Below are positions 1 to 64,000 of a stretch of 64,000 bases of DNA, in pieces. A program made the translations under genes and the position numbers. This DNA comes from Corynebacterium mustelae (GTDB taxonomy: Bacteria; Actinomycetota; Actinomycetes; Mycobacteriales; Mycobacteriaceae): NCBI RefSeq assembly GCF_001020985.1, contig NZ_CP011542.1, forward strand, positions 3,038,001 through 3,102,000. Direction: 5' to 3'. The first letter of the stretch is position 1; each line of letters begins with the position of its first letter. The notes beneath the pieces are model-generated. The model was given only the letters and a program-made list of their open reading frames with translations. It did not search any database and was not told where the DNA came from.

Positions 1-1460
1 TGATCCATCATCATCGCGTGATTTTCACGTCCAATACCGGACTGCTTGTAACCACCAAAAGCGGCGTGTGCTGGATAGTTGTGATAATTATTGACCCAGA
101 TACGCCCCGCCTCAATAGCACGGGCAGCACGGTAAGCATTATTTTGATCGCGACTCCACACTCCGGCCCCCAAACCGTAGATGGTGTCGTTGGCAATCTC
201 CATGGCCTCTTCGAATGTCTTAAAGGTAGTGACAGCCAAAACCGGTCCGAAGATTTCTTCCCGGAAGCAATTCATTGAGTTATCGCCCTTCATGATGGTC
301 GGCTCAATATAGTAGCCACCCTCCAGGCCTTCAAACTGGGCAACTTTGCCACCGGTAAGCACCTCGGCGCCTTCTGCAGGGCCAGATTCTAAGTATCCGG
401 TGATCTTTTCCATCTGTTCCTGCGAGGCCTGAGCGCCCATCATGGTATCCGTGTCCAACGGGTTTCCGGTCTTGATTTCTTTTACCTTTTGCACTGCAAG
501 CGCAAGGAATTCCTCAGCTATGTCCTCATGAACCAATGCGCGGGAAGGGCAGGTGCAGACTTCACCTTGGTTGAGGGCAAACATAGCAAGACCTTCAATA
601 CACTTGGCCCGGAAAGCATCATCTTTATCCATGACGTCTGGGAAGAAAATCGACGGGGATTTTCCGCCCAGCTCCAACGTGATAGGGATGATCTTGTCCG
701 AGACTGCCTTGTGAATAATCTGGCCAACTGCAGTGGAACCAGTGAAGGCAATCTTGCCAATCCGGTTCGATGCGGTGAGCGCAGCGCCTGCTTCTTCACC
801 AAAACCGTTGACTACATTGAGTACGCCAGTTGGCAGGAGATCTTCAATGAGCTCAATAAGCACCAAGAGGCTAGCTGGGGTCTGCTCAGCTGGCTTTAAA
901 ACGATGCAGTTTCCAGCGGCTAGCGCAGGTGCGATCTTCCAGGCGGCCATGAGGATAGGGAAGTTCCATGGGATGATCTGCCCCACTACCCCAATGGGTT
1001 CCTTGAAATGATAAGCGACAGTGTTCTCGTCGATTTGCGAGATTCTCCCTTCTTGGGTGCGTGCCACACCGGCGAAATAGCGGAAGTGGTCGATAGCAAG
1101 CGGAATGTCTGCCGCCAATGTCTCCCGGATAGCCTTGCCATTTTCCCAGGTTTCAGCAACGGCGAGCTTTTCGAGGTTTTCTTCCAACCTATCCGCGATC
1201 TTATTCAGGATTAACGCCCGCTCAGCCGCCGACACTTTTGACCACTCCGCCTTGGCGGCGTGCGCCGCATCCAAAGCCAATTCGATATCTTCGGCGGTTG
1301 AGCGCGGAACCCGGGTAAAGACCTCGCCGGTAACTGGGGTAATGTTGTCGAAATATTCCCCTGCAACTGGCGGCACCCATGCACCCCCGATGAAGTTTTC
1401 GTATTGCTCTTTGTAATCAAAAATGGCGCCTGGGGTTCCAGGATTGGCGTAAACAGTCAT
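1..1460 (-). CDS. ald: NAD(P)+-dependent aldehyde dehydrogenase, 3' end cut by window
   Basis: Oxidises aldehydes such as acetaldehyde to the acid in the cytoplasm. About 486 residues are visible and the open frame runs off the left edge, so roughly the last 20 residues are missing. Seen: the Rossmann segment [14 protein letters not shown], the general-base segment LELGGKSP, and the catalytic cysteine in [11 protein letters not shown]. The ATG at 1458-1460 is preceded by AAAGGA at good spacing. A CRP/GlxR-like palindrome lies about 80 bp upstream. In C. glutamicum (from memory) ald also sits beside hspR-dnaJ-grpE-dnaK, which supports the symbol; the exact substrate is inferred. Confidence 0.9.
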
Positions 1461-1536
1461 GAAGATTCCTTTCGGTAGGAATTAAATCTTTTGGGGCATT
1501 ACCCCGCCGTCACGCATGCGTTACCGCCACTATAAC

Positions 1537-1552
1537 CGTGACCTGAGTCACT
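1537..1552. promoter_or_regulatory. Candidate GlxR (CRP-family) operator upstream of ald
   Basis: The sequence CGTGACCTGAGTCACT contains GTGA-N6-TCAC, the core of the CRP/GlxR consensus TGTGA-N6-TCACA. It lies 77-92 bp upstream of the ald start, where an activator or repressor could act. GlxR control of ald is known in C. glutamicum; here it is inferred from the motif alone. Confidence 0.5.
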
Positions 1553-1560
1553 GTAAAGGA

Positions 1561-1626
1561 AAAGAGTGACAGCAGCTATATGCAAAGAGTCGAATGCATA
1601 TCGACCATGCAGGCTGTCACCCTTTT
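1561..1626 (-). terminator. Long hairpin terminator downstream of hspR
   Basis: Outer arms GTGACAGC (1566-1573) and GCTGTCAC (1613-1620) enclose inner arms ATATGCA (1578-1584) and TGCATAT (1595-1601). Both flanks are T-rich in their own direction (CTCTTTTCC on minus, CCTTTTTG on plus), so it may work both ways. It closes the dnaJ-hspR unit. Confidence 0.6.
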
Positions 1627-1664
1627 TGCTAATTTGGCTATATCCCCCGTTTGCTGCTCCAGGA

Positions 1665-2057
1665 TCAGCGTTTCCGACTCCGGCGCGGTTCCCACATCAC
1701 TACCGCCGTGGATCTAGGAACGTGGACGATTTCACCCCGGGGGCGCCCTCGTTTCAGATCCTCGTTTTCTTGTCTAACTTCCGCTAATTCCGCATGTAGT
1801 TTTTCGTTTTCCTTTTTCAATTCGATAATTGCTTTAATGCCCGCCAAATTAACGCCATCTTCTTGGCTGAGACGTTGCACGGTGCGCAACAGTTCGACGT
1901 CGGCACGCGAGTAGCGGCGCCCACCGCCGGTGGTGCGCTGCGGGGTCACCAATCCCATGCGGTCGTAGGTGCGTAGCGTTTGCGCATGCATTCCGGATAG
2001 TTCCGCCGCCACGGAGATCACGAATACTTCTTCTACTCGGTTTTCTTTCTGTGACAC
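1665..2057 (-). CDS. hspR: HspR, MerR-family heat-shock repressor
   Basis: DNA-binding repressor of the dnaK and related heat-shock genes, acting on HAIR operators with DnaK as co-repressor in actinobacteria. About 130 residues. Seen: MerR helix-turn-helix (AAELSGMHAQTLRTYDRMGLVTPQRTTGGGRRYS split over residues ~15-50), a coiled-coil segment (ELKKENEKLHAELAEVRQENEDL) and a basic tail. The GTG at 2055-2057 is chosen because AGGAGG lies 8 nt upstream; GTG/TTG codons further out overlap that ribosome site. It follows dnaJ by about 20 bp, so the two are cotranscribed. HAIR-like sites lie upstream of dnaJ and of dnaK. Confidence 0.9.
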   Translation of the reverse strand: MSQKENRVEEVFVISVAAELSGMHAQTLRTYDRMGLVTPQRTTGGGRRYSRADVELLRTVQRLSQEDGVNLAGIKAIIELKKENEKLHAELAEVRQENEDLKRGRPRGEIVHVPRSTAVVMWEPRRSRKR

Positions 2058-2078
2058 TTCCAACACCTCCTTTAAGCG

Positions 2079-3215
2079 TTAGTTATTTCCGACCCAGCCA
2101 GCACGAGGATCGAATCCGGATTCTTTTTCGGTTTCAATGTAGTGCTTAAGTGCACTAGTTGCAGCCGCCGACAGGTTTTTGGGGACTTGAACCTTCACCC
2201 GAACATGCAGGTCACCAGATTGACCGTCTCGTTTTGGAATGCCTCGTCCACGGACTCGCAGCACCCGCCCATCCGGAGTTCCAGCAGGTATTTTCACCCG
2301 CACTGGCGAATCAAGCGTCGGCACGGTGATCGTATCACCGAGGGCTAATTCCCCGAACGATACCGGCACTTCAACTTCTAGGTCGTCGCCTTTACGGCTG
2401 AAAACTTTGTCGTCACGCACATGCACTATGACAAAAAGATCCCCAGCTGGTGTGCCATGCGGCCCGGCTTCACCTTGTCCGGCTAGCCGCACCTTTTGCC
2501 CATCAACGACACCGACGGGAATACGAACGGTGATGGAGCGAGAACGACGCACGGTACCGGTTCCCCGGCAATCGAGACAGGGATCCGGGATGATTTTTCC
2601 GGTTCCTTCACAATCGCTACAGGGCGCTGAGAAACCAAACGCCCCGCGGTTTTCCGAGCGATAACCAGATCCATTACAACTTGGGCAATTGACCGCTGCG
2701 CCGGATTGCGAGCCTGAACCGTGACAGGCAGCGCAGGGGGCATCACCGGTGATTTGCAGCGGGATTGTGGTCCCTCTTGCCGCTTCCCGGAAATCTAAGG
2801 TTATTTCCGTTTCGACGTCCGCGCCCCGCGTCGGCCGAGCTGTCCGGCGAGGACTGCTCCAAGCACTACCGAAGATGTCGCTAAAACCGCTGGCAGCACC
2901 ACCTCCTCCAAAAATGTCAGAGAAGTCTTGAAACTGTGAGTTTCCACGAAACCCACCTCTTAAACCACCCCCTGCCCGCAACATGGCTTTAAATTCGTCA
3001 TATTCTTTACGTTTGGCGGTATCCCCTAATACATCGTAGGCTTCCGCTACCGCTTTAAAGCGCTCTTCGCGTTTAGTATCCCCAGGGTGGGAATCGGGAT
3101 GGTTTTCCCGCGCTAATTTTCGGTATGCTTTTTTAATCTCGGCATCTGTTGCACTTGATGCCACACCGAGATCTGCATAGTAATCTTTGTCTGCCCATTC
3201 GTTTTTCGCAGCCAT
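2079..3215 (-). CDS. dnaJ: DnaJ co-chaperone (DnaJ2 type)
   Basis: Hsp40 that delivers substrates to DnaK and stimulates its ATPase. 378 residues, full length. Seen: J-domain with HPD at about residues 39-41, a Gly/Phe-rich linker, four zinc-finger repeats ([32 protein letters not shown], about residues 160-225), then the C-terminal substrate-binding domains. ATG with GGAGG upstream. It forms a two-gene unit with hspR. In C. glutamicum dnaJ2 directly follows grpE; here about 7.3 kb of unrelated genes intervene and the gene has its own HAIR-like operator. Confidence 0.95.
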
Positions 3216-3235
3216 TGCATTCCTCCAGTTTTATA

Positions 3236-3256
3236 GTTGAGTCTATCTCACTAAAG
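3236..3256 (-). promoter_or_regulatory. HAIR-like HspR operator in front of dnaJ-hspR
   Basis: GTTGAGT-N7-ACTAAAG differs at one position per half from the HAIR consensus CTTGAGT-N7-ACTCAAG and keeps the 7-nt spacing. It lies 21-41 bp upstream of the dnaJ start, suitable for repression. It suggests the separated dnaJ-hspR unit kept or gained its own HspR control. Binding is inferred. Confidence 0.5.
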
Positions 3257-3304
3257 TTTAGCGCGTTTTCCCTTTGCAGACACTATCGGTTCACCCACAG
3301 CGAA

Positions 3305-4270
3305 CTAGTTAGCACACTGTTGATGCAACCAGTCACGCGCGTCTACTTCCGGCTGCTCGGAAAGCACATCGGGATCGATGGGTTCCTCTGCAAATTCTTC
3401 TCCAGTTCGGGCTACATCTTTGGCGGTGGTGATCATTATTGCCGCACCATCGGGCATATCAAACACGACATTTGCACTAGCATAACCGGCCGACGGCTGA
3501 CCGAAAGTTCGCACATTGTCTAGACCACGGAAACTTAGCACCGTAGCCTCACCGGAGCTGCCCGTATGCTCGTCGAAAAGCACGGCGATGGGGCCATTAA
3601 ATTTGCTTTGCGACGCCACAGTGATCGGTGAACCACCACCCTCAACGGAACCGCCGGATATCGTAACATCGCTGCTATACCGCCCTTTGAAAGTAAGTAC
3701 CACCCCATCCGGCAATAGTGAACTCACCCCGGCCAGCATCGGCCCCATATCGCCACCAGTGTTCCCCCGCAGGTCGACGATCACCCCGCAGGCTCCCGCA
3801 ACATTGTCTTTTAGCCCCTGCGCCAAACTGTCAGCATATTGCTGCGCAACCGGCCCTCGCGCGACATGTGGAACCGTTGCAATCACAATATCGCCATCCC
3901 TAGACACATTCGGCAGGGTTGTATCCTGGACTGTTCCTGGCTTATTGCGTTCTGGCGGGATAACCCCCGAATGCTTACCACCAGCGGCTTTGAGGACCCG
4001 TTCGATAATCGGATGGGTTTGTGCGACCGAATCCACATCTTTTACTTCCTCCTTAGCCTGGGCGAGGACCTTGGCAAATTCCGGCGAATCCGCGTACAGT
4101 CCCTGCATTTGCGCCACATCAAAGGCGAAATTCGCGTATCGCTGCGGGGTCGCGACTACAAATATAGGGCGCCCGATCAGCCCCGCCCCCAAGACCGGAC
4201 CAAAGAACCACGTGACAATACCAGCTAGAACCAGTACCACCACGGCAATAATTCCCAGAATCTTTCTCAT
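3305..4270 (-). CDS. nsr: Nisin-resistance-protein-like S41 protease
   Basis: Membrane-anchored serine protease of the S41 tail-specific family, resembling the NSR proteins that cleave lantibiotics outside the cell. 321 residues. Seen: one N-terminal membrane anchor (about residues 4-25), the histidine in AAGGKHS (about 100), GVIVDLRGNTGGDMGPM (about 162-178), the serine motif HTGSSGEA (about 235-242) and SAGYASAN. These blocks match remembered streptococcal NSR. The ATG at 4268-4270 is used because AAGGAG lies 8 nt upstream, inside the end of the preceding gene. It is last in a three-gene operon. The lantibiotic substrate is inferred from family only. Confidence 0.75.
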   Translation of the reverse strand: MRKILGIIAVVVLVLAGIVTWFFGPVLGAGLIGRPIFVVATPQRYANFAFDVAQMQGLYADSPEFAKVLAQAKEEVKDVDSVAQTHPIIERVLKAAGGKHSGVIPPERNKPGTVQDTTLPNVSRDGDIVIATVPHVARGPVAQQYADSLAQGLKDNVAGACGVIVDLRGNTGGDMGPMLAGVSSLLPDGVVLTFKGRYSSDVTISGGSVEGGGSPITVASQSKFNGPIAVLFDEHTGSSGEATVLSFRGLDNVRTFGQPSAGYASANVVFDMPDGAAIMITTAKDVARTGEEFAEEPIDPDVLSEQPEVDARDWLHQQCAN

Positions 4271-4275
4271 ATTCA

Positions 4276-4482
4276 CTACTCCTTCACGCTGAATAGGTCA
4301 CCCGGCTGGCATTCGAGTGCCGCACACAACGCAGCCAGCGTTGTAAACCGCACAGCCTTTGCCCGGTTATTTTTCAGAACCGATAAGTTCACCACGGTGA
4401 CCCCCACTTCGTCCGCAAGGGCGGCGAGGGTCATATCCCGACTCTCAAGCAAGCTGTCAAGATGACATACCACTTCGGCCAT
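4276..4482 (-). CDS. Small Xre/Cro-type regulator (YozG-like)
   Basis: 68-residue DNA-binding protein consisting almost only of a helix-turn-helix (LAALADEVGVTVVNLSVLKNN). Such YozG-like regulators are commonly paired with DUF2975 membrane proteins, and here the ATG follows the DUF2975 stop codon directly. It probably controls its own operon, whose upstream region has two perfect palindromes. Its 3' end carries the ribosome site of the S41 protease, so the genes are translationally close. Confidence 0.75.
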   Translation of the reverse strand: MAEVVCHLDSLLESRDMTLAALADEVGVTVVNLSVLKNNRAKAVRFTTLAALCAALECQPGDLFSVKE

Positions 4483-5040
4483 CTACACCAGCCCCTCTTG
4501 ATCCTCTTGCATTTGAATACCTTTCCTTGTCACCAGCCTAAAGAAAAACAATGTGACAAATACCCCGTACACAATGGCGACCTCCTGGCCACCGAGTCGA
4601 AATTCCCACCAATCCGCAATTTCAAACTGGGCAGCCACGTAATTGGCACCCATGTTTTGAACGAAGATTCCACATAGATACATCACAAATGCAGAAATCG
4701 TGACCGTGAAATATGTGCTGTTCTTCGCAGTAAAGAACTGCCCACGCAGCGCTTGCCCTATCACCAATGCCAATGCCGTAAAGCCACCAATGATGGCGAG
4801 CCATTTGATCACAACACCAGCCACCAGAAACCCTGCGGCAGCTGGCTCCACGCGTGAAAGAAGAATCATTCCAGCATTACCCGCGTCCCCAATCGCATAT
4901 GCGAGCTTGTGAGCAACTTGACCGCGCCACAAAAGATCAACGAAATCACCAATGGTAAAAACCACCGCCAGCCCATATGCCACCAGCAGGAACTTTAAAT
5001 CTCGTTGTTCTTTTCGCAGTTCATTACCTGCATTTACCAT
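4483..5040 (-). CDS. DUF2975 family membrane protein
   Basis: Integral membrane protein of about 185 residues with four predicted helices (about residues 20-38, 65-95, 112-132, 155-172) and no enzymatic motif. First gene of the operon with the YozG-like regulator and the NSR-like protease. The ATG at 5038-5040 is preferred to an upstream GTG because AAAGGTGA precedes it at proper spacing. DUF2975 proteins have no established role; the neighbours suggest a membrane partner of the regulator or a stress sensor, which is inference. Confidence 0.7.
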   Translation of the reverse strand: MVNAGNELRKEQRDLKFLLVAYGLAVVFTIGDFVDLLWRGQVAHKLAYAIGDAGNAGMILLSRVEPAAAGFLVAGVVIKWLAIIGGFTALALVIGQALRGQFFTAKNSTYFTVTISAFVMYLCGIFVQNMGANYVAAQFEIADWWEFRLGGQEVAIVYGVFVTLFFFRLVTRKGIQMQEDQEGLV

Positions 5041-5067
5041 GAGGATCACCTTTCAACAACTCAAAAC

Positions 5068-5119
5068 ATATCGACTTTCGATATATCGTTAATCGTTATG
5101 CTATATCGAAAAACGATAT
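5068..5119. promoter_or_regulatory. Two perfect ATATCG-N5-CGATAT operators
   Basis: 5068-5084 and 5103-5119 both read ATATCG-N5-CGATAT, with spacers ACTTT and AAAAA. Their centres are 35 bp apart. They lie 28-79 bp upstream of the DUF2975 start. Two identical palindromes there point to a dimeric regulator; the Xre-type protein of the same operon is the obvious candidate. Confidence 0.7.
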
Positions 5120-5154
5120 GCCGCAAGGGGGAAATGCAATCCCACCCCTTGCGC

Positions 5155-5375
5155 CAAGTCGGAGATTGCGCTTTTGGGCCGTCGAAAAGCGGGATCAAGA
5201 CATCCAAGATGCACCAATCCCCGACTTCACAACCCGCAAGCGGCCACCCATCCCCCACCCCACGAACCAAGCACCACACCCCACAGGCCCGCCCGATCCC
5301 CAAGGTCGGAGATTGCGACCACAGATCACAAAAAGCCCAGACCGCCCAAGCCGCAATACTTAAATCCCCGACTTG
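5155..5375. repeat. Two intergenic inverted-repeat elements (family A, copies 1-2)
   Basis: Copy 1 spans 5155-5228 and copy 2 spans 5302-5375, 74 bp each. Each begins with (A)AGTCGGAGATTGCG or AAGGTCGGAGATTGCG and ends with AATCCCCGACTT in inverted orientation. Interiors differ; copy 1 also carries GTCGAAAAGC at 5181. They fill most of the gap between the DUF2975 and Excalibur genes, which otherwise holds C/A-rich sequence without a gene. Confidence 0.8.
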
Positions 5376-5476
5376 ACATACGCTCACCCCACACCAGAAA
5401 GCACCCCCGAAGCTTATGGAAAAATCCATAAAACTTACCCCCAAATAAACCTAGAATAAGAAAAAACACAATCAAT

Positions 5477-5499
5477 TGACAGTAAACGTGTCATATTAT
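5477..5499 (+). promoter_or_regulatory. Palindrome and -10-like box directly before the Excalibur gene
   Basis: TGACA-N7-TGTCA (5477-5493) is a perfect inverted repeat followed by TATTAT (5494-5499), only 4 nt before the ATG. No Shine-Dalgarno sequence is present. This could be a regulated promoter giving a leaderless mRNA, which is common in corynebacteria. The start site is inferred. Confidence 0.4.
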
Positions 5500-5503
5500 T
5501 TTC

Positions 5504-6088
5504 ATGCGTAAGACAATTTCATCCTTAATCTTCGCCACGGCAGTTGCGCTTAGCGCGCAGCCTGCACTGGCTCAGACCTCCGAAATCCCGGCGACTCCTT
5601 CCATTACCGAAACTCAGCCGAGCCCCAGCCAACCAGGTACCAATCCTGAAAATCCTGAACAAGAGCCTCAGCAAGAAGGACTCTCGCCCGGCCAGATCGC
5701 TGGCATCACCGCCGGTGTCGTTGCCGTCGTCGGCCTGGCTGGCGCAGGCGTTCATTGGGCAATGCAAGAAGGTTTGATCCCCAACCCGTTCCAGCCACCA
5801 GCTCCACCTGCGCCGCCCGCACCTCCGGCACCACCAGCACCTCCGGCACCACCAGCACCTCCGGCTCCGGCTCCTGCTCCAGCACCGCGTCCAGCTCCGG
5901 CCCCAGCACCCCGCCCTGCTCCTCGGCCAGCCCCAGCTCCAGCGCCCGCACCACAGGCATTCCGTTATGAGAATTGCCGCGCCGTGTGGCGGGACCTCGG
6001 TCGGCCAATCCGCAGCAACGATCGTGGCTACCACCGCGGCTTAGACCGCGACGGTGACGGCGTCGGTTGTGAGCGTCGACCACGGTAA
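5504..6088 (+). CDS. Secreted Pro/Ala-rich protein with Excalibur calcium-binding domain
   Basis: 194 residues. Seen in order: signal peptide (MRKTISSLIFATAVALSAQP, cleavage after ALA), a short Pro/Glu-rich stretch, a hydrophobic Gly/Ala segment (about 65-85) that may anchor it, a long PAP/APP repeat tract (about 97-150) that could span the wall, and a C-terminal Excalibur domain with the EF-hand-like DRDGDGVGCE. Excalibur domains are extracellular calcium binders. The next gene is a paralogue sharing the hydrophobic segment, the GLIPNP motif and the Excalibur end. No specific function is known. Confidence 0.85.
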   Translation: MRKTISSLIFATAVALSAQPALAQTSEIPATPSITETQPSPSQPGTNPENPEQEPQQEGLSPGQIAGITAGVVAVVGLAGAGVHWAMQEGLIPNPFQPPAPPAPPAPPAPPAPPAPPAPPAPAPAPAPRPAPAPAPRPAPRPAPAPAPAPQAFRYENCRAVWRDLGRPIRSNDRGYHRGLDRDGDGVGCERRPR

Positions 6089-6096
6089 CTGTTACA

Positions 6097-6128
6097 GGGC
6101 TCGCCTCTCCCTTAGGGCGAGCCCTTCA
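6097..6128 (+). terminator. Terminator after the first Excalibur gene
   Basis: Stem GGGCTCGCC (6097-6105) with GGCGAGCCC (6116-6124) followed by TTCATATT, starting 8 bp after the stop codon. Confidence 0.6.
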
Positions 6129-6167
6129 TATTGCCCCCAATACATTTTTCTCGATTACACCACAGCA

Positions 6168-6255
6168 ATGAAGTCGGAGATTGCAATCCCAAGGCCGCGT
6201 TTCCCAAGGCCAAATCTTCATTTTCAGGCGGTGAAAACACAATCTCCGACTTCAT
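6168..6255. repeat. Intergenic inverted-repeat element (family A, copy 3)
   Basis: 88-bp unit with perfect termini ATGAAGTCGGAGATTG and CAATCTCCGACTTCAT. It lies between the two Excalibur genes and ends about 30 bp before the second one, so it would be transcribed as the leader of that gene if a promoter lies upstream. Confidence 0.8.
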
Positions 6256-6286
6256 ACAATCTTCTAGAATCCACAGCCTCCACATA

Positions 6287-6811
6287 ATGAATTCCCACAC
6301 ATTACGCTCATCCAAAACACGCCTAAGCTGCCTAATTACAAGCTCACTAGTAACTGTCGCCGCCTGGCAATCACCAGCAATAGCACAGCCGCACCCCTCA
6401 GACTCCCCTGCAGCAACAGCTGAGCAGCAGACACAGCTTGTACACCAATCAGAAGTCCCCGAGACTGACGGTTCCGGTTCTAGCATGTCAACGATTTTTG
6501 ATGGACGTGGCCCAGGCGAAATCGCAGCCATCGCCACCACCGGTGTCGTGGTGGTTGGTTTTATCGGCACCGCTGTGGGGTGGGCGATTTCAGAAGGACT
6601 TATCCCTAATCCCTTACCAGGTGTCATTCACATCGGGCAAAGCCCCAACCGTTCCCAGCCAGGGCAGCAAAAAGTGCAACAACAGCCGCCGCGGTTTAAG
6701 AATTGCACTGAAGCACGTGCTTATTTTCAGGACGACGGCAAATATCGGCCTGGGCATCTTGGATACCAACTGCATTTGGATGACGATAATGATGGCATCG
6801 CTTGCGAGTAG
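6287..6811 (+). CDS. Second secreted Excalibur-domain protein (paralogue)
   Basis: About 174 residues: signal peptide ending at SPAIAQ, a Ser/Gln/Glu-rich stretch, a hydrophobic segment (GEIAAIATTGVVVVGFIGTA) followed by EGLIPNP as in its neighbour, a short Gln-rich linker instead of the PAP tract, and a C-terminal Excalibur domain (FKNCTEARAYF, DDDNDGIACE). The ATG at 6287 starts the signal peptide; an upstream in-frame ATG at 6131 would add a non-signal extension running through the repeat element and is rejected. No clear ribosome site. It probably arose by tandem duplication. Confidence 0.8.
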   Translation: MNSHTLRSSKTRLSCLITSSLVTVAAWQSPAIAQPHPSDSPAATAEQQTQLVHQSEVPETDGSGSSMSTIFDGRGPGEIAAIATTGVVVVGFIGTAVGWAISEGLIPNPLPGVIHIGQSPNRSQPGQQKVQQQPPRFKNCTEARAYFQDDGKYRPGHLGYQLHLDDDNDGIACE

Positions 6812-6822
6812 CTAAACGCTCG

Positions 6823-7635
6823 TTAACCCTCCAGCAATTGCTTTAATTGCTTGGGATAGTCCGTGATCAACCCGTCGACACCTAGCGAGATGAGTCGTTG
6901 CATGTCGGCCAGATCATTGACTGTCCACGGCACCACCCGTAATCCGGCGTCGTGTGCTCGATGGATCAGGTCGGCGTCAACAAGGTTGTAGTCTGGTGAT
7001 AACACCGCGATATTATGGTCTTTAGCTGCCGAAATAATATCGGCGTTGTACGGGCCCCATGTGGTGGTTTCGTGCCAGGTTGTCTCGTCCCAAAGGGCAA
7101 CCAGCGCAATATTGGGATCGATATCATGCACCAGGGGGAAGGTACGCCAGTCGAATGATTGGATCATGACTTTGTTGCGTACTCCTGCCGCATCAATCGC
7201 AGCAAAGATGGCGGTGACGAATTGCTCGGGGGTGGCGCAGATCTCGGGTTTTTCCGCCTCAATCTTGGTTTCGATATTGAACCACACGTCGTGTCCTGCG
7301 GCGATCTCGAATACCTCGGGCAGGGAAATGATGTGGTTATTGGGTATTACTTCAGCGTTAGGGAAATCCGGCAATTGTTTGGAGCATTCGATTTGGCTGA
7401 GCTGTGTAAAAGTTAAGTCGTGGACAGTTTCACCAATACGGCTGGAGCATTTTTCTTCTAGAATAATCGGGTCGTGCCAAACCGCTGGTACTAGGTCCTT
7501 GGTCAGCACAATGTCGAGTTCGAGGGTTGTTACCCCTAGCTGGAGGGCATTTTTAAATGCGGTTGCGGATTCTTCGGTCCAGTGTCCGCGCCCGCCGCGG
7601 TGGGCTTGAACATCAAATGTTGGTAGTGGATACAC
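6823..7635 (-). CDS. Glycerophosphodiester phosphodiesterase (GDPD)
   Basis: Hydrolyses glycerophosphodiesters to glycerol-3-phosphate and an alcohol. 270 residues. Seen: the metal and catalytic motif QAHRGGRG near the N-terminus, LELDIVLTKD, the second catalytic His in VWHDP, and C-terminal TIM-barrel motifs (VVPWTVND, DGLITDYP). No signal peptide, so cytoplasmic. The start is a GTG without a strong ribosome site. It converges on the Excalibur gene with 11 bp between them and follows the MFS gene on the same strand. Confidence 0.85.
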   Translation of the reverse strand: MYPLPTFDVQAHRGGRGHWTEESATAFKNALQLGVTTLELDIVLTKDLVPAVWHDPIILEEKCSSRIGETVHDLTFTQLSQIECSKQLPDFPNAEVIPNNHIISLPEVFEIAAGHDVWFNIETKIEAEKPEICATPEQFVTAIFAAIDAAGVRNKVMIQSFDWRTFPLVHDIDPNIALVALWDETTWHETTTWGPYNADIISAAKDHNIAVLSPDYNLVDADLIHRAHDAGLRVVPWTVNDLADMQRLISLGVDGLITDYPKQLKQLLEG

Positions 7636-7674
7636 GGTTAAATCTTAGCTTTTCGACGCCGCCTCCGGCCGCTA

Positions 7675-8859
7675 TCAACCGTCGTGTGCTTTTTGCGCGA
7701 CGCGTGCCACCGGCACCATGGAGGCCACACACACCACGGATCCGAATAGTAGGCAGAAGATAAAACCCATTTCTTCCCCAACCTTGAATATCTGTGCCAC
7801 GAGAGGTGCCGCATAGGATAAGACGAATGGTACAAAGAACCCGATGTATGTCAGCGCGTAGAATATGCCGATCAAGGCACCTAGATTGGAATTTCCAGCG
7901 ATGTTTTCTACCTCTTTTAAACCACTAACCATCATGATGCCGTAACTGGAACCGAGCAGAATTGCACTGGGGAAAACCAGCCACATGTTTGCGGTATAGA
8001 CAGTGAGAGCCGAGAAGAGTAAACCGACGCAAGCAGTCGCTAATCCTGTGATGGCCAGGGGTCGTGTGGTGCGAAGTCTTGCTGCAAACGGCTGGATACC
8101 AACACCGGATAACAGAGCAGTCGCAGCAGCTATGCCAATAAAAGCTGTGGGGTGCGCAGTGGTTGCATACGGCGGCAAACTAGCGAAAGCAACAGTGACT
8201 GTGCCGAAAACCCACGGTGCCCAAGCGGCTACCGCCCAGAAAAATCGGGTGGTTTTCGCTTGCGGCGGAATCCATACGTGGTTCGGTTTGTGGCCTGTGG
8301 CTCGAGACTGGGTTTCGGTTACTGTCCATATCAAGGGCACAATTATCGCCACTAAACCAATATGTATCAGATACGGCAGCACCTCGGGATATGGCAAAAA
8401 CTCAGCTATGAGACCCGCGCATAATGGGCCTATGCCGAACCCGGCTGAAACCGCCACGGTTGCTCGTCGTGGCCCGGCGGCTGGGTTGTCGGTGGAGAGT
8501 TGCTTGATCCATGCCGCACCAGATGCCATAGCCATTCCGACGGCTAGCCCGGCGATGAATCGCCCTAGGAAAAGGATTACTTCCGTACCTACTGCCCACG
8601 CCAATATCGCTGAGCCTAAGGCAGAAAGGAATAGAGCAGGGCGAAGCACCGCTTTCCGGCCTATATGATCGGAAAGCGGGCCGAAATACAGCAGTGCTGG
8701 CACTAGCCCTAGTGCATAAATCCCCAGCATGGCGGTAACTGAGGAATGGCTCAACCCAGAATGGGTGCGATACACCTGGAGCATCGGCGCAAATAGATTC
8801 GCGCCAAAGCCAATTGCGAACATCGCGCAACCGACACGTATCCATTGAGTGGCAGGCAT
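7675..8859 (-). CDS. MFS transporter
   Basis: 394-residue major facilitator with about 12 membrane helices. The loop between helices 2 and 3 carries GPLSDHIGRKAV, the family signature. Substrate unknown; the architecture is that of drug or small-molecule efflux. ATG at 8857-8859. A GTCGAAAAGC motif (reverse) lies in the gap to the downstream GDPD gene. Confidence 0.8.
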   Translation of the reverse strand: MPATQWIRVGCAMFAIGFGANLFAPMLQVYRTHSGLSHSSVTAMLGIYALGLVPALLYFGPLSDHIGRKAVLRPALFLSALGSAILAWAVGTEVILFLGRFIAGLAVGMAMASGAAWIKQLSTDNPAAGPRRATVAVSAGFGIGPLCAGLIAEFLPYPEVLPYLIHIGLVAIIVPLIWTVTETQSRATGHKPNHVWIPPQAKTTRFFWAVAAWAPWVFGTVTVAFASLPPYATTAHPTAFIGIAAATALLSGVGIQPFAARLRTTRPLAITGLATACVGLLFSALTVYTANMWLVFPSAILLGSSYGIMMVSGLKEVENIAGNSNLGALIGIFYALTYIGFFVPFVLSYAAPLVAQIFKVGEEMGFIFCLLFGSVVCVASMVPVARVAQKAHDG

Positions 8860-8868
8860 GGTCTTAGC

Positions 8869-9288
8869 TTACGGTAGGTTTAAGTCGAAACGTAGGGCGT
8901 CGAAAAGCTCAAAAGCCGACTCGAAGCCAGCATCAATCCATTCCTGCAACTGTTCGTCGCTAGCACCATTGCGGATAGGGAATGCACAGTCGCGTCGCAC
9001 GAAAACTCCACTATCTGCATCACTACCAACGACCGTTTTACCAAACATACTCATGCGATTGCTAAAACCTGACCACGCTTCTAACTCGGGGAATCGCTCC
9101 GCTGCAATGGGCACGTTTTCCCGAATGACCGCCATGCGCATTACCTGCGGGGCCTGAATTTGCATGAGCAGAAATAAGCCGTCTAGTTCTGCGGCAAGAT
9201 AATCACCATCAATCTCCGGAACCACACCGTACCCTGCCAAGATATGGGTTAACCGCTCGGGTGTTACTAACGGAAACTCAGTGGACAT
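8869..9288 (-). CDS. YbjN-domain protein 1
   Basis: 139-residue soluble protein with a YbjN-like pattern (LTHILAGYGVVPEIDGDYLAAELDGLFLLMQI). YbjN folds resemble type III secretion chaperones; in actinobacteria such genes often occur in pairs of unknown role. Its start overlaps the stop of the upstream YbjN gene by one base, so the pair is translationally coupled. It diverges strongly from its partner. Confidence 0.6.
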   Translation of the reverse strand: MSTEFPLVTPERLTHILAGYGVVPEIDGDYLAAELDGLFLLMQIQAPQVMRMAVIRENVPIAAERFPELEAWSGFSNRMSMFGKTVVGSDADSGVFVRRDCAFPIRNGASDEQLQEWIDAGFESAFELFDALRFDLNLP

Positions 9289-9719
9289 TAGCGCTCCTCC
9301 ATAACAATGAGCTCGGGGAATTCCTCCTCCAACGCAGCGATTGCGCTGCGGATAAAATCGATGGATTGGCTCATGAAATCCGCAAGTTGCACATCACTGA
9401 GCCCACTTGCACACGCCAATGCACATCGCCCACCGACGATGAGGGCATGTGTTTCTTCAAATTCAAAAATGAGATCCGGCTCAAGATAGTTACGGTTATA
9501 GTCGTGGACAGCCGCTATGACTTCATTTTGAATAGGACCACGAATTAACGGTCGCCAAATACCGTGAATATCCAGCACCTGCTGTTCTTCAAAGTATTGG
9601 CATTCAATAACTACCGTATCGAACCATATCCGGGTTACCGCCTCGTCATGGGAAATGTTGCCGCCCAGAGCATAGGCGACATCACGCAGCCGCTGCGCAG
9701 TAATGGTTGCTAGCCCCAT
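9288..9719 (-). CDS. YbjN-domain protein 2
   Basis: 143 residues (MGLATITAQRLRDVAYALGGNISHDEAVTRIWFDTVVIECQ split) with the YbjN pattern of a short N-terminal helix, a conserved central beta-sheet (ADFMSQSIDFIRSAIAALEEEFPEL at the C-terminal helix) and no membrane or signal segments. First of a coupled pair with the gene at 8869-9288. Function unknown. Confidence 0.6.
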   Translation of the reverse strand: MGLATITAQRLRDVAYALGGNISHDEAVTRIWFDTVVIECQYFEEQQVLDIHGIWRPLIRGPIQNEVIAAVHDYNRNYLEPDLIFEFEETHALIVGGRCALACASGLSDVQLADFMSQSIDFIRSAIAALEEEFPELIVMEER

Positions 9720-9809
9720 CGTGCTCCTTATGTGTAATTAATGTCAGCGTCATAATGCTACGCCACAACTGGTGTGGCTTTCCTACCCTTTTCAACTTCC
9801 GACACATGG

Positions 9810-10598
9810 TTATGCCGAATCAAAGCGGTAAATCGCAGGTGTTGTGTGCTCGACCGCCATAAAACCAGCACGGCTAAGAATCGGACGCGAGTACGCTGAA
9901 CATTCGCTCATAACCACGGTTGCCCCTACATCGAGGGCTCGTTTCGCCCTCGCCGATAATAAAGCGCGGTAGATACCCCGACCTCGGTACTGTGGTAGCA
10001 CCGCTCCCGAAAACAACCCAACGATACCCGCACCCGATAATTCCTCCATCCGGCCAAGCCCAACAATGTGACTATCAGCAACTGCGGCGAATAACCCCGC
10101 CCCTTCAATATCATGCCGGGTGCGCTCGACGAATTGCCGGGTTCGGGTCTGGTTAAGTCCGAAGATTTCGCTACGCACGTTACTTGCTGCCTCAAGATCT
10201 GATTCGGTAAGTACTTGGTGGACCCGCACCCCATCCGGATTGGGCCACTGCGCAAGAACCTGGGGATCACCCATCATCACTGTTTCTTCCGGCTCGAAAC
10301 TGAAACCAAAATTATCAAGCGGCAAGCTCGGGTCACTTCGCCAGGTCTTCCACTCAACCGACCGGATACTCCCGCTGCTGGCCAAAAAATCGATCACATC
10401 TTGAATATGCGACGCACGTATTTCCCTAGCTTGTTCCGGTGAATAACTCACCAATGCCCAGCCACGGTTGCTGCTCTCCGCTACCCACACTGGCCCCATC
10501 CTATGCACCTGCATGTCCGACATTCCGCGCACGTCAGCTTCACCACGCATGGCAGATTCATACATCAAGCGATACTGGGAGACCTGATCCATAGTCAT
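9810..10598 (-). CDS. GNAT-family N-acetyltransferase
   Basis: 262 residues. The C-terminal half carries the acetyl-CoA-binding motif A (GLFSGAVLPQYRGRGIYRALL) typical of GNAT enzymes; the N-terminal half may be a degenerate second GNAT-like domain. Substrate not evident. It lies just upstream of, and in the same direction as, the 3' part of the inserted block, separated from grpE by a strong terminator. Confidence 0.75.
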   Translation of the reverse strand: MTMDQVSQYRLMYESAMRGEADVRGMSDMQVHRMGPVWVAESSNRGWALVSYSPEQAREIRASHIQDVIDFLASSGSIRSVEWKTWRSDPSLPLDNFGFSFEPEETVMMGDPQVLAQWPNPDGVRVHQVLTESDLEAASNVRSEIFGLNQTRTRQFVERTRHDIEGAGLFAAVADSHIVGLGRMEELSGAGIVGLFSGAVLPQYRGRGIYRALLSARAKRALDVGATVVMSECSAYSRPILSRAGFMAVEHTTPAIYRFDSA

Positions 10599-10624
10599 AA
10601 TTGGTAACTACCTTCCTGCCATAA

Positions 10625-10664
10625 TCAAAACCCCTTAACCTCGTTGTTACAAGGTTAAGGGGTT
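10625..10664 (-). terminator. Terminator of the dnaK-grpE operon
   Basis: Perfect 11-bp stem CCCCTTAACCT (10631-10641) and AGGTTAAGGGG (10652-10662), followed on the minus strand by TTTTGATT. It ends the dnaK-grpE transcript and isolates it from the inserted block. Confidence 0.85.
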
Positions 10665-10685
10665 CGAATCACTAGCGGTTATTTC

Positions 10686-11237
10686 TTAGGCGTCCTCGGC
10701 TGGGGTTTCCGCAACCTTCGGGTCTGCAATCAGAACCATAGCGGTACGCAGCAGGCGACCATTTAATTGATAGCCCTTACGCAAAACGGTACCGATTGCT
10801 TTTTCATCACCAGTGGAAAGGTCCTGAACCGCCTCATGGCGTTCCGCATCAAACGGATCACCTTCAGCACCGAACGCTTCCACCTTCATCGACTCCAATA
10901 CGGTGTGGAACTTATCATGGAATGCCTTTAAGGGGCCTTCCGCTAAGTCGCCGTGCTGAGCTGCCAATTCGAGGTCATCCAAGATAGGAAGCAATTTGGC
11001 CACAACCTGGCCTTTGGTGTGTTCGACCACCGCTTCTCGTTCTTGAGCTGTTCGACGCCGGTAGTTGGCATATTCAGCGTTGAGTCGTTGTAAGTCCTCA
11101 GTGCGCTCGGCTAATTCCGCCTCCAGGGGGGTAACTTCACCGTCGCCGTCAACGTCGGGTTCAACGTCAGCGGTCTCCTCGGTGATTACCTCCTCGACCT
11201 GCTCGACCTCTGGCTCAACGTTGTTTTCTGATGTCAC
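10686..11237 (-). CDS. grpE: GrpE nucleotide-exchange factor
   Basis: Exchanges ADP for ATP on DnaK. 183 residues: acidic N-terminus, long coiled coil ([21 protein letters not shown]), then the conserved four-helix and beta domain ([15 protein letters not shown]; ending in [10 protein letters not shown]). The GTG start overlaps the dnaK stop in GTGA (11234-11237), so translation is coupled. The operon ends at the terminator at 10625-10664; dnaJ does not follow as it does in related genomes. Confidence 0.95.
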
Positions 11238-13069
11238 TTCTTGTCTCCATCTTCTTCAACTACCTCAGCGTCAACAACATTGTCGTCAGCTGGGGTACCG
11301 GACTCCGCATCTGCCTGTGCCTTAGCCGCCTCCGCTTCGTAGATGGCCTTACCCATCTCCTGAGCCTCAGTGTTCAGCTTCTCGGCAGCAGCACGGATAG
11401 CCTCCAGGTCATCGCCCTTGAGAGCTTCGTCTACAGCGTCACAAGCCTCAGTTACCTTGGTCTTGATCTCCTCACTGACCTTGTCGGAGTTCTCATCCAA
11501 GAACTTCCGAGTCTGGTAGGCGGTGGACTCCGCAGCGTTACGGGTCTCCTGCTCCTCACGACGCTTCTTGTCTTCCTCAGCGTGAGCTTCGGCGTCCTTG
11601 ATCATGCGATCGATTTCTTCCTGGCTCAGGCCGGAACCATCCTGAATCTTGATGGTGTTTTCCTTGCCTGTTCCCTTATCCTTCGCGGTAACGTGCACGA
11701 TACCGTTAGCATCAATATCGAAGGTCACCTCGATCTGTGGAACACCACGTGGTGCAGGGGCAATGCCACCAAGTTCGAAGGAGCCGAGTAGCTTGTTGTG
11801 CTGCGCAATTTCCCGCTCGCCCTGGAACACCTGAATCTGAACCGAAGGCTGGTTATCCTCAGCGGTGGTAAAGGTCTCGGAACGCTTGGTTGGGATCGTG
11901 GTGTTACGTTCGATCAGCTTGGTCATCACGCCGCCCTTGGTTTCGATACCAAGCGACAGTGGGGTGACGTCGAGAAGCAAAACGTCCTTGACTTCGCCGC
12001 GCAAAACGCCAGCCTGCAACGCAGCGCCGACAGCAACAACCTCATCTGGGTTGACGCCCTTGTTAGGCTCGCGGCCACCGGTTAATTCTTTAACCAGATC
12101 GGAAACGGCAGGCATACGGGTGGAGCCACCAACCAAAACAACATGATCAATGCCGGAAACAGAGATACCAGCATCAGCAATCACCTGGTTAAACGGAGCC
12201 TTGGTGCGATCCAACAGATCCTGGGTGATGCGCTGGAATTCAGTGCGTGACAACGTCTCATCCAAGAACAGTGGGTTCTTGTCCGCATCAACGGTGATGT
12301 ATGGCAGGTTAATGTTTGCAGACTGGGAGGACGACAGCTCGATCTTTGCCTTCTCGGCAGCCTCACGCAGCCGCTGCATCGCCATCTTGTCCTTAGACAA
12401 ATCCACACCAGTGGAGGTCTTGAACTTTTCTACCAACCAGTCAACGATACGCTGATCCCAGTCATCACCACCGAGCTTGTTATCACCAGCGGTTGCGCGA
12501 ACCTCAACGACACCATCGCCAATCTCCAACAGGGAGACGTCGAAAGTACCACCACCGAGGTCGAACACAAGAATGGTCTGCTCCTTTTCACCCTTCTCTA
12601 GGCCGTATGCCAAAGCAGCAGCGGTTGGCTCGTTCACGATACGTAGAACGTTCAAACCTGCAATCTGACCAGCTTCCTTCGTTGCCTGACGCTGCGAGTC
12701 GGAGAAGTAAGCAGGAACGGTAATAACAGCATCAGTAACTTCGTCACCAAGGTATGCCTCAGCGTCGCGCTTGAGCTTCATCAAGGTACGAGCCGAAATT
12801 TCCTGTGGCGTGTACTTCTTGCCATCAATGTCGATGCTCCAGTCAGTACCGATGTGGCGCTTAACGGAGCGGATGGTGCGGTCAACGTTGGTAACAGCCT
12901 GGTTCTTAGCGGACTGACCAACAATCACCTCACCATTTTTTGTAAAAGCAACCACAGATGGCGTGGTGCGCGAACCCTCAGAGTTAGCGATAACCTGTGG
13001 CTCACCACCTTCCAAAACCGCTACGCATGAGTTTGTGGTACCTAAGTCAATACCAACAGCGCGTCCCAT
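11234..13069 (-). CDS. dnaK: DnaK chaperone (Hsp70)
   Basis: ATP-dependent chaperone, 611 residues. Seen: [45 protein letters not shown] and the linker [14 protein letters not shown] before the substrate-binding domain, with an acidic tail. ATG at 13067-13069 is preferred to an in-frame start 24 codons earlier because AAGGAGG lies 8 nt upstream and the protein aligns with all DnaK N-termini. A HAIR operator lies about 120 bp upstream. Confidence 0.97.
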
Positions 13070-13186
13070 ATCCAATTCCTCCTTGAAGTTTTTATGCTTA
13101 TGTACTGCGATTTTTAATGAAGTTGATCGGAAAACACTCAACTTCTTACAGATAACCTACCAGAGCCCGCGTCGAAAAGCTAGTAC

Positions 13187-13207
13187 CTTGAGCGAAACTC
13201 GCTCAAC
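13187..13207 (-). promoter_or_regulatory. HAIR operator for HspR upstream of dnaK
   Basis: CTTGAGC-N7-GCTCAAC matches the HAIR consensus CTTGAGT-N7-ACTCAAG at 11 of 14 arm positions with correct spacing. It lies in the dnaK promoter region, shared with the divergent permease gene at 13256. Confidence 0.75.
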
Positions 13208-13255
13208 TTTTTTCTGAACTGCCGTTAAGCTCCGGTTTATGGCAAAGTAGACTCC

Positions 13256-14629
13256 ATGAATGAACACGATGATGACATTCAATCTGTATTAGACAACACC
13301 GATCTTGACCTCCATGTGGTGGAATCTGACACCGAACCCAACGTCGCCCACACCGACCGCGCCGTCATTTTAGGCAGGGACGGGCGCTGGGCCGCCGGTT
13401 GGGCGCTGCGCTTTATCATCATGGTTGTCGCAGGTTACCTCCTATGGCGCGGATTCGGCGCCATTTGGACCGCACTGCTTCCGGTGCTCCTCGCCCTGCT
13501 CGTTTCCACCGTCATGTGGCCGCCAGTGCGCTGGTTACGCAACCGCGGTGTGCCAGCCGCACTCGCGGTAATACTCGTTATCGTCGGGTTCTTCGCCATC
13601 CTCGCCGGAATCATTTCCGCCATGGCGCCACGCGTGGCCGGGCAATCCAAAGACCTGGTGCAAAAAGCAACGGAAGGTATTGAGAAACTCCAGGAATGGG
13701 TGCAAGGCCCGCCGCTTAACTTGGACCTGGATCAATTCGACAACGTCATCAAGGAAATCCAAGGTTTCGTACAGAACCGCTCCAGCGATATCGCATCGGG
13801 CGTCTTTACCGGACTTTCCACCGCAACATCAATAGTGGTGACTCTGGTCCTAATGCTGATCCTTACCTTCTTCTTCTTAAAAGACGGAACCCGCTTTCTC
13901 CCGATGATCCGCAAAGCAACCGGCCCCAACGTCGGCTGGCATCTTACGGAACTGCTCACCCGCGTGTGGAACACCCTTGCTGGATTCATCCGCGCCCAAG
14001 CCATCGTTTCGCTTGTCGACGCAATCTTCATCGGCATCGGCCTCATCATATTAAATGTCCCGCTGGCCCTCGTGCTGGCTGTCATCACCTTCTTCGCGGG
14101 ATTCATCCCCATCGTCGGTGCCTTCACCGCCGGTGCCCTGGCAGTGGTTATCGCCCTGGTTTCCAACGGACCCACCAACGCGTTACTGGTCGTCGGCCTC
14201 ATCATTCTCGTGCAACAGCTCGAAGGAAATGTCCTGCAGCCAATGCTGCAATCGCGCGCCATGAACCTCCACGCCGCAATCGTGCTGCTGTCCGTGACCT
14301 TAGGCTCCACTATTTTCGGTGTTGTTGGCGCCTTCCTGGCTGTTCCCGTCGCAGCAACACTGGCGGTACTCGTGCGCTACCATCAAGAACTCGTGGCGCT
14401 ACGCGCGGGCGAAATCACCATCGACGACATAGAGATGGCCACCACCTTGGAAAACACCACATCCGTTACCGCCAACGACGCGTTCAAAATTTTCACCGAC
14501 CGGTTGGCGAAACTCGGCTTTAAACAAGGCATCGGAAAAGTAACCAATAGCGGGAAGAAAACCACCTCCAAAACCAAAACAACAGAAGCAGCCACCGAGG
14601 ATGCTCAAGAGGAAACCAATACCAACTAA
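13256..14629 (+). CDS. AI-2E family permease-like membrane protein
   Basis: 457 residues. About 8 membrane helices in the AI-2E/PerM pattern: a hydrophobic pair (about 45-80), a periplasmic helical region (GQSKDLVQKATEGIEKLQEWVQG), then helices containing FFLKDG and the conserved GFIPIVGAF and LEGNVLQPMLQ. Acidic N-terminus and a Lys/Thr-rich C-terminal tail are cytoplasmic. Substrate unknown; the family name comes from one E. coli member. It is divergent from dnaK, as in C. glutamicum. Confidence 0.85.
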   Translation: MNEHDDDIQSVLDNTDLDLHVVESDTEPNVAHTDRAVILGRDGRWAAGWALRFIIMVVAGYLLWRGFGAIWTALLPVLLALLVSTVMWPPVRWLRNRGVPAALAVILVIVGFFAILAGIISAMAPRVAGQSKDLVQKATEGIEKLQEWVQGPPLNLDLDQFDNVIKEIQGFVQNRSSDIASGVFTGLSTATSIVVTLVLMLILTFFFLKDGTRFLPMIRKATGPNVGWHLTELLTRVWNTLAGFIRAQAIVSLVDAIFIGIGLIILNVPLALVLAVITFFAGFIPIVGAFTAGALAVVIALVSNGPTNALLVVGLIILVQQLEGNVLQPMLQSRAMNLHAAIVLLSVTLGSTIFGVVGAFLAVPVAATLAVLVRYHQELVALRAGEITIDDIEMATTLENTTSVTANDAFKIFTDRLAKLGFKQGIGKVTNSGKKTTSKTKTTEAATEDAQEETNTN

Positions 14630-14659
14630 TCACTCGTAGCCCGCTTACACCCGGACACC

Positions 14660-14705
14660 GCCGGGGAGGAAATGCTCAATTGCTGCCCTCCCCGGCTTCT
14701 GCTTT
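14660..14705 (+). terminator. Terminator after the AI-2E gene
   Basis: Stem GCCGGGGAGG (14660-14669) with CCTCCCCGGC (14687-14696), perfect over 10 bp, followed by TTCTGCTTTTT. Confidence 0.85.
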
Positions 14706-14751
14706 TTCTGCCCAACAATACCATTCAGCTGTGCTGGTTCTCGGTTTTTAT

Positions 14752-15080
14752 CAAGTCGGAGATTCCTTATTCCTTGCCTTTCTGCGCCCAATTTTCCTGG
14801 AGATTTTCGCGCCCCGATTTCAAATCCCCGACTTCATAAAAACCTCAAGTCCCGATCCAGATTGCAGACTCGCCTTCGTGTCTCACGACTCACAGGGAAA
14901 CACCATCGGTCTAAAACAAAATCAGCTTGCTATCCGCCACACACCACCCGACCACCCCAGCAGCCGACACCCGCTTATTTTTATGACATATGAAGTCGGA
15001 GATTCCACATTTTTACCCCGCTTACCCCACCGCTATCCTGCGGTTTTCTACCCACAGATTGCCAATCTCCGACTTCATAT
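14752..15080. repeat. Two intergenic inverted-repeat elements (family A, copies 4-5)
   Basis: Copy 4 is 14752-14836 (CAAGTCGGAGATTCC ... AAATCCCCGACTTCAT) and copy 5 is 14988-15080 (ATATGAAGTCGGAGATTCC ... GCCAATCTCCGACTTCATAT). They occupy the 560-bp region between the AI-2E gene and the small hypothetical gene. The 150 bp between them holds no gene or motif I recognise. Confidence 0.8.
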
Positions 15081-15190
15081 AACCACCAGGCATCGTCTAC
15101 CTCAGCCTCTCATCTCCACGATCTAGCCTGCTGTGGCACCCGCCAAACGCTCCTTGCCCATTCTGGGCAGCCTTGACGTACATTGAGCAT

Positions 15191-15619
15191 ATGGAAAGTT
15201 GCCATCGCACAGATTTGTTCCCACAGGAAACCCACGACTTGGTTTCAGAGCTTTTCAGTGCACTGGGAGAGCCGGAACGCGTGTCGCTAGCGGGTGATTT
15301 CGAGCCCGAAAAGAACCTCAAAGGTATTGATTCAGTTTTGATTTTGAACGATTTTGGCGTTCATTTTGTGTTTGGGCTCCTGGTTCACTACCGGGGAAAC
15401 GATCAAGGGGATGCCAACGTTTTCGGATTCGGGAATCGAGGTGATTTGCTTATGGTTCCGGGGTTTACTGAGGATGGTGACATTCTGGCGATGTGTTTGT
15501 GGTTTAGTAAGGGAGATTCGTTGGCGTCGCTGCTCAAATGGCCACCGCCTGCGGAGGAAACGACAAAAGCCGACCACAGTCGGCTTTTCGCACTCCTTAA
15601 AAGTCACGAGACTAGGTGA
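15191..15619 (+). CDS. Hypothetical small protein
   Basis: 142 residues from the ATG at 15191 (a TTG at 15173 in frame is possible). Soluble, no signal peptide or known motif; central hydrophobic beta-like segments (KGIDSVLILNDFGVHFVFGLLVHY). A perfect hairpin terminator lies inside its last 20 codons (15565-15588), which would truncate the mRNA before the stop codon in many transcripts. Either the true end lies earlier in a mutated ancestor or the gene gained a tail. The ribosome site is weak, so the gene is only moderately supported. Confidence 0.45.
   Translation: MESCHRTDLFPQETHDLVSELFSALGEPERVSLAGDFEPEKNLKGIDSVLILNDFGVHFVFGLLVHYRGNDQGDANVFGFGNRGDLLMVPGFTEDGDILAMCLWFSKGDSLASLLKWPPPAEETTKADHSRLFALLKSHETR
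15565..15588. terminator. Bidirectional hairpin terminator inside a coding end
   Basis: AAAAGCCGAC, a CACA loop, then GTCGGCTTTT: a perfect 10-bp stem with A- and T-runs on both sides, the classic bidirectional form. It lies 44 bp past the pit stop codon on the minus strand, so it probably ends pit transcripts. On the plus strand it falls within the end of the hypothetical gene. Confidence 0.85.
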
Positions 15620-15631
15620 CCAGATCCACAC

Positions 15632-17233
15632 CTATCCCCAGATTGCGTTGAGCGCCAGCACGGCGACTGAAGCCACGCTGGCGGCGGCGGGCAGGGTGAT
15701 GATCCAGGCCAGGGCGATCGGTTTCATCAGTGACCAGTTCGCTGCTTTATTCACAACCCCCACGCCTAATACCGCACCAATGAGAATGTGGGTCGAGGAC
15801 ACCGGAAGGCCTAAAAGCGATGCCGCCATGACCACACCGGCGGCCGCCATTTCTGCAGCAAACCCGGAGGCTGGGTGCATTTCGGTGAGCCCAGAGCCGA
15901 CGGTTTGGATAACGTAGCGCCCAATGAACCATAGTCCGGCAATCAATGCCACACCACAGGTGATCATGGCGGCGGTTGGCACGGCGGCTTTTTCATTGAT
16001 GGCGTTGGTTTTCAACACATCCAGGACTGCGGAGAACGGGCCGATGGCGTTTGCGATATCATTGGAGCCGTGGCTAAAGGCGAAAGCCGAGGCTGTGAAT
16101 ACCTGCATCCAGGAAAAGAGGATGAAGGTCGCCCGGGAGAGTTCTTGGCGTTTGAGGGTGCGGGAGAAGATGAAGACTGCCATCCAAACTACCGCCGCGA
16201 TCATGGCGATGATGAGGATGTTTCCTAAGTTGGAGAGCTCGAACTTGAGGTTTTTAAGCCCCTTGAAGATCATCATTGCACCGATGACTGCGGCACCTGC
16301 CGCCGCGAGAAGCGGAACCCAGTTTTCCAGAGCACGGTGGGTGTTGAGCATGTCACGGCGTTCGTTAAGGCGGTGTAGGTCACGGTAGTAGTCGGATTCG
16401 AGTTCGTTCGGGTCGAAGTCGCGTTCCGCGATCAGTGCGGCGTCGCGGGTCATGGCGTTGGTGTATGCCAGCTGTTGGACCTCCGAAAGGCGCTCAAAGG
16501 AGGATTTGAAGTCTCGATGGAGTTTTATCCGTTCTTCCTTGATCGAGCGCAGCTCTTCGTCTGCTTTGTCGTTGAAAACTAGGATGTGGCGTTTAATGGC
16601 GCCGAAGAGGAGGTAGGCGGTTATTCCACCAAGCACTGGGGAGAGCACCCACGATAGTGCGATGCTTCCTATCTGGTCCCATTGCACCATATCGGTTCCT
16701 CCGATATCGAGGAAGAATCCGAGGGTAAGCGAGGAGCCGACAATTCCGCCGATGATGGAGTGGGTGGTTGATACTGGCCAACCCATCCGGGTGGCGACTA
16801 GCAACCAGATCGCTGCACCTAACAGTGCGGACATCATGATGAAGGCGAAGTGTAGTGGGTCAAGGTCGATGGCGTCGAGGTCGACGATTCCGGATTTCAC
16901 GGTATCGGTTACCTCACCACCAGCCAGAACCGCACCAGAGACTTCGAAGATGGCGGCTACCACCAGCGCTTGTTTCATTGATAGAGTGCCGGCGCCAACT
17001 GATGTTCCAAACGAGTTGGCAACGTCGTTGCCACCAATGTTAAAAGCCATGAATACACCGAAGGCGATGGTGGTAATCAAGATGAGCTTGTTGGCTTCGG
17101 GACCTACGTAGTCAAAGGACCAGAGTAAGAACACAATGATCGTGACGCTCAGCAGCCCGCCGAAGCTGATGTGCCACCATTTATCGTTGTTTGGTGGGCC
17201 TGGTGGAGCGACCGTCATGGTGGAGTTTGTCAT
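15632..17233 (-). CDS. pit: PiT-family inorganic phosphate transporter
   Basis: Low-affinity phosphate (or metal-phosphate) symporter. 533 residues with about 10 membrane helices and the two duplicated PiT signatures [16 protein letters not shown] (N-terminal half) and [13 protein letters not shown] (C-terminal half). A charged cytoplasmic loop of about 100 residues ([20 protein letters not shown] and onward) separates the halves. Single gene; its transcript ends at the hairpin at 15565-15588. No phosphate-regulation box was recognised upstream. Confidence 0.9.
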
Positions 17234-17323
17234 GCGTGGTTCTTTCTTTTAAAAGATTGATGCAGAAAAAAGCTTGCAATCTAAAAGTGAACACTAGGTT
17301 AACCCTACCCCCGCTGGGGGTGG

Positions 17324-18184
17324 CTACAGCGCTTTGACCTCGGCGTATTGATTTTCGATACGTGGTTGGGTGCTGACAATAATGTGGGTGCGGCGCGAGC
17401 GTTTAATGCCACGTCGGGTCAATATAATCCCAGCGACCACTGCCACTGGCCAAAGCACCGGCAGGTTCAGCGCAATAAGTGCTGTCCCAACGAAACCACC
17501 CAGGATAATCGGGTTGACCTTGGTTACCAGCCATGCTGCCACTGGTGCTGCAATAACTCCACCGAGCATGAGCTGACCAATCGCAAAAAGGTGGGTGTCT
17601 AGTTGATCCCAGAGCCCAATGACAAATCCGATGGTTGCCGCGGTGGCGACCAGGAATTCTGCGGTGTTTACGGTTCCGATCACCCGACGTGGTTCGTCCT
17701 TTCCTAGTGCAAGTAGCGTCGAGGTTGTCATCGGCCCCCAGCCGCCGCCTCCGGTGGCGTCGACAAGCCCACCGACGGTGCCTAGCGCAACAATCATCGG
17801 GGTGGAATATTGCCTAGAGCTGGGTTTTCGGATGCGTCCGCGTGAGAACCGCCACAGCAAATTCGCACCCACTAATGCAAGAATGATGGCGGTTATTGGT
17901 TGGGCTGCGTTGGCGGAGATATGGGATAGCACGGTAGCACCGACACCTGCACCGACGGCGCCAGGAAGTCCGAGTCGGAAAACGATACGCCAGTTAACGT
18001 TGCCGAACCGCCAGTGCGCAAGACCGGAGGCTAGCGTTGTTCCCACTTCGGCTGCGTGCACTACTGCGGAAGCGTGGGCGGGGGTCATGCTCAGAAGGAG
18101 GATTGTTGTGGAGGTGACGCCGAATCCCATGCCCAGGCCGCCGTCGACAAGTTGGGCGATCGCGCCGGCTATCACTATGAGCAT
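17324..18184 (-). CDS. cysZ: TauE/SafE-family sulfate permease CysZ
   Basis: 286 residues, about 8 membrane helices in the TauE/SafE pattern (GGLGMGFGVTSTTILLL; GGWGPMTTSTLLALG). As the last gene of the cys operon it is the probable sulfate importer, as for C. glutamicum cysZ. Its ATG is preceded by AAGGAGG and overlaps the end of cysY by 10 bp. Assignment rests on operon position; the family also includes sulfite and sulfonate exporters. Confidence 0.8.
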   Translation of the reverse strand: MLIVIAGAIAQLVDGGLGMGFGVTSTTILLLSMTPAHASAVVHAAEVGTTLASGLAHWRFGNVNWRIVFRLGLPGAVGAGVGATVLSHISANAAQPITAIILALVGANLLWRFSRGRIRKPSSRQYSTPMIVALGTVGGLVDATGGGGWGPMTTSTLLALGKDEPRRVIGTVNTAEFLVATAATIGFVIGLWDQLDTHLFAIGQLMLGGVIAAPVAAWLVTKVNPIILGGFVGTALIALNLPVLWPVAVVAGIILTRRGIKRSRRTHIIVSTQPRIENQYAEVKAL

Positions 18185-18792
18185 TGCATCCGCCTCCTTA
18201 TTACCTCGGTCAGTTCTGTGATAAGCGGCGGCGAATAACTTATATCTGCACTCGGCGGGTGATTTTTCACCAACGCATCCAGCAATAAGCCGTGCGTGAC
18301 AAACAATGGCACAACGTGCACCCGCCCGCTCGGTAACCGCCCGCCACGCCGGGTTGCAAACACTGCGGTGCCGCCAATGGTTGCAGCAAGCTTTTCGACG
18401 CTCACATTCGCCGCTTCATCGCTAGATCCCACTGCATAAACCACTGGTTGGGCTCCGGCCGGGACCCGGCGCGCCAACAATTCCGCGATTTCTGGACCGG
18501 TTCCTAAATGTGGCCGTAGGGAAATCGGTAGATCGCAGGAGGAAATTATTTCTGGGACGTCAACCCGATGGTGGTAGGCATCGGTGAATAGCAACGGAAC
18601 AACCTGCGCCGAGTCGTATCCAGCTCGCGCGATCTTTCGGCAGATGACAGGCAATGTGTCTTCATGAAAATCCAGGTAAGAGGCGTATATCGGCGCTTTA
18701 GTGCGTCGGCTTACAGCTTGGGTGAGTTGCTGTATTCCCTCTACTGCTTTGGGGTGGCGGGAGCCGTGCACCAGCAACACGGTGGCAGTCAT
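18175..18792 (-). CDS. cysY: Sirohydrochlorin ferrochelatase-like protein CysY
   Basis: 205 residues of the CbiX/SirB class II chelatase family, which inserts iron into sirohydrochlorin to make siroheme, the cofactor of the sulfite reductase in this operon. Seen: metal-binding VLLVHGSRHP at the N-terminus and a second motif LLFTDAYHHRVDVP about residue 85. Overlaps cysN by 4 bp and cysZ by 10 bp, so translation is coupled. Confidence 0.8.
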   Translation of the reverse strand: MTATVLLVHGSRHPKAVEGIQQLTQAVSRRTKAPIYASYLDFHEDTLPVICRKIARAGYDSAQVVPLLFTDAYHHRVDVPEIISSCDLPISLRPHLGTGPEIAELLARRVPAGAQPVVYAVGSSDEAANVSVEKLAATIGGTAVFATRRGGRLPSGRVHVVPLFVTHGLLLDALVKNHPPSADISYSPPLITELTEVIRRRMQCS

Positions 18793-19946
18793 GTCACTAA
18801 TCCCGCCGCTAACGTGTCACCCGTTACAGGGTGGATCACTAGAAAAGCTCCGACTGCACCACGCCCAGCATATGGTTCCACTGGCAGCGCTGCTTGTAAG
18901 GCGACTGTGGTGGGCACGATTGCGTTGTGGGCGATGTCATCCGCAAAACGGGCTTTGACCGTTGCTGTGCCATAGCGAAGTTCCACCACCTGTCCGGCTG
19001 CTATTCCGGTTGCTGAGAGCCCCACGATTGTTGCCGATAGTTGGTTAGTAGGCTGCGGTGGGTTGATTGCCACCAGGTCCCCTCGGGAAAGGTCGAGTTC
19101 GTCTGCAAGGCGGAGGGTAACGGCGTCGCCGCGACTTGCGCTATTGACCGGCCCGTCGCTGGTGTCAATGCTGGTGATTGTAGTGGTTCCTGATGGGGTG
19201 GCTACTTCTTGCCCCACCTGAATGCTTCCGCTGGCGATGCTTCCTGCATATCCACGATAGTCGGTGCTGCGGATGACGTATTGGATGGGGAACCGGAAAT
19301 CTGATTCTTCGGCTTTTACATCAATGGTTTCTAATAGTTCTAAAATCGTCGGGCCGGTGTACCACGGGAGGTTAGGTGACGTTTCCACCACGTTGTCGCC
19401 GTTTAATGCTGAGATCGGTACCGCATAGGGATAGGTAATACCTAGTTGCGTTGCAATGGAACGGAAGTCTGCGTCGATGGTGTCGAAAATCGCTTGGTTG
19501 TAGTCCACCAAGTCGATTTTGTTGACCGCCAGAATCACCGTTTGTACTCCAAGTAGCGCGGCGACCGAGAGGTGGGTGCGGGTCTGTTCGATGACGCCTT
19601 TGCGGGCGTCGACAAGCAAAACCACTACATCTGAGGTGGAGACCCCGGTGACGGTATTGCGGGTATATTGCACGTGGCCTGGGGTATCGGCGAGTATGAA
19701 GTTTCGGTGCGCCGTTGCGAAATAGCGGTAGGCGACATCAATGGTGATCCCTTGCTCTCGTTCGGCACGGAGGCCGTCAACAAGCAACGAAAGATCCAGG
19801 CCGTCGAATCCTCGGGTGGCGGAACTGCGTTGAATAGAATCGAGCTGGTCCGTCAGTATGGATTTCGTGTCGTGCAGAAGGCGCCCCACGAAGGTGGATT
19901 TGCCGTCGTCGACGGAACCGGCGGTGCAGAATCTTAGGGTATGCAT
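18789..19946 (-). CDS. cysN: Sulfate adenylyltransferase subunit 1 (GTPase)
   Basis: GTP-driven partner of CysD in making APS from sulfate and ATP. 385 residues with translation-factor G motifs: GSVDDGKSTF (P-loop), DTPGHVQYTRN, and NKIDLVDY, then EF-Tu-like beta domains. It lacks the fused APS-kinase domain found in mycobacterial CysNC, consistent with direct APS reduction by the adjacent CysH. The start overlaps the cysD stop by one base (TGATG). Confidence 0.93.
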   Translation of the reverse strand: MHTLRFCTAGSVDDGKSTFVGRLLHDTKSILTDQLDSIQRSSATRGFDGLDLSLLVDGLRAEREQGITIDVAYRYFATAHRNFILADTPGHVQYTRNTVTGVSTSDVVVLLVDARKGVIEQTRTHLSVAALLGVQTVILAVNKIDLVDYNQAIFDTIDADFRSIATQLGITYPYAVPISALNGDNVVETSPNLPWYTGPTILELLETIDVKAEESDFRFPIQYVIRSTDYRGYAGSIASGSIQVGQEVATPSGTTTITSIDTSDGPVNSASRGDAVTLRLADELDLSRGDLVAINPPQPTNQLSATIVGLSATGIAAGQVVELRYGTATVKARFADDIAHNAIVPTTVALQAALPVEPYAGRGAVGAFLVIHPVTGDTLAAGLVT

Positions 19947-20860
19947 CAGAAATAACCTTCCTTTTTGCGATCCTCCATTGCGGAATCGGATAGTCTGTCG
20001 TCGGCGCGGGTCGCTCCCCGTTCGGTGTGAGTCGCGGTCAGAATCTCCGCTATCACCTCGTCCACCGTGGCGGCAGACGACTCCACCGCGCCGGTGCAGC
20101 TCATATCCCCAATGGTGCGGTACCGCACCGTTTTGGTTTCCACTGTCTCGTCGCCGCGCGGCCCACCCCAGTCACCGGCGCTTAGCCACATGCCGTCGCG
20201 GTTGAATACATCGCGGCGGTGGGCGTAGTACAAGCTAGGCAACTCAATATCGCGGGCTTTGATGTAGCGCCAAATATCTGCCTCTGTCCAATTAGAAATC
20301 GGGAAAACCCGGATGTTTTCCCCCGGCTGGTGCCTACCGTTATATAAGTTCCATAGCTCGGGGCGTTGACGGCGTGGATCCCACGCGCCAAAGCTATCCC
20401 GGACGGAAAACACACGCTCTTTCGCCCGCGCCCGCTCTTCGTCCCGGCGCGCCCCACCGATAACTGCCGTGTAGCGGTGCTCAGCGATGGTTTCGTTTAG
20501 CGGTACCGTCTGTAACGGATTACGGGTGCCGTCGGGGCGTTCTGCCAGTTCGCCCCGGTCGATCCAGTCTTGGACTCGTGCTACCCGAAGGCGCGCACCG
20601 TGTTTTTCGACGATCGCGTCCCGAAACTCAATCACCTCGGGGAAGTTATGACCGGTATCAATGTGCAGCAATTCAAATGGCATTGGGGCAGGATGAAACG
20701 CACGCCGGGCTAATTCGAAGACCACGACGGAATCCTTACCGCCGGAAAATAACAGGGCTACCTGGTCAAATTGTCCCGCTACCTCGCGGAGGATGTGGAT
20801 GGATTCGTTTTCTAGGTCTTTGAGGTGTTCGGACAGGATCGTGGTGGTTGGGCTGGTCAT
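19946..20860 (-). CDS. cysD: Sulfate adenylyltransferase subunit 2
   Basis: ATP pyrophosphatase subunit forming adenosine 5'-phosphosulfate. 304 residues. Seen: the PP-loop LLFSGGKDSVVV (about residues 35-46), HIDTGHNFPEV, and the C-terminal RYRTIGDMSCTGAVESSA and MEDRKKEGYF motifs typical of CysD. ATG with AAGGAG 5 nt upstream; 16 bp after cysH. Confidence 0.95.
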   Translation of the reverse strand: MTSPTTTILSEHLKDLENESIHILREVAGQFDQVALLFSGGKDSVVVFELARRAFHPAPMPFELLHIDTGHNFPEVIEFRDAIVEKHGARLRVARVQDWIDRGELAERPDGTRNPLQTVPLNETIAEHRYTAVIGGARRDEERARAKERVFSVRDSFGAWDPRRQRPELWNLYNGRHQPGENIRVFPISNWTEADIWRYIKARDIELPSLYYAHRRDVFNRDGMWLSAGDWGGPRGDETVETKTVRYRTIGDMSCTGAVESSAATVDEVIAEILTATHTERGATRADDRLSDSAMEDRKKEGYF

Positions 20861-20876
20861 GTGTGCTCCTTAACGG

Positions 20877-21641
20877 TTAGGTGTGTAGGCCGCATTCGGT
20901 TTTGGTGGATCCTTGCCACCGGCCGGACCGGGGGTCGTCGCCGGGTTCTACGGGGAATGTGCAGGTGGCGCATCCAATTGAGGGGTAGCCCTGCGTGGTC
21001 AGCGGGTGGGTGATTAGCTGGTTGTCTTCGATGAATTTCTCGGTGTCGGCAAGGCTCCAGGTGACAAGTGGTGAGACTTTTAGTCGCCCAGTCGCATCGA
21101 GGCTGAGCGCCGGTGCGGTCGTCCTCGTTGGCCCATCAGCCCGGCGCAGACCCGTGACCCAGGCAGCGTAGTTGCTTAACGACGCCGCCAGTGGTTCCAC
21201 CTTCCGCATTCGGCAACACGCTGTCGGGTTGGAAAGATACAGGCTCGGGCCATATTCCTCGTTTTGTTCGGCGATACTCAAGATCGGGGTTGCGGTGAGC
21301 ACATGCTGCGGGTACCTCGCCGCAACCTGGTTTTTCACGCTAAGCGTTTCCGGGAAGTGGTAGCCGGTGTCTAAAAACAACAAGTCGGCTTCTGGCAGGT
21401 GCCGGTGAGCTAATTCCGCCAAGACAGTGTTTTCCATCGACATGGTCACTGCCACCGGTCCGGGTGCGTGTTCGTTGAGCCAGGTGAGGATTTCAGCGGC
21501 GGGGGCGTCGAAAAGCGAATCCGCGTATCGGTTGACCAGGTCGGCGTTTACTGCCGCCACCTCAGGAGCAAGTGGAGTGGTGTGGCGGGTGCCAGCCGGG
21601 GAAATTGCTGGGTCTTTTTTCGTAATATTGAGCAGGTTCAT
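20877..21641 (-). CDS. cysH: APS reductase (4Fe-4S type)
   Basis: Reduces adenylyl-sulfate to sulfite. 254 residues: PP-loop variant VAVTMSMENTVL, LDTGYHFPET, the cluster-binding pairs CCRMRK (about 140) and CATCTFPV (about 228), and the catalytic C-terminal ECGLH. The two Cys pairs mark the APS-specific, iron-sulfur type, not the PAPS enzyme. The start overlaps cysX by 4 bp (ATGA). Confidence 0.93.
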   Translation of the reverse strand: MNLLNITKKDPAISPAGTRHTTPLAPEVAAVNADLVNRYADSLFDAPAAEILTWLNEHAPGPVAVTMSMENTVLAELAHRHLPEADLLFLDTGYHFPETLSVKNQVAARYPQHVLTATPILSIAEQNEEYGPSLYLSNPTACCRMRKVEPLAASLSNYAAWVTGLRRADGPTRTTAPALSLDATGRLKVSPLVTWSLADTEKFIEDNQLITHPLTTQGYPSIGCATCTFPVEPGDDPRSGRWQGSTKTECGLHT

Positions 21642-21877
21642 AGTAAATGTCCACGGGTCGAAAGGGAACGATGGAGCGCCTGGCTTGCCGATAACGCCGG
21701 GGCGGGTGAGTGCTGTGCATCGTTGGTGCCGAAAAACTTCACCTCAAACACTCGGCTGCAATCTATGCAATGCCAGGAAAACTCGGAGTCTTCTGCTGGG
21801 AACAACACCTCGGCCGCACAATAGGGGCAATGCAGCGGATGGTTACGATTCGGATTGGGTTTTCTTCGCATTCTCAT
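21638..21877 (-). CDS. cysX: CysX, small zinc-ribbon/ferredoxin-like protein
   Basis: 79-residue protein with four cysteines in two pairs (CPYC and CIDC) and a basic N-terminus (MRMRRKPNPNRNH). It occupies the position of C. glutamicum cysX between cysI and cysH, overlapping both by 4 bp. The spacing fits a rubredoxin or zinc-ribbon fold better than a 4Fe-4S ferredoxin; an electron-transfer role to CysI or CysH is assumed from context. Confidence 0.75.
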   Translation of the reverse strand: MRMRRKPNPNRNHPLHCPYCAAEVLFPAEDSEFSWHCIDCSRVFEVKFFGTNDAQHSPAPALSASQALHRSLSTRGHLL

Positions 21878-23553
21878 TGCAGATCCTCCTCCGCTGCCCG
21901 TACCACCCAGTCCCGAAACTGCTCACCGTCGCTGCGTTGCGCCTGAAACTTTTCGACCACACGCACCACATAGTCACCCAGTTCAGCACTGGTTACCTTG
22001 TGTCCGCGCAGCTTGCGGCCAAAATTCGGATCCAAACCCAGGGCCCCACCCAAATGCACTTGGAATCCCTCCACCCGGTTGCCCGCATCGTCGGTCACCG
22101 TTTGTCCTTTCAAACCAATGTCCGCCACCTGGGACCGCGCGCACGCATTCGGGCACCCATTGAGCGAAATCTTCAACGGGACATCCAGCTGACCCAGCCG
22201 GTCTTCAAGCTCATCCACCAATTCGATGGCCCTCGCCTTGGTGGTCACATGCGCAAGCTTGCAAAACTCCAAACCAGTGCAAGAAATAATGCCGCGCCTA
22301 AATTCCGATGGATTCGAATACAGTCCCGTCGCATCCAACGCCGCCGCCAGCGCGGACAACTGTGACTGATCAATGTCTAGGAACAACAATTCCTTATCGG
22401 TAGTAGTACGCAACCGACTGACACCAAATTCCTCGGCCACCTCAGCGATAGCGATCAGCTGCTCACCAGTAGCGTGCCCAACCGTGGGTTTTACCCCTAG
22501 ATAAAAGCGGCCATCTTTCTGCGGATGGATGCCGAGATGATCCCTGTTACCTGGGTTAATTGCTGCAGCTGGGCCGTCGACAAGCGAATAGCCCAAATAC
22601 TCTTCTTCCAGCACTTGCCGAAACTTCTCAATCCCCCACTGCGCAACCAAAAACTTCAACCGGGCGCGATTACGCAACCGCCGAAAACCGTAATCTCGGA
22701 ACACCCGGGCAACCCCGGCCCACACCTCAGGCACCTTAGCCAGCGGAATCCACGCACCTAAACTTTGGGCCAGCATCGGATTCGTGGACAACCCACCACC
22801 TACAAAACACTCAAAGCCGGGGCCGAACTCGGGGTGAACGCTACCGATAAACGACACATCCTGAATTTCATGCGTCACATCCTGGCGCGCATGGCCGCTA
22901 ATCGCCGACTTAAATTTACGCGGCAGATTCCGAAATTCCTCCCGCGGCAAATACTCCTGAATGATTGCGTCGATTGCGGGGCTAGCATCAATAATCTCAT
23001 CCGCAGCAATCCCAGCCACCGGCGACCCCAAAATCACCCGTGGCACATCACCGCACCCAAGCATCGTAGATAACCCATGCGCCTCCAATTTCTCCCAAAT
23101 AGCAGGCACATCTTCGATCCGAATCCAATGCAATTGAATATTCTGGCGATCAGTAAAATCCGCTGTCGACCGGGCATAATCCCGCGAAATCTCCCCCACA
23201 ACCTTTAGCTGCTGTGGACTTAACCGGCCGCCGTCAAAACGAATCCGCAGCATAAAGAATTCGTCCTGCAATTCCGTATTGCTTAACTGGCCGGTGTGCT
23301 CACCACCTAAATCCTGACGACGCTGAGTGTAAAGCCCAAGCCACTTAAACCGGGGCGCAAGATCCTCCGCCGAGATCGACGAGAACCCCTGCTTGGAATA
23401 GACCTCAATAATTCGTTCTCGCGCGGCTAGCACGTCTTCTTCTTGCTTAATCCGTTCATCGTCATTGAGAGGGGTGGCACCGTCAATCTTCCACTGCCCT
23501 TCAGGCTTTGCTTTTCGACGAGTTTTGGTCGGCGTTTTGGTTGGTGCAGTCAT
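21874..23553 (-). CDS. cysI: Ferredoxin-dependent sulfite reductase
   Basis: Six-electron reduction of sulfite to sulfide using siroheme and a 4Fe-4S cluster. About 559 residues with two ferredoxin-like repeats. The cluster/siroheme ligands are in CTGLEFCKLA and LNGCPNACARSQ in the C-terminal half. ATG at 23551-23553 is favoured because AGGAG lies 5 nt upstream; a GTG two codons earlier overlaps that site. First gene of the cys operon. The upstream region holds CTATTT repeats and an exact McbR-like box. Confidence 0.94.
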   Translation of the reverse strand: MTAPTKTPTKTRRKAKPEGQWKIDGATPLNDDERIKQEEDVLAARERIIEVYSKQGFSSISAEDLAPRFKWLGLYTQRRQDLGGEHTGQLSNTELQDEFFMLRIRFDGGRLSPQQLKVVGEISRDYARSTADFTDRQNIQLHWIRIEDVPAIWEKLEAHGLSTMLGCGDVPRVILGSPVAGIAADEIIDASPAIDAIIQEYLPREEFRNLPRKFKSAISGHARQDVTHEIQDVSFIGSVHPEFGPGFECFVGGGLSTNPMLAQSLGAWIPLAKVPEVWAGVARVFRDYGFRRLRNRARLKFLVAQWGIEKFRQVLEEEYLGYSLVDGPAAAINPGNRDHLGIHPQKDGRFYLGVKPTVGHATGEQLIAIAEVAEEFGVSRLRTTTDKELLFLDIDQSQLSALAAALDATGLYSNPSEFRRGIISCTGLEFCKLAHVTTKARAIELVDELEDRLGQLDVPLKISLNGCPNACARSQVADIGLKGQTVTDDAGNRVEGFQVHLGGALGLDPNFGRKLRGHKVTSAELGDYVVRVVEKFQAQRSDGEQFRDWVVRAAEEDLQ

Positions 23554-23590
23554 ATCCACTCCTAAAAAATCGAATTATCTGAACGCTAAC

Positions 23591-23653
23591 CGCACCAAGT
23601 AGTCTATTTCAAGCATACTATTTAGTTTTTTATTTATACGCTGCTAAATAGCA
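23591..23653 (-). promoter_or_regulatory. Repeated CTATTT sites in the cysI promoter region
   Basis: Two inverted repeats, ACTA-TT-TAGT (23617-23626) and TGCTA-AA-TAGCA (23642-23653), share CTATTTAG in opposite orientation with centres 26 bp apart. A third CTATTT lies at 23604-23609 inside a weak McbR-like box (CGCAC-N6-GTCTA). The layout suggests a sulfur regulator such as CysR or SsuR; neither motif was verified. Confidence 0.4.
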
Positions 23654-23712
23654 TATTTTTCCGTGAATCAAATTATCTAGCTCCATTGCTTGGAGGCAAT
23701 TAAATGTCATAA

Positions 23713-23728
23713 CAGACCAAGCTGTCTA
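23713..23728. promoter_or_regulatory. McbR-type operator box 1
   Basis: CAGACCAAGCTGTCTA fits (C/T)AGAC-N6-GTCTA, the C. glutamicum McbR operator. It lies 160 bp upstream of cysI on the divergent side, close to the first of the 106-bp repeats. Confidence 0.65.
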
Positions 23729-23827
23729 CAATATCCCATCGACGCTTCCCTAATTTCAGCTAAACCTCCCACTCAACAACACACGCCACCCGCACATCCA
23801 AGCATCCCAGTCACCGCAACCTTGAGA

Positions 23828-24167
23828 AGGGAAAACCACGCCGACAACAACGCACATCGCCCCGCGTCGACAAGCGACACCGCCAACCCATTACGACAGA
23901 CACGACCACCACGATCCTTCAAGTCGGAGATTCCTTCCCCAACGCCCAGAATCCCCAGCGACACTTACCTAAAAACCCCCAATCCCCGACCAAAAACAAC
24001 ACGCAGGGAAAACCACGCCGACAACAACGCACATCGCCCCGCGTCGACAAGTGACACCACCAACCCATTACGACAGACACGACCACCACGATCCTTCAAG
24101 TCGGAGATTCTCCTCGCGACCACACAAACCCCAGCGGCCGCATCCCCAAAACCCCCAATCTCCGACC
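23828..24167. repeat. 106-bp direct duplication carrying family A copies 6-7
   Basis: 23828-23933 and 24005-24110 are identical except for two differences near the middle, offset by 177 bp. Each copy ends in CAAGTCGGAGATTC, the left end of a family A element whose right end follows (AATCCCCGACC at 23981; CAATCTCCGACC at 24156). Each contains GTCGACAAG(C/T). The duplication lies in the 700-bp gap between cysI and the DUF559-like gene; no gene is evident in the gap. Confidence 0.85.
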
Positions 24168-24261
24168 GCAAGCCTGACCGCGACCACAACCTCCAACCCA
24201 ATGCACCATAGCCACCCCCGCGCCGCAGCTTTTATGCCCACGTAGAGGAGGCAATGACGCG

Positions 24262-25248
24262 ATGCGCTACACCCGTTTCGGAAGCTGTGTCGGCGTCAGG
24301 TGCGATACTTTTTGCATGTTCACAGATGCACAGAAAGATTTCATTTATCTACGTTCACTATCTCGTAATTTAATGCAAGCCAAGGAATTGGCGGGCCGGT
24401 CGCATAGCATTGTCACGCTTAGCTCAACCGTGGCGATGCCAATGAGATCGTTCGCGAATTTGAAGAGATGGCAGCAGTTTGAGACGCGAGTGCTAGCAGT
24501 GGCACACTCGACAAAACGAGCGGTGTTATGCGGAGTTGCGGCTGCGGCGGTGTGGGGAATTCCATATCTAATGCCGAGCAAGAATTTCAACATGGTGGAA
24601 TTGTGCCTACCGGGCAATACCTCCCCAAAGGCAAAAAGTCGATGGCAGCCTGGGACTTTGTACCGTTACGGAACATTGCCCGCCGAGCATATCACCACAG
24701 TCAATGGCATGCGCGTGACAACCATTGAGCACACTTTCATTGACCTCTTACGACATTTCGGCGAGCTCAACGCATTGGCGTTCATTGAGGCGGCGATGTA
24801 TAAGTTCAGATTGTCGAAGGCGAAGATAGTGCGCAATTTGTTGTCCATGCGCAATATTGACGGCCGGTCTCGAGCAATCGTACTCATGAAATCCGCCCGG
24901 GAAGGAATACAAAGTATATACGAGACGGTTGCACGGTTTTCCCTTGAAAAAGCTAACCTACCAGGCATTTCCTCGATTATTCCGCAGGCAGTTTTGCCGG
25001 AGCCGGGCCAGATTTACATCCCAGACCTACTGATAGATGGTTGGCTAATCATCGAGATTGATGGCGCCACAAAGTACCAGCAGAACCCCACCGTCACCGT
25101 CATGGCAGAGCGGGAGCGAGAACGATTATTACTGCGCCGGGGTTACACAATTCTGCGCTTTAGTCCCCGGGAGGTTTGGCATGAACTGGTACCGACAGTT
25201 CAAAACCTCCTGGAAAATCGGAAGAGAAAGGAGCTGCTGGCCGCTTAA
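24262..25248 (+). CDS. AbiEi-like / DUF559 endonuclease-fold protein
   Basis: About 328 residues; an ATG at 24316 would give 310. The N-terminal part looks like a winged-helix AbiEi-like region (NLKRWQQFETRVLAVAHS, then RVTTIEHTFIDLLRHFG typical of AbiEi). The C-terminal part has IPDLLIDGWLIIEIDG followed by RERERLLLRRGYTILRFSPREV, the PD-(D/E)xK-like core of DUF559/Vsr-related proteins. GAGGAGG precedes the 24262 start by 10 nt. No AbiEii nucleotidyltransferase toxin is adjacent. Role unknown; solitary actinobacterial proteins of this type are common. Confidence 0.6.
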   Translation: MRYTRFGSCVGVRCDTFCMFTDAQKDFIYLRSLSRNLMQAKELAGRSHSIVTLSSTVAMPMRSFANLKRWQQFETRVLAVAHSTKRAVLCGVAAAAVWGIPYLMPSKNFNMVELCLPGNTSPKAKSRWQPGTLYRYGTLPAEHITTVNGMRVTTIEHTFIDLLRHFGELNALAFIEAAMYKFRLSKAKIVRNLLSMRNIDGRSRAIVLMKSAREGIQSIYETVARFSLEKANLPGISSIIPQAVLPEPGQIYIPDLLIDGWLIIEIDGATKYQQNPTVTVMAERERERLLLRRGYTILRFSPREVWHELVPTVQNLLENRKRKELLAA

Positions 25249-25260
25249 ATCAAAACCAAA

Positions 25261-25366
25261 CAGACAGATCTGTCTACAATTAAATTCATGCTAAAAATAA
25301 AGCATAATGCGATAATTGGAGAATTCTACACACTGAGTACATTTACTTATCAGACTAAGCGGTCTA
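25261..25366. promoter_or_regulatory. McbR-type operator boxes 2 and 3
   Basis: 25261-25276 reads CAGACAGATCTGTCTA and 25351-25366 reads CAGACTAAGCGGTCTA; both fit CAGAC-N6-GTCTA exactly. Box 3 lies 52 bp upstream of the remnant reductase gene, marking it as part of the sulfur regulon. Box 2 is almost fully palindromic. Confidence 0.7.
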
Positions 25367-25417
25367 TAGTTTTGAGCATATCTACCAAAGCTCATTACCA
25401 CCGAAAGGGTTGGATCG

Positions 25418-25906
25418 ATGTCTCCACTTCGCATCGCAGCCGTTAGCGCCAATGCTGCTGGCCTTTATGTCGCTGACTTACTGATGCGTTGTGCCATGCC
25501 GATCACGGTAGACATCTTCGACCAGGCCCCCGCCCCGGTGGGGTTGCGCCCTAACGCGGCGCAGGCAAATACCAAGCAAACAAGCCGAAGCTCGGTGCGC
25601 GTCATTGGCAATGTCACCATTGGCGCCGATGGCGACCTGTCGATTGAAAGCCTCAAGCCTTTCTACGACGCGGTAATTGTCGCCGACTTCGCTTCGGAGG
25701 CGCAGGCTCACGGCGCGGTAGCGGCTGCGGTTGGTATCGCAAAGTCCAAGGCCAAGCAGGCCCTTAGCGACATTACGCACGCGCTTGACGCTCACGGGGT
25801 GGCGTTTACCGAGTGGCGCGATGCGCTGTCGCTGCCGACCGATCGGACTTTGGCACAGTGGCAGGAAGTGGTGCGGGTGGCACGCGGCGTGCCGGTTTGC
25901 GTGTAG
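25418..25906 (+). pseudogene. Shrunken ferredoxin/flavodoxin-NADP reductase (fpr2-like remnant)
   Basis: 162 residues with an intact frame and AAAGGG upstream. The N-terminus IAAVSANAAGLYVADLLM and DIFDQAPAPVGL follows FprA-type reductases, which read IAIVGxGPAGxYxADxLL and ..PxPxGLxR, about 450 residues long. The FAD-binding GxGPAG has become SANAAG, the NADP domain is absent, and the end (DITHALDAHGVAFTEWRDAL) resembles the family C-terminus. In C. glutamicum fpr2 lies at this place and serves CysI. Here it seems internally deleted without a frameshift and is probably not a working flavoenzyme; it keeps McbR-like boxes upstream. Confidence 0.65.
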
Positions 25907-25987
25907 TTGGACAGGTGATTGGTTTAGCCGCTGGTCGTATTAGAGTATGACTCGGACATATTCTTTATCAGTTGAAAAGGTTTGCTC

Positions 25988-28672
25988 ATGCCGTTTACCG
26001 CCAGCGTATCCACGATCCTTGGGGTAGTGGGTATCGTATTGTCGATTCCTGCGTGGTTATATTTCGCGCGGGCGGTGTACCGGATTTTTCGCCTCATTTC
26101 CGCAGGCCAACCTTCACCGAATCGCACAAATCGCCCGCTTACTCGGCTCAAGACAACAGTTGTGGAAATCTTGTTCCACACCGAATTGCTGCGTAAACCT
26201 GCTGTGGCGGTGGCGCATTGGTTCGTGATGATGGGATTCGTACTCGGCGCCGTGGTGTGGTTTGAGGCATACATCCAGACCTTTAATCCTGCTGGCGGCT
26301 GGCCAGTACTTTCTCATCTGCGGGTTTATCATTTTGTCGAAGAAGTCCTGGCGGTTGGTACCATCCTTGGCATTTGTTTCCTTTTCGCCGTTCGCTTTTC
26401 GACGCACTATCGCCGCAAGTTGTCCCGGTTTTACGGCTCCAACATGCGGGCGGCGCTCTTTGTAGAGTCGGTTATCTTGCTAGAGGGCCTTGGAATGCTC
26501 GCGGTTAAAGCGGGCAAGATTGCAACCTACGGTGATGGGTCACGGTGGGCAGATTTCCTCAGCATTCACCTGGCGAAGCTCCTACCTGCTTCACCTACTT
26601 TGATTAGTGTGTTTGCGCTCATCAAACTACTCATCGGTATGGTGTGGCTTATTGTTGTCGCCCGCAATCTCAACTGGGGAGTAGCCTGGCATCGTTTTTT
26701 GGCGTTTTTCAATATCTTCTTCCGCCGCGAGCCCGATGGCGAAAAAGCCTTGGGTAAACTTCCACCGCTAATCTCTCATGGGGAAGCTGTCACCCTGGAA
26801 AGCCTGGAAGAATCCGACGAAGAACCACAGTTGGGCGTTGGAACGGTTACCGATGCGTCGTGGAAAATGCTCCTCGACGTCACAAGCTGCACCGAATGCG
26901 GCCGCTGCCAGGAACAATGCCCCGCGTGGCACACGGATAAGCCGCTATCGCCGAAACTCCTTGTGCAAGGACTACGCGATGCCGCCGTCGAAAAGCCAGC
27001 ATATTTAGCCGACGTTGATGTCCTCAAACTCGTCGGCGCTGGCCTGACCGTCGAACCTGATGTGTTGTGGAGCTGCACGAACTGCGGTGCCTGCGTCGAA
27101 CAGTGTCCAGTGGATATCGAACACATTGACCACATAGCAAACCTGAGACGCTATCAAGTGCTGGCCGAATCCGAATTTCCGTCCGAGCTGACCAGCCTGT
27201 TTAAAAACCTTGAAGTCAAAGGCAATCCCTGGGGACGAGGTAGAGCAGAACGCCGCAGCTGGGTCGACGAAGCCCGCCGCGATGGCATCGAAGTCCCCAT
27301 CCTCGGCACCGATGTCACCGATTTCGAATACCTATTCTGGGTGGGCTGTGCCGGGGCTTTCGACGACGCCGCCAAACGCACCACCCGCGCCGTCGTCGAA
27401 CTACTACACACCGCTGGCGTTAACTTCGCTGTGCTGGCCCACAACGAAACCTGCACCGGCGATCCGGCCCGTCGCGCTGGCAACGAATTCCTCTTCCAAC
27501 AACTTGCCCTGGAAAACATCGCTACGCTTAACGACGCCTTCGACGGCTACCCCAAAGGACAGCGCAAAATCATCACCACCTGCCCGCACTGCCTCAACAC
27601 ACTGCGCAACGAATACCCCGACTTCGACGGTCACTACGACGTATTCCACCACACTCAACTACTCAACCGACTCGTTCAGGAAAAACTACTCACCCCAATC
27701 CCACGCAGTCCCGAAAACCGCAAACCGATCACCTATCACGACCCGTGCTTCCTAGGTCGCCACAATAAAGTCTTCGACCCGCCACGCGAACTCATCGAGG
27801 CAACCGGTGCCAACCTTACCGAAATGCCACGCAATAAAAACGAAGGATTCTGCTGCGGCGCAGGCGGGGCACGGATGTTCATGGAAGAAAAACTCGGCAC
27901 CCGAATCAACGAAAACCGCGCCGCCGAAGCCACCGCCACCGGTGCCGCCGAAGTTGCGGTCGGCTGCCCGTTCTGCAACACCATGCTCACCTCCGGGCTC
28001 AAAACCGTCTCCGACACCGCCCCCCAGGTCAAAGACGTCGCCCAAATGCTACGCGACTCCATACTTATCGACGGCAACCTGCCCACCCCACAACCCAAAA
28101 AACCAGTCAGTATCACCAGGCCACCGAAGAAACCCAATCCCCCACAATCGGCAGAAAATATACGCACAGCTTCCGCCGCCAAACCTGCAGCTAGCGGCGT
28201 CAGCGCACCAAAACCACCAGCGATTCCGATGCCCGGCCCGGCGGCTGTCCCCCCACCAGGCGTTGCGACGCCGGGCGGTGCGCAACCACCAGCGGCGACG
28301 CCACCTGCCGTGGTGCCACCTGTAGCGACCCCTCCTACTGCGGCACCACCAGCGGTCGCCCCACCGACTGCACCGGTCGCTTTCCCACCAGTTCCTGCGC
28401 CGCCCGCGGTTGCACCCCCTACCGCTAGTCCGCCAACAGCGACTCCGCCAACAGCGGCACCACCCGCGGCTGCGCCGCCCGTCGCCGGTCCACCAGCAGC
28501 GACGCCACCAGTTCCTGCGCCGCCCGCAGCTTCACCGCCCGCTGCCACCCCGCCGTCCCCAACGCCGCCCGCGGTTGCACCCCCTACCGCTAGTCCACCA
28601 ACAGCGGCACCACCAGTGGCTACACCACCAACCCCGACCCCGCCCGGCCAAAGCCCGGAAGAATCTGACTAA
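25988..28672 (+). CDS. Membrane-bound Fe-S oxidoreductase with CCG domains (Rv0338c-like)
   Basis: 894 residues. In order: about 6 membrane helices (about 5-250) like a NarI/HdrE-type quinone-interacting subunit, two 4Fe-4S motifs (CTECGRCQEQCPAW, CTNCGACVEQCPVD, about 300-380), two CCG cysteine-rich domains (ETCTGDPARR and CPHCLNTL; EGFCCGAGGARMF and CPFCNTML, to about 690), then a 170-residue low-complexity Pro/Ala/Thr tail. Mycobacterial Rv0338c has this build and is next to an aminotransferase gene, as here. Substrate unknown; a heterodisulfide-reductase or lactate-oxidase-like role is inferred. The ATG at 25988 follows AAAAGG. Confidence 0.8.
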   Translation: MPFTASVSTILGVVGIVLSIPAWLYFARAVYRIFRLISAGQPSPNRTNRPLTRLKTTVVEILFHTELLRKPAVAVAHWFVMMGFVLGAVVWFEAYIQTFNPAGGWPVLSHLRVYHFVEEVLAVGTILGICFLFAVRFSTHYRRKLSRFYGSNMRAALFVESVILLEGLGMLAVKAGKIATYGDGSRWADFLSIHLAKLLPASPTLISVFALIKLLIGMVWLIVVARNLNWGVAWHRFLAFFNIFFRREPDGEKALGKLPPLISHGEAVTLESLEESDEEPQLGVGTVTDASWKMLLDVTSCTECGRCQEQCPAWHTDKPLSPKLLVQGLRDAAVEKPAYLADVDVLKLVGAGLTVEPDVLWSCTNCGACVEQCPVDIEHIDHIANLRRYQVLAESEFPSELTSLFKNLEVKGNPWGRGRAERRSWVDEARRDGIEVPILGTDVTDFEYLFWVGCAGAFDDAAKRTTRAVVELLHTAGVNFAVLAHNETCTGDPARRAGNEFLFQQLALENIATLNDAFDGYPKGQRKIITTCPHCLNTLRNEYPDFDGHYDVFHHTQLLNRLVQEKLLTPIPRSPENRKPITYHDPCFLGRHNKVFDPPRELIEATGANLTEMPRNKNEGFCCGAGGARMFMEEKLGTRINENRAAEATATGAAEVAVGCPFCNTMLTSGLKTVSDTAPQVKDVAQMLRDSILIDGNLPTPQPKKPVSITRPPKKPNPPQSAENIRTASAAKPAASGVSAPKPPAIPMPGPAAVPPPGVATPGGAQPPAATPPAVVPPVATPPTAAPPAVAPPTAPVAFPPVPAPPAVAPPTASPPTATPPTAAPPAAAPPVAGPPAATPPVPAPPAASPPAATPPSPTPPAVAPPTASPPTAAPPVATPPTPTPPGQSPEESD

Positions 28673-28698
28673 CCACAGTCATCCGAGAAAGTAGGATC

Positions 28699-29166
28699 AT
28701 GTACCGCGTCAAGCTGAGCCCTATGCTGCGTTCATACCTTGAGCAGGCAGGTTACGAGGGCGATTACTTAGTGGATGTGGTTGGTAACCCTACCGTGGCA
28801 GAGTATCTTTCGTGGGGGTTTAAACTGTCGCAGGAGTTAAAAGACGTGTTGTTGGTCTGTGCGGGTTGGCGGATCACGGTTCCGCAATCCGCTTCCGGCC
28901 AGGCAGCGTTTGATATGGAGTTTCTCGATTCTGCGCGCCTTAATGATTTGTTTTCACCAGAGATCATCCAGGATTATGAGCAAGAGTTTGGGCTAGTTGG
29001 GCTTGTTCCGTTTGCGGTGTCGCATGGCGGTGTCATCGAATTGTTTAAAGATCATATGCAGCGGGTTGTCGCAATCGCATATCGCTCTGAGGTGATCACT
29101 TATGGTGGTCGCTCGTTTAAGGCTAGTGTGGACGCATGGTTGTCCCATGAGCAAAACTCCACATAA
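28699..29166 (+). CDS. Hypothetical protein, possibly SUKH/SMI1-like
   Basis: 155 residues, ATG with an upstream GAGAAAGTAGGATC leader. Pattern LKDVLLVCAGWR, LVGLVPFAVSHGGVIELFKDHMQRVVAIAY is vaguely like SMI1/KNR4 (SUKH) immunity folds, where a Gly-containing central region forms the core. I do not recognise it with confidence. It lies in the same direction as its neighbours and may be cotranscribed with the Fe-S reductase. Confidence 0.5.
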   Translation: MYRVKLSPMLRSYLEQAGYEGDYLVDVVGNPTVAEYLSWGFKLSQELKDVLLVCAGWRITVPQSASGQAAFDMEFLDSARLNDLFSPEIIQDYEQEFGLVGLVPFAVSHGGVIELFKDHMQRVVAIAYRSEVITYGGRSFKASVDAWLSHEQNST

Positions 29167-29214
29167 ATCAGGGCAAACCCTGAGGGACAGCTAGTACCCG
29201 GATGGGCTATTGTT

Positions 29215-29844
29215 ATGGGTATGAGTCACCCGTTTAATCCCGATTATCGTATTAGTGACACGGAGCGGCAGCAGGCCATGGAAGACCTCGGGGCGCATTT
29301 CGCGGCTGGGCGGCTGACCATGGAGGAATACGATGAGCGGCTAACCCAGATTGCACAATCCGTTATGAAGTCGGATTTGTATCCGGTGTTTGATGACCTC
29401 CCGACATCGATTAGCCCGATTGGTGGCACTGCGGTGGAAGCTAGCTATTCCGTACGCGAGATTGATGAGCTCCGGAGCCGAGGCCGCAACGTTCGGTTGG
29501 GAATTTTGGGGTTGGCGGCGGTTCTTGGTTTCACATTGGAGGCGCTTGTTATGCCAGCTACTCCGATTTTTCTGTTCACGATTGTGCCAGTGACGTTCAT
29601 TGTCTTGTATGTGTTAAAGCTTGGGCCGAAGGAATGGCATACACCAAGTTCAGCGAAGTTGGAGCGGGCGCGACTGCGGGAATTGAAATTGAGTCAATCG
29701 AAAAGACTTATGGAATTGGAAATCGCGAACGCGCAGATGCGTGCGGAGCAGAAAGCAATTCGACAGCAGCGGCAGGCGGAGTTGACAAATAATGCGATGG
29801 ACTTGGCTAATCAAGCTATAAGGAAGTGGCGGCAACGTAAATAA
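29215..29844 (+). CDS. DUF1707 membrane protein
   Basis: 209 residues. N-terminal DUF1707 (about 8-62: RISDTERQQAMEDLGAHFAAGRLTMEEYDERLTQIAQ), then two membrane helices (about 92-130), then a basic coiled-coil tail rich in Gln and Arg. DUF1707 proteins are actinobacterial and usually membrane-associated, role unknown. A second in-frame ATG lies two codons in, and no ribosome site decides between them. Confidence 0.75.
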   Translation: MGMSHPFNPDYRISDTERQQAMEDLGAHFAAGRLTMEEYDERLTQIAQSVMKSDLYPVFDDLPTSISPIGGTAVEASYSVREIDELRSRGRNVRLGILGLAAVLGFTLEALVMPATPIFLFTIVPVTFIVLYVLKLGPKEWHTPSSAKLERARLRELKLSQSKRLMELEIANAQMRAEQKAIRQQRQAELTNNAMDLANQAIRKWRQRK

Positions 29845-29891
29845 GAACAACTTGTGTGCGTGATTGGCTAAAACGTGGCAAAATTTAGCGG

Positions 29892-31139
29892 GTGAATAAG
29901 AAAGCTGCACCTAAACGCTCCCGGCGGGTATTTGACCAGTCGGAGAAGATGAAGAATGTTCTGTATGAAATCCGTGGCCCGGTCGCGGAAGAAGCGGAGC
30001 GGCTAGAGCTGGACGGGCACCGGATTTTAAAGCTTAATACTGGTAATCCGGCTATTTTTGGCTTTGAGGCGCCCGATGTGATTATGCGCGACATGATTGC
30101 GTCGTTGCCTACCTCGCAGGGGTATTCCACGTCGAAGGGTATTATTCCGGCCCGGCGCGCTATCGTGACCCGCTATGAGGTGATTCCCGGTTTTCCTTAT
30201 TTCGACGTCGATGACGTGTATTTGGGTAATGGGGTTTCCGAATTAATTACGATGACTACCCAGGCGCTGCTTAACGACGGCGACGAGGTCCTTATCCCTG
30301 CACCGGATTATCCGCTGTGGACTGCTGCTACATCTTTGGCGGGTGGCAAGCCAGTGCATTATTTGTGCGATGAGGAGGATAATTGGAATCCTTCGATAGA
30401 AGACATTCGGTCGAAGGTTACTGAGCGCACGAAGGCAATCGTTGTCATTAATCCCAATAATCCGACGGGTGCGGTGTATCCGGTTAGTGTACTGAAGCAG
30501 ATTGTTGAGATTGCCAGGGAACACGATTTGCTGATTCTGGCGGACGAAATCTACGACCGCATACTTTACGATGGCGCCGAGCACACCTCAATTGCCACTT
30601 TGTGCCCCGATCTGTTGTGTATCACTTACAACGGCTTGTCCAAAGCATATCGGGTGGCTGGCTACCGGGCTGGCTGGATGGTGGTCACCGGGCCCAAGGC
30701 CCACGCTAAGGGTTTTATTGAGGGCTTGGATTTGCTGGCGGGAACCCGGCTGTGTCCTAATGTTCCAGCTCAGCATGCTATTCAGGTGGCGTTAGGTGGG
30801 CGGCAGTCCATTTACGATTTCACCTCTGAAAGCGGCAGGTTAACCAAGCAGCGCAATGTTGCGTGGGAGAAGCTCAATGAGATTCCTGGGGTCAGTTGCG
30901 TTAAGCCTATGGGTGCACTGTATGCGTTTCCGAAGCTGGATTTGGAGTATTACGACATTCATGACGATGCCCAGTTGATGCTGGATCTGCTTCGTGCCGA
31001 AAAGATCCTCCTTGTGCATGGCACTGGTTTCAATTGGCCAAAGCCGGATCATTTCCGGGTTGTGACCTTGCCGTGGGCGAGCGAACTTGGTGAAGCTATC
31101 GATCGGTTGGGCAATTTCTTGTCCAGTTACAAGCAGTAG
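29892..31139 (+). CDS. alaT: Pyridoxal-phosphate aminotransferase (AlaT-like)
   Basis: 415 residues of fold-type I class I aminotransferase. Seen: the cofactor-binding lysine in YNGLSKAYRVAGYRAGW, NPNNPTGAVYP, and DEIYDRILYDG. It is closest in pattern to alanine/valine-type AlaT/AvtA and to mycobacterial Rv0337c, which also neighbours an Rv0338c-like reductase. Start is GTG 29892 with no Shine-Dalgarno visible; other starts are possible. Substrate preference is inferred. Confidence 0.8.
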   Translation: MNKKAAPKRSRRVFDQSEKMKNVLYEIRGPVAEEAERLELDGHRILKLNTGNPAIFGFEAPDVIMRDMIASLPTSQGYSTSKGIIPARRAIVTRYEVIPGFPYFDVDDVYLGNGVSELITMTTQALLNDGDEVLIPAPDYPLWTAATSLAGGKPVHYLCDEEDNWNPSIEDIRSKVTERTKAIVVINPNNPTGAVYPVSVLKQIVEIAREHDLLILADEIYDRILYDGAEHTSIATLCPDLLCITYNGLSKAYRVAGYRAGWMVVTGPKAHAKGFIEGLDLLAGTRLCPNVPAQHAIQVALGGRQSIYDFTSESGRLTKQRNVAWEKLNEIPGVSCVKPMGALYAFPKLDLEYYDIHDDAQLMLDLLRAEKILLVHGTGFNWPKPDHFRVVTLPWASELGEAIDRLGNFLSSYKQ

Positions 31140-31147
31140 GGGCTGGT

Positions 31148-32404
31148 ATGGGTAGACATTCAAATAGGCCAACCGTACGGGCAGTCGCCGCCCCTCCTCC
31201 GTCGAAAAGCAAAGAAACAACCATGACGCTCTGGCGCTGGTTATTGGTTGGCTTTCTGGCGTTGTGGGTCTTAGGTACCGGTGTTGGCTTGGCGAAAATG
31301 TGGCCCGGTGATCAAAAACCAAACATTGCGCCGGAGTTTTACACCAGCTTCAATTTGGGCCACAAGCAAGTTGGCGGCACGGTGCTTTTCGTGCAACCCG
31401 GTGCCTGTTCGGCGGCGGAAACGGGGACGCTTTTTGATACCGCACCTCGGGTGGTGCTTGGCGCGCCGGAGGAATGCGAATGGTACATCATTGAAATCAG
31501 CGAAGGTGCCGGGGCTGGCATGCGAACCCTGATTATCAATTCAAATCAGCCTGGCGAACCCACCTTGGAACAAGGCGACAAGATTCTTCTTTTAGAATCC
31601 GAGGGGGAAAACGGGGCACCGCTTTATGCTTTCAGTGACTTGGAGCGCACTATGCCGCTGTTGTCGTGGGGCATTCTCATCGCGCTGGTTATCATCGCCT
31701 GCGCGTTGCTGCGCGGTGTGCGTGCACTTATCGGTTTGCTGATTACGATGCTAGTCGTCGTTTTTTTCACGCTCCCGGTGTTGCTGCTAGGTGCCCCGCC
31801 TATCAGCACGGCAGTCGTAAGTGGCGCAACAATCCTGCTGGCTGTCGTGGTGCTTGTTCATGGGTTTAACTGGAAGTCGGCCTCCGCGCTGGGCGGCACA
31901 CTGATCGCACTGGGGATCGCTGCGTGGCTGGCCAGCGTGGCTATAGACAATAACCACCTTAGAGGGTTGGGCGACGAAGATAATCTTTCGATCATTCTTT
32001 ACTTACCCGATGTGTCGGTTCGTGGTCTTATGCTGTGTGGTTTTATCATCGGCGCGCTTGGTGTTCTCAACGATGTCGCCATCTCCCAGTCCTCGACTGT
32101 CAACGAGCTAGCTGAGCTTGATCCCGAGGCGGGCCCCATGCGCATCTTCGTTGGTGCAATGAAGGTCGGTCGCGATCATATTTCGTCAATGGTTTACACC
32201 TTGGTCCTTACCTATACTGGTGCTTCTCTGCCGTTGTTGCTGTTATTGACGATCTCCGAACGGCCCCTGTTGCAAACCCTCACCAGCGATACCGTTGCCA
32301 CCGAAATTCTGCGTTCCGGGATCGGTGCCTTGGCTCTTACGCTCGCAGTACCTATCACAACACTGATCGCAGCGTTTACGGTGCCAGAATCCAGTCGGCG
32401 ATAA
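31148..32404 (+). CDS. YibE/F family membrane protein
   Basis: 418 residues. A short N-terminal extension, one anchor helix, an extracytoplasmic beta-rich domain (about 60-150), then seven or so membrane helices with the YibE/F core (VLNDVAISQSSTVNELAELDP; GRDHISSMVYTLVLTYTGASLP). Function of the family is unknown; transport has been proposed. Start 31148 has GGGGCTGGT upstream; ATG 31223 is an alternative. It follows the aminotransferase by 8 bp. Confidence 0.8.
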   Translation: MGRHSNRPTVRAVAAPPPSKSKETTMTLWRWLLVGFLALWVLGTGVGLAKMWPGDQKPNIAPEFYTSFNLGHKQVGGTVLFVQPGACSAAETGTLFDTAPRVVLGAPEECEWYIIEISEGAGAGMRTLIINSNQPGEPTLEQGDKILLLESEGENGAPLYAFSDLERTMPLLSWGILIALVIIACALLRGVRALIGLLITMLVVVFFTLPVLLLGAPPISTAVVSGATILLAVVVLVHGFNWKSASALGGTLIALGIAAWLASVAIDNNHLRGLGDEDNLSIILYLPDVSVRGLMLCGFIIGALGVLNDVAISQSSTVNELAELDPEAGPMRIFVGAMKVGRDHISSMVYTLVLTYTGASLPLLLLLTISERPLLQTLTSDTVATEILRSGIGALALTLAVPITTLIAAFTVPESSRR

Positions 32405-32424
32405 CGATCTGTTCACCGCTGCTC

Positions 32425-32457
32425 GCCTACCGGCCCAAGAAGCTGGTAGGCATTTTG
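32425..32457 (+). terminator. Terminator after YibE/F
   Basis: Stem GCCTACC (32425-32431) with GGTAGGC (32445-32451), followed by ATTTTGTGTT. Confidence 0.6.
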
Positions 32458-32481
32458 TGTTCTAGGGTCGTGGGTTTTCCT

Positions 32482-32697
32482 GAAGTCGGAGATTGTCTCC
32501 CCCGCGCGGGGATTCTTTTGGCACCACGGGTAAAAATCCGACCTGAGCTTTTCGACGCCCCACGCCACCGATCCCATTACCAACGACACGCAGGTTTCCG
32601 TTCAGTAGCTTATGAAGTCGGAGATTTCCAAGCGGCGTTACTAAAGCCCCATGTGAATGTCGCCCATCGATAAGCGGAATCCGGAATCTCCGACTTT
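32482..32697. repeat. Two intergenic inverted-repeat elements (family A, copies 8-9)
   Basis: Copy 8 is 32482-32543 (GAAGTCGGAGATTG ... AAAATCCGACCT, right end one base short) and copy 9 is 32614-32697 (ATGAAGTCGGAGATTTCC ... GGAATCTCCGACTTT). GCTTTTCGAC lies directly between them (32547). They fill the convergent gap between YibE/F and the small basic gene. Confidence 0.8.
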
Positions 32698-32738
32698 GAC
32701 TGGTCACGTTCCAATCAGCTATTCAGCGGTCACAAAAG

Positions 32739-32915
32739 CTATATTGTGCAGGTGCTAGATAGGCCAGAAGCCTGCCACTTTCCACGGCGGCAGGCTTCTT
32801 TATTTGCTCGTTTCTTCTTGTCGGGAATCTGTCGTGCCCGACGTCGGAGTTGCAGATGGGCTTCCAGTCGTTCTGGATTCATTTTCCACATCCGCCGGTC
32901 GGCTTTCTTCGCCAT
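32739..32915 (-). CDS. Small basic protein, 58 residues
   Basis: MAKKADRRMWKMNPERL and onward: a strongly basic, Arg/Lys-rich peptide (RRRARQIPDKKKRANKEACRR split) with GGGGTG upstream of the ATG at 32913-32915. An upstream in-frame extension adds no ribosome site. Its 3' end overlaps a hairpin (arms at 32764-32774 and 32785-32795 with T-rich plus-strand tail) that would act as a terminator for plus-strand transcripts. Possibly a small nucleic-acid or ribosome-associated protein; unknown. Confidence 0.5.
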   Translation of the reverse strand: MAKKADRRMWKMNPERLEAHLQLRRRARQIPDKKKRANKEACRRGKWQASGLSSTCTI

Positions 32916-33157
32916 GGTTGCACCCCCTTCTTGTGTAATTGGTGCGGGTTTTATCTTAGCTGTCCACGTCGCCGATTGCACAGGGAACTTTTCGACGCCC
33001 CAGAACGCAGGATCACCTATGTTTCTAGCAATTATTGGTTAAAGGTGCACTAACAAAACCAAAAACACAAAGTTAAATTTAAGTTTTCTTAGTTTATTCC
33101 AAGATATGGTAGCATGTTGTTTACATTTCAACATTTCTCACTTGCCAAGGGAAACTC

Positions 33158-33988
33158 ATGAAAAATCTGCCATTTAACCCCCAAGCGCTCACAGCAATCG
33201 CCACCGTGCTTGGACTCATTATCAGTGTCCTCAGCCTTTTGTCCATAGGGTTAAGCCTCGGGTTCGCCGGATCCTCGCACCTACAGCAGTACGAACCCAA
33301 CCTCAAACCACAAGGCAATGTCAAAGTCACTCCCCTTAAACCAGGTGAAACGATCAACGTCGCCCAAGGCGATACAGTTTTTACCGCCAGCACCAATAAA
33401 TTTGGCATCTGCACACTTGGTTACGTCAACCCAGCCACCCGCACCGGACTATACCCAGCACATTGCACCACCCAATTTCCCGTCGGTTCACCGGTATACC
33501 TCAACCCCAAAGGCACCACTAACGCCATCGAAATAGGAACTTTTACGGGCACAAACACCAACTACAGTCCACTCGGGGGCCAAACAGCAGCCAATAATGC
33601 GAACAATCTCGCATATATCACCTTCAACGATTCAGTCACGTTCACTGCAAACCCTAATCGACATTCAGGTGATTTAATTCAAACTCATGCCCCCGATGAG
33701 GGAACTCGCGCCTGTGCACTATTGACCGGCACCGATACCCCTAAGTGCGGAACAATCATCTACACCACATACGGAGATTACCCGGTAATAGCGCTTGACG
33801 ACGCACCCGCAGGCGAAGCTGGTGGGCCAGTATGGATCGAGACGGGCGGAATGATTGGCCTGGCCACCCTACCTATAGCCGGAAATCGGTTCACCCCCGA
33901 AAACACCATCGAACCATTTTCTGGCTACCTAGTAACCACCCTGAGCCACGCCTACGATAGAGACCGCGCTAGCCTGCCGTTTCACTAA
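33158..33988 (+). CDS. Secreted trypsin-like protein lacking the catalytic serine
   Basis: 276 residues, signal or anchor helix at about 11-37, then a chymotrypsin-like domain. Seen: CTLGYV and YPAHCT (Cys 85, His 102, Cys 103: the His with its disulfide neighbour), and GEAGGPVW at 219-226 in place of GDSGGP, so the nucleophile is Ala 221. Where the catalytic Asp is expected (DIALI-like) stands NLAYI with Asn 150. It should be inactive as a protease and may bind a ligand. AT-rich promoter region upstream. Confidence 0.7.
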
Positions 33989-34548
33989 CGGAAATTCAAA
34001 TACGCCCGAGAAGGAGTCGGCCCCCGCTGCCCCTGATACTTTGACCCCAGCGTTCCAGAACCATAGGGAACTTGGGCTGGGCTAGTCATACGGAATAGCG
34101 CCAGCTGCCCCACCTTCATTCCAGGCCACAAGGTGATCGGCAAATTTGCCACATTCGACAATTCCAAGGTGATATATCCGGAGAAACCGGGGTCGATAAA
34201 ACCAGCTGTCGAGTGGGTTAACAGCCCCAACCGACCTAAAGAGGACTTGCCCTCCAGGCGGCCAGCCATGTGCGGTGGCAGCGTAAACTTCTCCAACGTT
34301 GATCCCAACACGAATTCCCCTGGATGCAGAACAAAAGGCTCATCTTCGGGCACTTCCACAAGACTCGTTAAATCATCTTGTTGCAGCTTGGGGTCAATAT
34401 GGGTGTACTTGGAATTGTTAAATACCCGGAAGAATCGATCCATGCGTACATCTACACTCGACGGTTGAATCAACGCAGGATCGAACGGTTCAATGGTCAG
34501 GTCGCCAGCTTCGATCGCTGCACGAATATCTTGGTCTGAGTAAAGCAC
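33985..34548 (-). CDS. dcd: dCTP deaminase
   Basis: Produces dUTP (or dUMP, if bifunctional) from dCTP for thymidylate synthesis. 187 residues: [28 protein letters not shown] [62 protein letters not shown] at 34546-34548 gives the usual family start (VLYSDQDI); longer in-frame starts add 22 unmatched residues. It overlaps the preceding plus-strand gene tail by 4 bp (convergent). Confidence 0.93.
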
Positions 34549-34660
34549 GCCCTCAAGTGTAACGCCCAAACCTAGTAGTATGCACGACAACATACAGGCT
34601 ATTTGCACCCACAACGCAGGACAGTGCTAATATGTTTTTCGTTGCCCCAAAACAACCACT

Positions 34661-34734
34661 GCCGATGTAGTTCAATGGTAGAATTTCTGCTTCCCAAGCA
34701 GACGGCGCGGGTTCGATTCCCGTCATCGGCTCCA
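34661..34734 (+). tRNA. tRNA-Gly(CCC)
   Basis: Acceptor arms GCCGATG and CATCGGC with T and CCA encoded (34731-34734), D-arm AGTTCAATGGTAGA, anticodon stem TCTGC/GCAGA with loop TTCCCAA (anticodon CCC), and T-arm GCGGGTTCGATTCCCGT. It reads glycine GGG codons. A terminator follows 5 bp later. Confidence 0.95.
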
Positions 34735-34739
34735 AAACA

Positions 34740-34769
34740 CCTCCTTGACCATATAGTCAGGAGGTTTTT
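34740..34769 (+). terminator. Terminator after tRNA-Gly
   Basis: Stem CCTCCTTGAC (34740-34749) with GTCAGGAGG (34756-34764), one bulge, followed by TTTTT. Confidence 0.8.
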
Positions 34770-34782
34770 CTCATCAATAACC

Positions 34783-35187
34783 ATGCCTAATCTATCAATC
34801 GGCGAATACGCCTTCCCCGGACCACTTCGCGATCAATTGGTTGCGGCGATAGTCGCGGGCGAAAAAACGTCGACAAGCAGTTTGGTGGCGGAATACGTAG
34901 ATTCACCACTCCCAAAGATCGGCGACAGAGAAATCGTCGTCGACTCAAACAACCAGCATGTTTGCATAACATGCGTCACCAACGTCTCCGTAGTCCAGTT
35001 TGCCAACGTGCCACTGTCGCACGCCCTAGCGGAAGGGGAAGGTTTTCGCACCGTTGCAGACTGGGCCGCCGAACATCGCGACTTCTGGCAATCACGTGAA
35101 TTTCAAGAATCCCTACCGCAGCCCATCAGTATCACTGATCACACAGAAGTGGTCTGCGTGAGCTTTGTCGTAAGCCATATTTTTTAG
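34783..35187 (+). CDS. ASCH-domain protein
   Basis: 134 residues with the ASCH pattern: KTSTSSL near the N-terminus (GEKTxTxSL), a central beta region (KIGDREIVVDSNNQHVCITCVTNVSVVQF) and HRDFW followed by the family C-terminal strand (EVVCVSFVVSHIF). ASCH proteins are PUA-like and thought to bind RNA; several hydrolyse N4-acetylcytidine. Start ATG 34783 lies just after the tRNA terminator. Confidence 0.75.
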   Translation: MPNLSIGEYAFPGPLRDQLVAAIVAGEKTSTSSLVAEYVDSPLPKIGDREIVVDSNNQHVCITCVTNVSVVQFANVPLSHALAEGEGFRTVADWAAEHRDFWQSREFQESLPQPISITDHTEVVCVSFVVSHIF

Positions 35188-35395
35188 CGCCACCACCACG
35201 CCACGCCGATATTTTTGAAAAATTTTTTTCAGCAAAAAGCCACTTCAAAGCTTATTTTGTGTCGCGAATCCCGGGAAACAAACAATCATTGGTTTGCACC
35301 AAGGGTTTAAGCGTGTAAGGTAGACGAAACTACATCAATTTTAGTGTGGCTACTTTGCCACCCTCTCACCTTGAAAAGAAAGGAGCATGCTGGAC

Positions 35396-36025
35396 ATGAC
35401 ACTCACTATGAAAAAGACCACCAAGCTCTCGACTCGGTGGGGGCAGTTATTCAGCAACTTCCTTCTGTCCCCCGAGGAACAGAAGACCACGCACGAACCT
35501 GCCGGAAAAATCGTTGAGACTGACACTCCGCAGTCGCTGCATGCTTTCATGAAGCAAACCCTGCGGGAGAACCGCTCCGCCAAACCCGCCGAAGGGGCCC
35601 CAACTTGCAGCATCCTCTTCGTTTCCGAAGATAACGCGGCCCGTACCCAGATCGCATCTGCCTACGCTCGCTTCCTAGGCGGCGAGCAGGTATTCGTGCG
35701 TTCCGTAGGTACCACCCCGGCGTACCAAGTGGATCCGGCGGTCATTGAAGTACTGAAAGAGCGTGGCATCCCCACCGAAGACCTCAAGCCGAAGACTTTC
35801 AACCCCCACTCTGTTAACAGTGTGGATGAAATCATCATTTTCGGTGAAGGCACTAATATTGGCGACGCTGCCCAGACATGGGACATCACCAAGCATACTG
35901 ATGACAAAACACACATTCATGCCATGTGTGACGCGGTTGAGGCACATGTGCGAGAGCTTCTGATTAAGTTCAACATCAAGCCCACCCCTCACGACACCGT
36001 GATTCCGGAGTTCCTCGCCGCATAG
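35396..36025 (+). CDS. LMW-phosphatase/arsenate-reductase-like protein without catalytic Cys
   Basis: 209 residues from the ATG at 35396 (AAGGAG 10 nt upstream; an ATG at 35387 is too close to it). After a 70-residue extension comes ILFVSEDNAARTQIASAYARF, which aligns with the P-loop VLFVCxxNxxRSxxAxA of low-molecular-weight phosphatases and thioredoxin- or mycothiol-linked arsenate reductases. The catalytic Cys of CX5R is Ser (about 77), with Arg at 83. It is unlikely to be an active phosphatase; binding of phosphate or arsenate remains possible. Confidence 0.7.
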   Translation: MTLTMKKTTKLSTRWGQLFSNFLLSPEEQKTTHEPAGKIVETDTPQSLHAFMKQTLRENRSAKPAEGAPTCSILFVSEDNAARTQIASAYARFLGGEQVFVRSVGTTPAYQVDPAVIEVLKERGIPTEDLKPKTFNPHSVNSVDEIIIFGEGTNIGDAAQTWDITKHTDDKTHIHAMCDAVEAHVRELLIKFNIKPTPHDTVIPEFLAA

Positions 36026-36048
36026 CAGCTTGCAGGCTCCGAAGCCCA

Positions 36049-36089
36049 CCGCCTACCTCCTTGACACTAGAGAAGGTAGGCGGTTTTTA
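36049..36089 (+). terminator. Terminator
   Basis: Stem CCGCCTACC (36049-36057) with GGTAGGCGG (36075-36083), followed by TTTTTAC. Confidence 0.8.
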
Positions 36090-36125
36090 CTTTACGACGC
36101 CCCCACCGCCTCGGAACGTCGTTGT

Positions 36126-36200
36126 GAAGTCGGAGATTAATCTATGCCGTGCGGAAGATTCCTGGAGTTTTAGCGCCAGCAACACGAAATCCCCGACTTC
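36126..36200. repeat. Intergenic inverted-repeat element (family A, copy 10)
   Basis: 75-bp unit: GAAGTCGGAGATTAA to GAAATCCCCGACTTC, between two convergent genes. Confidence 0.8.
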
Positions 36201-36258
36201 AAAGGGCGTCTATGGCAAAGCTACAGCTATGCATGTATGAAAAGGATTGAGCTGATAC

Positions 36259-36303
36259 AAAAACGCCAGTGGTGTCGCATCTACAGACGCACCACCACTG
36301 GCG
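36259..36303 (-). terminator. Terminator of the coiled-coil protein gene
   Basis: Arms CGCCAGTGGTG (36264-36274) and CACCACTGGCG (36293-36303), perfect over 11 bp, with TTTTTG on the minus strand after the hairpin. Confidence 0.85.
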
Positions 36304-36316
36304 TTAACAAGAGCAA

Positions 36317-38200
36317 TTAGCCAAGACGCTTAATTGCTTTGTTTGATAGCCGCTCCACAACGAATGCAATGTTCGGAAGATACGGCGCCAGGAAGGCCGC
36401 CACAGTACCAACCAATGCAAGGAGGGATACACCTAAACCAGCTACCAAACCATAGAACTGCTTCTGGTGTTTAGCACTGTCTTGCTTATTCTTTTCTTCC
36501 AGTTCCTTCGCCTTACGCTCGGCATTCTCTTTCGCAGCAATGGCGGCTGCTTTATCCTTTTCAGCTTGGGATTGCGCAAGCTCTGCTGCAGCTAACGCAT
36601 CTTGTGCACGCTTTGCTTCAGCGGTTTTCTGATCCAATTTCCGCTGAGCGTCATCGGCCTTTTCCTTAGCTTGCTTGGCAGCTTCGCGGGCTACTTGAGC
36701 CTCTGCTTTCGCTTTGTTCGCTTCAGCCTCAGCTGCCTGGAGCTTGGATTCCAAGTCGTTGACTTTTGTTTCAGAATCTTTCTGCGCCTTTTCGGCTGCA
36801 ATGAGCTTGGTATTGGCTGCTGCTAGCTTTGCTTTAGTTTCCTTGAGTTCCGCATTAACTCGTGCCTTGGCTTCTTCAGCATCTTTCCGCAACCGTTCCG
36901 CCTCAGCTAGCCGTGTTGCCAGATCATTTTGCCCGTTTTGGTTTTTGCGCTTGAGTTGATCAAGCTCATTGGTTAGACGCTCAATAGTCTGCTGTAGGCG
37001 TGCATTCTGCTGTTCAAGCGCAGTTTTTGCTTCGCGGACTTTCCCAAGTTCTTCGTTAAGCGATTTAGCTTGTTCACTCAGGTTGCCGTTTTCAACTTTT
37101 AGGGAATCTAGTTGTTTTTGCAGTTCAGCTTGGTTTTGTTCGGCAGTTTGCTTATCGCGTTCAAGTGCCTGCTTGTCCAGGTTCAGTTGTTCAACTTGTT
37201 TTTGTAGCGAGTCGCGTTGTTGAGTCAGAGTTTCATTCTGCTCATTAGCCTGAGCTAGTTCGGCTTCTTTTTCCTTCAAATCCTTGTTTGCGAGTGCCAA
37301 GAGGTTGTTCACAGTGTCCAGATTTTCTTGAATGCCATTAGCCCTGTTGGTCTCAGCAGTTAACTTCTTTTGAAGTTCTTCCTTTTCAGCGGTTAGCTGG
37401 GCGATGGTGGCATCTTTGGTTTTTGCATCCTCTAAGGCACGGGCAAGCTCGGCTTCTTTGTTAACCAGCGATTGCTGGGCTTGATTCATGTCAATCTTAG
37501 AATCAGCCAGTTCCTGCGTCAGTCGCGCCACATCAGCCTTGGCCTGGGTCAATTCGGCCCCGTCTTTGACGGTCAGCGTGGTTAGGACATTTTTATAAGG
37601 ATCGAAGGTGCAGGTGATCTGAGAGATTCGAACTGGGTTAGCTTTGGTTTCCGCTTTTTGGGCATACAGGTCAGCGGTAAGTGTATCAAGGGTAACTGGA
37701 AGCTCACCGACGGTTTGTGGCACTACCTGTAGGTTCCATGCACCGCCGAAGGAGACGGTGAATTTACTTTGGTCGCCGCGTTGCTTTGCAGCGCCTAATT
37801 CGACATCACGTGGTTGCTTTAATTCCGATAAAAAGCCCTGTGAATTTGAGTTTAATTTAAGGTTTTTAAGGCTAAAATAAGGTAAGCCGGTTTTAGGGTC
37901 CAAACCAAGCGCCCTGTTTGCCTGAAAGGCGGATTTTTCCACACCAACGGAAGGCAGGGTGGCGGTAATGGAAACAGGCTTACCCACCTCCACAGCATCG
38001 GGGACGGTAACAGTTACCGGCAAATCAAAGGACCCCTGCAGGTTCGTATTGCCACCAGTTGCAGCTACATTCTGCACACACTGAGAAACTTTAAGGCTTC
38101 CAGCCTCTTCTTTTGCGTGAGCAGACGGCACTTGAAAGCCACCAAGTGCAACCGCAGCCAAGGTGACTGCACTAAAACCAGTACGAAACTTTTTCGCCAT
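36317..38200 (-). CDS. Secreted coiled-coil protein with C-terminal membrane anchor
   Basis: About 627 residues. Signal peptide (FRTGFSAVTLAAVALGGFQVPSAHA), then a beta-rich domain (about 30-210) with two cysteines (CVQNVAATGG and ITCTFDPY), then about 360 residues of continuous Gln/Lys/Glu/Ala heptads predicted to form a coiled coil, then a C-terminal membrane helix (about 585-610, GLVAGLGVSLLALVGTVAAFLAP) and a short tail. The build implies a rod extending from the membrane through the wall. No family recognised. ATG at 38198-38200, with AGGAG 11 nt upstream. Confidence 0.75.
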   Translation of the reverse strand: MAKKFRTGFSAVTLAAVALGGFQVPSAHAKEEAGSLKVSQCVQNVAATGGNTNLQGSFDLPVTVTVPDAVEVGKPVSITATLPSVGVEKSAFQANRALGLDPKTGLPYFSLKNLKLNSNSQGFLSELKQPRDVELGAAKQRGDQSKFTVSFGGAWNLQVVPQTVGELPVTLDTLTADLYAQKAETKANPVRISQITCTFDPYKNVLTTLTVKDGAELTQAKADVARLTQELADSKIDMNQAQQSLVNKEAELARALEDAKTKDATIAQLTAEKEELQKKLTAETNRANGIQENLDTVNNLLALANKDLKEKEAELAQANEQNETLTQQRDSLQKQVEQLNLDKQALERDKQTAEQNQAELQKQLDSLKVENGNLSEQAKSLNEELGKVREAKTALEQQNARLQQTIERLTNELDQLKRKNQNGQNDLATRLAEAERLRKDAEEAKARVNAELKETKAKLAAANTKLIAAEKAQKDSETKVNDLESKLQAAEAEANKAKAEAQVAREAAKQAKEKADDAQRKLDQKTAEAKRAQDALAAAELAQSQAEKDKAAAIAAKENAERKAKELEEKNKQDSAKHQKQFYGLVAGLGVSLLALVGTVAAFLAPYLPNIAFVVERLSNKAIKRLG

Positions 38201-38350
38201 GAGGTTATTAACTCCTGTGCTTAGGGTGAGCAATTTTCACTAAAAAAAGTTACCTAAATCAGGAAAAGCTGAAAGTCGCATAGATGCTTTTTTAGCTTTT
38301 TAAATGGAAACCCAAGGTCGCATTAATTCCGATTAGCCGAATTTAGGGGT

Positions 38351-38393
38351 AAAAAGAAACTGGTTTTAATCATCAAAGTAATCAAAACCAGTT
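38351..38393 (-). terminator. Terminator after the VanW gene
   Basis: Arms AACTGGTTTT (38358-38367) and AAAACCAGTT (38384-38393), perfect, with CTTTTTACC on the minus strand after it. This is the end of the VanW unit; the promoter of the coiled-coil gene lies between 38201 and 38350. Confidence 0.8.
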
Positions 38394-38425
38394 AATAGCA
38401 AAATAACTACATTTAAATTAGCTAA

Positions 38426-40123
38426 TTAGCTACATTTAACAATTGGTGACGGATCGTACACCGTGGTTGTAGTTTTTCGCGAAATCTCATTTCCACTTAG
38501 ATCACGCACAATCCGAGTATCTGAGGTGGTGAATCCTGGGGCACCGCCAGACGGACTGCAATTAGGGCCTGGCACACTAACCGTATGCGGTTGGGTGGTT
38601 GCCCATCGACCACCGCTGATGGATTCCACCTGCACCGTCTTGACACCCATTAGTTTGACCGTAACATTGCCGCCACCAGCGGAGGTGACGATCCGCACTG
38701 GGTGCGGTGAAGTGTTTTTGAAGATCAGGTCGATTTGCCCTTCAAATACGGTCGCTTCCCGCCCCGCCGGATACCGGGAAATGTAATAGCTGTGCGGTGT
38801 GTGCGCCACATCCTCCATACCAGCGAAATAAGCGGCGTTATATAGGGTGGTTGCAAATTGAGAGATGCCACCACCAACTGCTTTATCCGCACGCCCGTTG
38901 AGAATGATCCCAGATTCAACGAAACCTTGGGCTGCACCACGCGGACCGGTAAAGCCGTTAAGACTAAAGGTGTCACCAGGTGCAACAATCGCGCCGTTAA
39001 CCATTTGTGCCACCCTGGCGATGTTCACACCAGATGCTTCGGAGTAGCCGCCAGTGGTGAATTCGCCGACCACCTGGTCGAAGGTGGCAACTTCAGCCAT
39101 TTCAGTGGTGAAGGTCGCAGGTTCATCGATGTAGATCGCTTCAAAGTCCCGAGGTTGATCCCCAATGATCCGGTCATTGATGTTTTCAAAGGTTTTCTCC
39201 CAATCAATACGCACGCCATCCACGTGGGGGGTTACCGTACGGGAGGAGCCGGAGAAGCTTATGTCTGCGTTTCGTTTGGGCCGCTCAGTTTCATGCAGTC
39301 TTTCTAGGAGGATATTGCGGGCGTTGTCGTGATTGACATCCACTCGAAACTCACCGTTTTCGGGGATGAAGGTCACCACCTCTCCCATCCGTGCGGTTGG
39401 GATTTCACCGGCGATATCGTTGCGTCCATGCAGAATCACGGGGCCAGCAACTGCTTGTTTGGCAGCCCCCTCAAGTATCGGTTTTACCTGCTTTTCCCCG
39501 TATTCTGGCGGAAATATTTCTGCATCAACCTTCGGCCCTTTGGGGTCTAACCATTCCTCGATAATGGCAGCCGATAGTTCAGCACGTTCTACTTTTTGTC
39601 CATTGGTAGGTTGCGGTTCCACAACGGGATTGCCGTCGATAAGCACAATGCCAGCATTTACTGGTTCGGGGTTGAGCTCAGGGGTTATTCGATCGAGCAC
39701 TGCGTCTAGTTTTGCCTGGTCAACGTCTGTAGCGATGGGAACTTCTCTGTCGCGGAAGAAACTAGCCAGCCGGGTGAATGGGTTTAGTGGTTGCTCGCCG
39801 GAACTATCAAGAGCGGCTTCCCAGTTGATGCTTAAGCCCGCTTCTTCTGCCCCAAACGTGGCGGTGCGTTCGCCTGCGGTCAGGGTGACCTGCTTGGTTA
39901 CGTCGTCGGCAAGCTCGGTCTGGAGTTTTTCTAACGCTGCGGTGCGTTCCAAACCGCCAATTTTCACCCCGCTGATGGTGCTGCCGCGAGGAATGCTGCC
40001 TTGGCTGAGAAAATAATCAATGCCGTATGCGCCACCACCGAGAACGAGGATTCCGAGCGCAAGCCCACCAAAAAACCGGGCGGTCTTGGTGCGCTTTGTT
40101 TGCGAAGTATCGAGCTGTTTCAC
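38426..40123 (-). CDS. VanW-family cell-wall protein
   Basis: 565 residues, one N-terminal membrane anchor (about 17-35), two YoaR-like peptidoglycan-binding domains (about 45-320), and a C-terminal VanW domain (SEASGVNIARVAQMVNGAIVAPGDTFSLNGFTG ... AVGGGISQFATTLYNAAYFAG split) with conserved Gly/Gln motifs. VanW function is unknown; the domain order suggests a wall-linked protein. Acts outside the membrane. Terminator downstream at 38351-38393. Confidence 0.85.
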   Translation of the reverse strand: MKQLDTSQTKRTKTARFFGGLALGILVLGGGAYGIDYFLSQGSIPRGSTISGVKIGGLERTAALEKLQTELADDVTKQVTLTAGERTATFGAEEAGLSINWEAALDSSGEQPLNPFTRLASFFRDREVPIATDVDQAKLDAVLDRITPELNPEPVNAGIVLIDGNPVVEPQPTNGQKVERAELSAAIIEEWLDPKGPKVDAEIFPPEYGEKQVKPILEGAAKQAVAGPVILHGRNDIAGEIPTARMGEVVTFIPENGEFRVDVNHDNARNILLERLHETERPKRNADISFSGSSRTVTPHVDGVRIDWEKTFENINDRIIGDQPRDFEAIYIDEPATFTTEMAEVATFDQVVGEFTTGGYSEASGVNIARVAQMVNGAIVAPGDTFSLNGFTGPRGAAQGFVESGIILNGRADKAVGGGISQFATTLYNAAYFAGMEDVAHTPHSYYISRYPAGREATVFEGQIDLIFKNTSPHPVRIVTSAGGGNVTVKLMGVKTVQVESISGGRWATTQPHTVSVPGPNCSPSGGAPGFTTSDTRIVRDLSGNEISRKTTTTVYDPSPIVKCS

Positions 40124-40164
40124 TCTAACCAGAGTAGTAGAGCAACCCGTCTCCTTCTAACCGT

Positions 40165-41325
40165 TTAGCGTTGCAGTTGCGCAACACGATCCGCTTTTAT
40201 TGCAACATCCTCGGCTTTTAACCGCCCTTCTGTGATATATCCCAAGGTCGTATCGATAGCTAAGCCAAGGTCATCCGTGGTTAACCACAATGCTTGATCG
40301 GCACCGGCGGCGATGGCCAAGGCCGCAGCTTCGTGCGCAGGAAGCGTATCGCTGATTGCTTTCATACCGGATAGATCATCGGTGAAAATCACACCATTAA
40401 ACCACTGCCCACCCGGATAATCGCCGGTTCGTAGAAGCTCATAGGCATCGTGATTAAGGGAGGTGGGTGTGTCACCAAGCCCTGGCACAGTCATATGCCC
40501 CATCATCACGGCCGCCGTTGGCACTGCTGGTAACGCCCCGGCATATGGCACTAAGTCGAAGTTTTTTAATTCTTCCAATGGTGGTGTGGTTACAGTGTTG
40601 TGGTGAGAGTCACCGCTGGCACGGCCGTGTCCGGGGAAGTGTTTAAACACCGGGGTGATCCCACCCTCAACCATTCCTTCAGCGAATGCCACCGCGTAGC
40701 GGGATGCCTGCTGCGGTTCAGTGGAAAACGCCCGGTCGCCAACGACGTCAAGCCCTGCGGCATCAATGTCTAAAACTGGGGCAAAGTTGACGGTAATGCC
40801 ATGGTTCGCCAGCGAGGTTGCCATATCGCGGGCAAGAGCGCGAACCTCTAATTCGGTTTTAGTTTCCGCCATCACACGTGGTGCTGGGAACGTTCCTAAG
40901 ATTCCCGCGTGCCGCAACACCCGTCCTCCCTCAAAGTCGATGCTGACGGAAAAAGGTCGGCCGATCCGTTCTCGTAATGCGTGCAAGTCACGTCCGGGCT
41001 CGGTAAGTAACTTCGGGTCGGTATCGGATCCAATAAAAATACCGCCTGCCCCTAATTCCAATGCTCGCATGGCATCATCAAAGTCTCGTACCCCCACCAT
41101 CATGAGCTGGGCAACGGCAGCGCGCAGCTTGGCGTCTTCAGGCGGTAACTCAGTGGTTGATGTCACTGGTTCTTCGCTTGTCGACGTCGCCTGGCTGCTA
41201 AGCACCATAGGTTCTGGTGCCGATCCTGGTGTGTCGGTGCAACCGCTAACCACTGACGCTAAACAGGTTAAAAAAATTATCGGCACATAACGGGTAGTGT
41301 GGGTGAGTCCTTTCACATGAGTCAT
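40165..41325 (-). CDS. nagZ: Lipoprotein glycoside hydrolase family 3 (NagZ/LpqI type)
   Basis: Beta-N-acetylglucosaminidase-type GH3 acting on muropeptides outside the membrane. 386 residues: lipobox VVSGC (about residue 30), the GH3 KHFPGHGRASGDSH motif that supplies the His-Asp general acid in NagZ, and FTDDLSGM with the nucleophile Asp. The ATG at 41323-41325 begins the lipoprotein signal. Mycobacterial LpqI (Rv0237) is adjacent to Rv0236A and AftD as here, and the DUF2613 and AftD genes lie on the other strand just downstream of the divergent promoter region. Confidence 0.85.
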   Translation of the reverse strand: MTHVKGLTHTTRYVPIIFLTCLASVVSGCTDTPGSAPEPMVLSSQATSTSEEPVTSTTELPPEDAKLRAAVAQLMMVGVRDFDDAMRALELGAGGIFIGSDTDPKLLTEPGRDLHALRERIGRPFSVSIDFEGGRVLRHAGILGTFPAPRVMAETKTELEVRALARDMATSLANHGITVNFAPVLDIDAAGLDVVGDRAFSTEPQQASRYAVAFAEGMVEGGITPVFKHFPGHGRASGDSHHNTVTTPPLEELKNFDLVPYAGALPAVPTAAVMMGHMTVPGLGDTPTSLNHDAYELLRTGDYPGGQWFNGVIFTDDLSGMKAISDTLPAHEAAALAIAAGADQALWLTTDDLGLAIDTTLGYITEGRLKAEDVAIKADRVAQLQR

Positions 41326-41395
41326 AGCTTCCACCCTATGGCAATTTGATCGCGTGGCATTCACATCCGCGCCGATCCCTGCTATCTTTGCTGGT

Positions 41396-41593
41396 ATGGC
41401 CTACGAATCCGATACGCTTAATCGCCGCACCCTGGGACCTGCTATTGCCAGCGGTGTTGTTGGTATCGCGTTAGGGGTGGTGGCAGTTGTAGGTGTGTCG
41501 GTTTTTAGTTCCGCCAATTCGCTGCCGGATTCTGAGGCAAAAGACGTCGAGGCTGCCGTACTGGGGGATCCGGAGTACGGTTCTAGAAACTAG
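41396..41593 (+). CDS. DUF2613 small membrane protein
   Basis: 65 residues: short N-terminus, one membrane helix (AIASGVVGIALGVVAVVGVSVF) and a short acidic tail ending about EYGSRN. Matches the Rv0236A position and pattern immediately upstream of AftD. The ATG at 41396 is preferred to an in-frame GTG 14 codons earlier. Role unknown; a small partner of AftD is plausible from conserved adjacency. Confidence 0.75.
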   Translation: MAYESDTLNRRTLGPAIASGVVGIALGVVAVVGVSVFSSANSLPDSEAKDVEAAVLGDPEYGSRN

Positions 41594-41599
41594 TTAGCC

Positions 41600-44500
41600 A
41601 TGGCGGTACATGTCATTGGCTGGTTGGTTTTGGCCTGCCTGAGTTTCGCCCAACCTTTTGTCAAAGTTTCGGCTGATACTAAACATGACCTGCTAGCCAA
41701 TCCGAGCGGATTTTTAGCCCAGGCCACTCATGCGTGGACAGATGTGTTTACCTTCGGGCAGCTACAAAACCAAGCGTATGGCTACTTATTTCCCCATGGC
41801 ACATTCTTTTGGGCCCTGCAATCTGTCCCCGACTGGATAACACAGCGGCTGTGGTGGTGGCTGGTTTTATCGGTGGGGTATTCCGGAATGGTGGCAGTAC
41901 TACGTCGCTGCGGATTATCGGGGATTTCGATTCCGATGGCGGCTATCCTGTACTGCCTTTCGCCACGCGTGTTAACGACTTTAACTACAATTTCGTCCGA
42001 AACCTGGCCCATGATGGTTGCCCCTTGGGCACTATTGCCGCTTCTTGGTTCCCCGCTCAGTGGTCGGGCTGTGTGTAGGTCAGTAGTGGCGGTGGCCATG
42101 ATGGGGGCTGTCAATGCCACCGCCACCATAGCTGCTTGTGTACCAGCGGGCGTGGCGTTGATATGGCAGGCTGCATTCTATGCCCAGCCTGCTTATCGAC
42201 GCCGCCAGGTTGGCCTCGGTCTATGTTGGCTGTTGGGTTGCGGGTTGGTCAGTATGTGGTGGATCGTTCCACTCTTGGTATTGGGGGCATATGCCAGCCC
42301 GTTTACGGATTACATTGAAAACGCCACGGTTGTGACCAATTGGCTAAGTATCGCCGAGGTGTTACGGGGTACCACCAGTTGGTCACCATTTGTCGAAGCA
42401 GAACGCCAAGCCGGGCATCTTCTGGTCACCGATCCGTATATCGTCATCGGCACCGTGGTCATGGCGGGGATCGGGATATACGGACTCAGCCAAAGGTGTA
42501 CCTACCGGGGCTTGTGGTGGGTATTGCTTGCCTTGGGCATTATCATCCTGTGCGGGTCGACGTATATCACCGGGTTTTTAGACTCATCTGGTGTTGCATT
42601 TCGTAATGTCCATAAATTCGACCTGTTGGTTCGACTGCCGCTTACGATAGGTATAGCTCAGGTGCTGAGCAGGTTGGCTCTGCCGAAGCCACGCGCGGTC
42701 GCGGCGGCACTTTTGATAGGTTTGGTCGCTGCTGCCGCAACAGCTCCAGCATGGTCGTTACGGTTGCTTCCGCTGGGGGCTTATGAAAAAGTGCCGGATT
42801 ATTGGGCTGATGCAGCCGCGTATCTCAACACCCATGCCAAAGGCACTCGCACGTTGATCTTGCCTGCTAGTTCCTTTGCCCGACAAGACTGGGGGTGGAC
42901 TCGAGATGAACCTGCCCAAGCACTTCTCACTGTCCCGTGGGCGGTGCGGGATGCGATTCCCTTGGTTAATCCCGAAACCATTCGGGGATTAGACGGCATG
43001 TCCATGTATCCCACCGAGGAGAACTTAACTAGGCATGGCATTGGAGCGGTAATTATTCGCCACGATCTGGCCCAAAAACACCGATTGTTTTCCGCCAAGC
43101 GGAATTTCCCAAATTCCACATCCAAGCAGTTTGGTCAGGTAGAAGTGGTCATTTTCAATGGTGAACACGACATGTACACCGTCGATAGTGGGGACATTCC
43201 GAGCGTGGCTGGTGGTGGGGAATCCCTAGCATTATTAGGCTCTGGTGCGTTTCGATTAGCCAGCGACAACGCCGACATTGTCACCGATTCGCCATTACTT
43301 TTGGCTAGAAACTTTGGCGGGCAGGAGGCGGTATCCGCCCCGCTGAGCTCGCGTGCGGAGAATACCGATGTATTTAATCGAGTAATTGATTACCCAAGCA
43401 TTGGGCCACTAACGGCAGTAGTCGAGGAAGGCGGAACGGTAGCGGTTTCCTCCTCAGCCGCCGATCCGTCCAGTTTTACCGGCACAAACCCAGCGCGATC
43501 GCAGACAGCCGCTGTTGACGGAGACCTATCCACAGCTTGGTACCCACGACCAGGTATGCAAAAAGGCGAATGGATTGAATTGCGTGCCCGGAGCACAAAA
43601 CCCGTCATTGAGGTGACATTAACTGCAACCAAGGCGGTGCGGATGGAAGTCACTGTCACCTCCGGAAATTCCCACAGCACGATGGTGCTAACCCCAGGCA
43701 AAACCACCCGAATTCCGGTACCGGGAGGCGCCACGGATGCAGTTCGGCTTACCCTCGGGGCTGCTGCTGTTCCGGTGGGGGTTGCCGAGATTTCGTTGAC
43801 GGATGCCCCCATTACCCGCACCGTTACTGTGCCAGATACCTCACCTGATGCCCACAGTTTCGTATTTAGTAGGGTGTTTTCCAATACTCAGGTGCTTGAA
43901 CGGGCGTTTACGCTTAACAGCCAACGGGACTTTAAGGTCAAGCTATCGGCGTGTAATCACAGCGTAACCATTGACGAGGATTCCTATCGGTGCGGCGACA
44001 CGGTTACACTTTCCCCCGGAAAGCACAGCCTGAAAACCACCGCGCGGGTGGTGACATTGATTGATCCGAAGCGAAGTCTGGAAGGCGCGACACCGCAGTG
44101 GTTATCACAGCGGATGGTGCCTAAGGCAGATACCGAACGCATCTTAGTGACCAATCGGGCGTTTAATACCGGCCTGGTCGGCACTCTTGATGGCGTTATA
44201 TTGGAGCCAACCATTATCAATGCTGGTATTCAAGCATTCATCGTTCCGGCCGGTGCCAGCGGCACGTTTGAATTGTCGTTCCCAGCTGATCGCACATTCC
44301 GGCTGGGGCTAGGTGTCGGTGCCGCAATCGCGTTCATTACGGTGATAGTGGCGATGGTGGTTGGGTGGCGTCGTAACGCAGATGTCGCACTAGCTGAAAC
44401 TAATAAAGATGAAATCCCCGCAACCCTGGCAGTTATAACCGCCACCATTGTTGCGGTTGGTTGGCCTGCGCTCATTGCCATCCCGTTGGTGTGGGGGGTG

Positions 44501-44686
44501 CTGCGCTACACATTATTTAATCGGGGCCTACTTATCGCTGCCGCATTTGGCATGGCGGCCATGTGGCTTGGACGCGCCCCCTGGCCAAGCCCGCACTATG
44601 CAGGCGATGTGCTTTTGCTGGGACTCGCCTGCATAGTGGGTATCCTTGCCATGTGTGTCCCCATTAGTCGAGGCCGACAACCCTAA
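41600..44686 (+). CDS. aftD: Alpha-arabinofuranosyltransferase AftD-like
   Basis: Adds arabinofuranose from decaprenyl-phosphate arabinose to arabinogalactan or lipoarabinomannan at the outer face of the membrane. 1028 residues: a GT-C membrane part with about 11 helices (about 1-400 plus a C-terminal pair near 900-950 and 980-1025) and an outer beta-rich region with carbohydrate-binding-module pattern (GTNPARSQTAAVDGDLSTAWYP and onward, about 630-750). Shorter than mycobacterial AftD (about 1,400). ATG lies 6 bp after the DUF2613 stop. Its tail overlaps mntR by 23 bp. Confidence 0.75.
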   Translation: MAVHVIGWLVLACLSFAQPFVKVSADTKHDLLANPSGFLAQATHAWTDVFTFGQLQNQAYGYLFPHGTFFWALQSVPDWITQRLWWWLVLSVGYSGMVAVLRRCGLSGISIPMAAILYCLSPRVLTTLTTISSETWPMMVAPWALLPLLGSPLSGRAVCRSVVAVAMMGAVNATATIAACVPAGVALIWQAAFYAQPAYRRRQVGLGLCWLLGCGLVSMWWIVPLLVLGAYASPFTDYIENATVVTNWLSIAEVLRGTTSWSPFVEAERQAGHLLVTDPYIVIGTVVMAGIGIYGLSQRCTYRGLWWVLLALGIIILCGSTYITGFLDSSGVAFRNVHKFDLLVRLPLTIGIAQVLSRLALPKPRAVAAALLIGLVAAAATAPAWSLRLLPLGAYEKVPDYWADAAAYLNTHAKGTRTLILPASSFARQDWGWTRDEPAQALLTVPWAVRDAIPLVNPETIRGLDGMSMYPTEENLTRHGIGAVIIRHDLAQKHRLFSAKRNFPNSTSKQFGQVEVVIFNGEHDMYTVDSGDIPSVAGGGESLALLGSGAFRLASDNADIVTDSPLLLARNFGGQEAVSAPLSSRAENTDVFNRVIDYPSIGPLTAVVEEGGTVAVSSSAADPSSFTGTNPARSQTAAVDGDLSTAWYPRPGMQKGEWIELRARSTKPVIEVTLTATKAVRMEVTVTSGNSHSTMVLTPGKTTRIPVPGGATDAVRLTLGAAAVPVGVAEISLTDAPITRTVTVPDTSPDAHSFVFSRVFSNTQVLERAFTLNSQRDFKVKLSACNHSVTIDEDSYRCGDTVTLSPGKHSLKTTARVVTLIDPKRSLEGATPQWLSQRMVPKADTERILVTNRAFNTGLVGTLDGVILEPTIINAGIQAFIVPAGASGTFELSFPADRTFRLGLGVGAAIAFITVIVAMVVGWRRNADVALAETNKDEIPATLAVITATIVAVGWPALIAIPLVWGVLRYTLFNRGLLIAAAFGMAAMWLGRAPWPSPHYAGDVLLLGLACIVGILAMCVPISRGRQP

Positions 44687-45341
44687 TATCACCAGCTGCC
44701 TGCACAGACACCGCCACCGGTGACTCGTCGACCCACACCTCCAACACCCCAGCCACAGGTGCGGTGCGGATAATCAATTCAGTTCCAGGCGCGATGTTAT
44801 GCTGCGCCAGATATCTGAGAAAATCTGGGTCACCATCATGGATTTGTTCCACCACCACAGGTTGTCCAGGCAACACCGTGCTGAGCGCTTGACGTGAGAG
44901 GGTTTCAATATTGCCTTGAGCATCCGGTATCGGATCACCGTGGGGATCTCTGGTGGGGTGCCCCAGCATTCGATCAATGCGATCTAAAAATGTGTCTGAT
45001 ACTGCGTGTTCCAGTCGGTCTGCTTCTTCGTGAACTTCATCCCAGGAATAACCCAACACCTGCACTAAGAACATCTCTACCAGTCGATGCCTACGCACCA
45101 TTGCCAAGGCAACAGCCTTGCCTTTTTCTGTCAAAAGCACCCCAGCATATTTTTCGTGATGTACTAAGCCGCGAGCCACCAGCCGCTTAACCGCCTCGCT
45201 GGCGGTGGGGGTCTTTTGCCCCAGGGAAACAGCGATGGTTCCCAAGGCCGCTGGTTCGCCTGTTCGTTCTACTATGTCCCAAATGCATTTGAGGTAATCT
45301 TGGGTCTTTTCCGGAAATTCCATGACATGCACGTCCCCCAT
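44664..45341 (-). CDS. mntR: Manganese-responsive DtxR-family regulator MntR
   Basis: 226 residues from the ATG at 45341; another ATG at 45323 would start at MEFPEKTQDYLK. Winged helix (AALGTIAVSLGQKTPTASEAVKRL), dimer and metal-binding domain (HRLVEMFLVQVLGYSWDEVHEEADRLEHAVSD) and a C-terminal SH3-like domain (QPVVVEQIHDGDPDFLRYLAQHNI). It is the DtxR-like repressor of the mnt operon; metal specificity rests on context. Gene end overlaps aftD (convergent), start overlaps mntD by about 70 bp, so it is cotranscribed with the transporter. Confidence 0.85.
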   Translation of the reverse strand: MGDVHVMEFPEKTQDYLKCIWDIVERTGEPAALGTIAVSLGQKTPTASEAVKRLVARGLVHHEKYAGVLLTEKGKAVALAMVRRHRLVEMFLVQVLGYSWDEVHEEADRLEHAVSDTFLDRIDRMLGHPTRDPHGDPIPDAQGNIETLSRQALSTVLPGQPVVVEQIHDGDPDFLRYLAQHNIAPGTELIIRTAPVAGVLEVWVDESPVAVSVQAAGDIRVVGLD

Positions 45342-46138
45342 CCTATAAAACGACAAGCCACATAAAACACACCAGCCACAACTGCAATCGTTCCACCTGC
45401 AGAAAGGCTGAAATGCACTGCTATATAAAGCCCAATCAACCCAATCATTACCCCCGCAATCGCCGCCAGCAGAATCAGGCTACGCATCGTGCGCACAAAC
45501 CCCATGACACCAGCGGCAGGTGCTACAAGCAAGGCGATAGATAAAATACTGCCTACGGCCGGAATTGCCACCACCATTGCGGCACACAGCAGGCCTAAAG
45601 TGGCTGCCTCCGCGAGTGTCGTCGACAAGCCAGCAACCCGAAACGCCACTGGGTCGAAATAATAAACAACGAGCTTACGGCCCCACACCACGATAACCAC
45701 CACTGCTGCCAACAACACCACGACGGCGGCAATCACATCCGATTCCGATACCGCTAGAAGCGAACCGGTTAAGAACCCCTCCACTTTGACAGGAAGCGGC
45801 TGAAACCAGCGCAGCAGAAACACACCCAAGGCAAAGCCCAAGGTTAAAACGATCCCGGCGGCTGCCGTGGCGGAAATCCCCGGTAGCCCGCTCAAAAATC
45901 GCATCAGCCAAGCTAATGGGATACACAATAAACCAGCCCCGATAAACAACCAGGTACTAATATCACCACCTAACCACTGCCCCACCACGACGCCTAAAAC
46001 CGCCCCGGGAAATGTGGCGTGGGATAGAGATTCGGCGAAAAACACTCGTCGACCCGCAATCGCCAAGGCTCCTACACCGCCCATCGCAGCACCAAGTACC
46101 ACGATTTCTATGATCGGAAGCAATAAGATACCTAACAC
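45272..46138 (-). CDS. mntD: Manganese ABC transporter permease MntD
   Basis: 288 residues, about 8 membrane helices of the ABC-3 (zinc/manganese) permease family; conserved AESLSHATFPGAVLGVVVG and ISATAAAGIVLTLG near the cytoplasmic coupling region. GTG start with AGGAGG five bases upstream, inside the end of mntC. The last ~23 residues (from about WGTCMSWNF) are read in a different frame from mntR, which begins within this gene. Second permease of the mnt locus, after mntC. Confidence 0.85.
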   Translation of the reverse strand: MLGILLLPIIEIVVLGAAMGGVGALAIAGRRVFFAESLSHATFPGAVLGVVVGQWLGGDISTWLFIGAGLLCIPLAWLMRFLSGLPGISATAAAGIVLTLGFALGVFLLRWFQPLPVKVEGFLTGSLLAVSESDVIAAVVVLLAAVVVIVVWGRKLVVYYFDPVAFRVAGLSTTLAEAATLGLLCAAMVVAIPAVGSILSIALLVAPAAGVMGFVRTMRSLILLAAIAGVMIGLIGLYIAVHFSLSAGGTIAVVAGVFYVACRFIGWGTCMSWNFRKRPKITSNAFGT

Positions 46139-46968
46139 GCCCGCCTCCTGTAGAAAGAAACGGCAAACGCCGCCATAAAGACAACGATGAGCGACAAACT
46201 TACTGCGGCTTGCGGCGAAATCTGGCGACCAAGATCAACATTCATTGCAATCACTCCAATGATCGCAGCTATGATTCCAGAGCCAACCGCAATAACCACC
46301 ATCTGCGAGGTGTTTGTTGCTAATAGCCGGGCTGCCGCGCCGGGGATAATGAGATATCCGATGACAAGCAAAACGCCTACCGCAGAGCTAGCTGCCACCA
46401 CGACGGCCGCAATCGCAGCATTGAGCACCGCGTCAATTATTAGAACTTTTACCCGGAGCGACCGCGCGTAGCTGCGATCAAAGGCGCACAGGACTTGCTG
46501 CCGCCAGGTGAGGACCAACAACGTCAGCGCTATGACGCTGCACGCTACGGTTTGGTAGAGCCGGATCTCGGTGATGTCTAACAAACGCCCGAACATCAGC
46601 GCGTCTAGTTGACCTGAGTAATCCCCAATGGACAGTGACAATACGACACCAAGGCCGTAGAAGCTGGTTAGTACTACAGCGGTGCCCGCCTCGCTGGTGG
46701 CTTTCTTGGTCACGACCGTGAGTGTTGCTGCTGCGACCGCCGCTACCGCTGCGGCACCAGGCACAATGCCGTTGATACCGTAGATTGCTAGGCCCACCAC
46801 CATGCCGGGGAAGATGGAGTGTACGAGTGCTTCAACGCTAAATTCCATGGCGCGTAGGTTTACTAGCACTCCGACGCTGCCGCCGACGATGCCTAGGATC
46901 ATCAGCACAATGAGCGCTCGTTGCAGATAGGCAATGGTGAAAATATCGGTGAAGATTTCACTGCCCAT
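46132..46968 (-). CDS. mntC: Manganese ABC transporter permease MntC
   Basis: 278 residues of the ABC-3 permease family with about 8 helices. Conserved EALVHSIFPGMVVGLA and a later DALMFGRLLDITEIRLYQ segment, typical of this family. It overlaps mntB by 11 bp and mntD by 7 bp. With MntD it forms the membrane channel for Mn2+ (or Zn2+). Confidence 0.85.
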   Translation of the reverse strand: MGSEIFTDIFTIAYLQRALIVLMILGIVGGSVGVLVNLRAMEFSVEALVHSIFPGMVVGLAIYGINGIVPGAAAVAAVAAATLTVVTKKATSEAGTAVVLTSFYGLGVVLSLSIGDYSGQLDALMFGRLLDITEIRLYQTVACSVIALTLLVLTWRQQVLCAFDRSYARSLRVKVLIIDAVLNAAIAAVVVAASSAVGVLLVIGYLIIPGAAARLLATNTSQMVVIAVGSGIIAAIIGVIAMNVDLGRQISPQAAVSLSLIVVFMAAFAVSFYRRRAC

Positions 46969-47614
46969 AGTCTGCCAGCGCTTCCTTGGTGTCTAGCACT
47001 GTAATGGTCCCATCTGCCACAATCGCGCATCGTTGGCAGGTGTCATGTGCCAGGCTGTAGTCGTGGGTTGCGATTATCAGCGAAGTTCCGCCTGCGATGA
47101 GGTTTCGGATGGTTAGCACCAGTTCAGTGCGACTTTGAGGGTCGAGACCGTTGAAGGGTTCATCAAGTAAAAGGACGTGTGGTTTTGTCACCAATGCGCG
47201 CGCTATCAAGATGCGTTGCCGTTGGCCGCCGGATAGGTCACCGAATCGAGTGTGTTGGATTTCTCGCAATCCTACTGCGTCGATGGCTGCAGTCACCGGT
47301 TCCTTGGGTATTCGACGCCACCAGGGGGTATTGGGGTAGAGGCCCATTTCCACGACGCCACGGGCGGTGGCGGGAAAACTGGGGTCAATGTCTTGGTGTT
47401 GTGGTACGTATCCCACGGTTCCGGTGATAGTTAGCTGCCCGCGTACTTCAGACAGCCCGGTTATGCCTTTAAGCAGGGTGGATTTTCCGGAGCCATTGGC
47501 GCCGATCAGAGCGAGCGCTTCACTAGGGTGTAGGTCGAAGGTGACATCGCGGATGATCGGTGGGCCGCCGTAGCCGACGGCTATGTTGTGTGCTGCGATT
47601 ACTGGTTGAGCCAT
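46958..47614 (-). CDS. mntB: Manganese ABC transporter ATPase MntB
   Basis: 218 residues: Walker A GANGSGKST, signature LSGGQRQRILIARAL, Walker B VLLLDEPFNGLD, H-loop ATHDYS. Drives the MntC/MntD channel. Second gene of the operon after the lipoprotein gene, 15 bp downstream of it. Confidence 0.9.
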   Translation of the reverse strand: MAQPVIAAHNIAVGYGGPPIIRDVTFDLHPSEALALIGANGSGKSTLLKGITGLSEVRGQLTITGTVGYVPQHQDIDPSFPATARGVVEMGLYPNTPWWRRIPKEPVTAAIDAVGLREIQHTRFGDLSGGQRQRILIARALVTKPHVLLLDEPFNGLDPQSRTELVLTIRNLIAGGTSLIIATHDYSLAHDTCQRCAIVADGTITVLDTKEALADYGQ

Positions 47615-47629
47615 GGGATACCTGCAAGG

Positions 47630-48715
47630 TTATTTCAGTGAAGTGGGCAATTCGGCCGGTTTACCGCCCCACGCTTCAACCAAGGTTGTCACATTGTGAA
47701 CAATTGAGCCAATGTAGGTTTCGCCGGGGCTTCCAGCAGGGCCGAGTGAGTCACCGTAAAGCGCGTCCGCGTCGGTGATTGCGGTAACCCCTGCGGCACG
47801 AGCGATAGCGGAAATGGATTTATCATTATTGGAGTTTTCGGCGAATAGCACCGTGGCACCAGATTTCTTTACTTCGTCGGCCGCTGCTTGGATGTGCTCG
47901 GCGGTGGCATCTTGCTGGTGGTTGAAGTCGCTAAGTGCTGCACCAATAAAAGTGATGTCGTAGGCGGCTGCGAGGTAGCCGAACGCATCGTGGGAGGTAA
48001 ACAGGGTTCGCTTTTCGACGGGAACCGTATCCAGGCTTTTCTTCGCCCAGGCATCAAGGTCGGCTAGTTTTTGGGTGTAGGCGTCAACCGCTTTGGTGAA
48101 AGTGTCAGCTTTGTCTGGCGCTGCTTTGGCTAGGGCGTGGCCGATATTTTTCACCTGGATGGCAGCCAGTGGTGGTGCAGTCCAGACGTGTGGATCGTGG
48201 CTAAATTCTGCTTCCTCGCCTTCTTCAACAAAGGGCCAGGGTCGCACGTCGATGGCTTCAGTTCCCTTGTCGATGGTAAAGGCATCGCCCGGAATTTCAC
48301 CGACGCCAGAAGTCACGGATACTTCTCCGTCGAAGCCAGAGGTAGTTACTGCGGAATCGAGGAAGTGCTCTAAATCGACACCGTTGATGAACAGAATGTC
48401 GGCCGCCCCGAGTGCTTTCATTTGTTGCGGAGTCATTTCATGTTCGTGGGCTGAGGCATTGGGGGCTAGCAGGCAGGTGAGGTCCATTTCTACCGCACCG
48501 TCACCGATGGTGTTGTGTTTTCCTTGGGCATCGGTTTTGTCCACCGTGATACCGGCCTGGGCGATTTGGGTGAGGTAGTCGCAGATTTGGGTGGTGGAAG
48601 CCACCACTTTCAGGGTGTCGGAGGTGGTTTCGGTTGTTGGGGTGGTGGCACAACCGACCAATGCAAATGGAAGAGCGGCAGCACATACAGCTGCGAGTTT
48701 TTGGGTATAACGCAT
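47630..48715 (-). CDS. mntA: Manganese-binding lipoprotein MntA
   Basis: Cluster A-I (ZnuA/MntA-like) substrate-binding protein, 361 residues. Lipobox FALVGC near residue 20, then the metal-ligand motifs APNASAHEHEMTPQQ, SHDPHVWTAP, SHDAFGY, and DADALYGDSLG with acidic ligands. The His-rich loop is shorter than in zinc-specific ZnuA, which fits manganese. ATG at 48713-48715 starts the lipoprotein signal; a TTG three codons earlier is possible. In C. diphtheriae the order mntABCD-mntR is the same. Confidence 0.85.
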   Translation of the reverse strand: MRYTQKLAAVCAAALPFALVGCATTPTTETTSDTLKVVASTTQICDYLTQIAQAGITVDKTDAQGKHNTIGDGAVEMDLTCLLAPNASAHEHEMTPQQMKALGAADILFINGVDLEHFLDSAVTTSGFDGEVSVTSGVGEIPGDAFTIDKGTEAIDVRPWPFVEEGEEAEFSHDPHVWTAPPLAAIQVKNIGHALAKAAPDKADTFTKAVDAYTQKLADLDAWAKKSLDTVPVEKRTLFTSHDAFGYLAAAYDITFIGAALSDFNHQQDATAEHIQAAADEVKKSGATVLFAENSNNDKSISAIARAAGVTAITDADALYGDSLGPAGSPGETYIGSIVHNVTTLVEAWGGKPAELPTSLK

Positions 48716-48730
48716 GTGAGGCAACCTATT
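48716..48730 (-). promoter_or_regulatory. Candidate MntR operator at the mntA start
   Basis: On the minus strand AATAGGTTGCCTCAC lies directly before the mntA ATG; TAGGTT-GCCT resembles the DtxR/IdeR/MntR type box TTAGGTTAGCCTAA. The position would block translation initiation or transcription. Match is partial. Confidence 0.4.
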
Positions 48731-48780
48731 TTCTTATTGGCGACATTTCCCCTTTATCTAAACACCCAGAAGTAAAAAGT

Positions 48781-49956
48781 TCAATTAGATGAACTCTTTA
48801 ACGTCTGAAGGAGCGCCATCGGTTTACGCAACGGCGCCTCAACAAAGACATAGGAACAAAAGCCAACCACAATCGACACCACCACGGTCAAGCCACACAC
48901 CAGAACAAAATTTCCCGTAAACGGGCGAACCCCTGCCAGCGGCAACACCACCGTTAAGACCGGCACATGCCACAAAAACACCGAATAACTAATCTTGCCC
49001 AAAAACTGCATCGGTGAAGATTCCAACACAAACGAAGCTGGGCCAAACACATACGGCGCAACTATGCACCACGCACACACCCCACCAGCTATAACCCGCA
49101 ACATAAATTCCACCGCAGACGGGTGTACCAACCCCACCGGACCAAACGACTGCTGCCCAGCCAGCCACATCGCCGCCAACGCAAGCGACCACCACATAAA
49201 ACGCCACCGGCACACAAGGCGCAAAATTCGCAGCCGCGTGGGGTCGTCGAAAAGCATGCCCTCTAATTCCGCGATCACAAGCCCCACCGCAAACCACAAG
49301 AAAAACCCCGGCAAAAATATCTGCATATTCGCGCGGGTATCGCTCGGAGAATCCTGCACCACCGGCAGATATGCCCAGCCCAAACTCACCAATGCCACAC
49401 CAAATATCACCATAAGGCGCACCCGGCGCGAAGCCTTCAGCAATACCAACCCCACTACTGGAAGCACCACATAAAACGCCACTTCCACACACAGTGACCA
49501 CAAGTGCGTCAACCCACCAAGAAAACTATGCGGAAAATACAATTGGGTAAAAGTGAAAGTCTGGATAACGGTAGCCGCACTTGCCCCAAAGGTTTCCGGC
49601 ACAAACGCCACACACACAGCAACGCACACAAAGTACGCCGGGTAAATCCGCCAAAACCGACGCCAGTAATACATCCGCACCATATCGGTTCTAAAATCCA
49701 TACCGCGCCACAACAGAAACGCTGACAGACTAAAAAACACCGCCACAAAAAAATCAAACCGTGACACTATCGCACCGATATGCGTTTTCGGATCCATTCC
49801 GGTCTGAAACCATACATGGGTCAGCAATACCCCCAACGCGGCTACGCCCCGCAACCCCTCCAGGCTTCGGTTAAATCGGCGTCGATTCGCTTTAACCGGC
49901 TGATCTAGATGGGCTACTGCTTCAGGTTTGGGTTTTGATGGGTACGATAGAGACAC
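48781..49956 (-). CDS. tmaT: Trehalose mycolate acetyltransferase TmaT (acyltransferase 3 family)
   Basis: 391 residues, about 10 membrane helices of the OafA/acyltransferase-3 family. Conserved SLEGLRGVAALGVLLTHVWF near residue 30 includes the catalytic His. In C. glutamicum TmaT acetylates trehalose monomycolate before MmpL export, and its mycobacterial counterpart Rv0228 lies next to the DUF3068 gene as here. Function is assigned by synteny with MtrP and the GT4 and DUF3068 genes. Confidence 0.75.
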   Translation of the reverse strand: MSLSYPSKPKPEAVAHLDQPVKANRRRFNRSLEGLRGVAALGVLLTHVWFQTGMDPKTHIGAIVSRFDFFVAVFFSLSAFLLWRGMDFRTDMVRMYYWRRFWRIYPAYFVCVAVCVAFVPETFGASAATVIQTFTFTQLYFPHSFLGGLTHLWSLCVEVAFYVVLPVVGLVLLKASRRVRLMVIFGVALVSLGWAYLPVVQDSPSDTRANMQIFLPGFFLWFAVGLVIAELEGMLFDDPTRLRILRLVCRWRFMWWSLALAAMWLAGQQSFGPVGLVHPSAVEFMLRVIAGGVCAWCIVAPYVFGPASFVLESSPMQFLGKISYSVFLWHVPVLTVVLPLAGVRPFTGNFVLVCGLTVVVSIVVGFCSYVFVEAPLRKPMALLQTLKSSSN

Positions 49957-50074
49957 TATTTGCCTTAAGTTTTTTGACCTCGACCCTCAGACGCCACTGT
50001 GGCAGAATCTGAACGGCCAATCGATTTGGGGCACTCCCCCATGCTTACAAACATCACAACAGAAAGGCAATACA

Positions 50075-51271
50075 GTGCGCGCAGTGACCGCTATGCCCAA
50101 AGCATCCACCATCTGCATCATTGCCGCAATATTGCTGTTTATCGTTGCTGAAAACGTGCCGAAACTGATCATCACCAATCTCAAACCACTCCCCGTCAAC
50201 ACCAGCCGAACCATCCACACCACCCCAGCACCAGCCGTCTTCTACGACCCCACCATCACCTGCCCCCCATCCGCCAGCAACGACTGCCATTCCGCCAAAA
50301 CCACCGTCCAATGGCGCACTACACTGCACACCACGAAAGCTGACCTTACGGACGACAAAGGCAAAAAAATGAAAGACGTCGCTGAATTATCCGTCACGGA
50401 GGATCTGGTTCGCACCGATTCCAATTACCGACTGGTCAGCATCAAGGACCTGCTACACCTGCAGCGCGGCTCTGCCCACCCCATCTTGGACGACACCTCC
50501 CATATGACGGTAACCGCCAACGGCTTCGGGCTTGATTTCAAAACTGGGTCCTTCGCCCGGGACGGGTTGCAATACTTCTTGCCTTTTAATACCGAGCGCC
50601 GATCCTATTCCTATTTCGATGTGTTCGCCCAAGCCGCCTATCCGTTGGATTACGTTCGCACTGAAGCTAAAGGGGAAAACCCCTACATCACTTCCAGCGA
50701 CGTTTACGTGTTCCACCAAGAAATCCCCGTAATCAACCTTGCCCGCTCTGCTACCAGGTCTTTTACCCATTCCGACGAAATCACAGATGAGCCAGTCACC
50801 CCCACCAACGAATCAGATTTACCTGCCGCACAACAAGACCAGATCGCCAAAATGCGACTCGAAGGCCCCCGGTCGCGGTTCTACCCTGACACCACCGCCG
50901 AAGATGACCCCACCATCGAACTCACCCCCTACTACACCGCCACCCGCACCCTGTGGGTAGAGCCAACCAGTGGCGTCATACTCAACCAGGAAGAAGAAAT
51001 CCACCTATTCTTCGCCACCGATGCCACCGACGCACGAACCACCGCCCAATCCGGGGTAAATAAATACCGAACACTCCTGCATACTTCATCCTCATGGAAT
51101 GAAGCCACCATCACCGCAGCCAAAGAAACCGCCACCCCCACAGTACGAGCCATGTACTTCCTCCGACTCGGAGCATTCCTATGCAAATACCTCGCAGGGG
51201 CACTACTGATCTATGGAATTTGGCGTTTTAGCCGCCGCAACCGGACCCAACCAACCCCAACCACCACATAA
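50075..51271 (+). CDS. DUF3068 membrane protein (PorA-family annotation)
   Basis: 398 residues, starting at GTG 50075 (AAAGGC upstream): N-terminal helix (about 12-32), a large extracytoplasmic beta-rich domain (about 35-360), and a C-terminal helix (about 365-388, LCKYLAGALLIYGIWRF). Mycobacterial Rv0227c is the counterpart and lies in the same cluster. Function unknown. An ORF start 49 codons upstream would precede the helix and lacks support. Confidence 0.75.
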   Translation: MRAVTAMPKASTICIIAAILLFIVAENVPKLIITNLKPLPVNTSRTIHTTPAPAVFYDPTITCPPSASNDCHSAKTTVQWRTTLHTTKADLTDDKGKKMKDVAELSVTEDLVRTDSNYRLVSIKDLLHLQRGSAHPILDDTSHMTVTANGFGLDFKTGSFARDGLQYFLPFNTERRSYSYFDVFAQAAYPLDYVRTEAKGENPYITSSDVYVFHQEIPVINLARSATRSFTHSDEITDEPVTPTNESDLPAAQQDQIAKMRLEGPRSRFYPDTTAEDDPTIELTPYYTATRTLWVEPTSGVILNQEEEIHLFFATDATDARTTAQSGVNKYRTLLHTSSSWNEATITAAKETATPTVRAMYFLRLGAFLCKYLAGALLIYGIWRFSRRNRTQPTPTTT

Positions 51272-51276
51272 CCACC

Positions 51277-52740
51277 ATGACCACGACCCACAGCAGGCAC
51301 CACTGGTATCTGTGCGGCTACACCTGCTTCCTCATCGTGGTCCTACTCGGTAATCTGCTGCAACCTGGAGTACTGCTTACCCGCGACATGGTGGTGCTCG
51401 ACCACCCGACGCTTAACCTATCCGCACTCGGTTTTGGTGACTTGCCTGCCCGAAACGCTCCCCAAGACGGATTTCTCGCGCTCGCAGGCCTGGTTCTACC
51501 CGCCTCATGGTTAGTACGAGGGCTCCTTTTTGCCACCGCAAGTATCGGAGCGTGGGCAGCCTACCAACTTGCTCAGCAACGTGGCCCAAGCAAAATTACC
51601 GCGACCGCGGCGATCACCATCACCCTATGGAACCCGTTTATCATTGAACGTCTGCTCCAAGGCCACTGGTCAGTAGCACTAGCTGCCTGGCTCATCCCCG
51701 CACTCCTATATTTCTGCGACCGGCCTAGATCCCAAACATTGGTGCTTTGGATCATAAGCCTCACCCCCACCGGCACTGTTCTAGGCACCATCATCGCTGT
51801 TATTTCCAACCGACAACATCGACTACGCATGGCACTAACCGGAGCATTGTTGTCACTACCGTGGCTTATCCCCAGCCTCATCAGTCCCCCGACAGCCAGC
51901 GCCCACAAGCTCTTCATAGGCCGCAGCGAAGCATTCCTCGATCCACTCACCACCTTTATCACCCTCGGCGGAATCTGGAATAACAATGCCGTCCCCGACT
52001 CCCGACACCACGGATGGGTACTCGCCGGACTTGCACTATTTGCCATCCTGATATGGCATATGCCCCGCAGGTGGGCGATCACCGGCGGGGTAGCCATCGC
52101 CCTGTATTGCGCACTGTGGCTCGGCCCCGCAGAATGGGTTTTCGCCCACCTACCCGGCGCGGCTTTATTTCGCGACTCCCACAAACTCGCCTTCCTATTA
52201 ATTCCCGGCTACATCACCGCCGCCACCCGGATAAGCAACCAGTGGTTAGCAGGACTAGCCACCGGATTAGCCCTACTACAAATCCCTGACGCCCCCATCG
52301 CCCTTAACACTCTTAGTCCCCTACCCGCTCAACACCAATGGCACACCCCAGACCGCACCCCAGGTGACCTCCTTAACCTCGATTCCCACGGACTGATTAC
52401 CTACCACGGTCGCGTACTGGTAGACCCGCTCAATAAAGCCGAATCCGTGGTGGAATCGGGACAATTGATCGTCGATACGCACATAGCCGACCCCGCATCC
52501 GCCCGGTACCAACTCGCCGTTGCCGCATGGCATAACCGTGACACCACTACACTAGCCCACCTGGGCATTTCCCAAGTGCTTGTCGACGGCTCCCGCATCA
52601 CCATCCCACACGCTGCATCGTCGCGCCAGGGATTTTACTTCTTAGGGTTATTCTTCTTATCTTTGTGGTGTGCGGTTCCCATTGCCACAGTATGGTTGAG
52701 CTTTTCTAAAAACCGCCGACCAGTTTCATCCCAGGAGTAG
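51277..52740 (+). CDS. Polytopic membrane protein (Rv0226c-like)
   Basis: 487 residues with about 10 membrane helices and a C-terminal outer domain. The pattern resembles GT-C-type proteins, without a clear catalytic DxD. It follows the DUF3068 gene by 5 bp, so likely cotranscribed. Its last 106 bp overlap the convergent glycosyltransferase gene. Same position as mycobacterial Rv0226c, role unknown but likely in mycolate or glycan transport. Confidence 0.7.
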   Translation: MTTTHSRHHWYLCGYTCFLIVVLLGNLLQPGVLLTRDMVVLDHPTLNLSALGFGDLPARNAPQDGFLALAGLVLPASWLVRGLLFATASIGAWAAYQLAQQRGPSKITATAAITITLWNPFIIERLLQGHWSVALAAWLIPALLYFCDRPRSQTLVLWIISLTPTGTVLGTIIAVISNRQHRLRMALTGALLSLPWLIPSLISPPTASAHKLFIGRSEAFLDPLTTFITLGGIWNNNAVPDSRHHGWVLAGLALFAILIWHMPRRWAITGGVAIALYCALWLGPAEWVFAHLPGAALFRDSHKLAFLLIPGYITAATRISNQWLAGLATGLALLQIPDAPIALNTLSPLPAQHQWHTPDRTPGDLLNLDSHGLITYHGRVLVDPLNKAESVVESGQLIVDTHIADPASARYQLAVAAWHNRDTTTLAHLGISQVLVDGSRITIPHAASSRQGFYFLGLFFLSLWCAVPIATVWLSFSKNRRPVSSQE

Positions 52741-53777
52741 CCCTGCGCCTTCATTGCCGCTGCTGCCCCCAACCGACGCCGCAGTTCGGCGTCGTCAAGC
52801 AAAAGCCGCAACTGACGCCGCAACTCGGCAGAATGTGACACCAACACCCCTGTGACACCATCCTCGATAGAATCCTGCAACCCGCCTGAACTGTGATATC
52901 CGATCGTCGGAACCTCATGTTGCGCAGCTTCCAAAACCGCAAGACCCCATCCTTCTTTACGCGAGGGCATCACATGAACCGCCGCACGCGAAAGTAGCGC
53001 GTGTTTATAATCCTCCGTCACCTGCCCGTGAAACACCACCTGGCGCGCCCCTTTTGCTTGCGCGTATTCTCGTAGCCGATCACCCCACCAGCCAGAACCG
53101 ATCACGTCTAACACCACATCTTCTAAGTCAGTCACCGCATCTATCGCATGTTCAATCTGCTTGTGCGGCACCAACCGTGACAGCGTAACCACATGTATTT
53201 TCCCATCAGCACCCAACTGCGGAATCACATCGGGAACCGGGTCTACCCCATTACGGATAATCTCAATGCCGCTCGCCGGAAACCCCAACCCCACCAGTTC
53301 CTGCGCACTCGGTGCCGAAACAGTCACCACCGGTGTGTTCTGATGTACAAGCGGCGAAATCTTTGACTCGATAAACCACCCGACCCGCGCCAACACCTTG
53401 CCCGCGACTGGCCACTGCTCCCGGTGGCAATGATGGGTTAATAGCACCGTTGGACGTCCCGAAAACAGTCGTGCAAAAAATGGGATTCCATTCTGGGTAT
53501 CCACCACCACATCAATCCCCCGCAGTGGCCCAAGCCCCATTCGACCGAGCATCATCAATATCGCTGCCTGCGGATACACCCCCAGTTTTCCGCCGCCTCG
53601 GGAAAACTTCACCCCATCACGGATAGTCCACCGCGGGCTATCGGTCGGCTTCGACGTGCGAAACACCACCTCATGGCCTTGCTCAACCAGATACCTGGCT
53701 ACGTGCTCTAAGTAGCGTTCACTCCCGCCCCCCTGCGGATGATCGGTGTCTCGCCAGCACAGTAATAAAACTTTCAT
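52635..53777 (-). CDS. GT4-family glycosyltransferase (Rv0225-like)
   Basis: 380 residues, GT-B fold. Seen: PQGGGSERYLEHVARYL near the N-terminus, the EX7E-type region SRKEGWGLAVLEAAQHEVPTIGY (about 265-287) and GVTGVLVS. Likely uses a nucleotide-sugar on a cytoplasmic lipid acceptor. ATG at 53775-53777. Its 3' end overlaps the convergent gene by 106 bp. Confidence 0.8.
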   Translation of the reverse strand: MKVLLLCWRDTDHPQGGGSERYLEHVARYLVEQGHEVVFRTSKPTDSPRWTIRDGVKFSRGGGKLGVYPQAAILMMLGRMGLGPLRGIDVVVDTQNGIPFFARLFSGRPTVLLTHHCHREQWPVAGKVLARVGWFIESKISPLVHQNTPVVTVSAPSAQELVGLGFPASGIEIIRNGVDPVPDVIPQLGADGKIHVVTLSRLVPHKQIEHAIDAVTDLEDVVLDVIGSGWWGDRLREYAQAKGARQVVFHGQVTEDYKHALLSRAAVHVMPSRKEGWGLAVLEAAQHEVPTIGYHSSGGLQDSIEDGVTGVLVSHSAELRRQLRLLLDDAELRRRLGAAAAMKAQGYSWDETGRRFLEKLNHTVAMGTAHHKDKKNNPKK

Positions 53778-53837
53778 AACAGCTATCTACCCTAGCCCAT
53801 GCCCAACCTCAGCCGAATTACTAGAATATAAACCCTC

Positions 53838-54608
53838 ATGTCTATCTCACATCTGCCGCGCACCGCCCGCCGCGCGACTCTTCGCCGCTCTTTCGGCTTG
53901 CTCAACCAATTCCGTTTCGAGCAAACCCAACCCGACCTGTTTTATTCCCACCTCGCCCGCGACACCCGAGAACTCATTGAAGCTCTCCACAAGGACATTA
54001 ACCACGCCCCACTTCATGGACTACGCATACTCGACGTCGGCGGTGGGCCCGGCTACAGCGCCACAGAATTCGAAAACGCAGGCGCAACATACATCAGCCT
54101 CGAACCCGACGTTGGGGAAATGGCTGCCGCTGGCATAACCATCGCCAACGCGGTGCGCGGCGACGGCATGGACCTGCCGTTTCGCACTGATAGTTTCAAC
54201 GTGGTTTACTCCTCTAACGTGGCCGAACACGTACCCCACCCCTGGGACATGGGGGATGAAATGTTGCGGGTATGTGCCCCCGGTGGGCTCGTGATCCTCA
54301 GCTACACTATTTGGCTCGGCCCGTTCGGCGGGCACGAAACCGGGCTATGGTCTCACTATGTTGGCGGCAATTACGCCCGCGACCGTTACACCCGTATCCA
54401 CGGCCACCCGCCCAAAAACAGCTTCGGCACTTCGCTTTTCAGTCTCTCCTGTCGCGCGGGGCTCAACTGGGCCAACACACGTGACGCCGAAGTTAAAGCG
54501 CTCATCCCTAGGTATCATCCGCGCTGGGCTTGGTGGTTGGTACGCATCCCACTGGTGCGCGAATTTCTGGTGAGCAACCTCATCATCGTCCTACGTAAAC
54601 CCACTTAG
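53838..54608 (+). CDS. mtrP: SAM-dependent methyltransferase-like MtrP
   Basis: 256 residues of class I methyltransferase fold: ILDVGGGPGYSATEFE (SAM-binding, about 58-73), then GDGMDLPFRTDSFNVVYSSNVAEHVPHPW with the post-motif. The C. glutamicum MtrP, needed for efficient trehalose mycolate transport, is the counterpart, as is mycobacterial Rv0224c. The name is from position and pattern; the reaction is not known. Confidence 0.75.
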   Translation: MSISHLPRTARRATLRRSFGLLNQFRFEQTQPDLFYSHLARDTRELIEALHKDINHAPLHGLRILDVGGGPGYSATEFENAGATYISLEPDVGEMAAAGITIANAVRGDGMDLPFRTDSFNVVYSSNVAEHVPHPWDMGDEMLRVCAPGGLVILSYTIWLGPFGGHETGLWSHYVGGNYARDRYTRIHGHPPKNSFGTSLFSLSCRAGLNWANTRDAEVKALIPRYHPRWAWWLVRIPLVREFLVSNLIIVLRKPT

Positions 54609-54658
54609 CCCCCAACTAGCACTGATGCAGCAGGTGCATGTCTTGACTGCTGTGTCAT

Positions 54659-54989
54659 GTTGAAGTCGGGGATTGCATAACCACCACTTGAAAACCGCAG
54701 TAAACCTAGCCGCTTCCTACCCGTGCAATCACAATCCCCGACCTTCAACACACCACGCCAACCCCGCACACCTCGGCCGTCGCAAAGTCGGGGATTTTCG
54801 TCTCTCACCGCGCCCAAGCCCGTATTTCCCCACGAAAAACGTCGCACCGATTGGCAATCTCCGACTTCGTACCAGCCTGTGCCCGCCCCGCACGCAACCC
54901 AACGGACACAATGTTGAAGTCGGGGATTTCGTCTCTCACCAGGCAAACCCCAAAAAATCACATCCCCGCAACCACAATCCCCGACTTCA
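54659..54989. repeat. Three intergenic inverted-repeat elements (family A, copies 11-13)
   Basis: Copies at 54659-54749, 54784-54868 and 54913-54989, all using GTCGGGGATT or GTCGGAGATT at the left and AATCCCCGAC or AATCTCCGAC at the right. Copies 12 and 13 also share interior TTTCGTCTCTCACC, so one is a recent duplicate. They fill most of the 500-bp gap before eccC; the rest holds a weak hairpin (TACCGCC/GGCGGTA near 55080) downstream of the eccC stop. Confidence 0.85.
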
Positions 54990-55117
54990 TCAGCTTATCG
55001 CACCCCTTTTTTTGACCCCAGAACGAAACCCCGCGCTTCGATCCTTAGTGGAGCGTGCACAGGGCTTAGCTTTCGTCTGGTTACCGCCGGTTTGGCGGTA
55101 GGTGGGAACCTACCACA

Positions 55118-58100
55118 CTAGAACAGCAGTGGTGCCGGGTAGTGGGCAAGTTGGATTAAGGTTTTTTGCCCATTGCGTCCCACCCACTGAGCGCGGCCTG
55201 GCGGCAGGTTCTGAAGGTAGACGTTAGGCCAGATTTGTCCTTCATTATGGTCGCCGGAAAGCAGGATCCCGGTTGCGCCAGCATCTTTAAGCCCTTGGAT
55301 GACGGCTTCATAATTAGCGCGTCCCATTCCAGAGGAGTTACGGGCAATAATGACGTGTAGTCCAATCCGATTAGCGTGGGCAAAATACGGGATGAGTGGC
55401 CGCAGCGGGTTGTCGGAGCCTTCGATGAGTTCGTAGTCATCCACCACGATGTAGATGTCTGCACCTTCCCAATTCTCACCGGTTGATGCCACCCGCAGTC
55501 GGTGATCCAGTTCTTTTTGCAAGAATTCCACCGCGATGTTGGCGGTCTTGATAGTGCCAACGTATTTGGAAATGTAATCCTTTGGTACAAAGCCAAGGAG
55601 GGTGCGGCGGATATCGAAGATAGCGAAAGTTGCTTGCTCCGGGAAGTGTTGGGCGAGCAGTTCACTGATGATAGTGCGCAGGGTGGAGGTGCGACCAGTT
55701 TTGGTATCCCCAATGATCATCAATAGCTGTTGCTCACCGTCGAGATCCAAAACCGCCGGGCTGAGGTTGTTCTCGGTTACGCCGACCAGCGCTTCGGGCG
55801 CGCCTGGGTGTTCGGCGCGTAACTCCTCGTAAAGGATGTTAGTTGGAAGCATTTTGCCCACCGGGGCGGTCTCGGTGGTGGTACCGTTCCACCCGCCCGC
55901 AATCGCTGCGACGAGCTCCGCTGCGGTTTGGGCGTGAACGACTCCTGGCTGGTTGAAGGTTGGCAGCGCGATCTGGCAGTAGTTCTTATCCATGCTGATT
56001 GCGCGGCCAAGTGGCGCATTTTCCATTTCCATCATGAGTCCACGCCCGTTAACAGAGGCAAGTGGGTTATCCATGCGCAATTCGATGCGGGAGCCGATGG
56101 CCTCCTGTACGTCCCTGCGGAAGTCGGACCATTGTCTGGTAGTGAAAATCACGTGAATGCCGTATTGCAGTCCGCGTTGTGCGAGGTTCTGCACGATTTC
56201 TGCCAGTACGTCGAAGCGTTGTTTGAATTCTTCCCAGCCGTCGATGACGAGGAAAAGATCTGAGGCGGCTATTTCCGGTAGCGCGCCACGTAATTGCATG
56301 TTTCGCATGTCGGTGGCATCGGTAAGGCCATGTTTGGTGAAGAGTTTTTCTCGCCGCGACATCGCGATTTGCAGTTGCGCAATCATCCGATTGAGGCGTT
56401 CTTCGTCGCTGCCGGTGGCCACTGCTGTGACATGCGGCAAATCGGCAAGGTGGCCGAGTAAACCGTCGGACATGTCGACGATCGTGAAGTTCACCTCGGT
56501 CGGGGTGTGAGACAAAGCAGCAGATAGCACGAGAGTGCTGATGGCGGTAGTTTTGCCGGAGTGTTCGCTGCCAATGATGGCCAGGTTGCCGTGTTCGCCA
56601 GTGAGGTTGACCGTAAGCGGGCCGCGCCATTGTTCCCTGGGGTTATCTTTGACGCCAAGGGTGAAGTCAAGATATTTTTCCTGCGGCACGGCAAGCCCCC
56701 GGTTGGAGGTGAGTTGCGCTTCATCGAGCACCTCTTCAAGTCCAATTTCTTCAGCAAGCGGTGGCAACCAAATTTGGTTGGTACGCAGTTCCGATGGCCT
56801 AAGCCGGTCGAGCACAACCTGGATGGTAGAACGATCGTCGGTGCCGGGGGTGGTTGCGGCAGCATCGGTTGCTTTTCGACGCTCCAACCACGCACTTGTC
56901 GTGTTCCGCAGTTCCAACGGCATGCCAATGGCAGGCATGCTACCTGGGTGGTGCTTCTCACTTGGCAGATATGGATCGGAAACTATCGCTGCCCGGAACC
57001 TGCTGTAAGTACCGCTGTCGGTCTTAAGATAACCGAAGCCTGGGTGCTCTGGTAGCTCCAACGCATCGGTGGTTCCCAATGTGAAACCAGAATCGCTAGC
57101 CGAGTCGGTGCGTAGCGTCAAGTGGTAATTCAGATATGGCGCTAACCCATTGATGGTTTCATCTTCTAGGTGTTCGGTTGCCAAAATCAGGTGTAATCCA
57201 ACTTTATGGCCGATCCGGCCGATCTGAACAAGCAGATCGATAAAGTCTGGCTTAGCCGCGAGCAGCTCCTGGTATTCGTCGATGACGATAAACAGGTGCG
57301 GCATGGGTTCTTGGATTTGGCCTCGCTCACGCAGCCGGTTGTAGTCATGGATGGTGGCAACGTTTCCAGCGCTTTGCATCATCCGCTGCCGCCGCTGGAT
57401 TTCACCAAGAATTGCGTCGTGCAGTCGGGTGATGAGGCCAGCGGAATCTTTCAAGTTCTGCACGATTGCGGCAGTGTGCGGCAAACCACAGAAGCCGGTG
57501 AAGGTACCGCCCGCTTTAGCGTCGACAAGCACGATGGCAAAGTTCTCGGGCGAATGGCGCACCACATTGCCTAAGACGATGGTCTGCAGAAGTTCCGATT
57601 TTCCGGAACCAGGGCCGCCAACGCAGATGCCGTGTGGCCCCATGCCTTCAAAGTCAGATTCTTTAATATCAAGACCCACTGGCTCGCCGTGAGTGTCGAT
57701 ACCAAATGGGGCGGTGAGGAAATCGTCCAGGTGACGTGGGGCCCAGAGCTCTTCAATGTTGTAATCGTTGAAATTCCCAACCCCCAGCAAAGTATCCAAG
57801 GTGATTGGGTGTTGTAGTGGATCGTCGTCTTCTGGCGCGTCGTCAGCTCGCAGAGGCGCTAGTTCACGCGCTATAGCATCTGCCAACTGCGGCGACAGGC
57901 TGTCAAGGGTGCCTGCGGTACCACCGTATAACAACCGCGCATCATATCCTGCTGCACCGGCTTGTGGCGAAAACCGACCAAGGTCGACCGTAAAATGCGG
58001 AGTGGGTGAACCGAAAAGGGAAATTCGAATATCTGCCGCAACGGAAGCATTGTTGCGGGATGTCACGATCACGCTTATACCGGCGACGGAGACATCTGGG

Positions 58101-59080
58101 ATCGTTGCAATATGGGAAAGCACGGACATTCCATGCTCCGAATCCGCATCGACAACGATGAGCAGGTGTGGGGTATGTGACCCAGGTTCGTCTCGACGCC
58201 GTTCAATCTCTGCGATGAGGTTAGCTGCGGACTCTGCATCATCGCTGACATTTCGGGTACCCACCGGACCGTCCAGGGTGTGATCGTCGCTAAGATGCGG
58301 CAGCCAGAGCGCCCACGAACCGGTATCAGCAGCCCCCGATAACGGCAAAGCAAAATGAATTTTTAGATCAGTTGGGGAATGCATGACAGCGGCTTGCAAC
58401 ACAAGCGCACGAACTGCGTTTGCGGTGGCGTTCGGCGCGCCGGTAATCATCACCACGCCGCGCAGCGGAACAGCGATGGGCAAATCATTAATCCGCTCAA
58501 CCCGGCGTAACATGCGTGCAACATGGGCGTAAGCGGTACGATCAGGTGCCACATCAATGGCGGGGACTTCGATTCCGCAAGCCAGATCGCCAGGGCCTTG
58601 CCCGAGCCGAACCACAAGGAAATCTGAGTCATCAGGCCGACGCTCCCACAGCCGTTCCGGCTGGCGAATTACGTTACGCAGCGCACTTGGGGCTGGGTTA
58701 TGCCGTAGCGAGTAGTCGCGTTGGGTTTCGGCTTGATTCCGAAGTGCAGCTTCACAGTTTTCCAATTCTGCAATGTATAAGGCCCGTTGCGTCTTCGCTT
58801 TTCGACGCGCACCAGTGTTGCCGACCACCCACATCAATGCCCCCAGCACGATGGCCACCAGGAGCATTCCGCCACCAACGGCCAACCATACGGGGTCTTG
58901 TAAGAACCAGATGACCAGTCCCATACCAACAGCACCGATCAACAGCAACAACACCTTAAGCAGGCCTGAAGCCTTGCTTAAGACACCTGCGGTGGGCGGC
59001 AAGGCACCGAGCCGCACTGGACTCTCAGGCTTAATATCGTGCTGCACACGGTCAGGACGATGAACTAAACGAGTACTCAT
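55118..59080 (-). CDS. eccC: Type VII secretion ATPase EccC (single chain)
   Basis: FtsK/SpoIIIE-type motor of an ESX system, 1320 residues, unsplit. Two N-terminal membrane helices (about 35-90), a DUF-like domain, then three nucleotide-binding domains. Domain 1 has GGPGSGKSELLQ and FIVIDEYQELL (complete); domain 2 has GSEHSGKTTAIST and LFLVIDGWEEF (D without the following catalytic E in the usual place); domain 3 has IGDTKTGRTSTLRT and IYIVVDDYELI. In ESX systems domains 2 and 3 are often degenerate and substrate-linked. Acts at the inner membrane. Confidence 0.93.
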   Translation of the reverse strand: MSTRLVHRPDRVQHDIKPESPVRLGALPPTAGVLSKASGLLKVLLLLIGAVGMGLVIWFLQDPVWLAVGGGMLLVAIVLGALMWVVGNTGARRKAKTQRALYIAELENCEAALRNQAETQRDYSLRHNPAPSALRNVIRQPERLWERRPDDSDFLVVRLGQGPGDLACGIEVPAIDVAPDRTAYAHVARMLRRVERINDLPIAVPLRGVVMITGAPNATANAVRALVLQAAVMHSPTDLKIHFALPLSGAADTGSWALWLPHLSDDHTLDGPVGTRNVSDDAESAANLIAEIERRRDEPGSHTPHLLIVVDADSEHGMSVLSHIATIPDVSVAGISVIVTSRNNASVAADIRISLFGSPTPHFTVDLGRFSPQAGAAGYDARLLYGGTAGTLDSLSPQLADAIARELAPLRADDAPEDDDPLQHPITLDTLLGVGNFNDYNIEELWAPRHLDDFLTAPFGIDTHGEPVGLDIKESDFEGMGPHGICVGGPGSGKSELLQTIVLGNVVRHSPENFAIVLVDAKAGGTFTGFCGLPHTAAIVQNLKDSAGLITRLHDAILGEIQRRQRMMQSAGNVATIHDYNRLRERGQIQEPMPHLFIVIDEYQELLAAKPDFIDLLVQIGRIGHKVGLHLILATEHLEDETINGLAPYLNYHLTLRTDSASDSGFTLGTTDALELPEHPGFGYLKTDSGTYSRFRAAIVSDPYLPSEKHHPGSMPAIGMPLELRNTTSAWLERRKATDAAATTPGTDDRSTIQVVLDRLRPSELRTNQIWLPPLAEEIGLEEVLDEAQLTSNRGLAVPQEKYLDFTLGVKDNPREQWRGPLTVNLTGEHGNLAIIGSEHSGKTTAISTLVLSAALSHTPTEVNFTIVDMSDGLLGHLADLPHVTAVATGSDEERLNRMIAQLQIAMSRREKLFTKHGLTDATDMRNMQLRGALPEIAASDLFLVIDGWEEFKQRFDVLAEIVQNLAQRGLQYGIHVIFTTRQWSDFRRDVQEAIGSRIELRMDNPLASVNGRGLMMEMENAPLGRAISMDKNYCQIALPTFNQPGVVHAQTAAELVAAIAGGWNGTTTETAPVGKMLPTNILYEELRAEHPGAPEALVGVTENNLSPAVLDLDGEQQLLMIIGDTKTGRTSTLRTIISELLAQHFPEQATFAIFDIRRTLLGFVPKDYISKYVGTIKTANIAVEFLQKELDHRLRVASTGENWEGADIYIVVDDYELIEGSDNPLRPLIPYFAHANRIGLHVIIARNSSGMGRANYEAVIQGLKDAGATGILLSGDHNEGQIWPNVYLQNLPPGRAQWVGRNGQKTLIQLAHYPAPLLF

Positions 59081-59186
59081 GAATTCCCTTCGGAAAACGA
59101 TTATCCGACGCGTTTAATTATCCACGTTTTCGGCGTTTCAGTCTAAAGCTTTCTTTTAAGCATTAAACCGTGAAATCATCATTATT

Positions 59187-60635
59187 ATGGCAACTGTGTT
59201 TATTCGCCTTAGCGTTTTTTACAATGATCGACAATTAGACGTGAGCGTGCCTGCTCACCGGCCAATCGTCGACGTCATCGATGACATCACCAACCTGCTT
59301 GGTGTCCCCTCCGTCGCTCCTGGAAGCGACGATGACCCTAAAGCAGACACTCAGCCGTGGGCATTGTCCTCCCCCACAAAGGGGTTACTGGATTCGGAAT
59401 TAACCCTCGACGATTACTCCATCGTCGACGGCCAACGTCTCTACCTAACCCCACAACTTGCTGCTGCTCACTCCCCCTTTGTCGATCACGCAGTTCCTGA
59501 ACTTCGCAGCGCTGTGGCGGCAACCACCTGGCGTTGGGCGGATTCCACTCGCGCTACCGGTTACTTCATTGTCGCCACGGTTCTTGCGCTGCTGGTGTAT
59601 TTCCCAACGCTTGGTGCAGTGTATTCCGCCCCAAACGACTTCTCCGCCTGGTCCCTTCCCACGATCGTCCCGGCAGCCATATGTCTAGCAATCACCCTCA
59701 TATTCCTGATAGCAGCATTCCTCCAACCAGTTAAACCTATGCGCTGGTTAGGCCTAATTACGCCACTCACTGCGATAGCTGCCACCAGTCCTTTCCTCAC
59801 TCCACTTCCCGCTGGTCGCGAATGGTCGGGGTTGGTATCAGTCGCCTGCATAGCTGCAATTCCCGCAGCGCTGGCGGCTGGCCGCAAAACCGAACGTACC
59901 GGGCGAGGCGGCGCACTAGCGCTCTTGCTGGTCGCGCTCGCAGGTGTTGCGTTATACACCGCCAATTACTTTGGCATCAGTGCGTTGGCGTTTAGCGCCT
60001 GGGGCGCCTGGGTTCCGATCGTTGCGCTTATCATCGCACCGAGTTTCGCCGTGAAGTCGGCAGGGCTGACCGCACTGCTTCGGGAAAATGACAATGGCGC
60101 TGCGGTATCGCGCACGGATATTCGTCGAAAAGCAATTAAAGCCGCAACCATATGTGACGGCCTGGTGTGGTTCGCCACGGCTACTGCATTCTTTATCATT
60201 GTCACCTTGGCATCTAGCCCGTACTGGCAGCAGGGAATCCTGGCGGCAGTCTTGTCTATCATCATGCTGCTGCGTACCGCTAGCTTCAGCGATGCTCGAC
60301 GCATCACCCCACTAATCCTTAGCGGAACCGTTGGATTAGCACTCTGCGCTGCTGCCTGTGTCCCTTGGGCAAAGACTTTCAACGATAGTGAAAAACCACA
60401 CAACCCGTGGTGGCTTTCAGCCGCATCCGACCAATGGTTGACTGGCGCAGTTTTCGCTGGCACTTGTTTGTTACTCGTTCTGGCGATCATCCTCATCGCA
60501 AAACGCAAACCGGCTACAACGCCTACCAATTCCTCCAGTACGATCGGCACACTCGATACCATTTTCACGGTTGCTGCAATTCCAGTGATCCTGGTGGCAC
60601 AAGGTGTCTTTAGCTACTTCTGGGCTCTGTCCTAG
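59187..60635 (+). CDS. eccD: Type VII secretion membrane protein EccD
   Basis: 482 residues: N-terminal ubiquitin-like (YukD) domain (about 1-90, with FIRLSVFYNDRQLDVSVP), then about 11 membrane helices. EccD forms the bulk of the ESX membrane channel with EccC. It diverges from eccC with a 106-bp promoter gap, the arrangement of mycobacterial ESX-4. EccB, MycP and WXG100 substrates were not seen in the window; they may lie beyond 64000. Confidence 0.9.
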   Translation: MATVFIRLSVFYNDRQLDVSVPAHRPIVDVIDDITNLLGVPSVAPGSDDDPKADTQPWALSSPTKGLLDSELTLDDYSIVDGQRLYLTPQLAAAHSPFVDHAVPELRSAVAATTWRWADSTRATGYFIVATVLALLVYFPTLGAVYSAPNDFSAWSLPTIVPAAICLAITLIFLIAAFLQPVKPMRWLGLITPLTAIAATSPFLTPLPAGREWSGLVSVACIAAIPAALAAGRKTERTGRGGALALLLVALAGVALYTANYFGISALAFSAWGAWVPIVALIIAPSFAVKSAGLTALLRENDNGAAVSRTDIRRKAIKAATICDGLVWFATATAFFIIVTLASSPYWQQGILAAVLSIIMLLRTASFSDARRITPLILSGTVGLALCAAACVPWAKTFNDSEKPHNPWWLSAASDQWLTGAVFAGTCLLLVLAIILIAKRKPATTPTNSSSTIGTLDTIFTVAAIPVILVAQGVFSYFWALS

Positions 60636-60665
60636 CACCCGATTACTTCACATTTGCCGCCCACT

Positions 60666-60705
60666 CCCCGCTTAAGGTGCATTCGCATCAATCGGCGGGG
60701 TTTTA
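60666..60705 (+). terminator. Terminator after eccD
   Basis: Arms CCCCGC (60666-60671) and GCGGGG (60695-60700) followed by TTTTATAATT. Short stem, 23-nt loop. Confidence 0.55.
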
Positions 60706-60766
60706 TAATTCCCAGGTTTCCTCAACCAAGCACACGGCTAGTAGCGGTGCCAAGTCTCATGACTAT

Positions 60767-60997
60767 AAAGTCGGAGATTCGTACCTGGATATCTAAAACA
60801 TCCCGGTTTTTCCGAGGTCAGCGCGCACCATTTCTCTAGCGTTTGGCATATCTCCGACTTCAGGTCGAACACCATCCCCAACTTTAAAACGCACCTGTAG
60901 ATCTCAGTACTAAAGTCGGAGATTTCAACCATGCTCGCCTGTGAAGCGGTCTTGTTACTGGTGTTTTGATTAGCGGCTAGAGCAAAAATCCGACTTC
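60767..60997. repeat. Two intergenic inverted-repeat elements (family A, copies 14-15)
   Basis: 60767-60861 (TAAAGTCGGAGATTCG ... ATATCTCCGACTTC) and 60911-60997 (TAAAGTCGGAGATTTC ... AAAAATCCGACTTC), in the convergent gap between eccD and the Pro/Glu-rich gene. Confidence 0.75.
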
Positions 60998-61080
60998 AAT
61001 TCCGACCGGATTTTTTGCGTATCCAACCTATTTCGACGGTTATAACGTCGCGTATTTACTGCCCGGCGCGTGATAAAACA

Positions 61081-61123
61081 AAAAAGCCCAGTAAAACGAA
61101 CGCTGTACTCGTTTTACTGGGCG
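61081..61123 (-). terminator. Terminator of the Pro/Glu-rich protein gene
   Basis: Arms GCCCAGTAAAACGA (61087-61100) and TCGTTTTACTGGGC (61110-61123), perfect over 14 bp, with TTTTTTGTTTT on the minus strand after it. Confidence 0.9.
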
Positions 61124-61137
61124 TAATCTAAAAATGG

Positions 61138-62904
61138 TTAGATCATTTGCATAATTTTCGCAGTCGCGATTAAAACAGCAAGTAAAATGACTGCCACGGT
61201 AGCGGAGACGATCATGATATTCAACGTCAACGGTTTGGTCCTAGGGACCGAGTTTTCAAAGCATAAGGCCTGAGTGGCCAGCTGCATCCGCAAGCGTTCT
61301 GCTTCCCGCGTAGTAGGCATTGGAATGAGCGTGCTGGTTTCCAGCTGTGTAGCTGGTGGCACCACAACCGCAACAGCCACCTCATTTTGTGTCTCATCCT
61401 GTAGTTGGGGCTGAGCCTCGTAATTCGGTTCAGACTGTAATTCAGTTTGCGGTTCGGTAGCGGTGAGCGCATCAGTGACGGCCGGTGTATTAGCTTCTGG
61501 TTGTGGTGCGGCTTCGGCCACTGGCACTGGTGTGGCTTCCGGTTGTGGTGCAGCTTCAACCAATGCGGAACTAGGCTTACCCTGAGTGGCGCTCACTGCG
61601 GCAGCAACACCGGTGATCGCAACTGCACCCGTTGCGATCACGCCCCCTGGTGAGGCCGATTCCATCACGGGATCGGCCGTTGCCCCAGCCACCGGCTCGG
61701 CCGCCGGTTCAACTGGTGGTTGAACCAGATCCGCTACAGCAGGAGGCGCCGGTTCGACATCTGCAACTTCCGTTGGAACCGCATCAGCTACGTTAAAGTC
61801 CGGTTCGGAAGCTGGCCAGGTATCCGTGACTGGCGCCACAGTAATGTCCGTTTCCGCTGGGTTGACTACCGCACCTGGTGGTTGGACGTGATCCACAGTT
61901 TCGACTACCCCAACGGGTTCGGCGACCACCGTTGGTTCTTGGGTCTCTATCGGGGTTTCTACTATGACGTATTGTTCCGCAACGGCATCTGGATGCGGAA
62001 CAAATACGGATCCTCCTTGCGGCTCGGCAAGAATTTCCCGCTGTGGCTGCGCAACAACCTCTGGCTGCTGGGTCACAGTGACAACCGTGTCATAGGAAGG
62101 CTCGATTTCTTCCGCTGAATACGTGGCGTCGTAGGTAAGCTCAGGCTGCGCTTCAACTTCGGAAGAATCCACTGGTTGTGGGTAAGGATCTGCAACATAC
62201 TGCGGTTCAGTAACCTCTTCAAGTTCTGGTTGGCTGTAACTACCGTGGAACCCGCGCATATCTGGGTAATCAGCTACGTGAAATTCAGGCGCTGGTGGCT
62301 GTGCATCCACAACTGGATTCTCCGGCTGCGGTTGGTAGTATTCGGCAGTTTGCTGTGGCACCGGTTCTTCGGCTACGTCCTCGGAAATGGGAATCACGTC
62401 AGCCAATTCGGTCGGTGTTACCGCATCATAGCCATAATTTTCGTAAGCAACTGGCTGATTGTCTGTGCCGTACTGCTGTCCCTCGTAGTTTTCGATCACC
62501 GCTGCGTCAGAATCCCCCTGATAGTGCAATTGCTGTTCATGCTGCGGCTCGGCGTTTACTTCAGGGGAAATATCCTCTAACGGAAGGTCGGTATCGTAAG
62601 CGGAGATGTTATAGTCGGCCGCCATTTGTTGTTCTGGCGGTAGTTCCGCCAGAACTGGTTCTTGTGCTTCGCTCAGTTCTGCCAGTTGCGGCTCAGCGGC
62701 GGATTGCTCAGGTTGAATCTGTTGCGGCGCGGCAGACACCGCAGCGGCAGGCTTAATGGATGCAAGTGGCGCGCCCACTGCTGCTGCGGTGGGTGCGTAC
62801 AACCCACCGCGCGCCACCGCTGCAGCCGGATCAAACGGCGGTTTGAAAACCGGCTGCACCGTTGGCTCAATTATTAAGCTGTCGATGTCTAGTCGTGCCT
62901 TCAT
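61138..62904 (-). CDS. Large acidic Pro/Glu/Ala/Gln-rich tail-anchored protein
   Basis: 588 residues, low complexity with high Pro, Glu, Ala, Gln and Val, no cysteine-rich motif, and a single C-terminal hydrophobic helix (LTLNIMIVSATVAVILLAVLIATAKIMQMI). No signal peptide, so the bulk should be cytoplasmic with a C-tail anchor. Unrecognised family. Placed between EccD and a lipoprotein/transglycosylase pair; a role tied to type VII secretion or cell wall is a guess from position. ATG at 62902-62904, GAAAG upstream. Confidence 0.75.
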   Translation of the reverse strand: MKARLDIDSLIIEPTVQPVFKPPFDPAAAVARGGLYAPTAAAVGAPLASIKPAAAVSAAPQQIQPEQSAAEPQLAELSEAQEPVLAELPPEQQMAADYNISAYDTDLPLEDISPEVNAEPQHEQQLHYQGDSDAAVIENYEGQQYGTDNQPVAYENYGYDAVTPTELADVIPISEDVAEEPVPQQTAEYYQPQPENPVVDAQPPAPEFHVADYPDMRGFHGSYSQPELEEVTEPQYVADPYPQPVDSSEVEAQPELTYDATYSAEEIEPSYDTVVTVTQQPEVVAQPQREILAEPQGGSVFVPHPDAVAEQYVIVETPIETQEPTVVAEPVGVVETVDHVQPPGAVVNPAETDITVAPVTDTWPASEPDFNVADAVPTEVADVEPAPPAVADLVQPPVEPAAEPVAGATADPVMESASPGGVIATGAVAITGVAAAVSATQGKPSSALVEAAPQPEATPVPVAEAAPQPEANTPAVTDALTATEPQTELQSEPNYEAQPQLQDETQNEVAVAVVVPPATQLETSTLIPMPTTREAERLRMQLATQALCFENSVPRTKPLTLNIMIVSATVAVILLAVLIATAKIMQMI

Positions 62905-63086
62905 TTTTTGGTTCTTTCTTGTTTTCCTATGAGATTCCTATGATATTGCCTTAACAGAAAATATGTAAGCCGCTTTTTATTTTGTGTCGGTTTCATGCCA
63001 GCTCCCCCCCTGGCCCCGTGGTGATTTTTGGTCACCACAGCTACCCAGACCGCTTTCTTAATCGGCTAAGTTTCTGTTTGTCCCAG

Positions 63087-63503
63087 CTAGAAAGGTATAG
63101 GGATTTCTGGTAGCGGAAGCCCTGGAATCCCCGGAAGCCCTGGGATTCCAGGAATGAACGGTTCCGGAGCAGGAGGCGGTTCCGGAGCAGGCAGTGGCGC
63201 TGGCTCCACGGGAGCTTGCGGCCGGACTGGATTCGGCTCTGGGTTTCGATTCTGCGGCACCTGAATCTCCGGTTCCGGGATCTCCGAACTTGAAGTCGAT
63301 GACGTCGTCGAAGGCGCGGTATAGGAAGCAGGTAGTCCGGGCAGTTGAGCGGCGGGCGGGGTGCGCTGTTCGAAATCTTGCATCTTTGCCCAGCCTGGTT
63401 CTTTACAGGCAGCAATCGACAGCACCAAACAAATTCCGGCGGTGGCAGTCAACACCCGGCGAATGGCCGTAGAGATCAAGGGAGTATCGTGCATGTTATC
63501 CAT
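63087..63503 (-). CDS. Proline-rich lipoprotein
   Basis: About 138 residues (or 135 from the second Met): signal peptide and lipobox LSIAAC, then a Ser/Thr stretch and a Pro/Glu-rich tail ending GIPGLPGIPGLPLPEIPIPF. Likely attached to the outer face of the membrane. No family recognised. It lies 7 bp downstream of the transglycosylase-like gene, so probably cotranscribed. Confidence 0.65.
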   Translation of the reverse strand: MDNMHDTPLISTAIRRVLTATAGICLVLSIAACKEPGWAKMQDFEQRTPPAAQLPGLPASYTAPSTTSSTSSSEIPEPEIQVPQNRNPEPNPVRPQAPVEPAPLPAPEPPPAPEPFIPGIPGLPGIPGLPLPEIPIPF

Positions 63504-63510
63504 CGTGTGC

Positions 63511-64000
63511 TTAACCTGCGCTTTGTGAGTATTCGTGAGCTTTGGCGTGTACCGCTTTAATGAAGTCGGGATTGGGGTTAATTAGCTTTATCCCATTATC
63601 CCAGGCGGTTGGGGTGTTCAGTGAGCCTTTGGCGCATAATTGGCGCGCAATGGCCAAGCTGGCGTCGTCGATGTTATCCGGTGACGCAACAGCGTCAGGT
63701 TGGACGCTTTCACCAAACTTGTTCCACGCCGTGGCTTTGATTTGCATCGGCCCCATTCCAACATCCCGGTTGGGGTCGTCGTCAAGCGAACCGCCGTCGG
63801 TATCAGCTACAGGATCATTGCCAATAACCTTCAAGTCGCGCAATTTTCTACTGGTGGTACCGTCATTTTCGACTGTAGCGCCAGCGATAAACCCGTGGTT
63901 ACTTGTCACGGAACCTATCGCGGCTAGGGTTTGCCAGCCAATATCGCACCCCGATTCACTCATGGTGACCGAAGCGTAGGCATACGCCTGCAGTGAGCGC
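63511..64000 (-). CDS. Lytic-transglycosylase-like protein, 5' end beyond window
   Basis: The open frame runs off the right edge; at least 162 residues are visible. Seen: GCDIGWQTLAAIGSVTSNHGF, where active SLT enzymes have LAxIGxVESxHG, and DVGMGPMQIKATAWNKFGE, DNIDDASLAIARQLCAKG, typical of the actinobacterial SLT-like fold. The catalytic Glu of VES is Thr here. The true start lies upstream of 64000; the ATG at 63963 is internal. A wall-lytic or wall-binding role is inferred. Confidence 0.7.
   Translation of the reverse strand, partial: RSLQAYAYASVTMSESGCDIGWQTLAAIGSVTSNHGFIAGATVENDGTTSRKLRDLKVIGNDPVADTDGGSLDDDPNRDVGMGPMQIKATAWNKFGESVQPDAVASPDNIDDASLAIARQLCAKGSLNTPTAWDNGIKLINPNPDFIKAVHAKAHEYSQSAG

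What the first reader, a model, noticed from the sequence alone, without database searches (positions are those of the whole stretch)
3572..60133. A non-palindromic 10-mer, GTCGA(A/C)AAGC, is iterated 26 times across the window
I counted 17 exact GTCGAAAAGC and 9 exact GTCGACAAGC on both strands. A given 10-mer is expected about 0.12 times in 64 kb (both strands, equal base use), so the pair should occur about 0.24 times. Copies lie in genes of both strands, in different frames and therefore coding VEK, RKA, LFD, STS or SKS, and between genes at 5181, 7648, 13171 and 32547. Codon use cannot explain this, and no mobile sequence surrounds the copies. Strand bias is small for the A form (9 to 8) and larger for the C form (7 to 2). 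A functional genome-wide signal (DNA uptake, repair or recombination hotspot, methylation target, chromosome architecture or segregation) would fit. Near matches (GTCGTCAAGC, GTCAACAAGC, ACTTTTCGAC) are also present and suggest decay and renewal.
Basis: partly seen in the sequence, partly recalled or inferred. Interest (0 to 1): 0.95.

Follow-up and report, generated by a model that had tools for sequence, protein, structure and literature searches.

The report
DNA-uptake password of Corynebacterium
A DNA word with nine fixed letters, CGTCGnnAAGC, occurs 1,682 times in this Corynebacterium genome, is kept unchanged at most sites in a relative, is missing from the plasmid and phage contigs of the same assembly, and is likely a password by which the cell would recognise and import DNA of its own kind.

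Summary
Codon use does not explain it: 115 coding copies of CGTCGAMAAGC in a 464 kb sample against 2.6 after synonymous shuffling. The sites show no replication-strand bias (116 leading, 126 lagging). CGTCGnnAAGC occurs 0 times in the genome's plasmid and phage contigs, where 43 would be expected. In a relative at 84% nucleotide identity, 100 of 110 alignable sites keep all nine bases; random windows 26%. Third codon positions are 97.5% identical inside sites, 65.4% outside. Of 242 Corynebacterium genomes, 164 carry CGTCGnnAAGC strongly and 6 weakly; 14 carry CATCGnnAAGC instead, 4 weakly; 54 neither. Sites were rewritten in place: 8 of 9 alignable CATCG sites in one 20 kb stretch are CGTCG in a sister. 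In 185 genomes of 30 related genera no comparable enrichment was seen. This is the signature of a DNA uptake sequence with dialects, as in Neisseriaceae, but in an actinobacterium with Tad pilus and ComEA/ComEC genes. Uptake itself and the receptor are untested. I found no report in the papers searched.

The parts
3571..3581 (+). site CGTCGAAAAGC
3605..3615 (-). site CGTCGCAAAGC (inverted pair with 3571)
5180..5190 (+). site CGTCGAAAAGC
7648..7658 (-). site CGTCGAAAAGC, between ORFs
8898..8908 (+). site CGTCGAAAAGC
11968..11978 (+). site CGTCGAGAAGC
13170..13180 (+). site CGTCGAAAAGC, between ORFs
14011..14021 (-). site CGTCGACAAGC
17758..17768 (+). site CGTCGACAAGC
18390..18400 (-). site CGTCGAAAAGC
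19607..19617 (+). site CGTCGACAAGC
21174..21184 (-). site CGTCGTTAAGC
21506..21516 (+). site CGTCGAAAAGC; identical in relative L001
22575..22585 (+). site CGTCGACAAGC; identical in L001
23510..23520 (-). site CGTCGAAAAGC; identical in L001
23865..23875 (+). site CGTCGACAAGC; not intact in L001
26394..26404 (-). site CGTCGAAAAGC; identical in L001
26986..26996 (+). site CGTCGAAAAGC; identical in L001
27526..27536 (-). site CGTCGTTAAGC
30269..30279 (-). site CGTCGTTAAGC
31200..31210 (+). site CGTCGAAAAGC; identical in L001
32547..32557 (-). site CGTCGAAAAGC, between ORFs; not intact in L001
33793..33803 (-). site CGTCGTCAAGC
34868..34878 (+). site CGTCGACAAGC; identical in L001
39634..39644 (+). 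site CGTCGATAAGC
39904..39914 (+). site CGTCGGCAAGC
41176..41186 (-). site CGTCGACAAGC; not intact in L001
42191..42201 (-). site CGTCGATAAGC
45620..45630 (+). site CGTCGACAAGC
48010..48020 (-). site CGTCGAAAAGC
49245..49255 (+). site CGTCGAAAAGC
52578..52588 (-). site CGTCGACAAGC
52790..52800 (+). site CGTCGTCAAGC
56871..56881 (-). site CGTCGAAAAGC
57520..57530 (+). site CGTCGACAAGC
58797..58807 (-). site CGTCGAAAAGC
60123..60133 (+). site CGTCGAAAAGC
63777..63787 (+). site CGTCGTCAAGC

Best explanation
The motif is a slice of CGTCGnnAAGC, present 1,682 times in this Corynebacterium genome, and it likely works as a DNA uptake sequence: a mark that a predicted surface receptor of the Tad-pilus/ComEA-ComEC machinery would bind so that the cell preferentially imports DNA of its own kind. 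SHOWN: the word; its two dialects (CGTCG or CATCG), one dominant per word-bearing genome; the lack of strand polarity; its absence from the plasmid and phage contigs; its conservation; in-place dialect conversion in one pair of 20 kb loci; and the presence of tad, comEA and comEC genes. INFERRED: a receptor binds the word on incoming double-stranded DNA; biased uptake and recombination then spread and repair the sites, which would explain why they are conserved at third codon positions. When the receptor's taste changes at one base, recombination would rewrite existing sites in place, giving a dialect and a barrier to exchange between species. CANDIDATE RECEPTOR (lead only): the small Tad pilin called TadE2 here, the second TadE-like gene, which in 34 of 34 loci examined ends in a Cys-x16-Cys segment of fixed length and variable sequence. 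The predicted mature major pilin Flp is an unlikely determinant, because it is identical in nine of the ten genomes compared across one dialect switch, with one substitution in the tenth.
For: Count and symmetry: 1,682 copies (822+/860-) against 87 reversed control; 116 leading, 126 lagging, p=0.56. Not codon use: 115 against 2.6 expected. Gapped-word screen that was not told the motif: CGTCGnnAAGC is the first (5) or second (G060) word in the 6 sampled CGTCG genomes and CATCGnnAAGC the first in the 4 sampled strong CATCG genomes. Dialects: of 242 genomes, 164 CGTCG, 6 weak, 14 CATCG, 4 weak, 54 neither. Conservation: 100 of 110 alignable sites intact in G197 at 84.4% nucleotide identity; random windows 26.3% of 57,232; near-motif controls 4 of 28; flanks 0.841. 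Third codon positions 0.975 of 324 inside, 0.654 of 49,629 outside; 84 of 92 coding and 16 of 18 other sites intact. In-place switch: 8 of 9 alignable CATCG sites of L101 are CGTCG in L202. Absence from mobile DNA: CGTCGnnAAGC 0 in the 82,672 bp of contigs C2 and C3, 43 expected (3 CATCG in C3); C2 has ParA and MobF matches, C3 has phage terminase, portal and tape-measure genes; with five named plasmids and one phage, 8 of either form in 244,851 bp. Machinery in this genome: tadZABC-flp-tadE-tadE2, comEA-comEC-holA. Micrococcus luteus, also an actinobacterium, needs tad genes for transformation (PMC4322843, abstract and passages).
Against: No uptake, binding or transformation experiment exists here, and I saw no paper showing natural transformation in Corynebacterium in the listings. 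Presence of the machinery does not separate genomes with and without the word: ComEC is found in 241 of 242 genomes, the one miss being a weak CATCG genome, and TadA in 59 of 60 tested, including 52 of the 53 word-less genomes among them. The receptor is not identified: no tad or com protein stands out across the dialect switch. The two spacer bases nn are also conserved (0.936), more than a free spacer predicts, perhaps through linkage or codon constraint. The in-place conversion rests mainly on 9 alignable sites in one 20 kb pair; in the short com region, of 2 CATCG sites of G143 one is CGTCG and one is broken in G219. The weak CATCG class is poorly separated: G028 (159 copies) gave nothing in the gapped screen of 80 kb, and some CGTCG genomes have up to 165 CATCG. 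The C-x16-C segment also occurs in the 4 word-less genomes examined.
Confidence: 0.8

Rival explanations
1. A Chi-like recombination hotspot: a recombination nuclease-helicase (AddAB, AdnAB or RecBCD type) recognises the word in single-stranded form and switches from degrading to repairing DNA.
For: A short, non-palindromic, abundant word, scarce on the plasmid and phage contigs; a recognition change could in principle also make dialects. The nuclease genes were not searched for.
Against: Chi words of well-studied bacteria are biased to the leading strand (recalled); here 116 leading, 126 lagging, p=0.56, and over 164 genomes the strand totals are 91,141 to 91,049 (a whole-genome total alone would not show polarity). 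54 genomes carry neither form.
Confidence: 0.08
2. A chromosome-architecture or segregation site: a nucleoid or condensin-loading protein binds the word all over the chromosome.
For: Chromosome-wide and scarce on the plasmid and phage contigs, slightly more even than random (CV of spacing 0.80, 221 gaps), strongly conserved.
Against: No orientation pattern between replichores. Two dialects with conversion in place would need hundreds of compensating changes; 54 genomes do without.
Confidence: 0.07
3. A methylation or restriction mark by which a defence system tells self from foreign DNA.
For: Scarce on the plasmid and phage contigs; split of presence between species.
Against: Self-marking does not require over-representation of the site, and restriction usually depletes it (general knowledge). 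Third-position conservation over about a hundred sites is not predicted.
Confidence: 0.03
4. By-product of codon-pair bias or of a dispersed mobile repeat.
For: 115 of 150 CGTCGAMAAGC sites in the sample lie in ORFs, 44 of them in one orientation and frame.
Against: Synonymous shuffling within genes leaves 2.6 of 115; density is twice as high outside ORFs (602 against 283 per Mb); flanks are unrelated; identity of the flanks is at background.
Confidence: 0.01

Closest known systems
DNA uptake sequences (DUS) and their dialects in Neisseriaceae (Frye 2013, PMC3630211, abstract and section 'DUS dialects' read; ComP receptor, Berry 2013, PMC3868556, abstract read)
   Same: A 10-12 bp non-palindromic word in about 900-6,000 copies per genome, one dominant dialect per genome with an exception, dialects differing by one or a few bases, some genomes of the family without an obvious one.
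   Different: Different word, different phylum; gapped core (CRTCGnnAAGC); the pilus genes seen here are Tad/Flp type; 54 genomes inside one genus have no word although com and (in those tested) tad genes are present. Function untested.
Uptake signal sequences (USS) of Pasteurellaceae, predicted receptor the minor pilin ComN/PpdA (PMC12616744, abstract and one passage read)
   Same: High copy number (recalled), dialects, a pilin proposed as receptor.
   Different: Different word and phylum; the receptor here would be a Tad pilin or ComEA.
Tad/Flp-dependent natural transformation of Micrococcus luteus (PMC4322843, abstract and passages read)
   Same: Actinobacterium with tad genes plus comEA/comEC.
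   Different: The term 'uptake sequence' does not occur in that paper's main text; transformation is experimentally shown there, not here.
Chi and KOPS words (recalled)
   Same: Short, non-palindromic, genome-wide over-representation.
   Different: Those are polar with respect to replication; this word is not.

Membership tests
DNA uptake sequence (DUS/USS) | Strongly over-represented word, hundreds to thousands of copies | tested here: met
   1,682 copies against 87 control; first word in the gapped screen of G000
DNA uptake sequence (DUS/USS) | Both strands equally, no replichore bias | tested here: met
   (464 kb sample); whole-genome strand counts
DNA uptake sequence (DUS/USS) | Scarce in plasmids and phages | tested here: met
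   0 CGTCGnnAAGC in 82,672 bp of C2 and C3; 8 of either form in 244,851 bp of mobile DNA, of which 2 are CGTCG; host dialect of the six other elements not checked
DNA uptake sequence (DUS/USS) | Dialects specific to species groups | tested here: met
DNA uptake sequence (DUS/USS) | Competence machinery (ComEC, DNA-uptake pilus) encoded | tested here: met
   DprA not searched
DNA uptake sequence (DUS/USS) | Word enhances DNA binding, uptake or transformation | not testable with these tools
   needs an experiment
DNA uptake sequence (DUS/USS) | Sequence-specific receptor | tested here: inconclusive
   no tad or com protein tracks the dialect clearly
Neisserial ComP-DUS system | DUS with CTG core, read by the minor type IV pilin ComP | tested here: not met
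   core is CRTCGnnAAGC, without CTG; the pilus genes found are Tad type. ComP itself was not searched for
Chi recombination hotspot | Leading-strand orientation bias | tested here: not met
   116 to 126

The most novel reading that the evidence does not exclude
To my knowledge it would be the first uptake-sequence system in an actinobacterium, and the first read by a Tad pilus.
Probability: 0.35. Interest if true: 0.95.

Novelty: new variant of a known kind. Interest (0 to 1): 0.87.

Why it matters
If right, the genus Corynebacterium (commensals, industrial amino-acid producers and some pathogens) has species-selective sex by DNA uptake that I have not found described. It would give a dialect map to test how an uptake receptor and its genome-wide sites co-evolve, with closely related genomes on either side of a switch (G001 and G219 groups). 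It would also give a practical tag that might make non-pathogenic laboratory strains transformable with plain DNA.

Tried and rejected
Codon bias rejected. Mobile repeat rejected. Replication polarity not found. Presence or absence of ComEC or TadA as the reason for absence of the word rejected: both genes are nearly universal. Many word-less genomes have a more divergent TadA (44-52% identity to that of G000), which I read as phylogeny and did not test. Predicted mature Flp as dialect determinant judged unlikely: identical in 9 of 10 genomes, one substitution in G102. Column contrasts in Flp, TadA, TadB, TadC, TadE, TadE2, ComEA and ComEC gave no clean determinant (output partly cut, so part of the TadE, TadE2 and ComEA result was not seen). 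Two columns did not overlap (one in ComEC with V in 9 of 9 CATCG rows, one in TadA), but the CATCG genomes are phylogenetically clustered. A Leu at position 10 of the TadE2 segment in 11 of 17 CGTCG and 0 of 13 CATCG rows (counted by eye; Fisher p=0.0003, without phylogenetic correction) is a lead only. No third dialect was seen in 7 word-less genomes sampled, several of them with little DNA. G000 as C. mustelae is a recollection from genome size only, not tested.

Family breadth: 185 genomes of 30 other genera show at most a 2.7-fold excess of CRTCGnnAAGC over the reversed control (G346, 449 to 168), and about two-fold in several genomes of genera g5 and g23; the reversed control does not match codon use, so a weak signal there is not excluded.
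Full report
WHAT IS THERE. The window is Corynebacterium: a protein of the window is 98% identical to one of a Corynebacterium MAG and the other seven relatives found are also from Corynebacterium. It is C1:3038001-3102000 of an assembly of 3,474,226 bp, with a 3,391,554 bp contig (the chromosome) and two contigs of 39,867 and 42,805 bp. I counted 17 GTCGAAAAGC and 10 GTCGACAAGC in the window, all 27 preceded by C. In a 464 kb sample (the window plus 20 stretches of 20 kb), a gapped-word screen that was not told the motif ranks CGTCGnnAAGC first: 242 found, 7.6 expected. Weak preferences for G at -5 and -2 give a longer consensus GnnGnCRTCGnnAAGC (47-80% and 44-85% over six genomes).

NOT A BY-PRODUCT. 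Of 150 CGTCGAMAAGC sites in the sample, 115 lie in ORFs of at least 100 aa (picked greedily by length, no gene caller) and 35 outside (283 and 602 per Mb). Shuffling synonymous codons within genes leaves a mean of 2.6 (maximum 5 in 30 shuffles) of the 115. In ORFs they lie in all three phases of both orientations, 52 same and 63 opposite, unevenly: 44 in one phase of the opposite orientation.

NO POLARITY. With the origin taken at the start of C1 and the terminus near the GC-skew switch at about 1.7 Mb (inferred), 116 CGTCGnnAAGC of the sample are on the leading and 126 on the lagging strand (p=0.56). Summed over the 164 CGTCG genomes the strands hold 91,141 and 91,049.

SCARCE ON MOBILE DNA. 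C2 (ParA and MobF matches in its first 8 kb) has none of either form; C3 (phage terminase, portal, tape measure and endolysin) has 3 CATCG and no CGTCG. At the chromosome rate, 43 CGTCGnnAAGC are expected in the two (Poisson p=2e-19). Five named Corynebacterium plasmids and phage BFK20 bring the total to 8 in 244,851 bp, 6 CATCG and 2 CGTCG. The dialect of the hosts of those six was not checked.

KEPT UNCHANGED. Against the relative G197 (84.4% identity over 171,996 aligned of 204,000 bases), 100 of 110 alignable sites keep all nine core bases; of 57,232 random windows 26.3% do; eleven near-motif control patterns together 4 of 28. Per-position identity is 0.984 in the core, 0.936 in the two n positions and 0.841 in the flanks. 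Third codon positions are 0.975 identical inside cores (324) and 0.654 outside (49,629); 84 of 92 coding and 16 of 18 other sites are intact. A first look at 20.7 kb of the window had 7 of 10 identical (narrower form). The raised identity of nn is not explained by my model.

DIALECTS. Scans of 242 Corynebacterium genomes (own included) for CGTCGnnAAGC and CATCGnnAAGC were classified from hand-copied counts: CGTCG at 325 or more copies, weak from 180; CATCG at 400 or more, weak from 150 with fewer than 100 CGTCG. Result: 164 CGTCG, 6 weak CGTCG, 14 CATCG, 4 weak CATCG, 54 neither. The CGTCG counts are bimodal: the richest of the 54 has 134, the poorest weak CGTCG genome 195. The weak CATCG class is not well separated (159-223, while some CGTCG genomes have up to 165 CATCG), and the screen found nothing in one of them, G028. 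G024 has 352 CGTCG beside 1,337 CATCG, and CGTCG relatives of the G001 group have raised CATCG counts (for example G106, 134 against 875 CGTCG). On a TadA tree of 34 rows the CATCG label needs at least 3 changes, also when only well-supported branches are counted; TadA stands in for a species tree. In the tad region, G001 (CATCG) and G219 (CGTCG) are about 80% identical. Of 11 sites of either form in 20 kb of G001, 9 align, all CATCG; 8 of them are CGTCG in G219 and 1 is CATCG in both; of the two unaligned, one is CGTCG (listing). Conversely, of 15 sites in G219, 13 align: 8 are CATCG in G001, 1 is CATCG in both, 4 are broken. Shorter tad pairs, which overlap this region, agree: 2 of 2 CATCG sites of G143 are CGTCG in G219, 1 of 1 of G102 is CGTCG in G106. 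In the com region 1 of 2 CATCG sites of G143 is CGTCG in G219 and 1 is broken; of 3 CGTCG sites of G219 there, 1 is CATCG in G143; of 3 in G106, none is intact in G102. So sites shared by the sisters mostly changed the one core base in place, and other sites were gained or lost. In 185 genomes of 30 other genera of the family nothing comparable was seen. Of the named genomes searched with the narrower CGTCGAMAAGC, C. silvaticum had 278, C. minutissimum 244 and C. spheniscorum 3.

MACHINERY. The genome has tadZ, tadA, tadB, tadC, flp, tadE and a second TadE/G-like gene (tadE2) in a row near a helicase-like gene and topA (gene names by recollection; Pfam supports tadA, tadB, tadC, flp (DUF4244) and tadE2, and gives nothing for tadZ and tadE), and comEA-comEC-holA. 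ComEC is in 241 of 242 genomes, a T2SSE-family ATPase in 239 of 242, 235 over the cut-off, TadA in 59 of 60 tested (53 of the 54 word-less genomes were among the 60, and 52 of those have it). So presence of the machinery does not predict the word. Across the G001/G106 switch the predicted mature Flp pilin is identical in nine of ten genomes (one substitution in G102), and no other tad or com protein stands out. TadE2 has exactly two cysteines after its helix, 18 residues apart inclusive, in 34 of 34 loci; ComP of Neisseria has a disulfide-bounded DNA-binding region by recollection, so this is a lead.

MECHANISM. The combination of high copy number without polarity, scarcity on plasmid and phage DNA, conservation at silent positions, and one-base dialects resembles the uptake sequences of Neisseriaceae (PMC3630211, abstract and one section; PMC3868556, abstract) and Pasteurellaceae (PMC12616744, abstract and one passage). 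The inferred cycle is: a receptor binds the word on free DNA; DNA with the word is imported through the Tad pilus and ComEA/ComEC, as tad genes are needed for transformation in M. luteus (PMC4322843, abstract and passages); recombination then restores or spreads the word. Sites broken by mutation are replaced by intact ones from relatives, which gives the silent-site conservation. A changed receptor converts sites in place. None of these steps was tested here. Neisserial mobile elements have been recognised by atypical DUS distribution (PMC7371117, abstract), which matches the scarcity seen here.

LITERATURE. Ten searches of an open-access library showed no report of such a word in Corynebacterium in their listings. 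Search 12, for the 10-mers as text, matched 312 papers, of which 30 were listed; none of those 30 titles concerns Corynebacterium or DNA uptake, and the other 282 were not seen. A spaced-motif survey that included three Corynebacterium genomes reports CRISPR pairs for them in the passages I read (PMC5217627), not this word. Subscription papers and preprints were not searched, so prior description is not excluded.

Noticed in passing
window 5156-5374, 6171-6252, 14753-15075, 23921-24109, 32483-32696, 36127-36199, 54663-54987, 60768-60924: A second dispersed repeat, TATGAAGTCGGRGATT (23 copies of AAGTCGGRGATT), often as inverted pairs (arms 47-59 nt apart in the three close pairs measured). It is concentrated in this window: only 3 further copies in 400 kb sampled elsewhere on the chromosome. 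It looks like a miniature mobile or REP-like element; position relative to genes not tested; not identified.
   Followed up: partly
G000 contig C3 (L076-L078), 42,805 bp: A separate contig with phage terminase, portal, tape-measure, endolysin and replication genes: a phage or phage-plasmid of this strain.
   Followed up: partly
tad loci of 34 genomes (e.g. L100:7718-8041): The small TadE2 pilin has an invariant-length Cys-x16-Cys segment with variable sequence in 34 of 34.
   Followed up: partly
G346 and other genomes of genera g5 and g23: About two-fold excess of CRTCGnnAAGC over the reversed control in several genomes of two other genera of the family.
   Followed up: no
window 59187-60635: A protein resembling the type VII secretion membrane protein EccD, below the NCBIfam cut-off (82.1 against 94.95 bits).
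   Followed up: no
G127 (L049-L052): Repeated GTCCAAAAAGT and GACTCCGTGTCC words in a genome without the uptake-like word, perhaps an insertion-sequence end.
   Followed up: no
chromosome sample, close site pairs: 11 of 12 site pairs closer than 120 bp are in opposite orientation, as for uptake words that double as terminators in other bacteria; not tested for terminator function.
   Followed up: no
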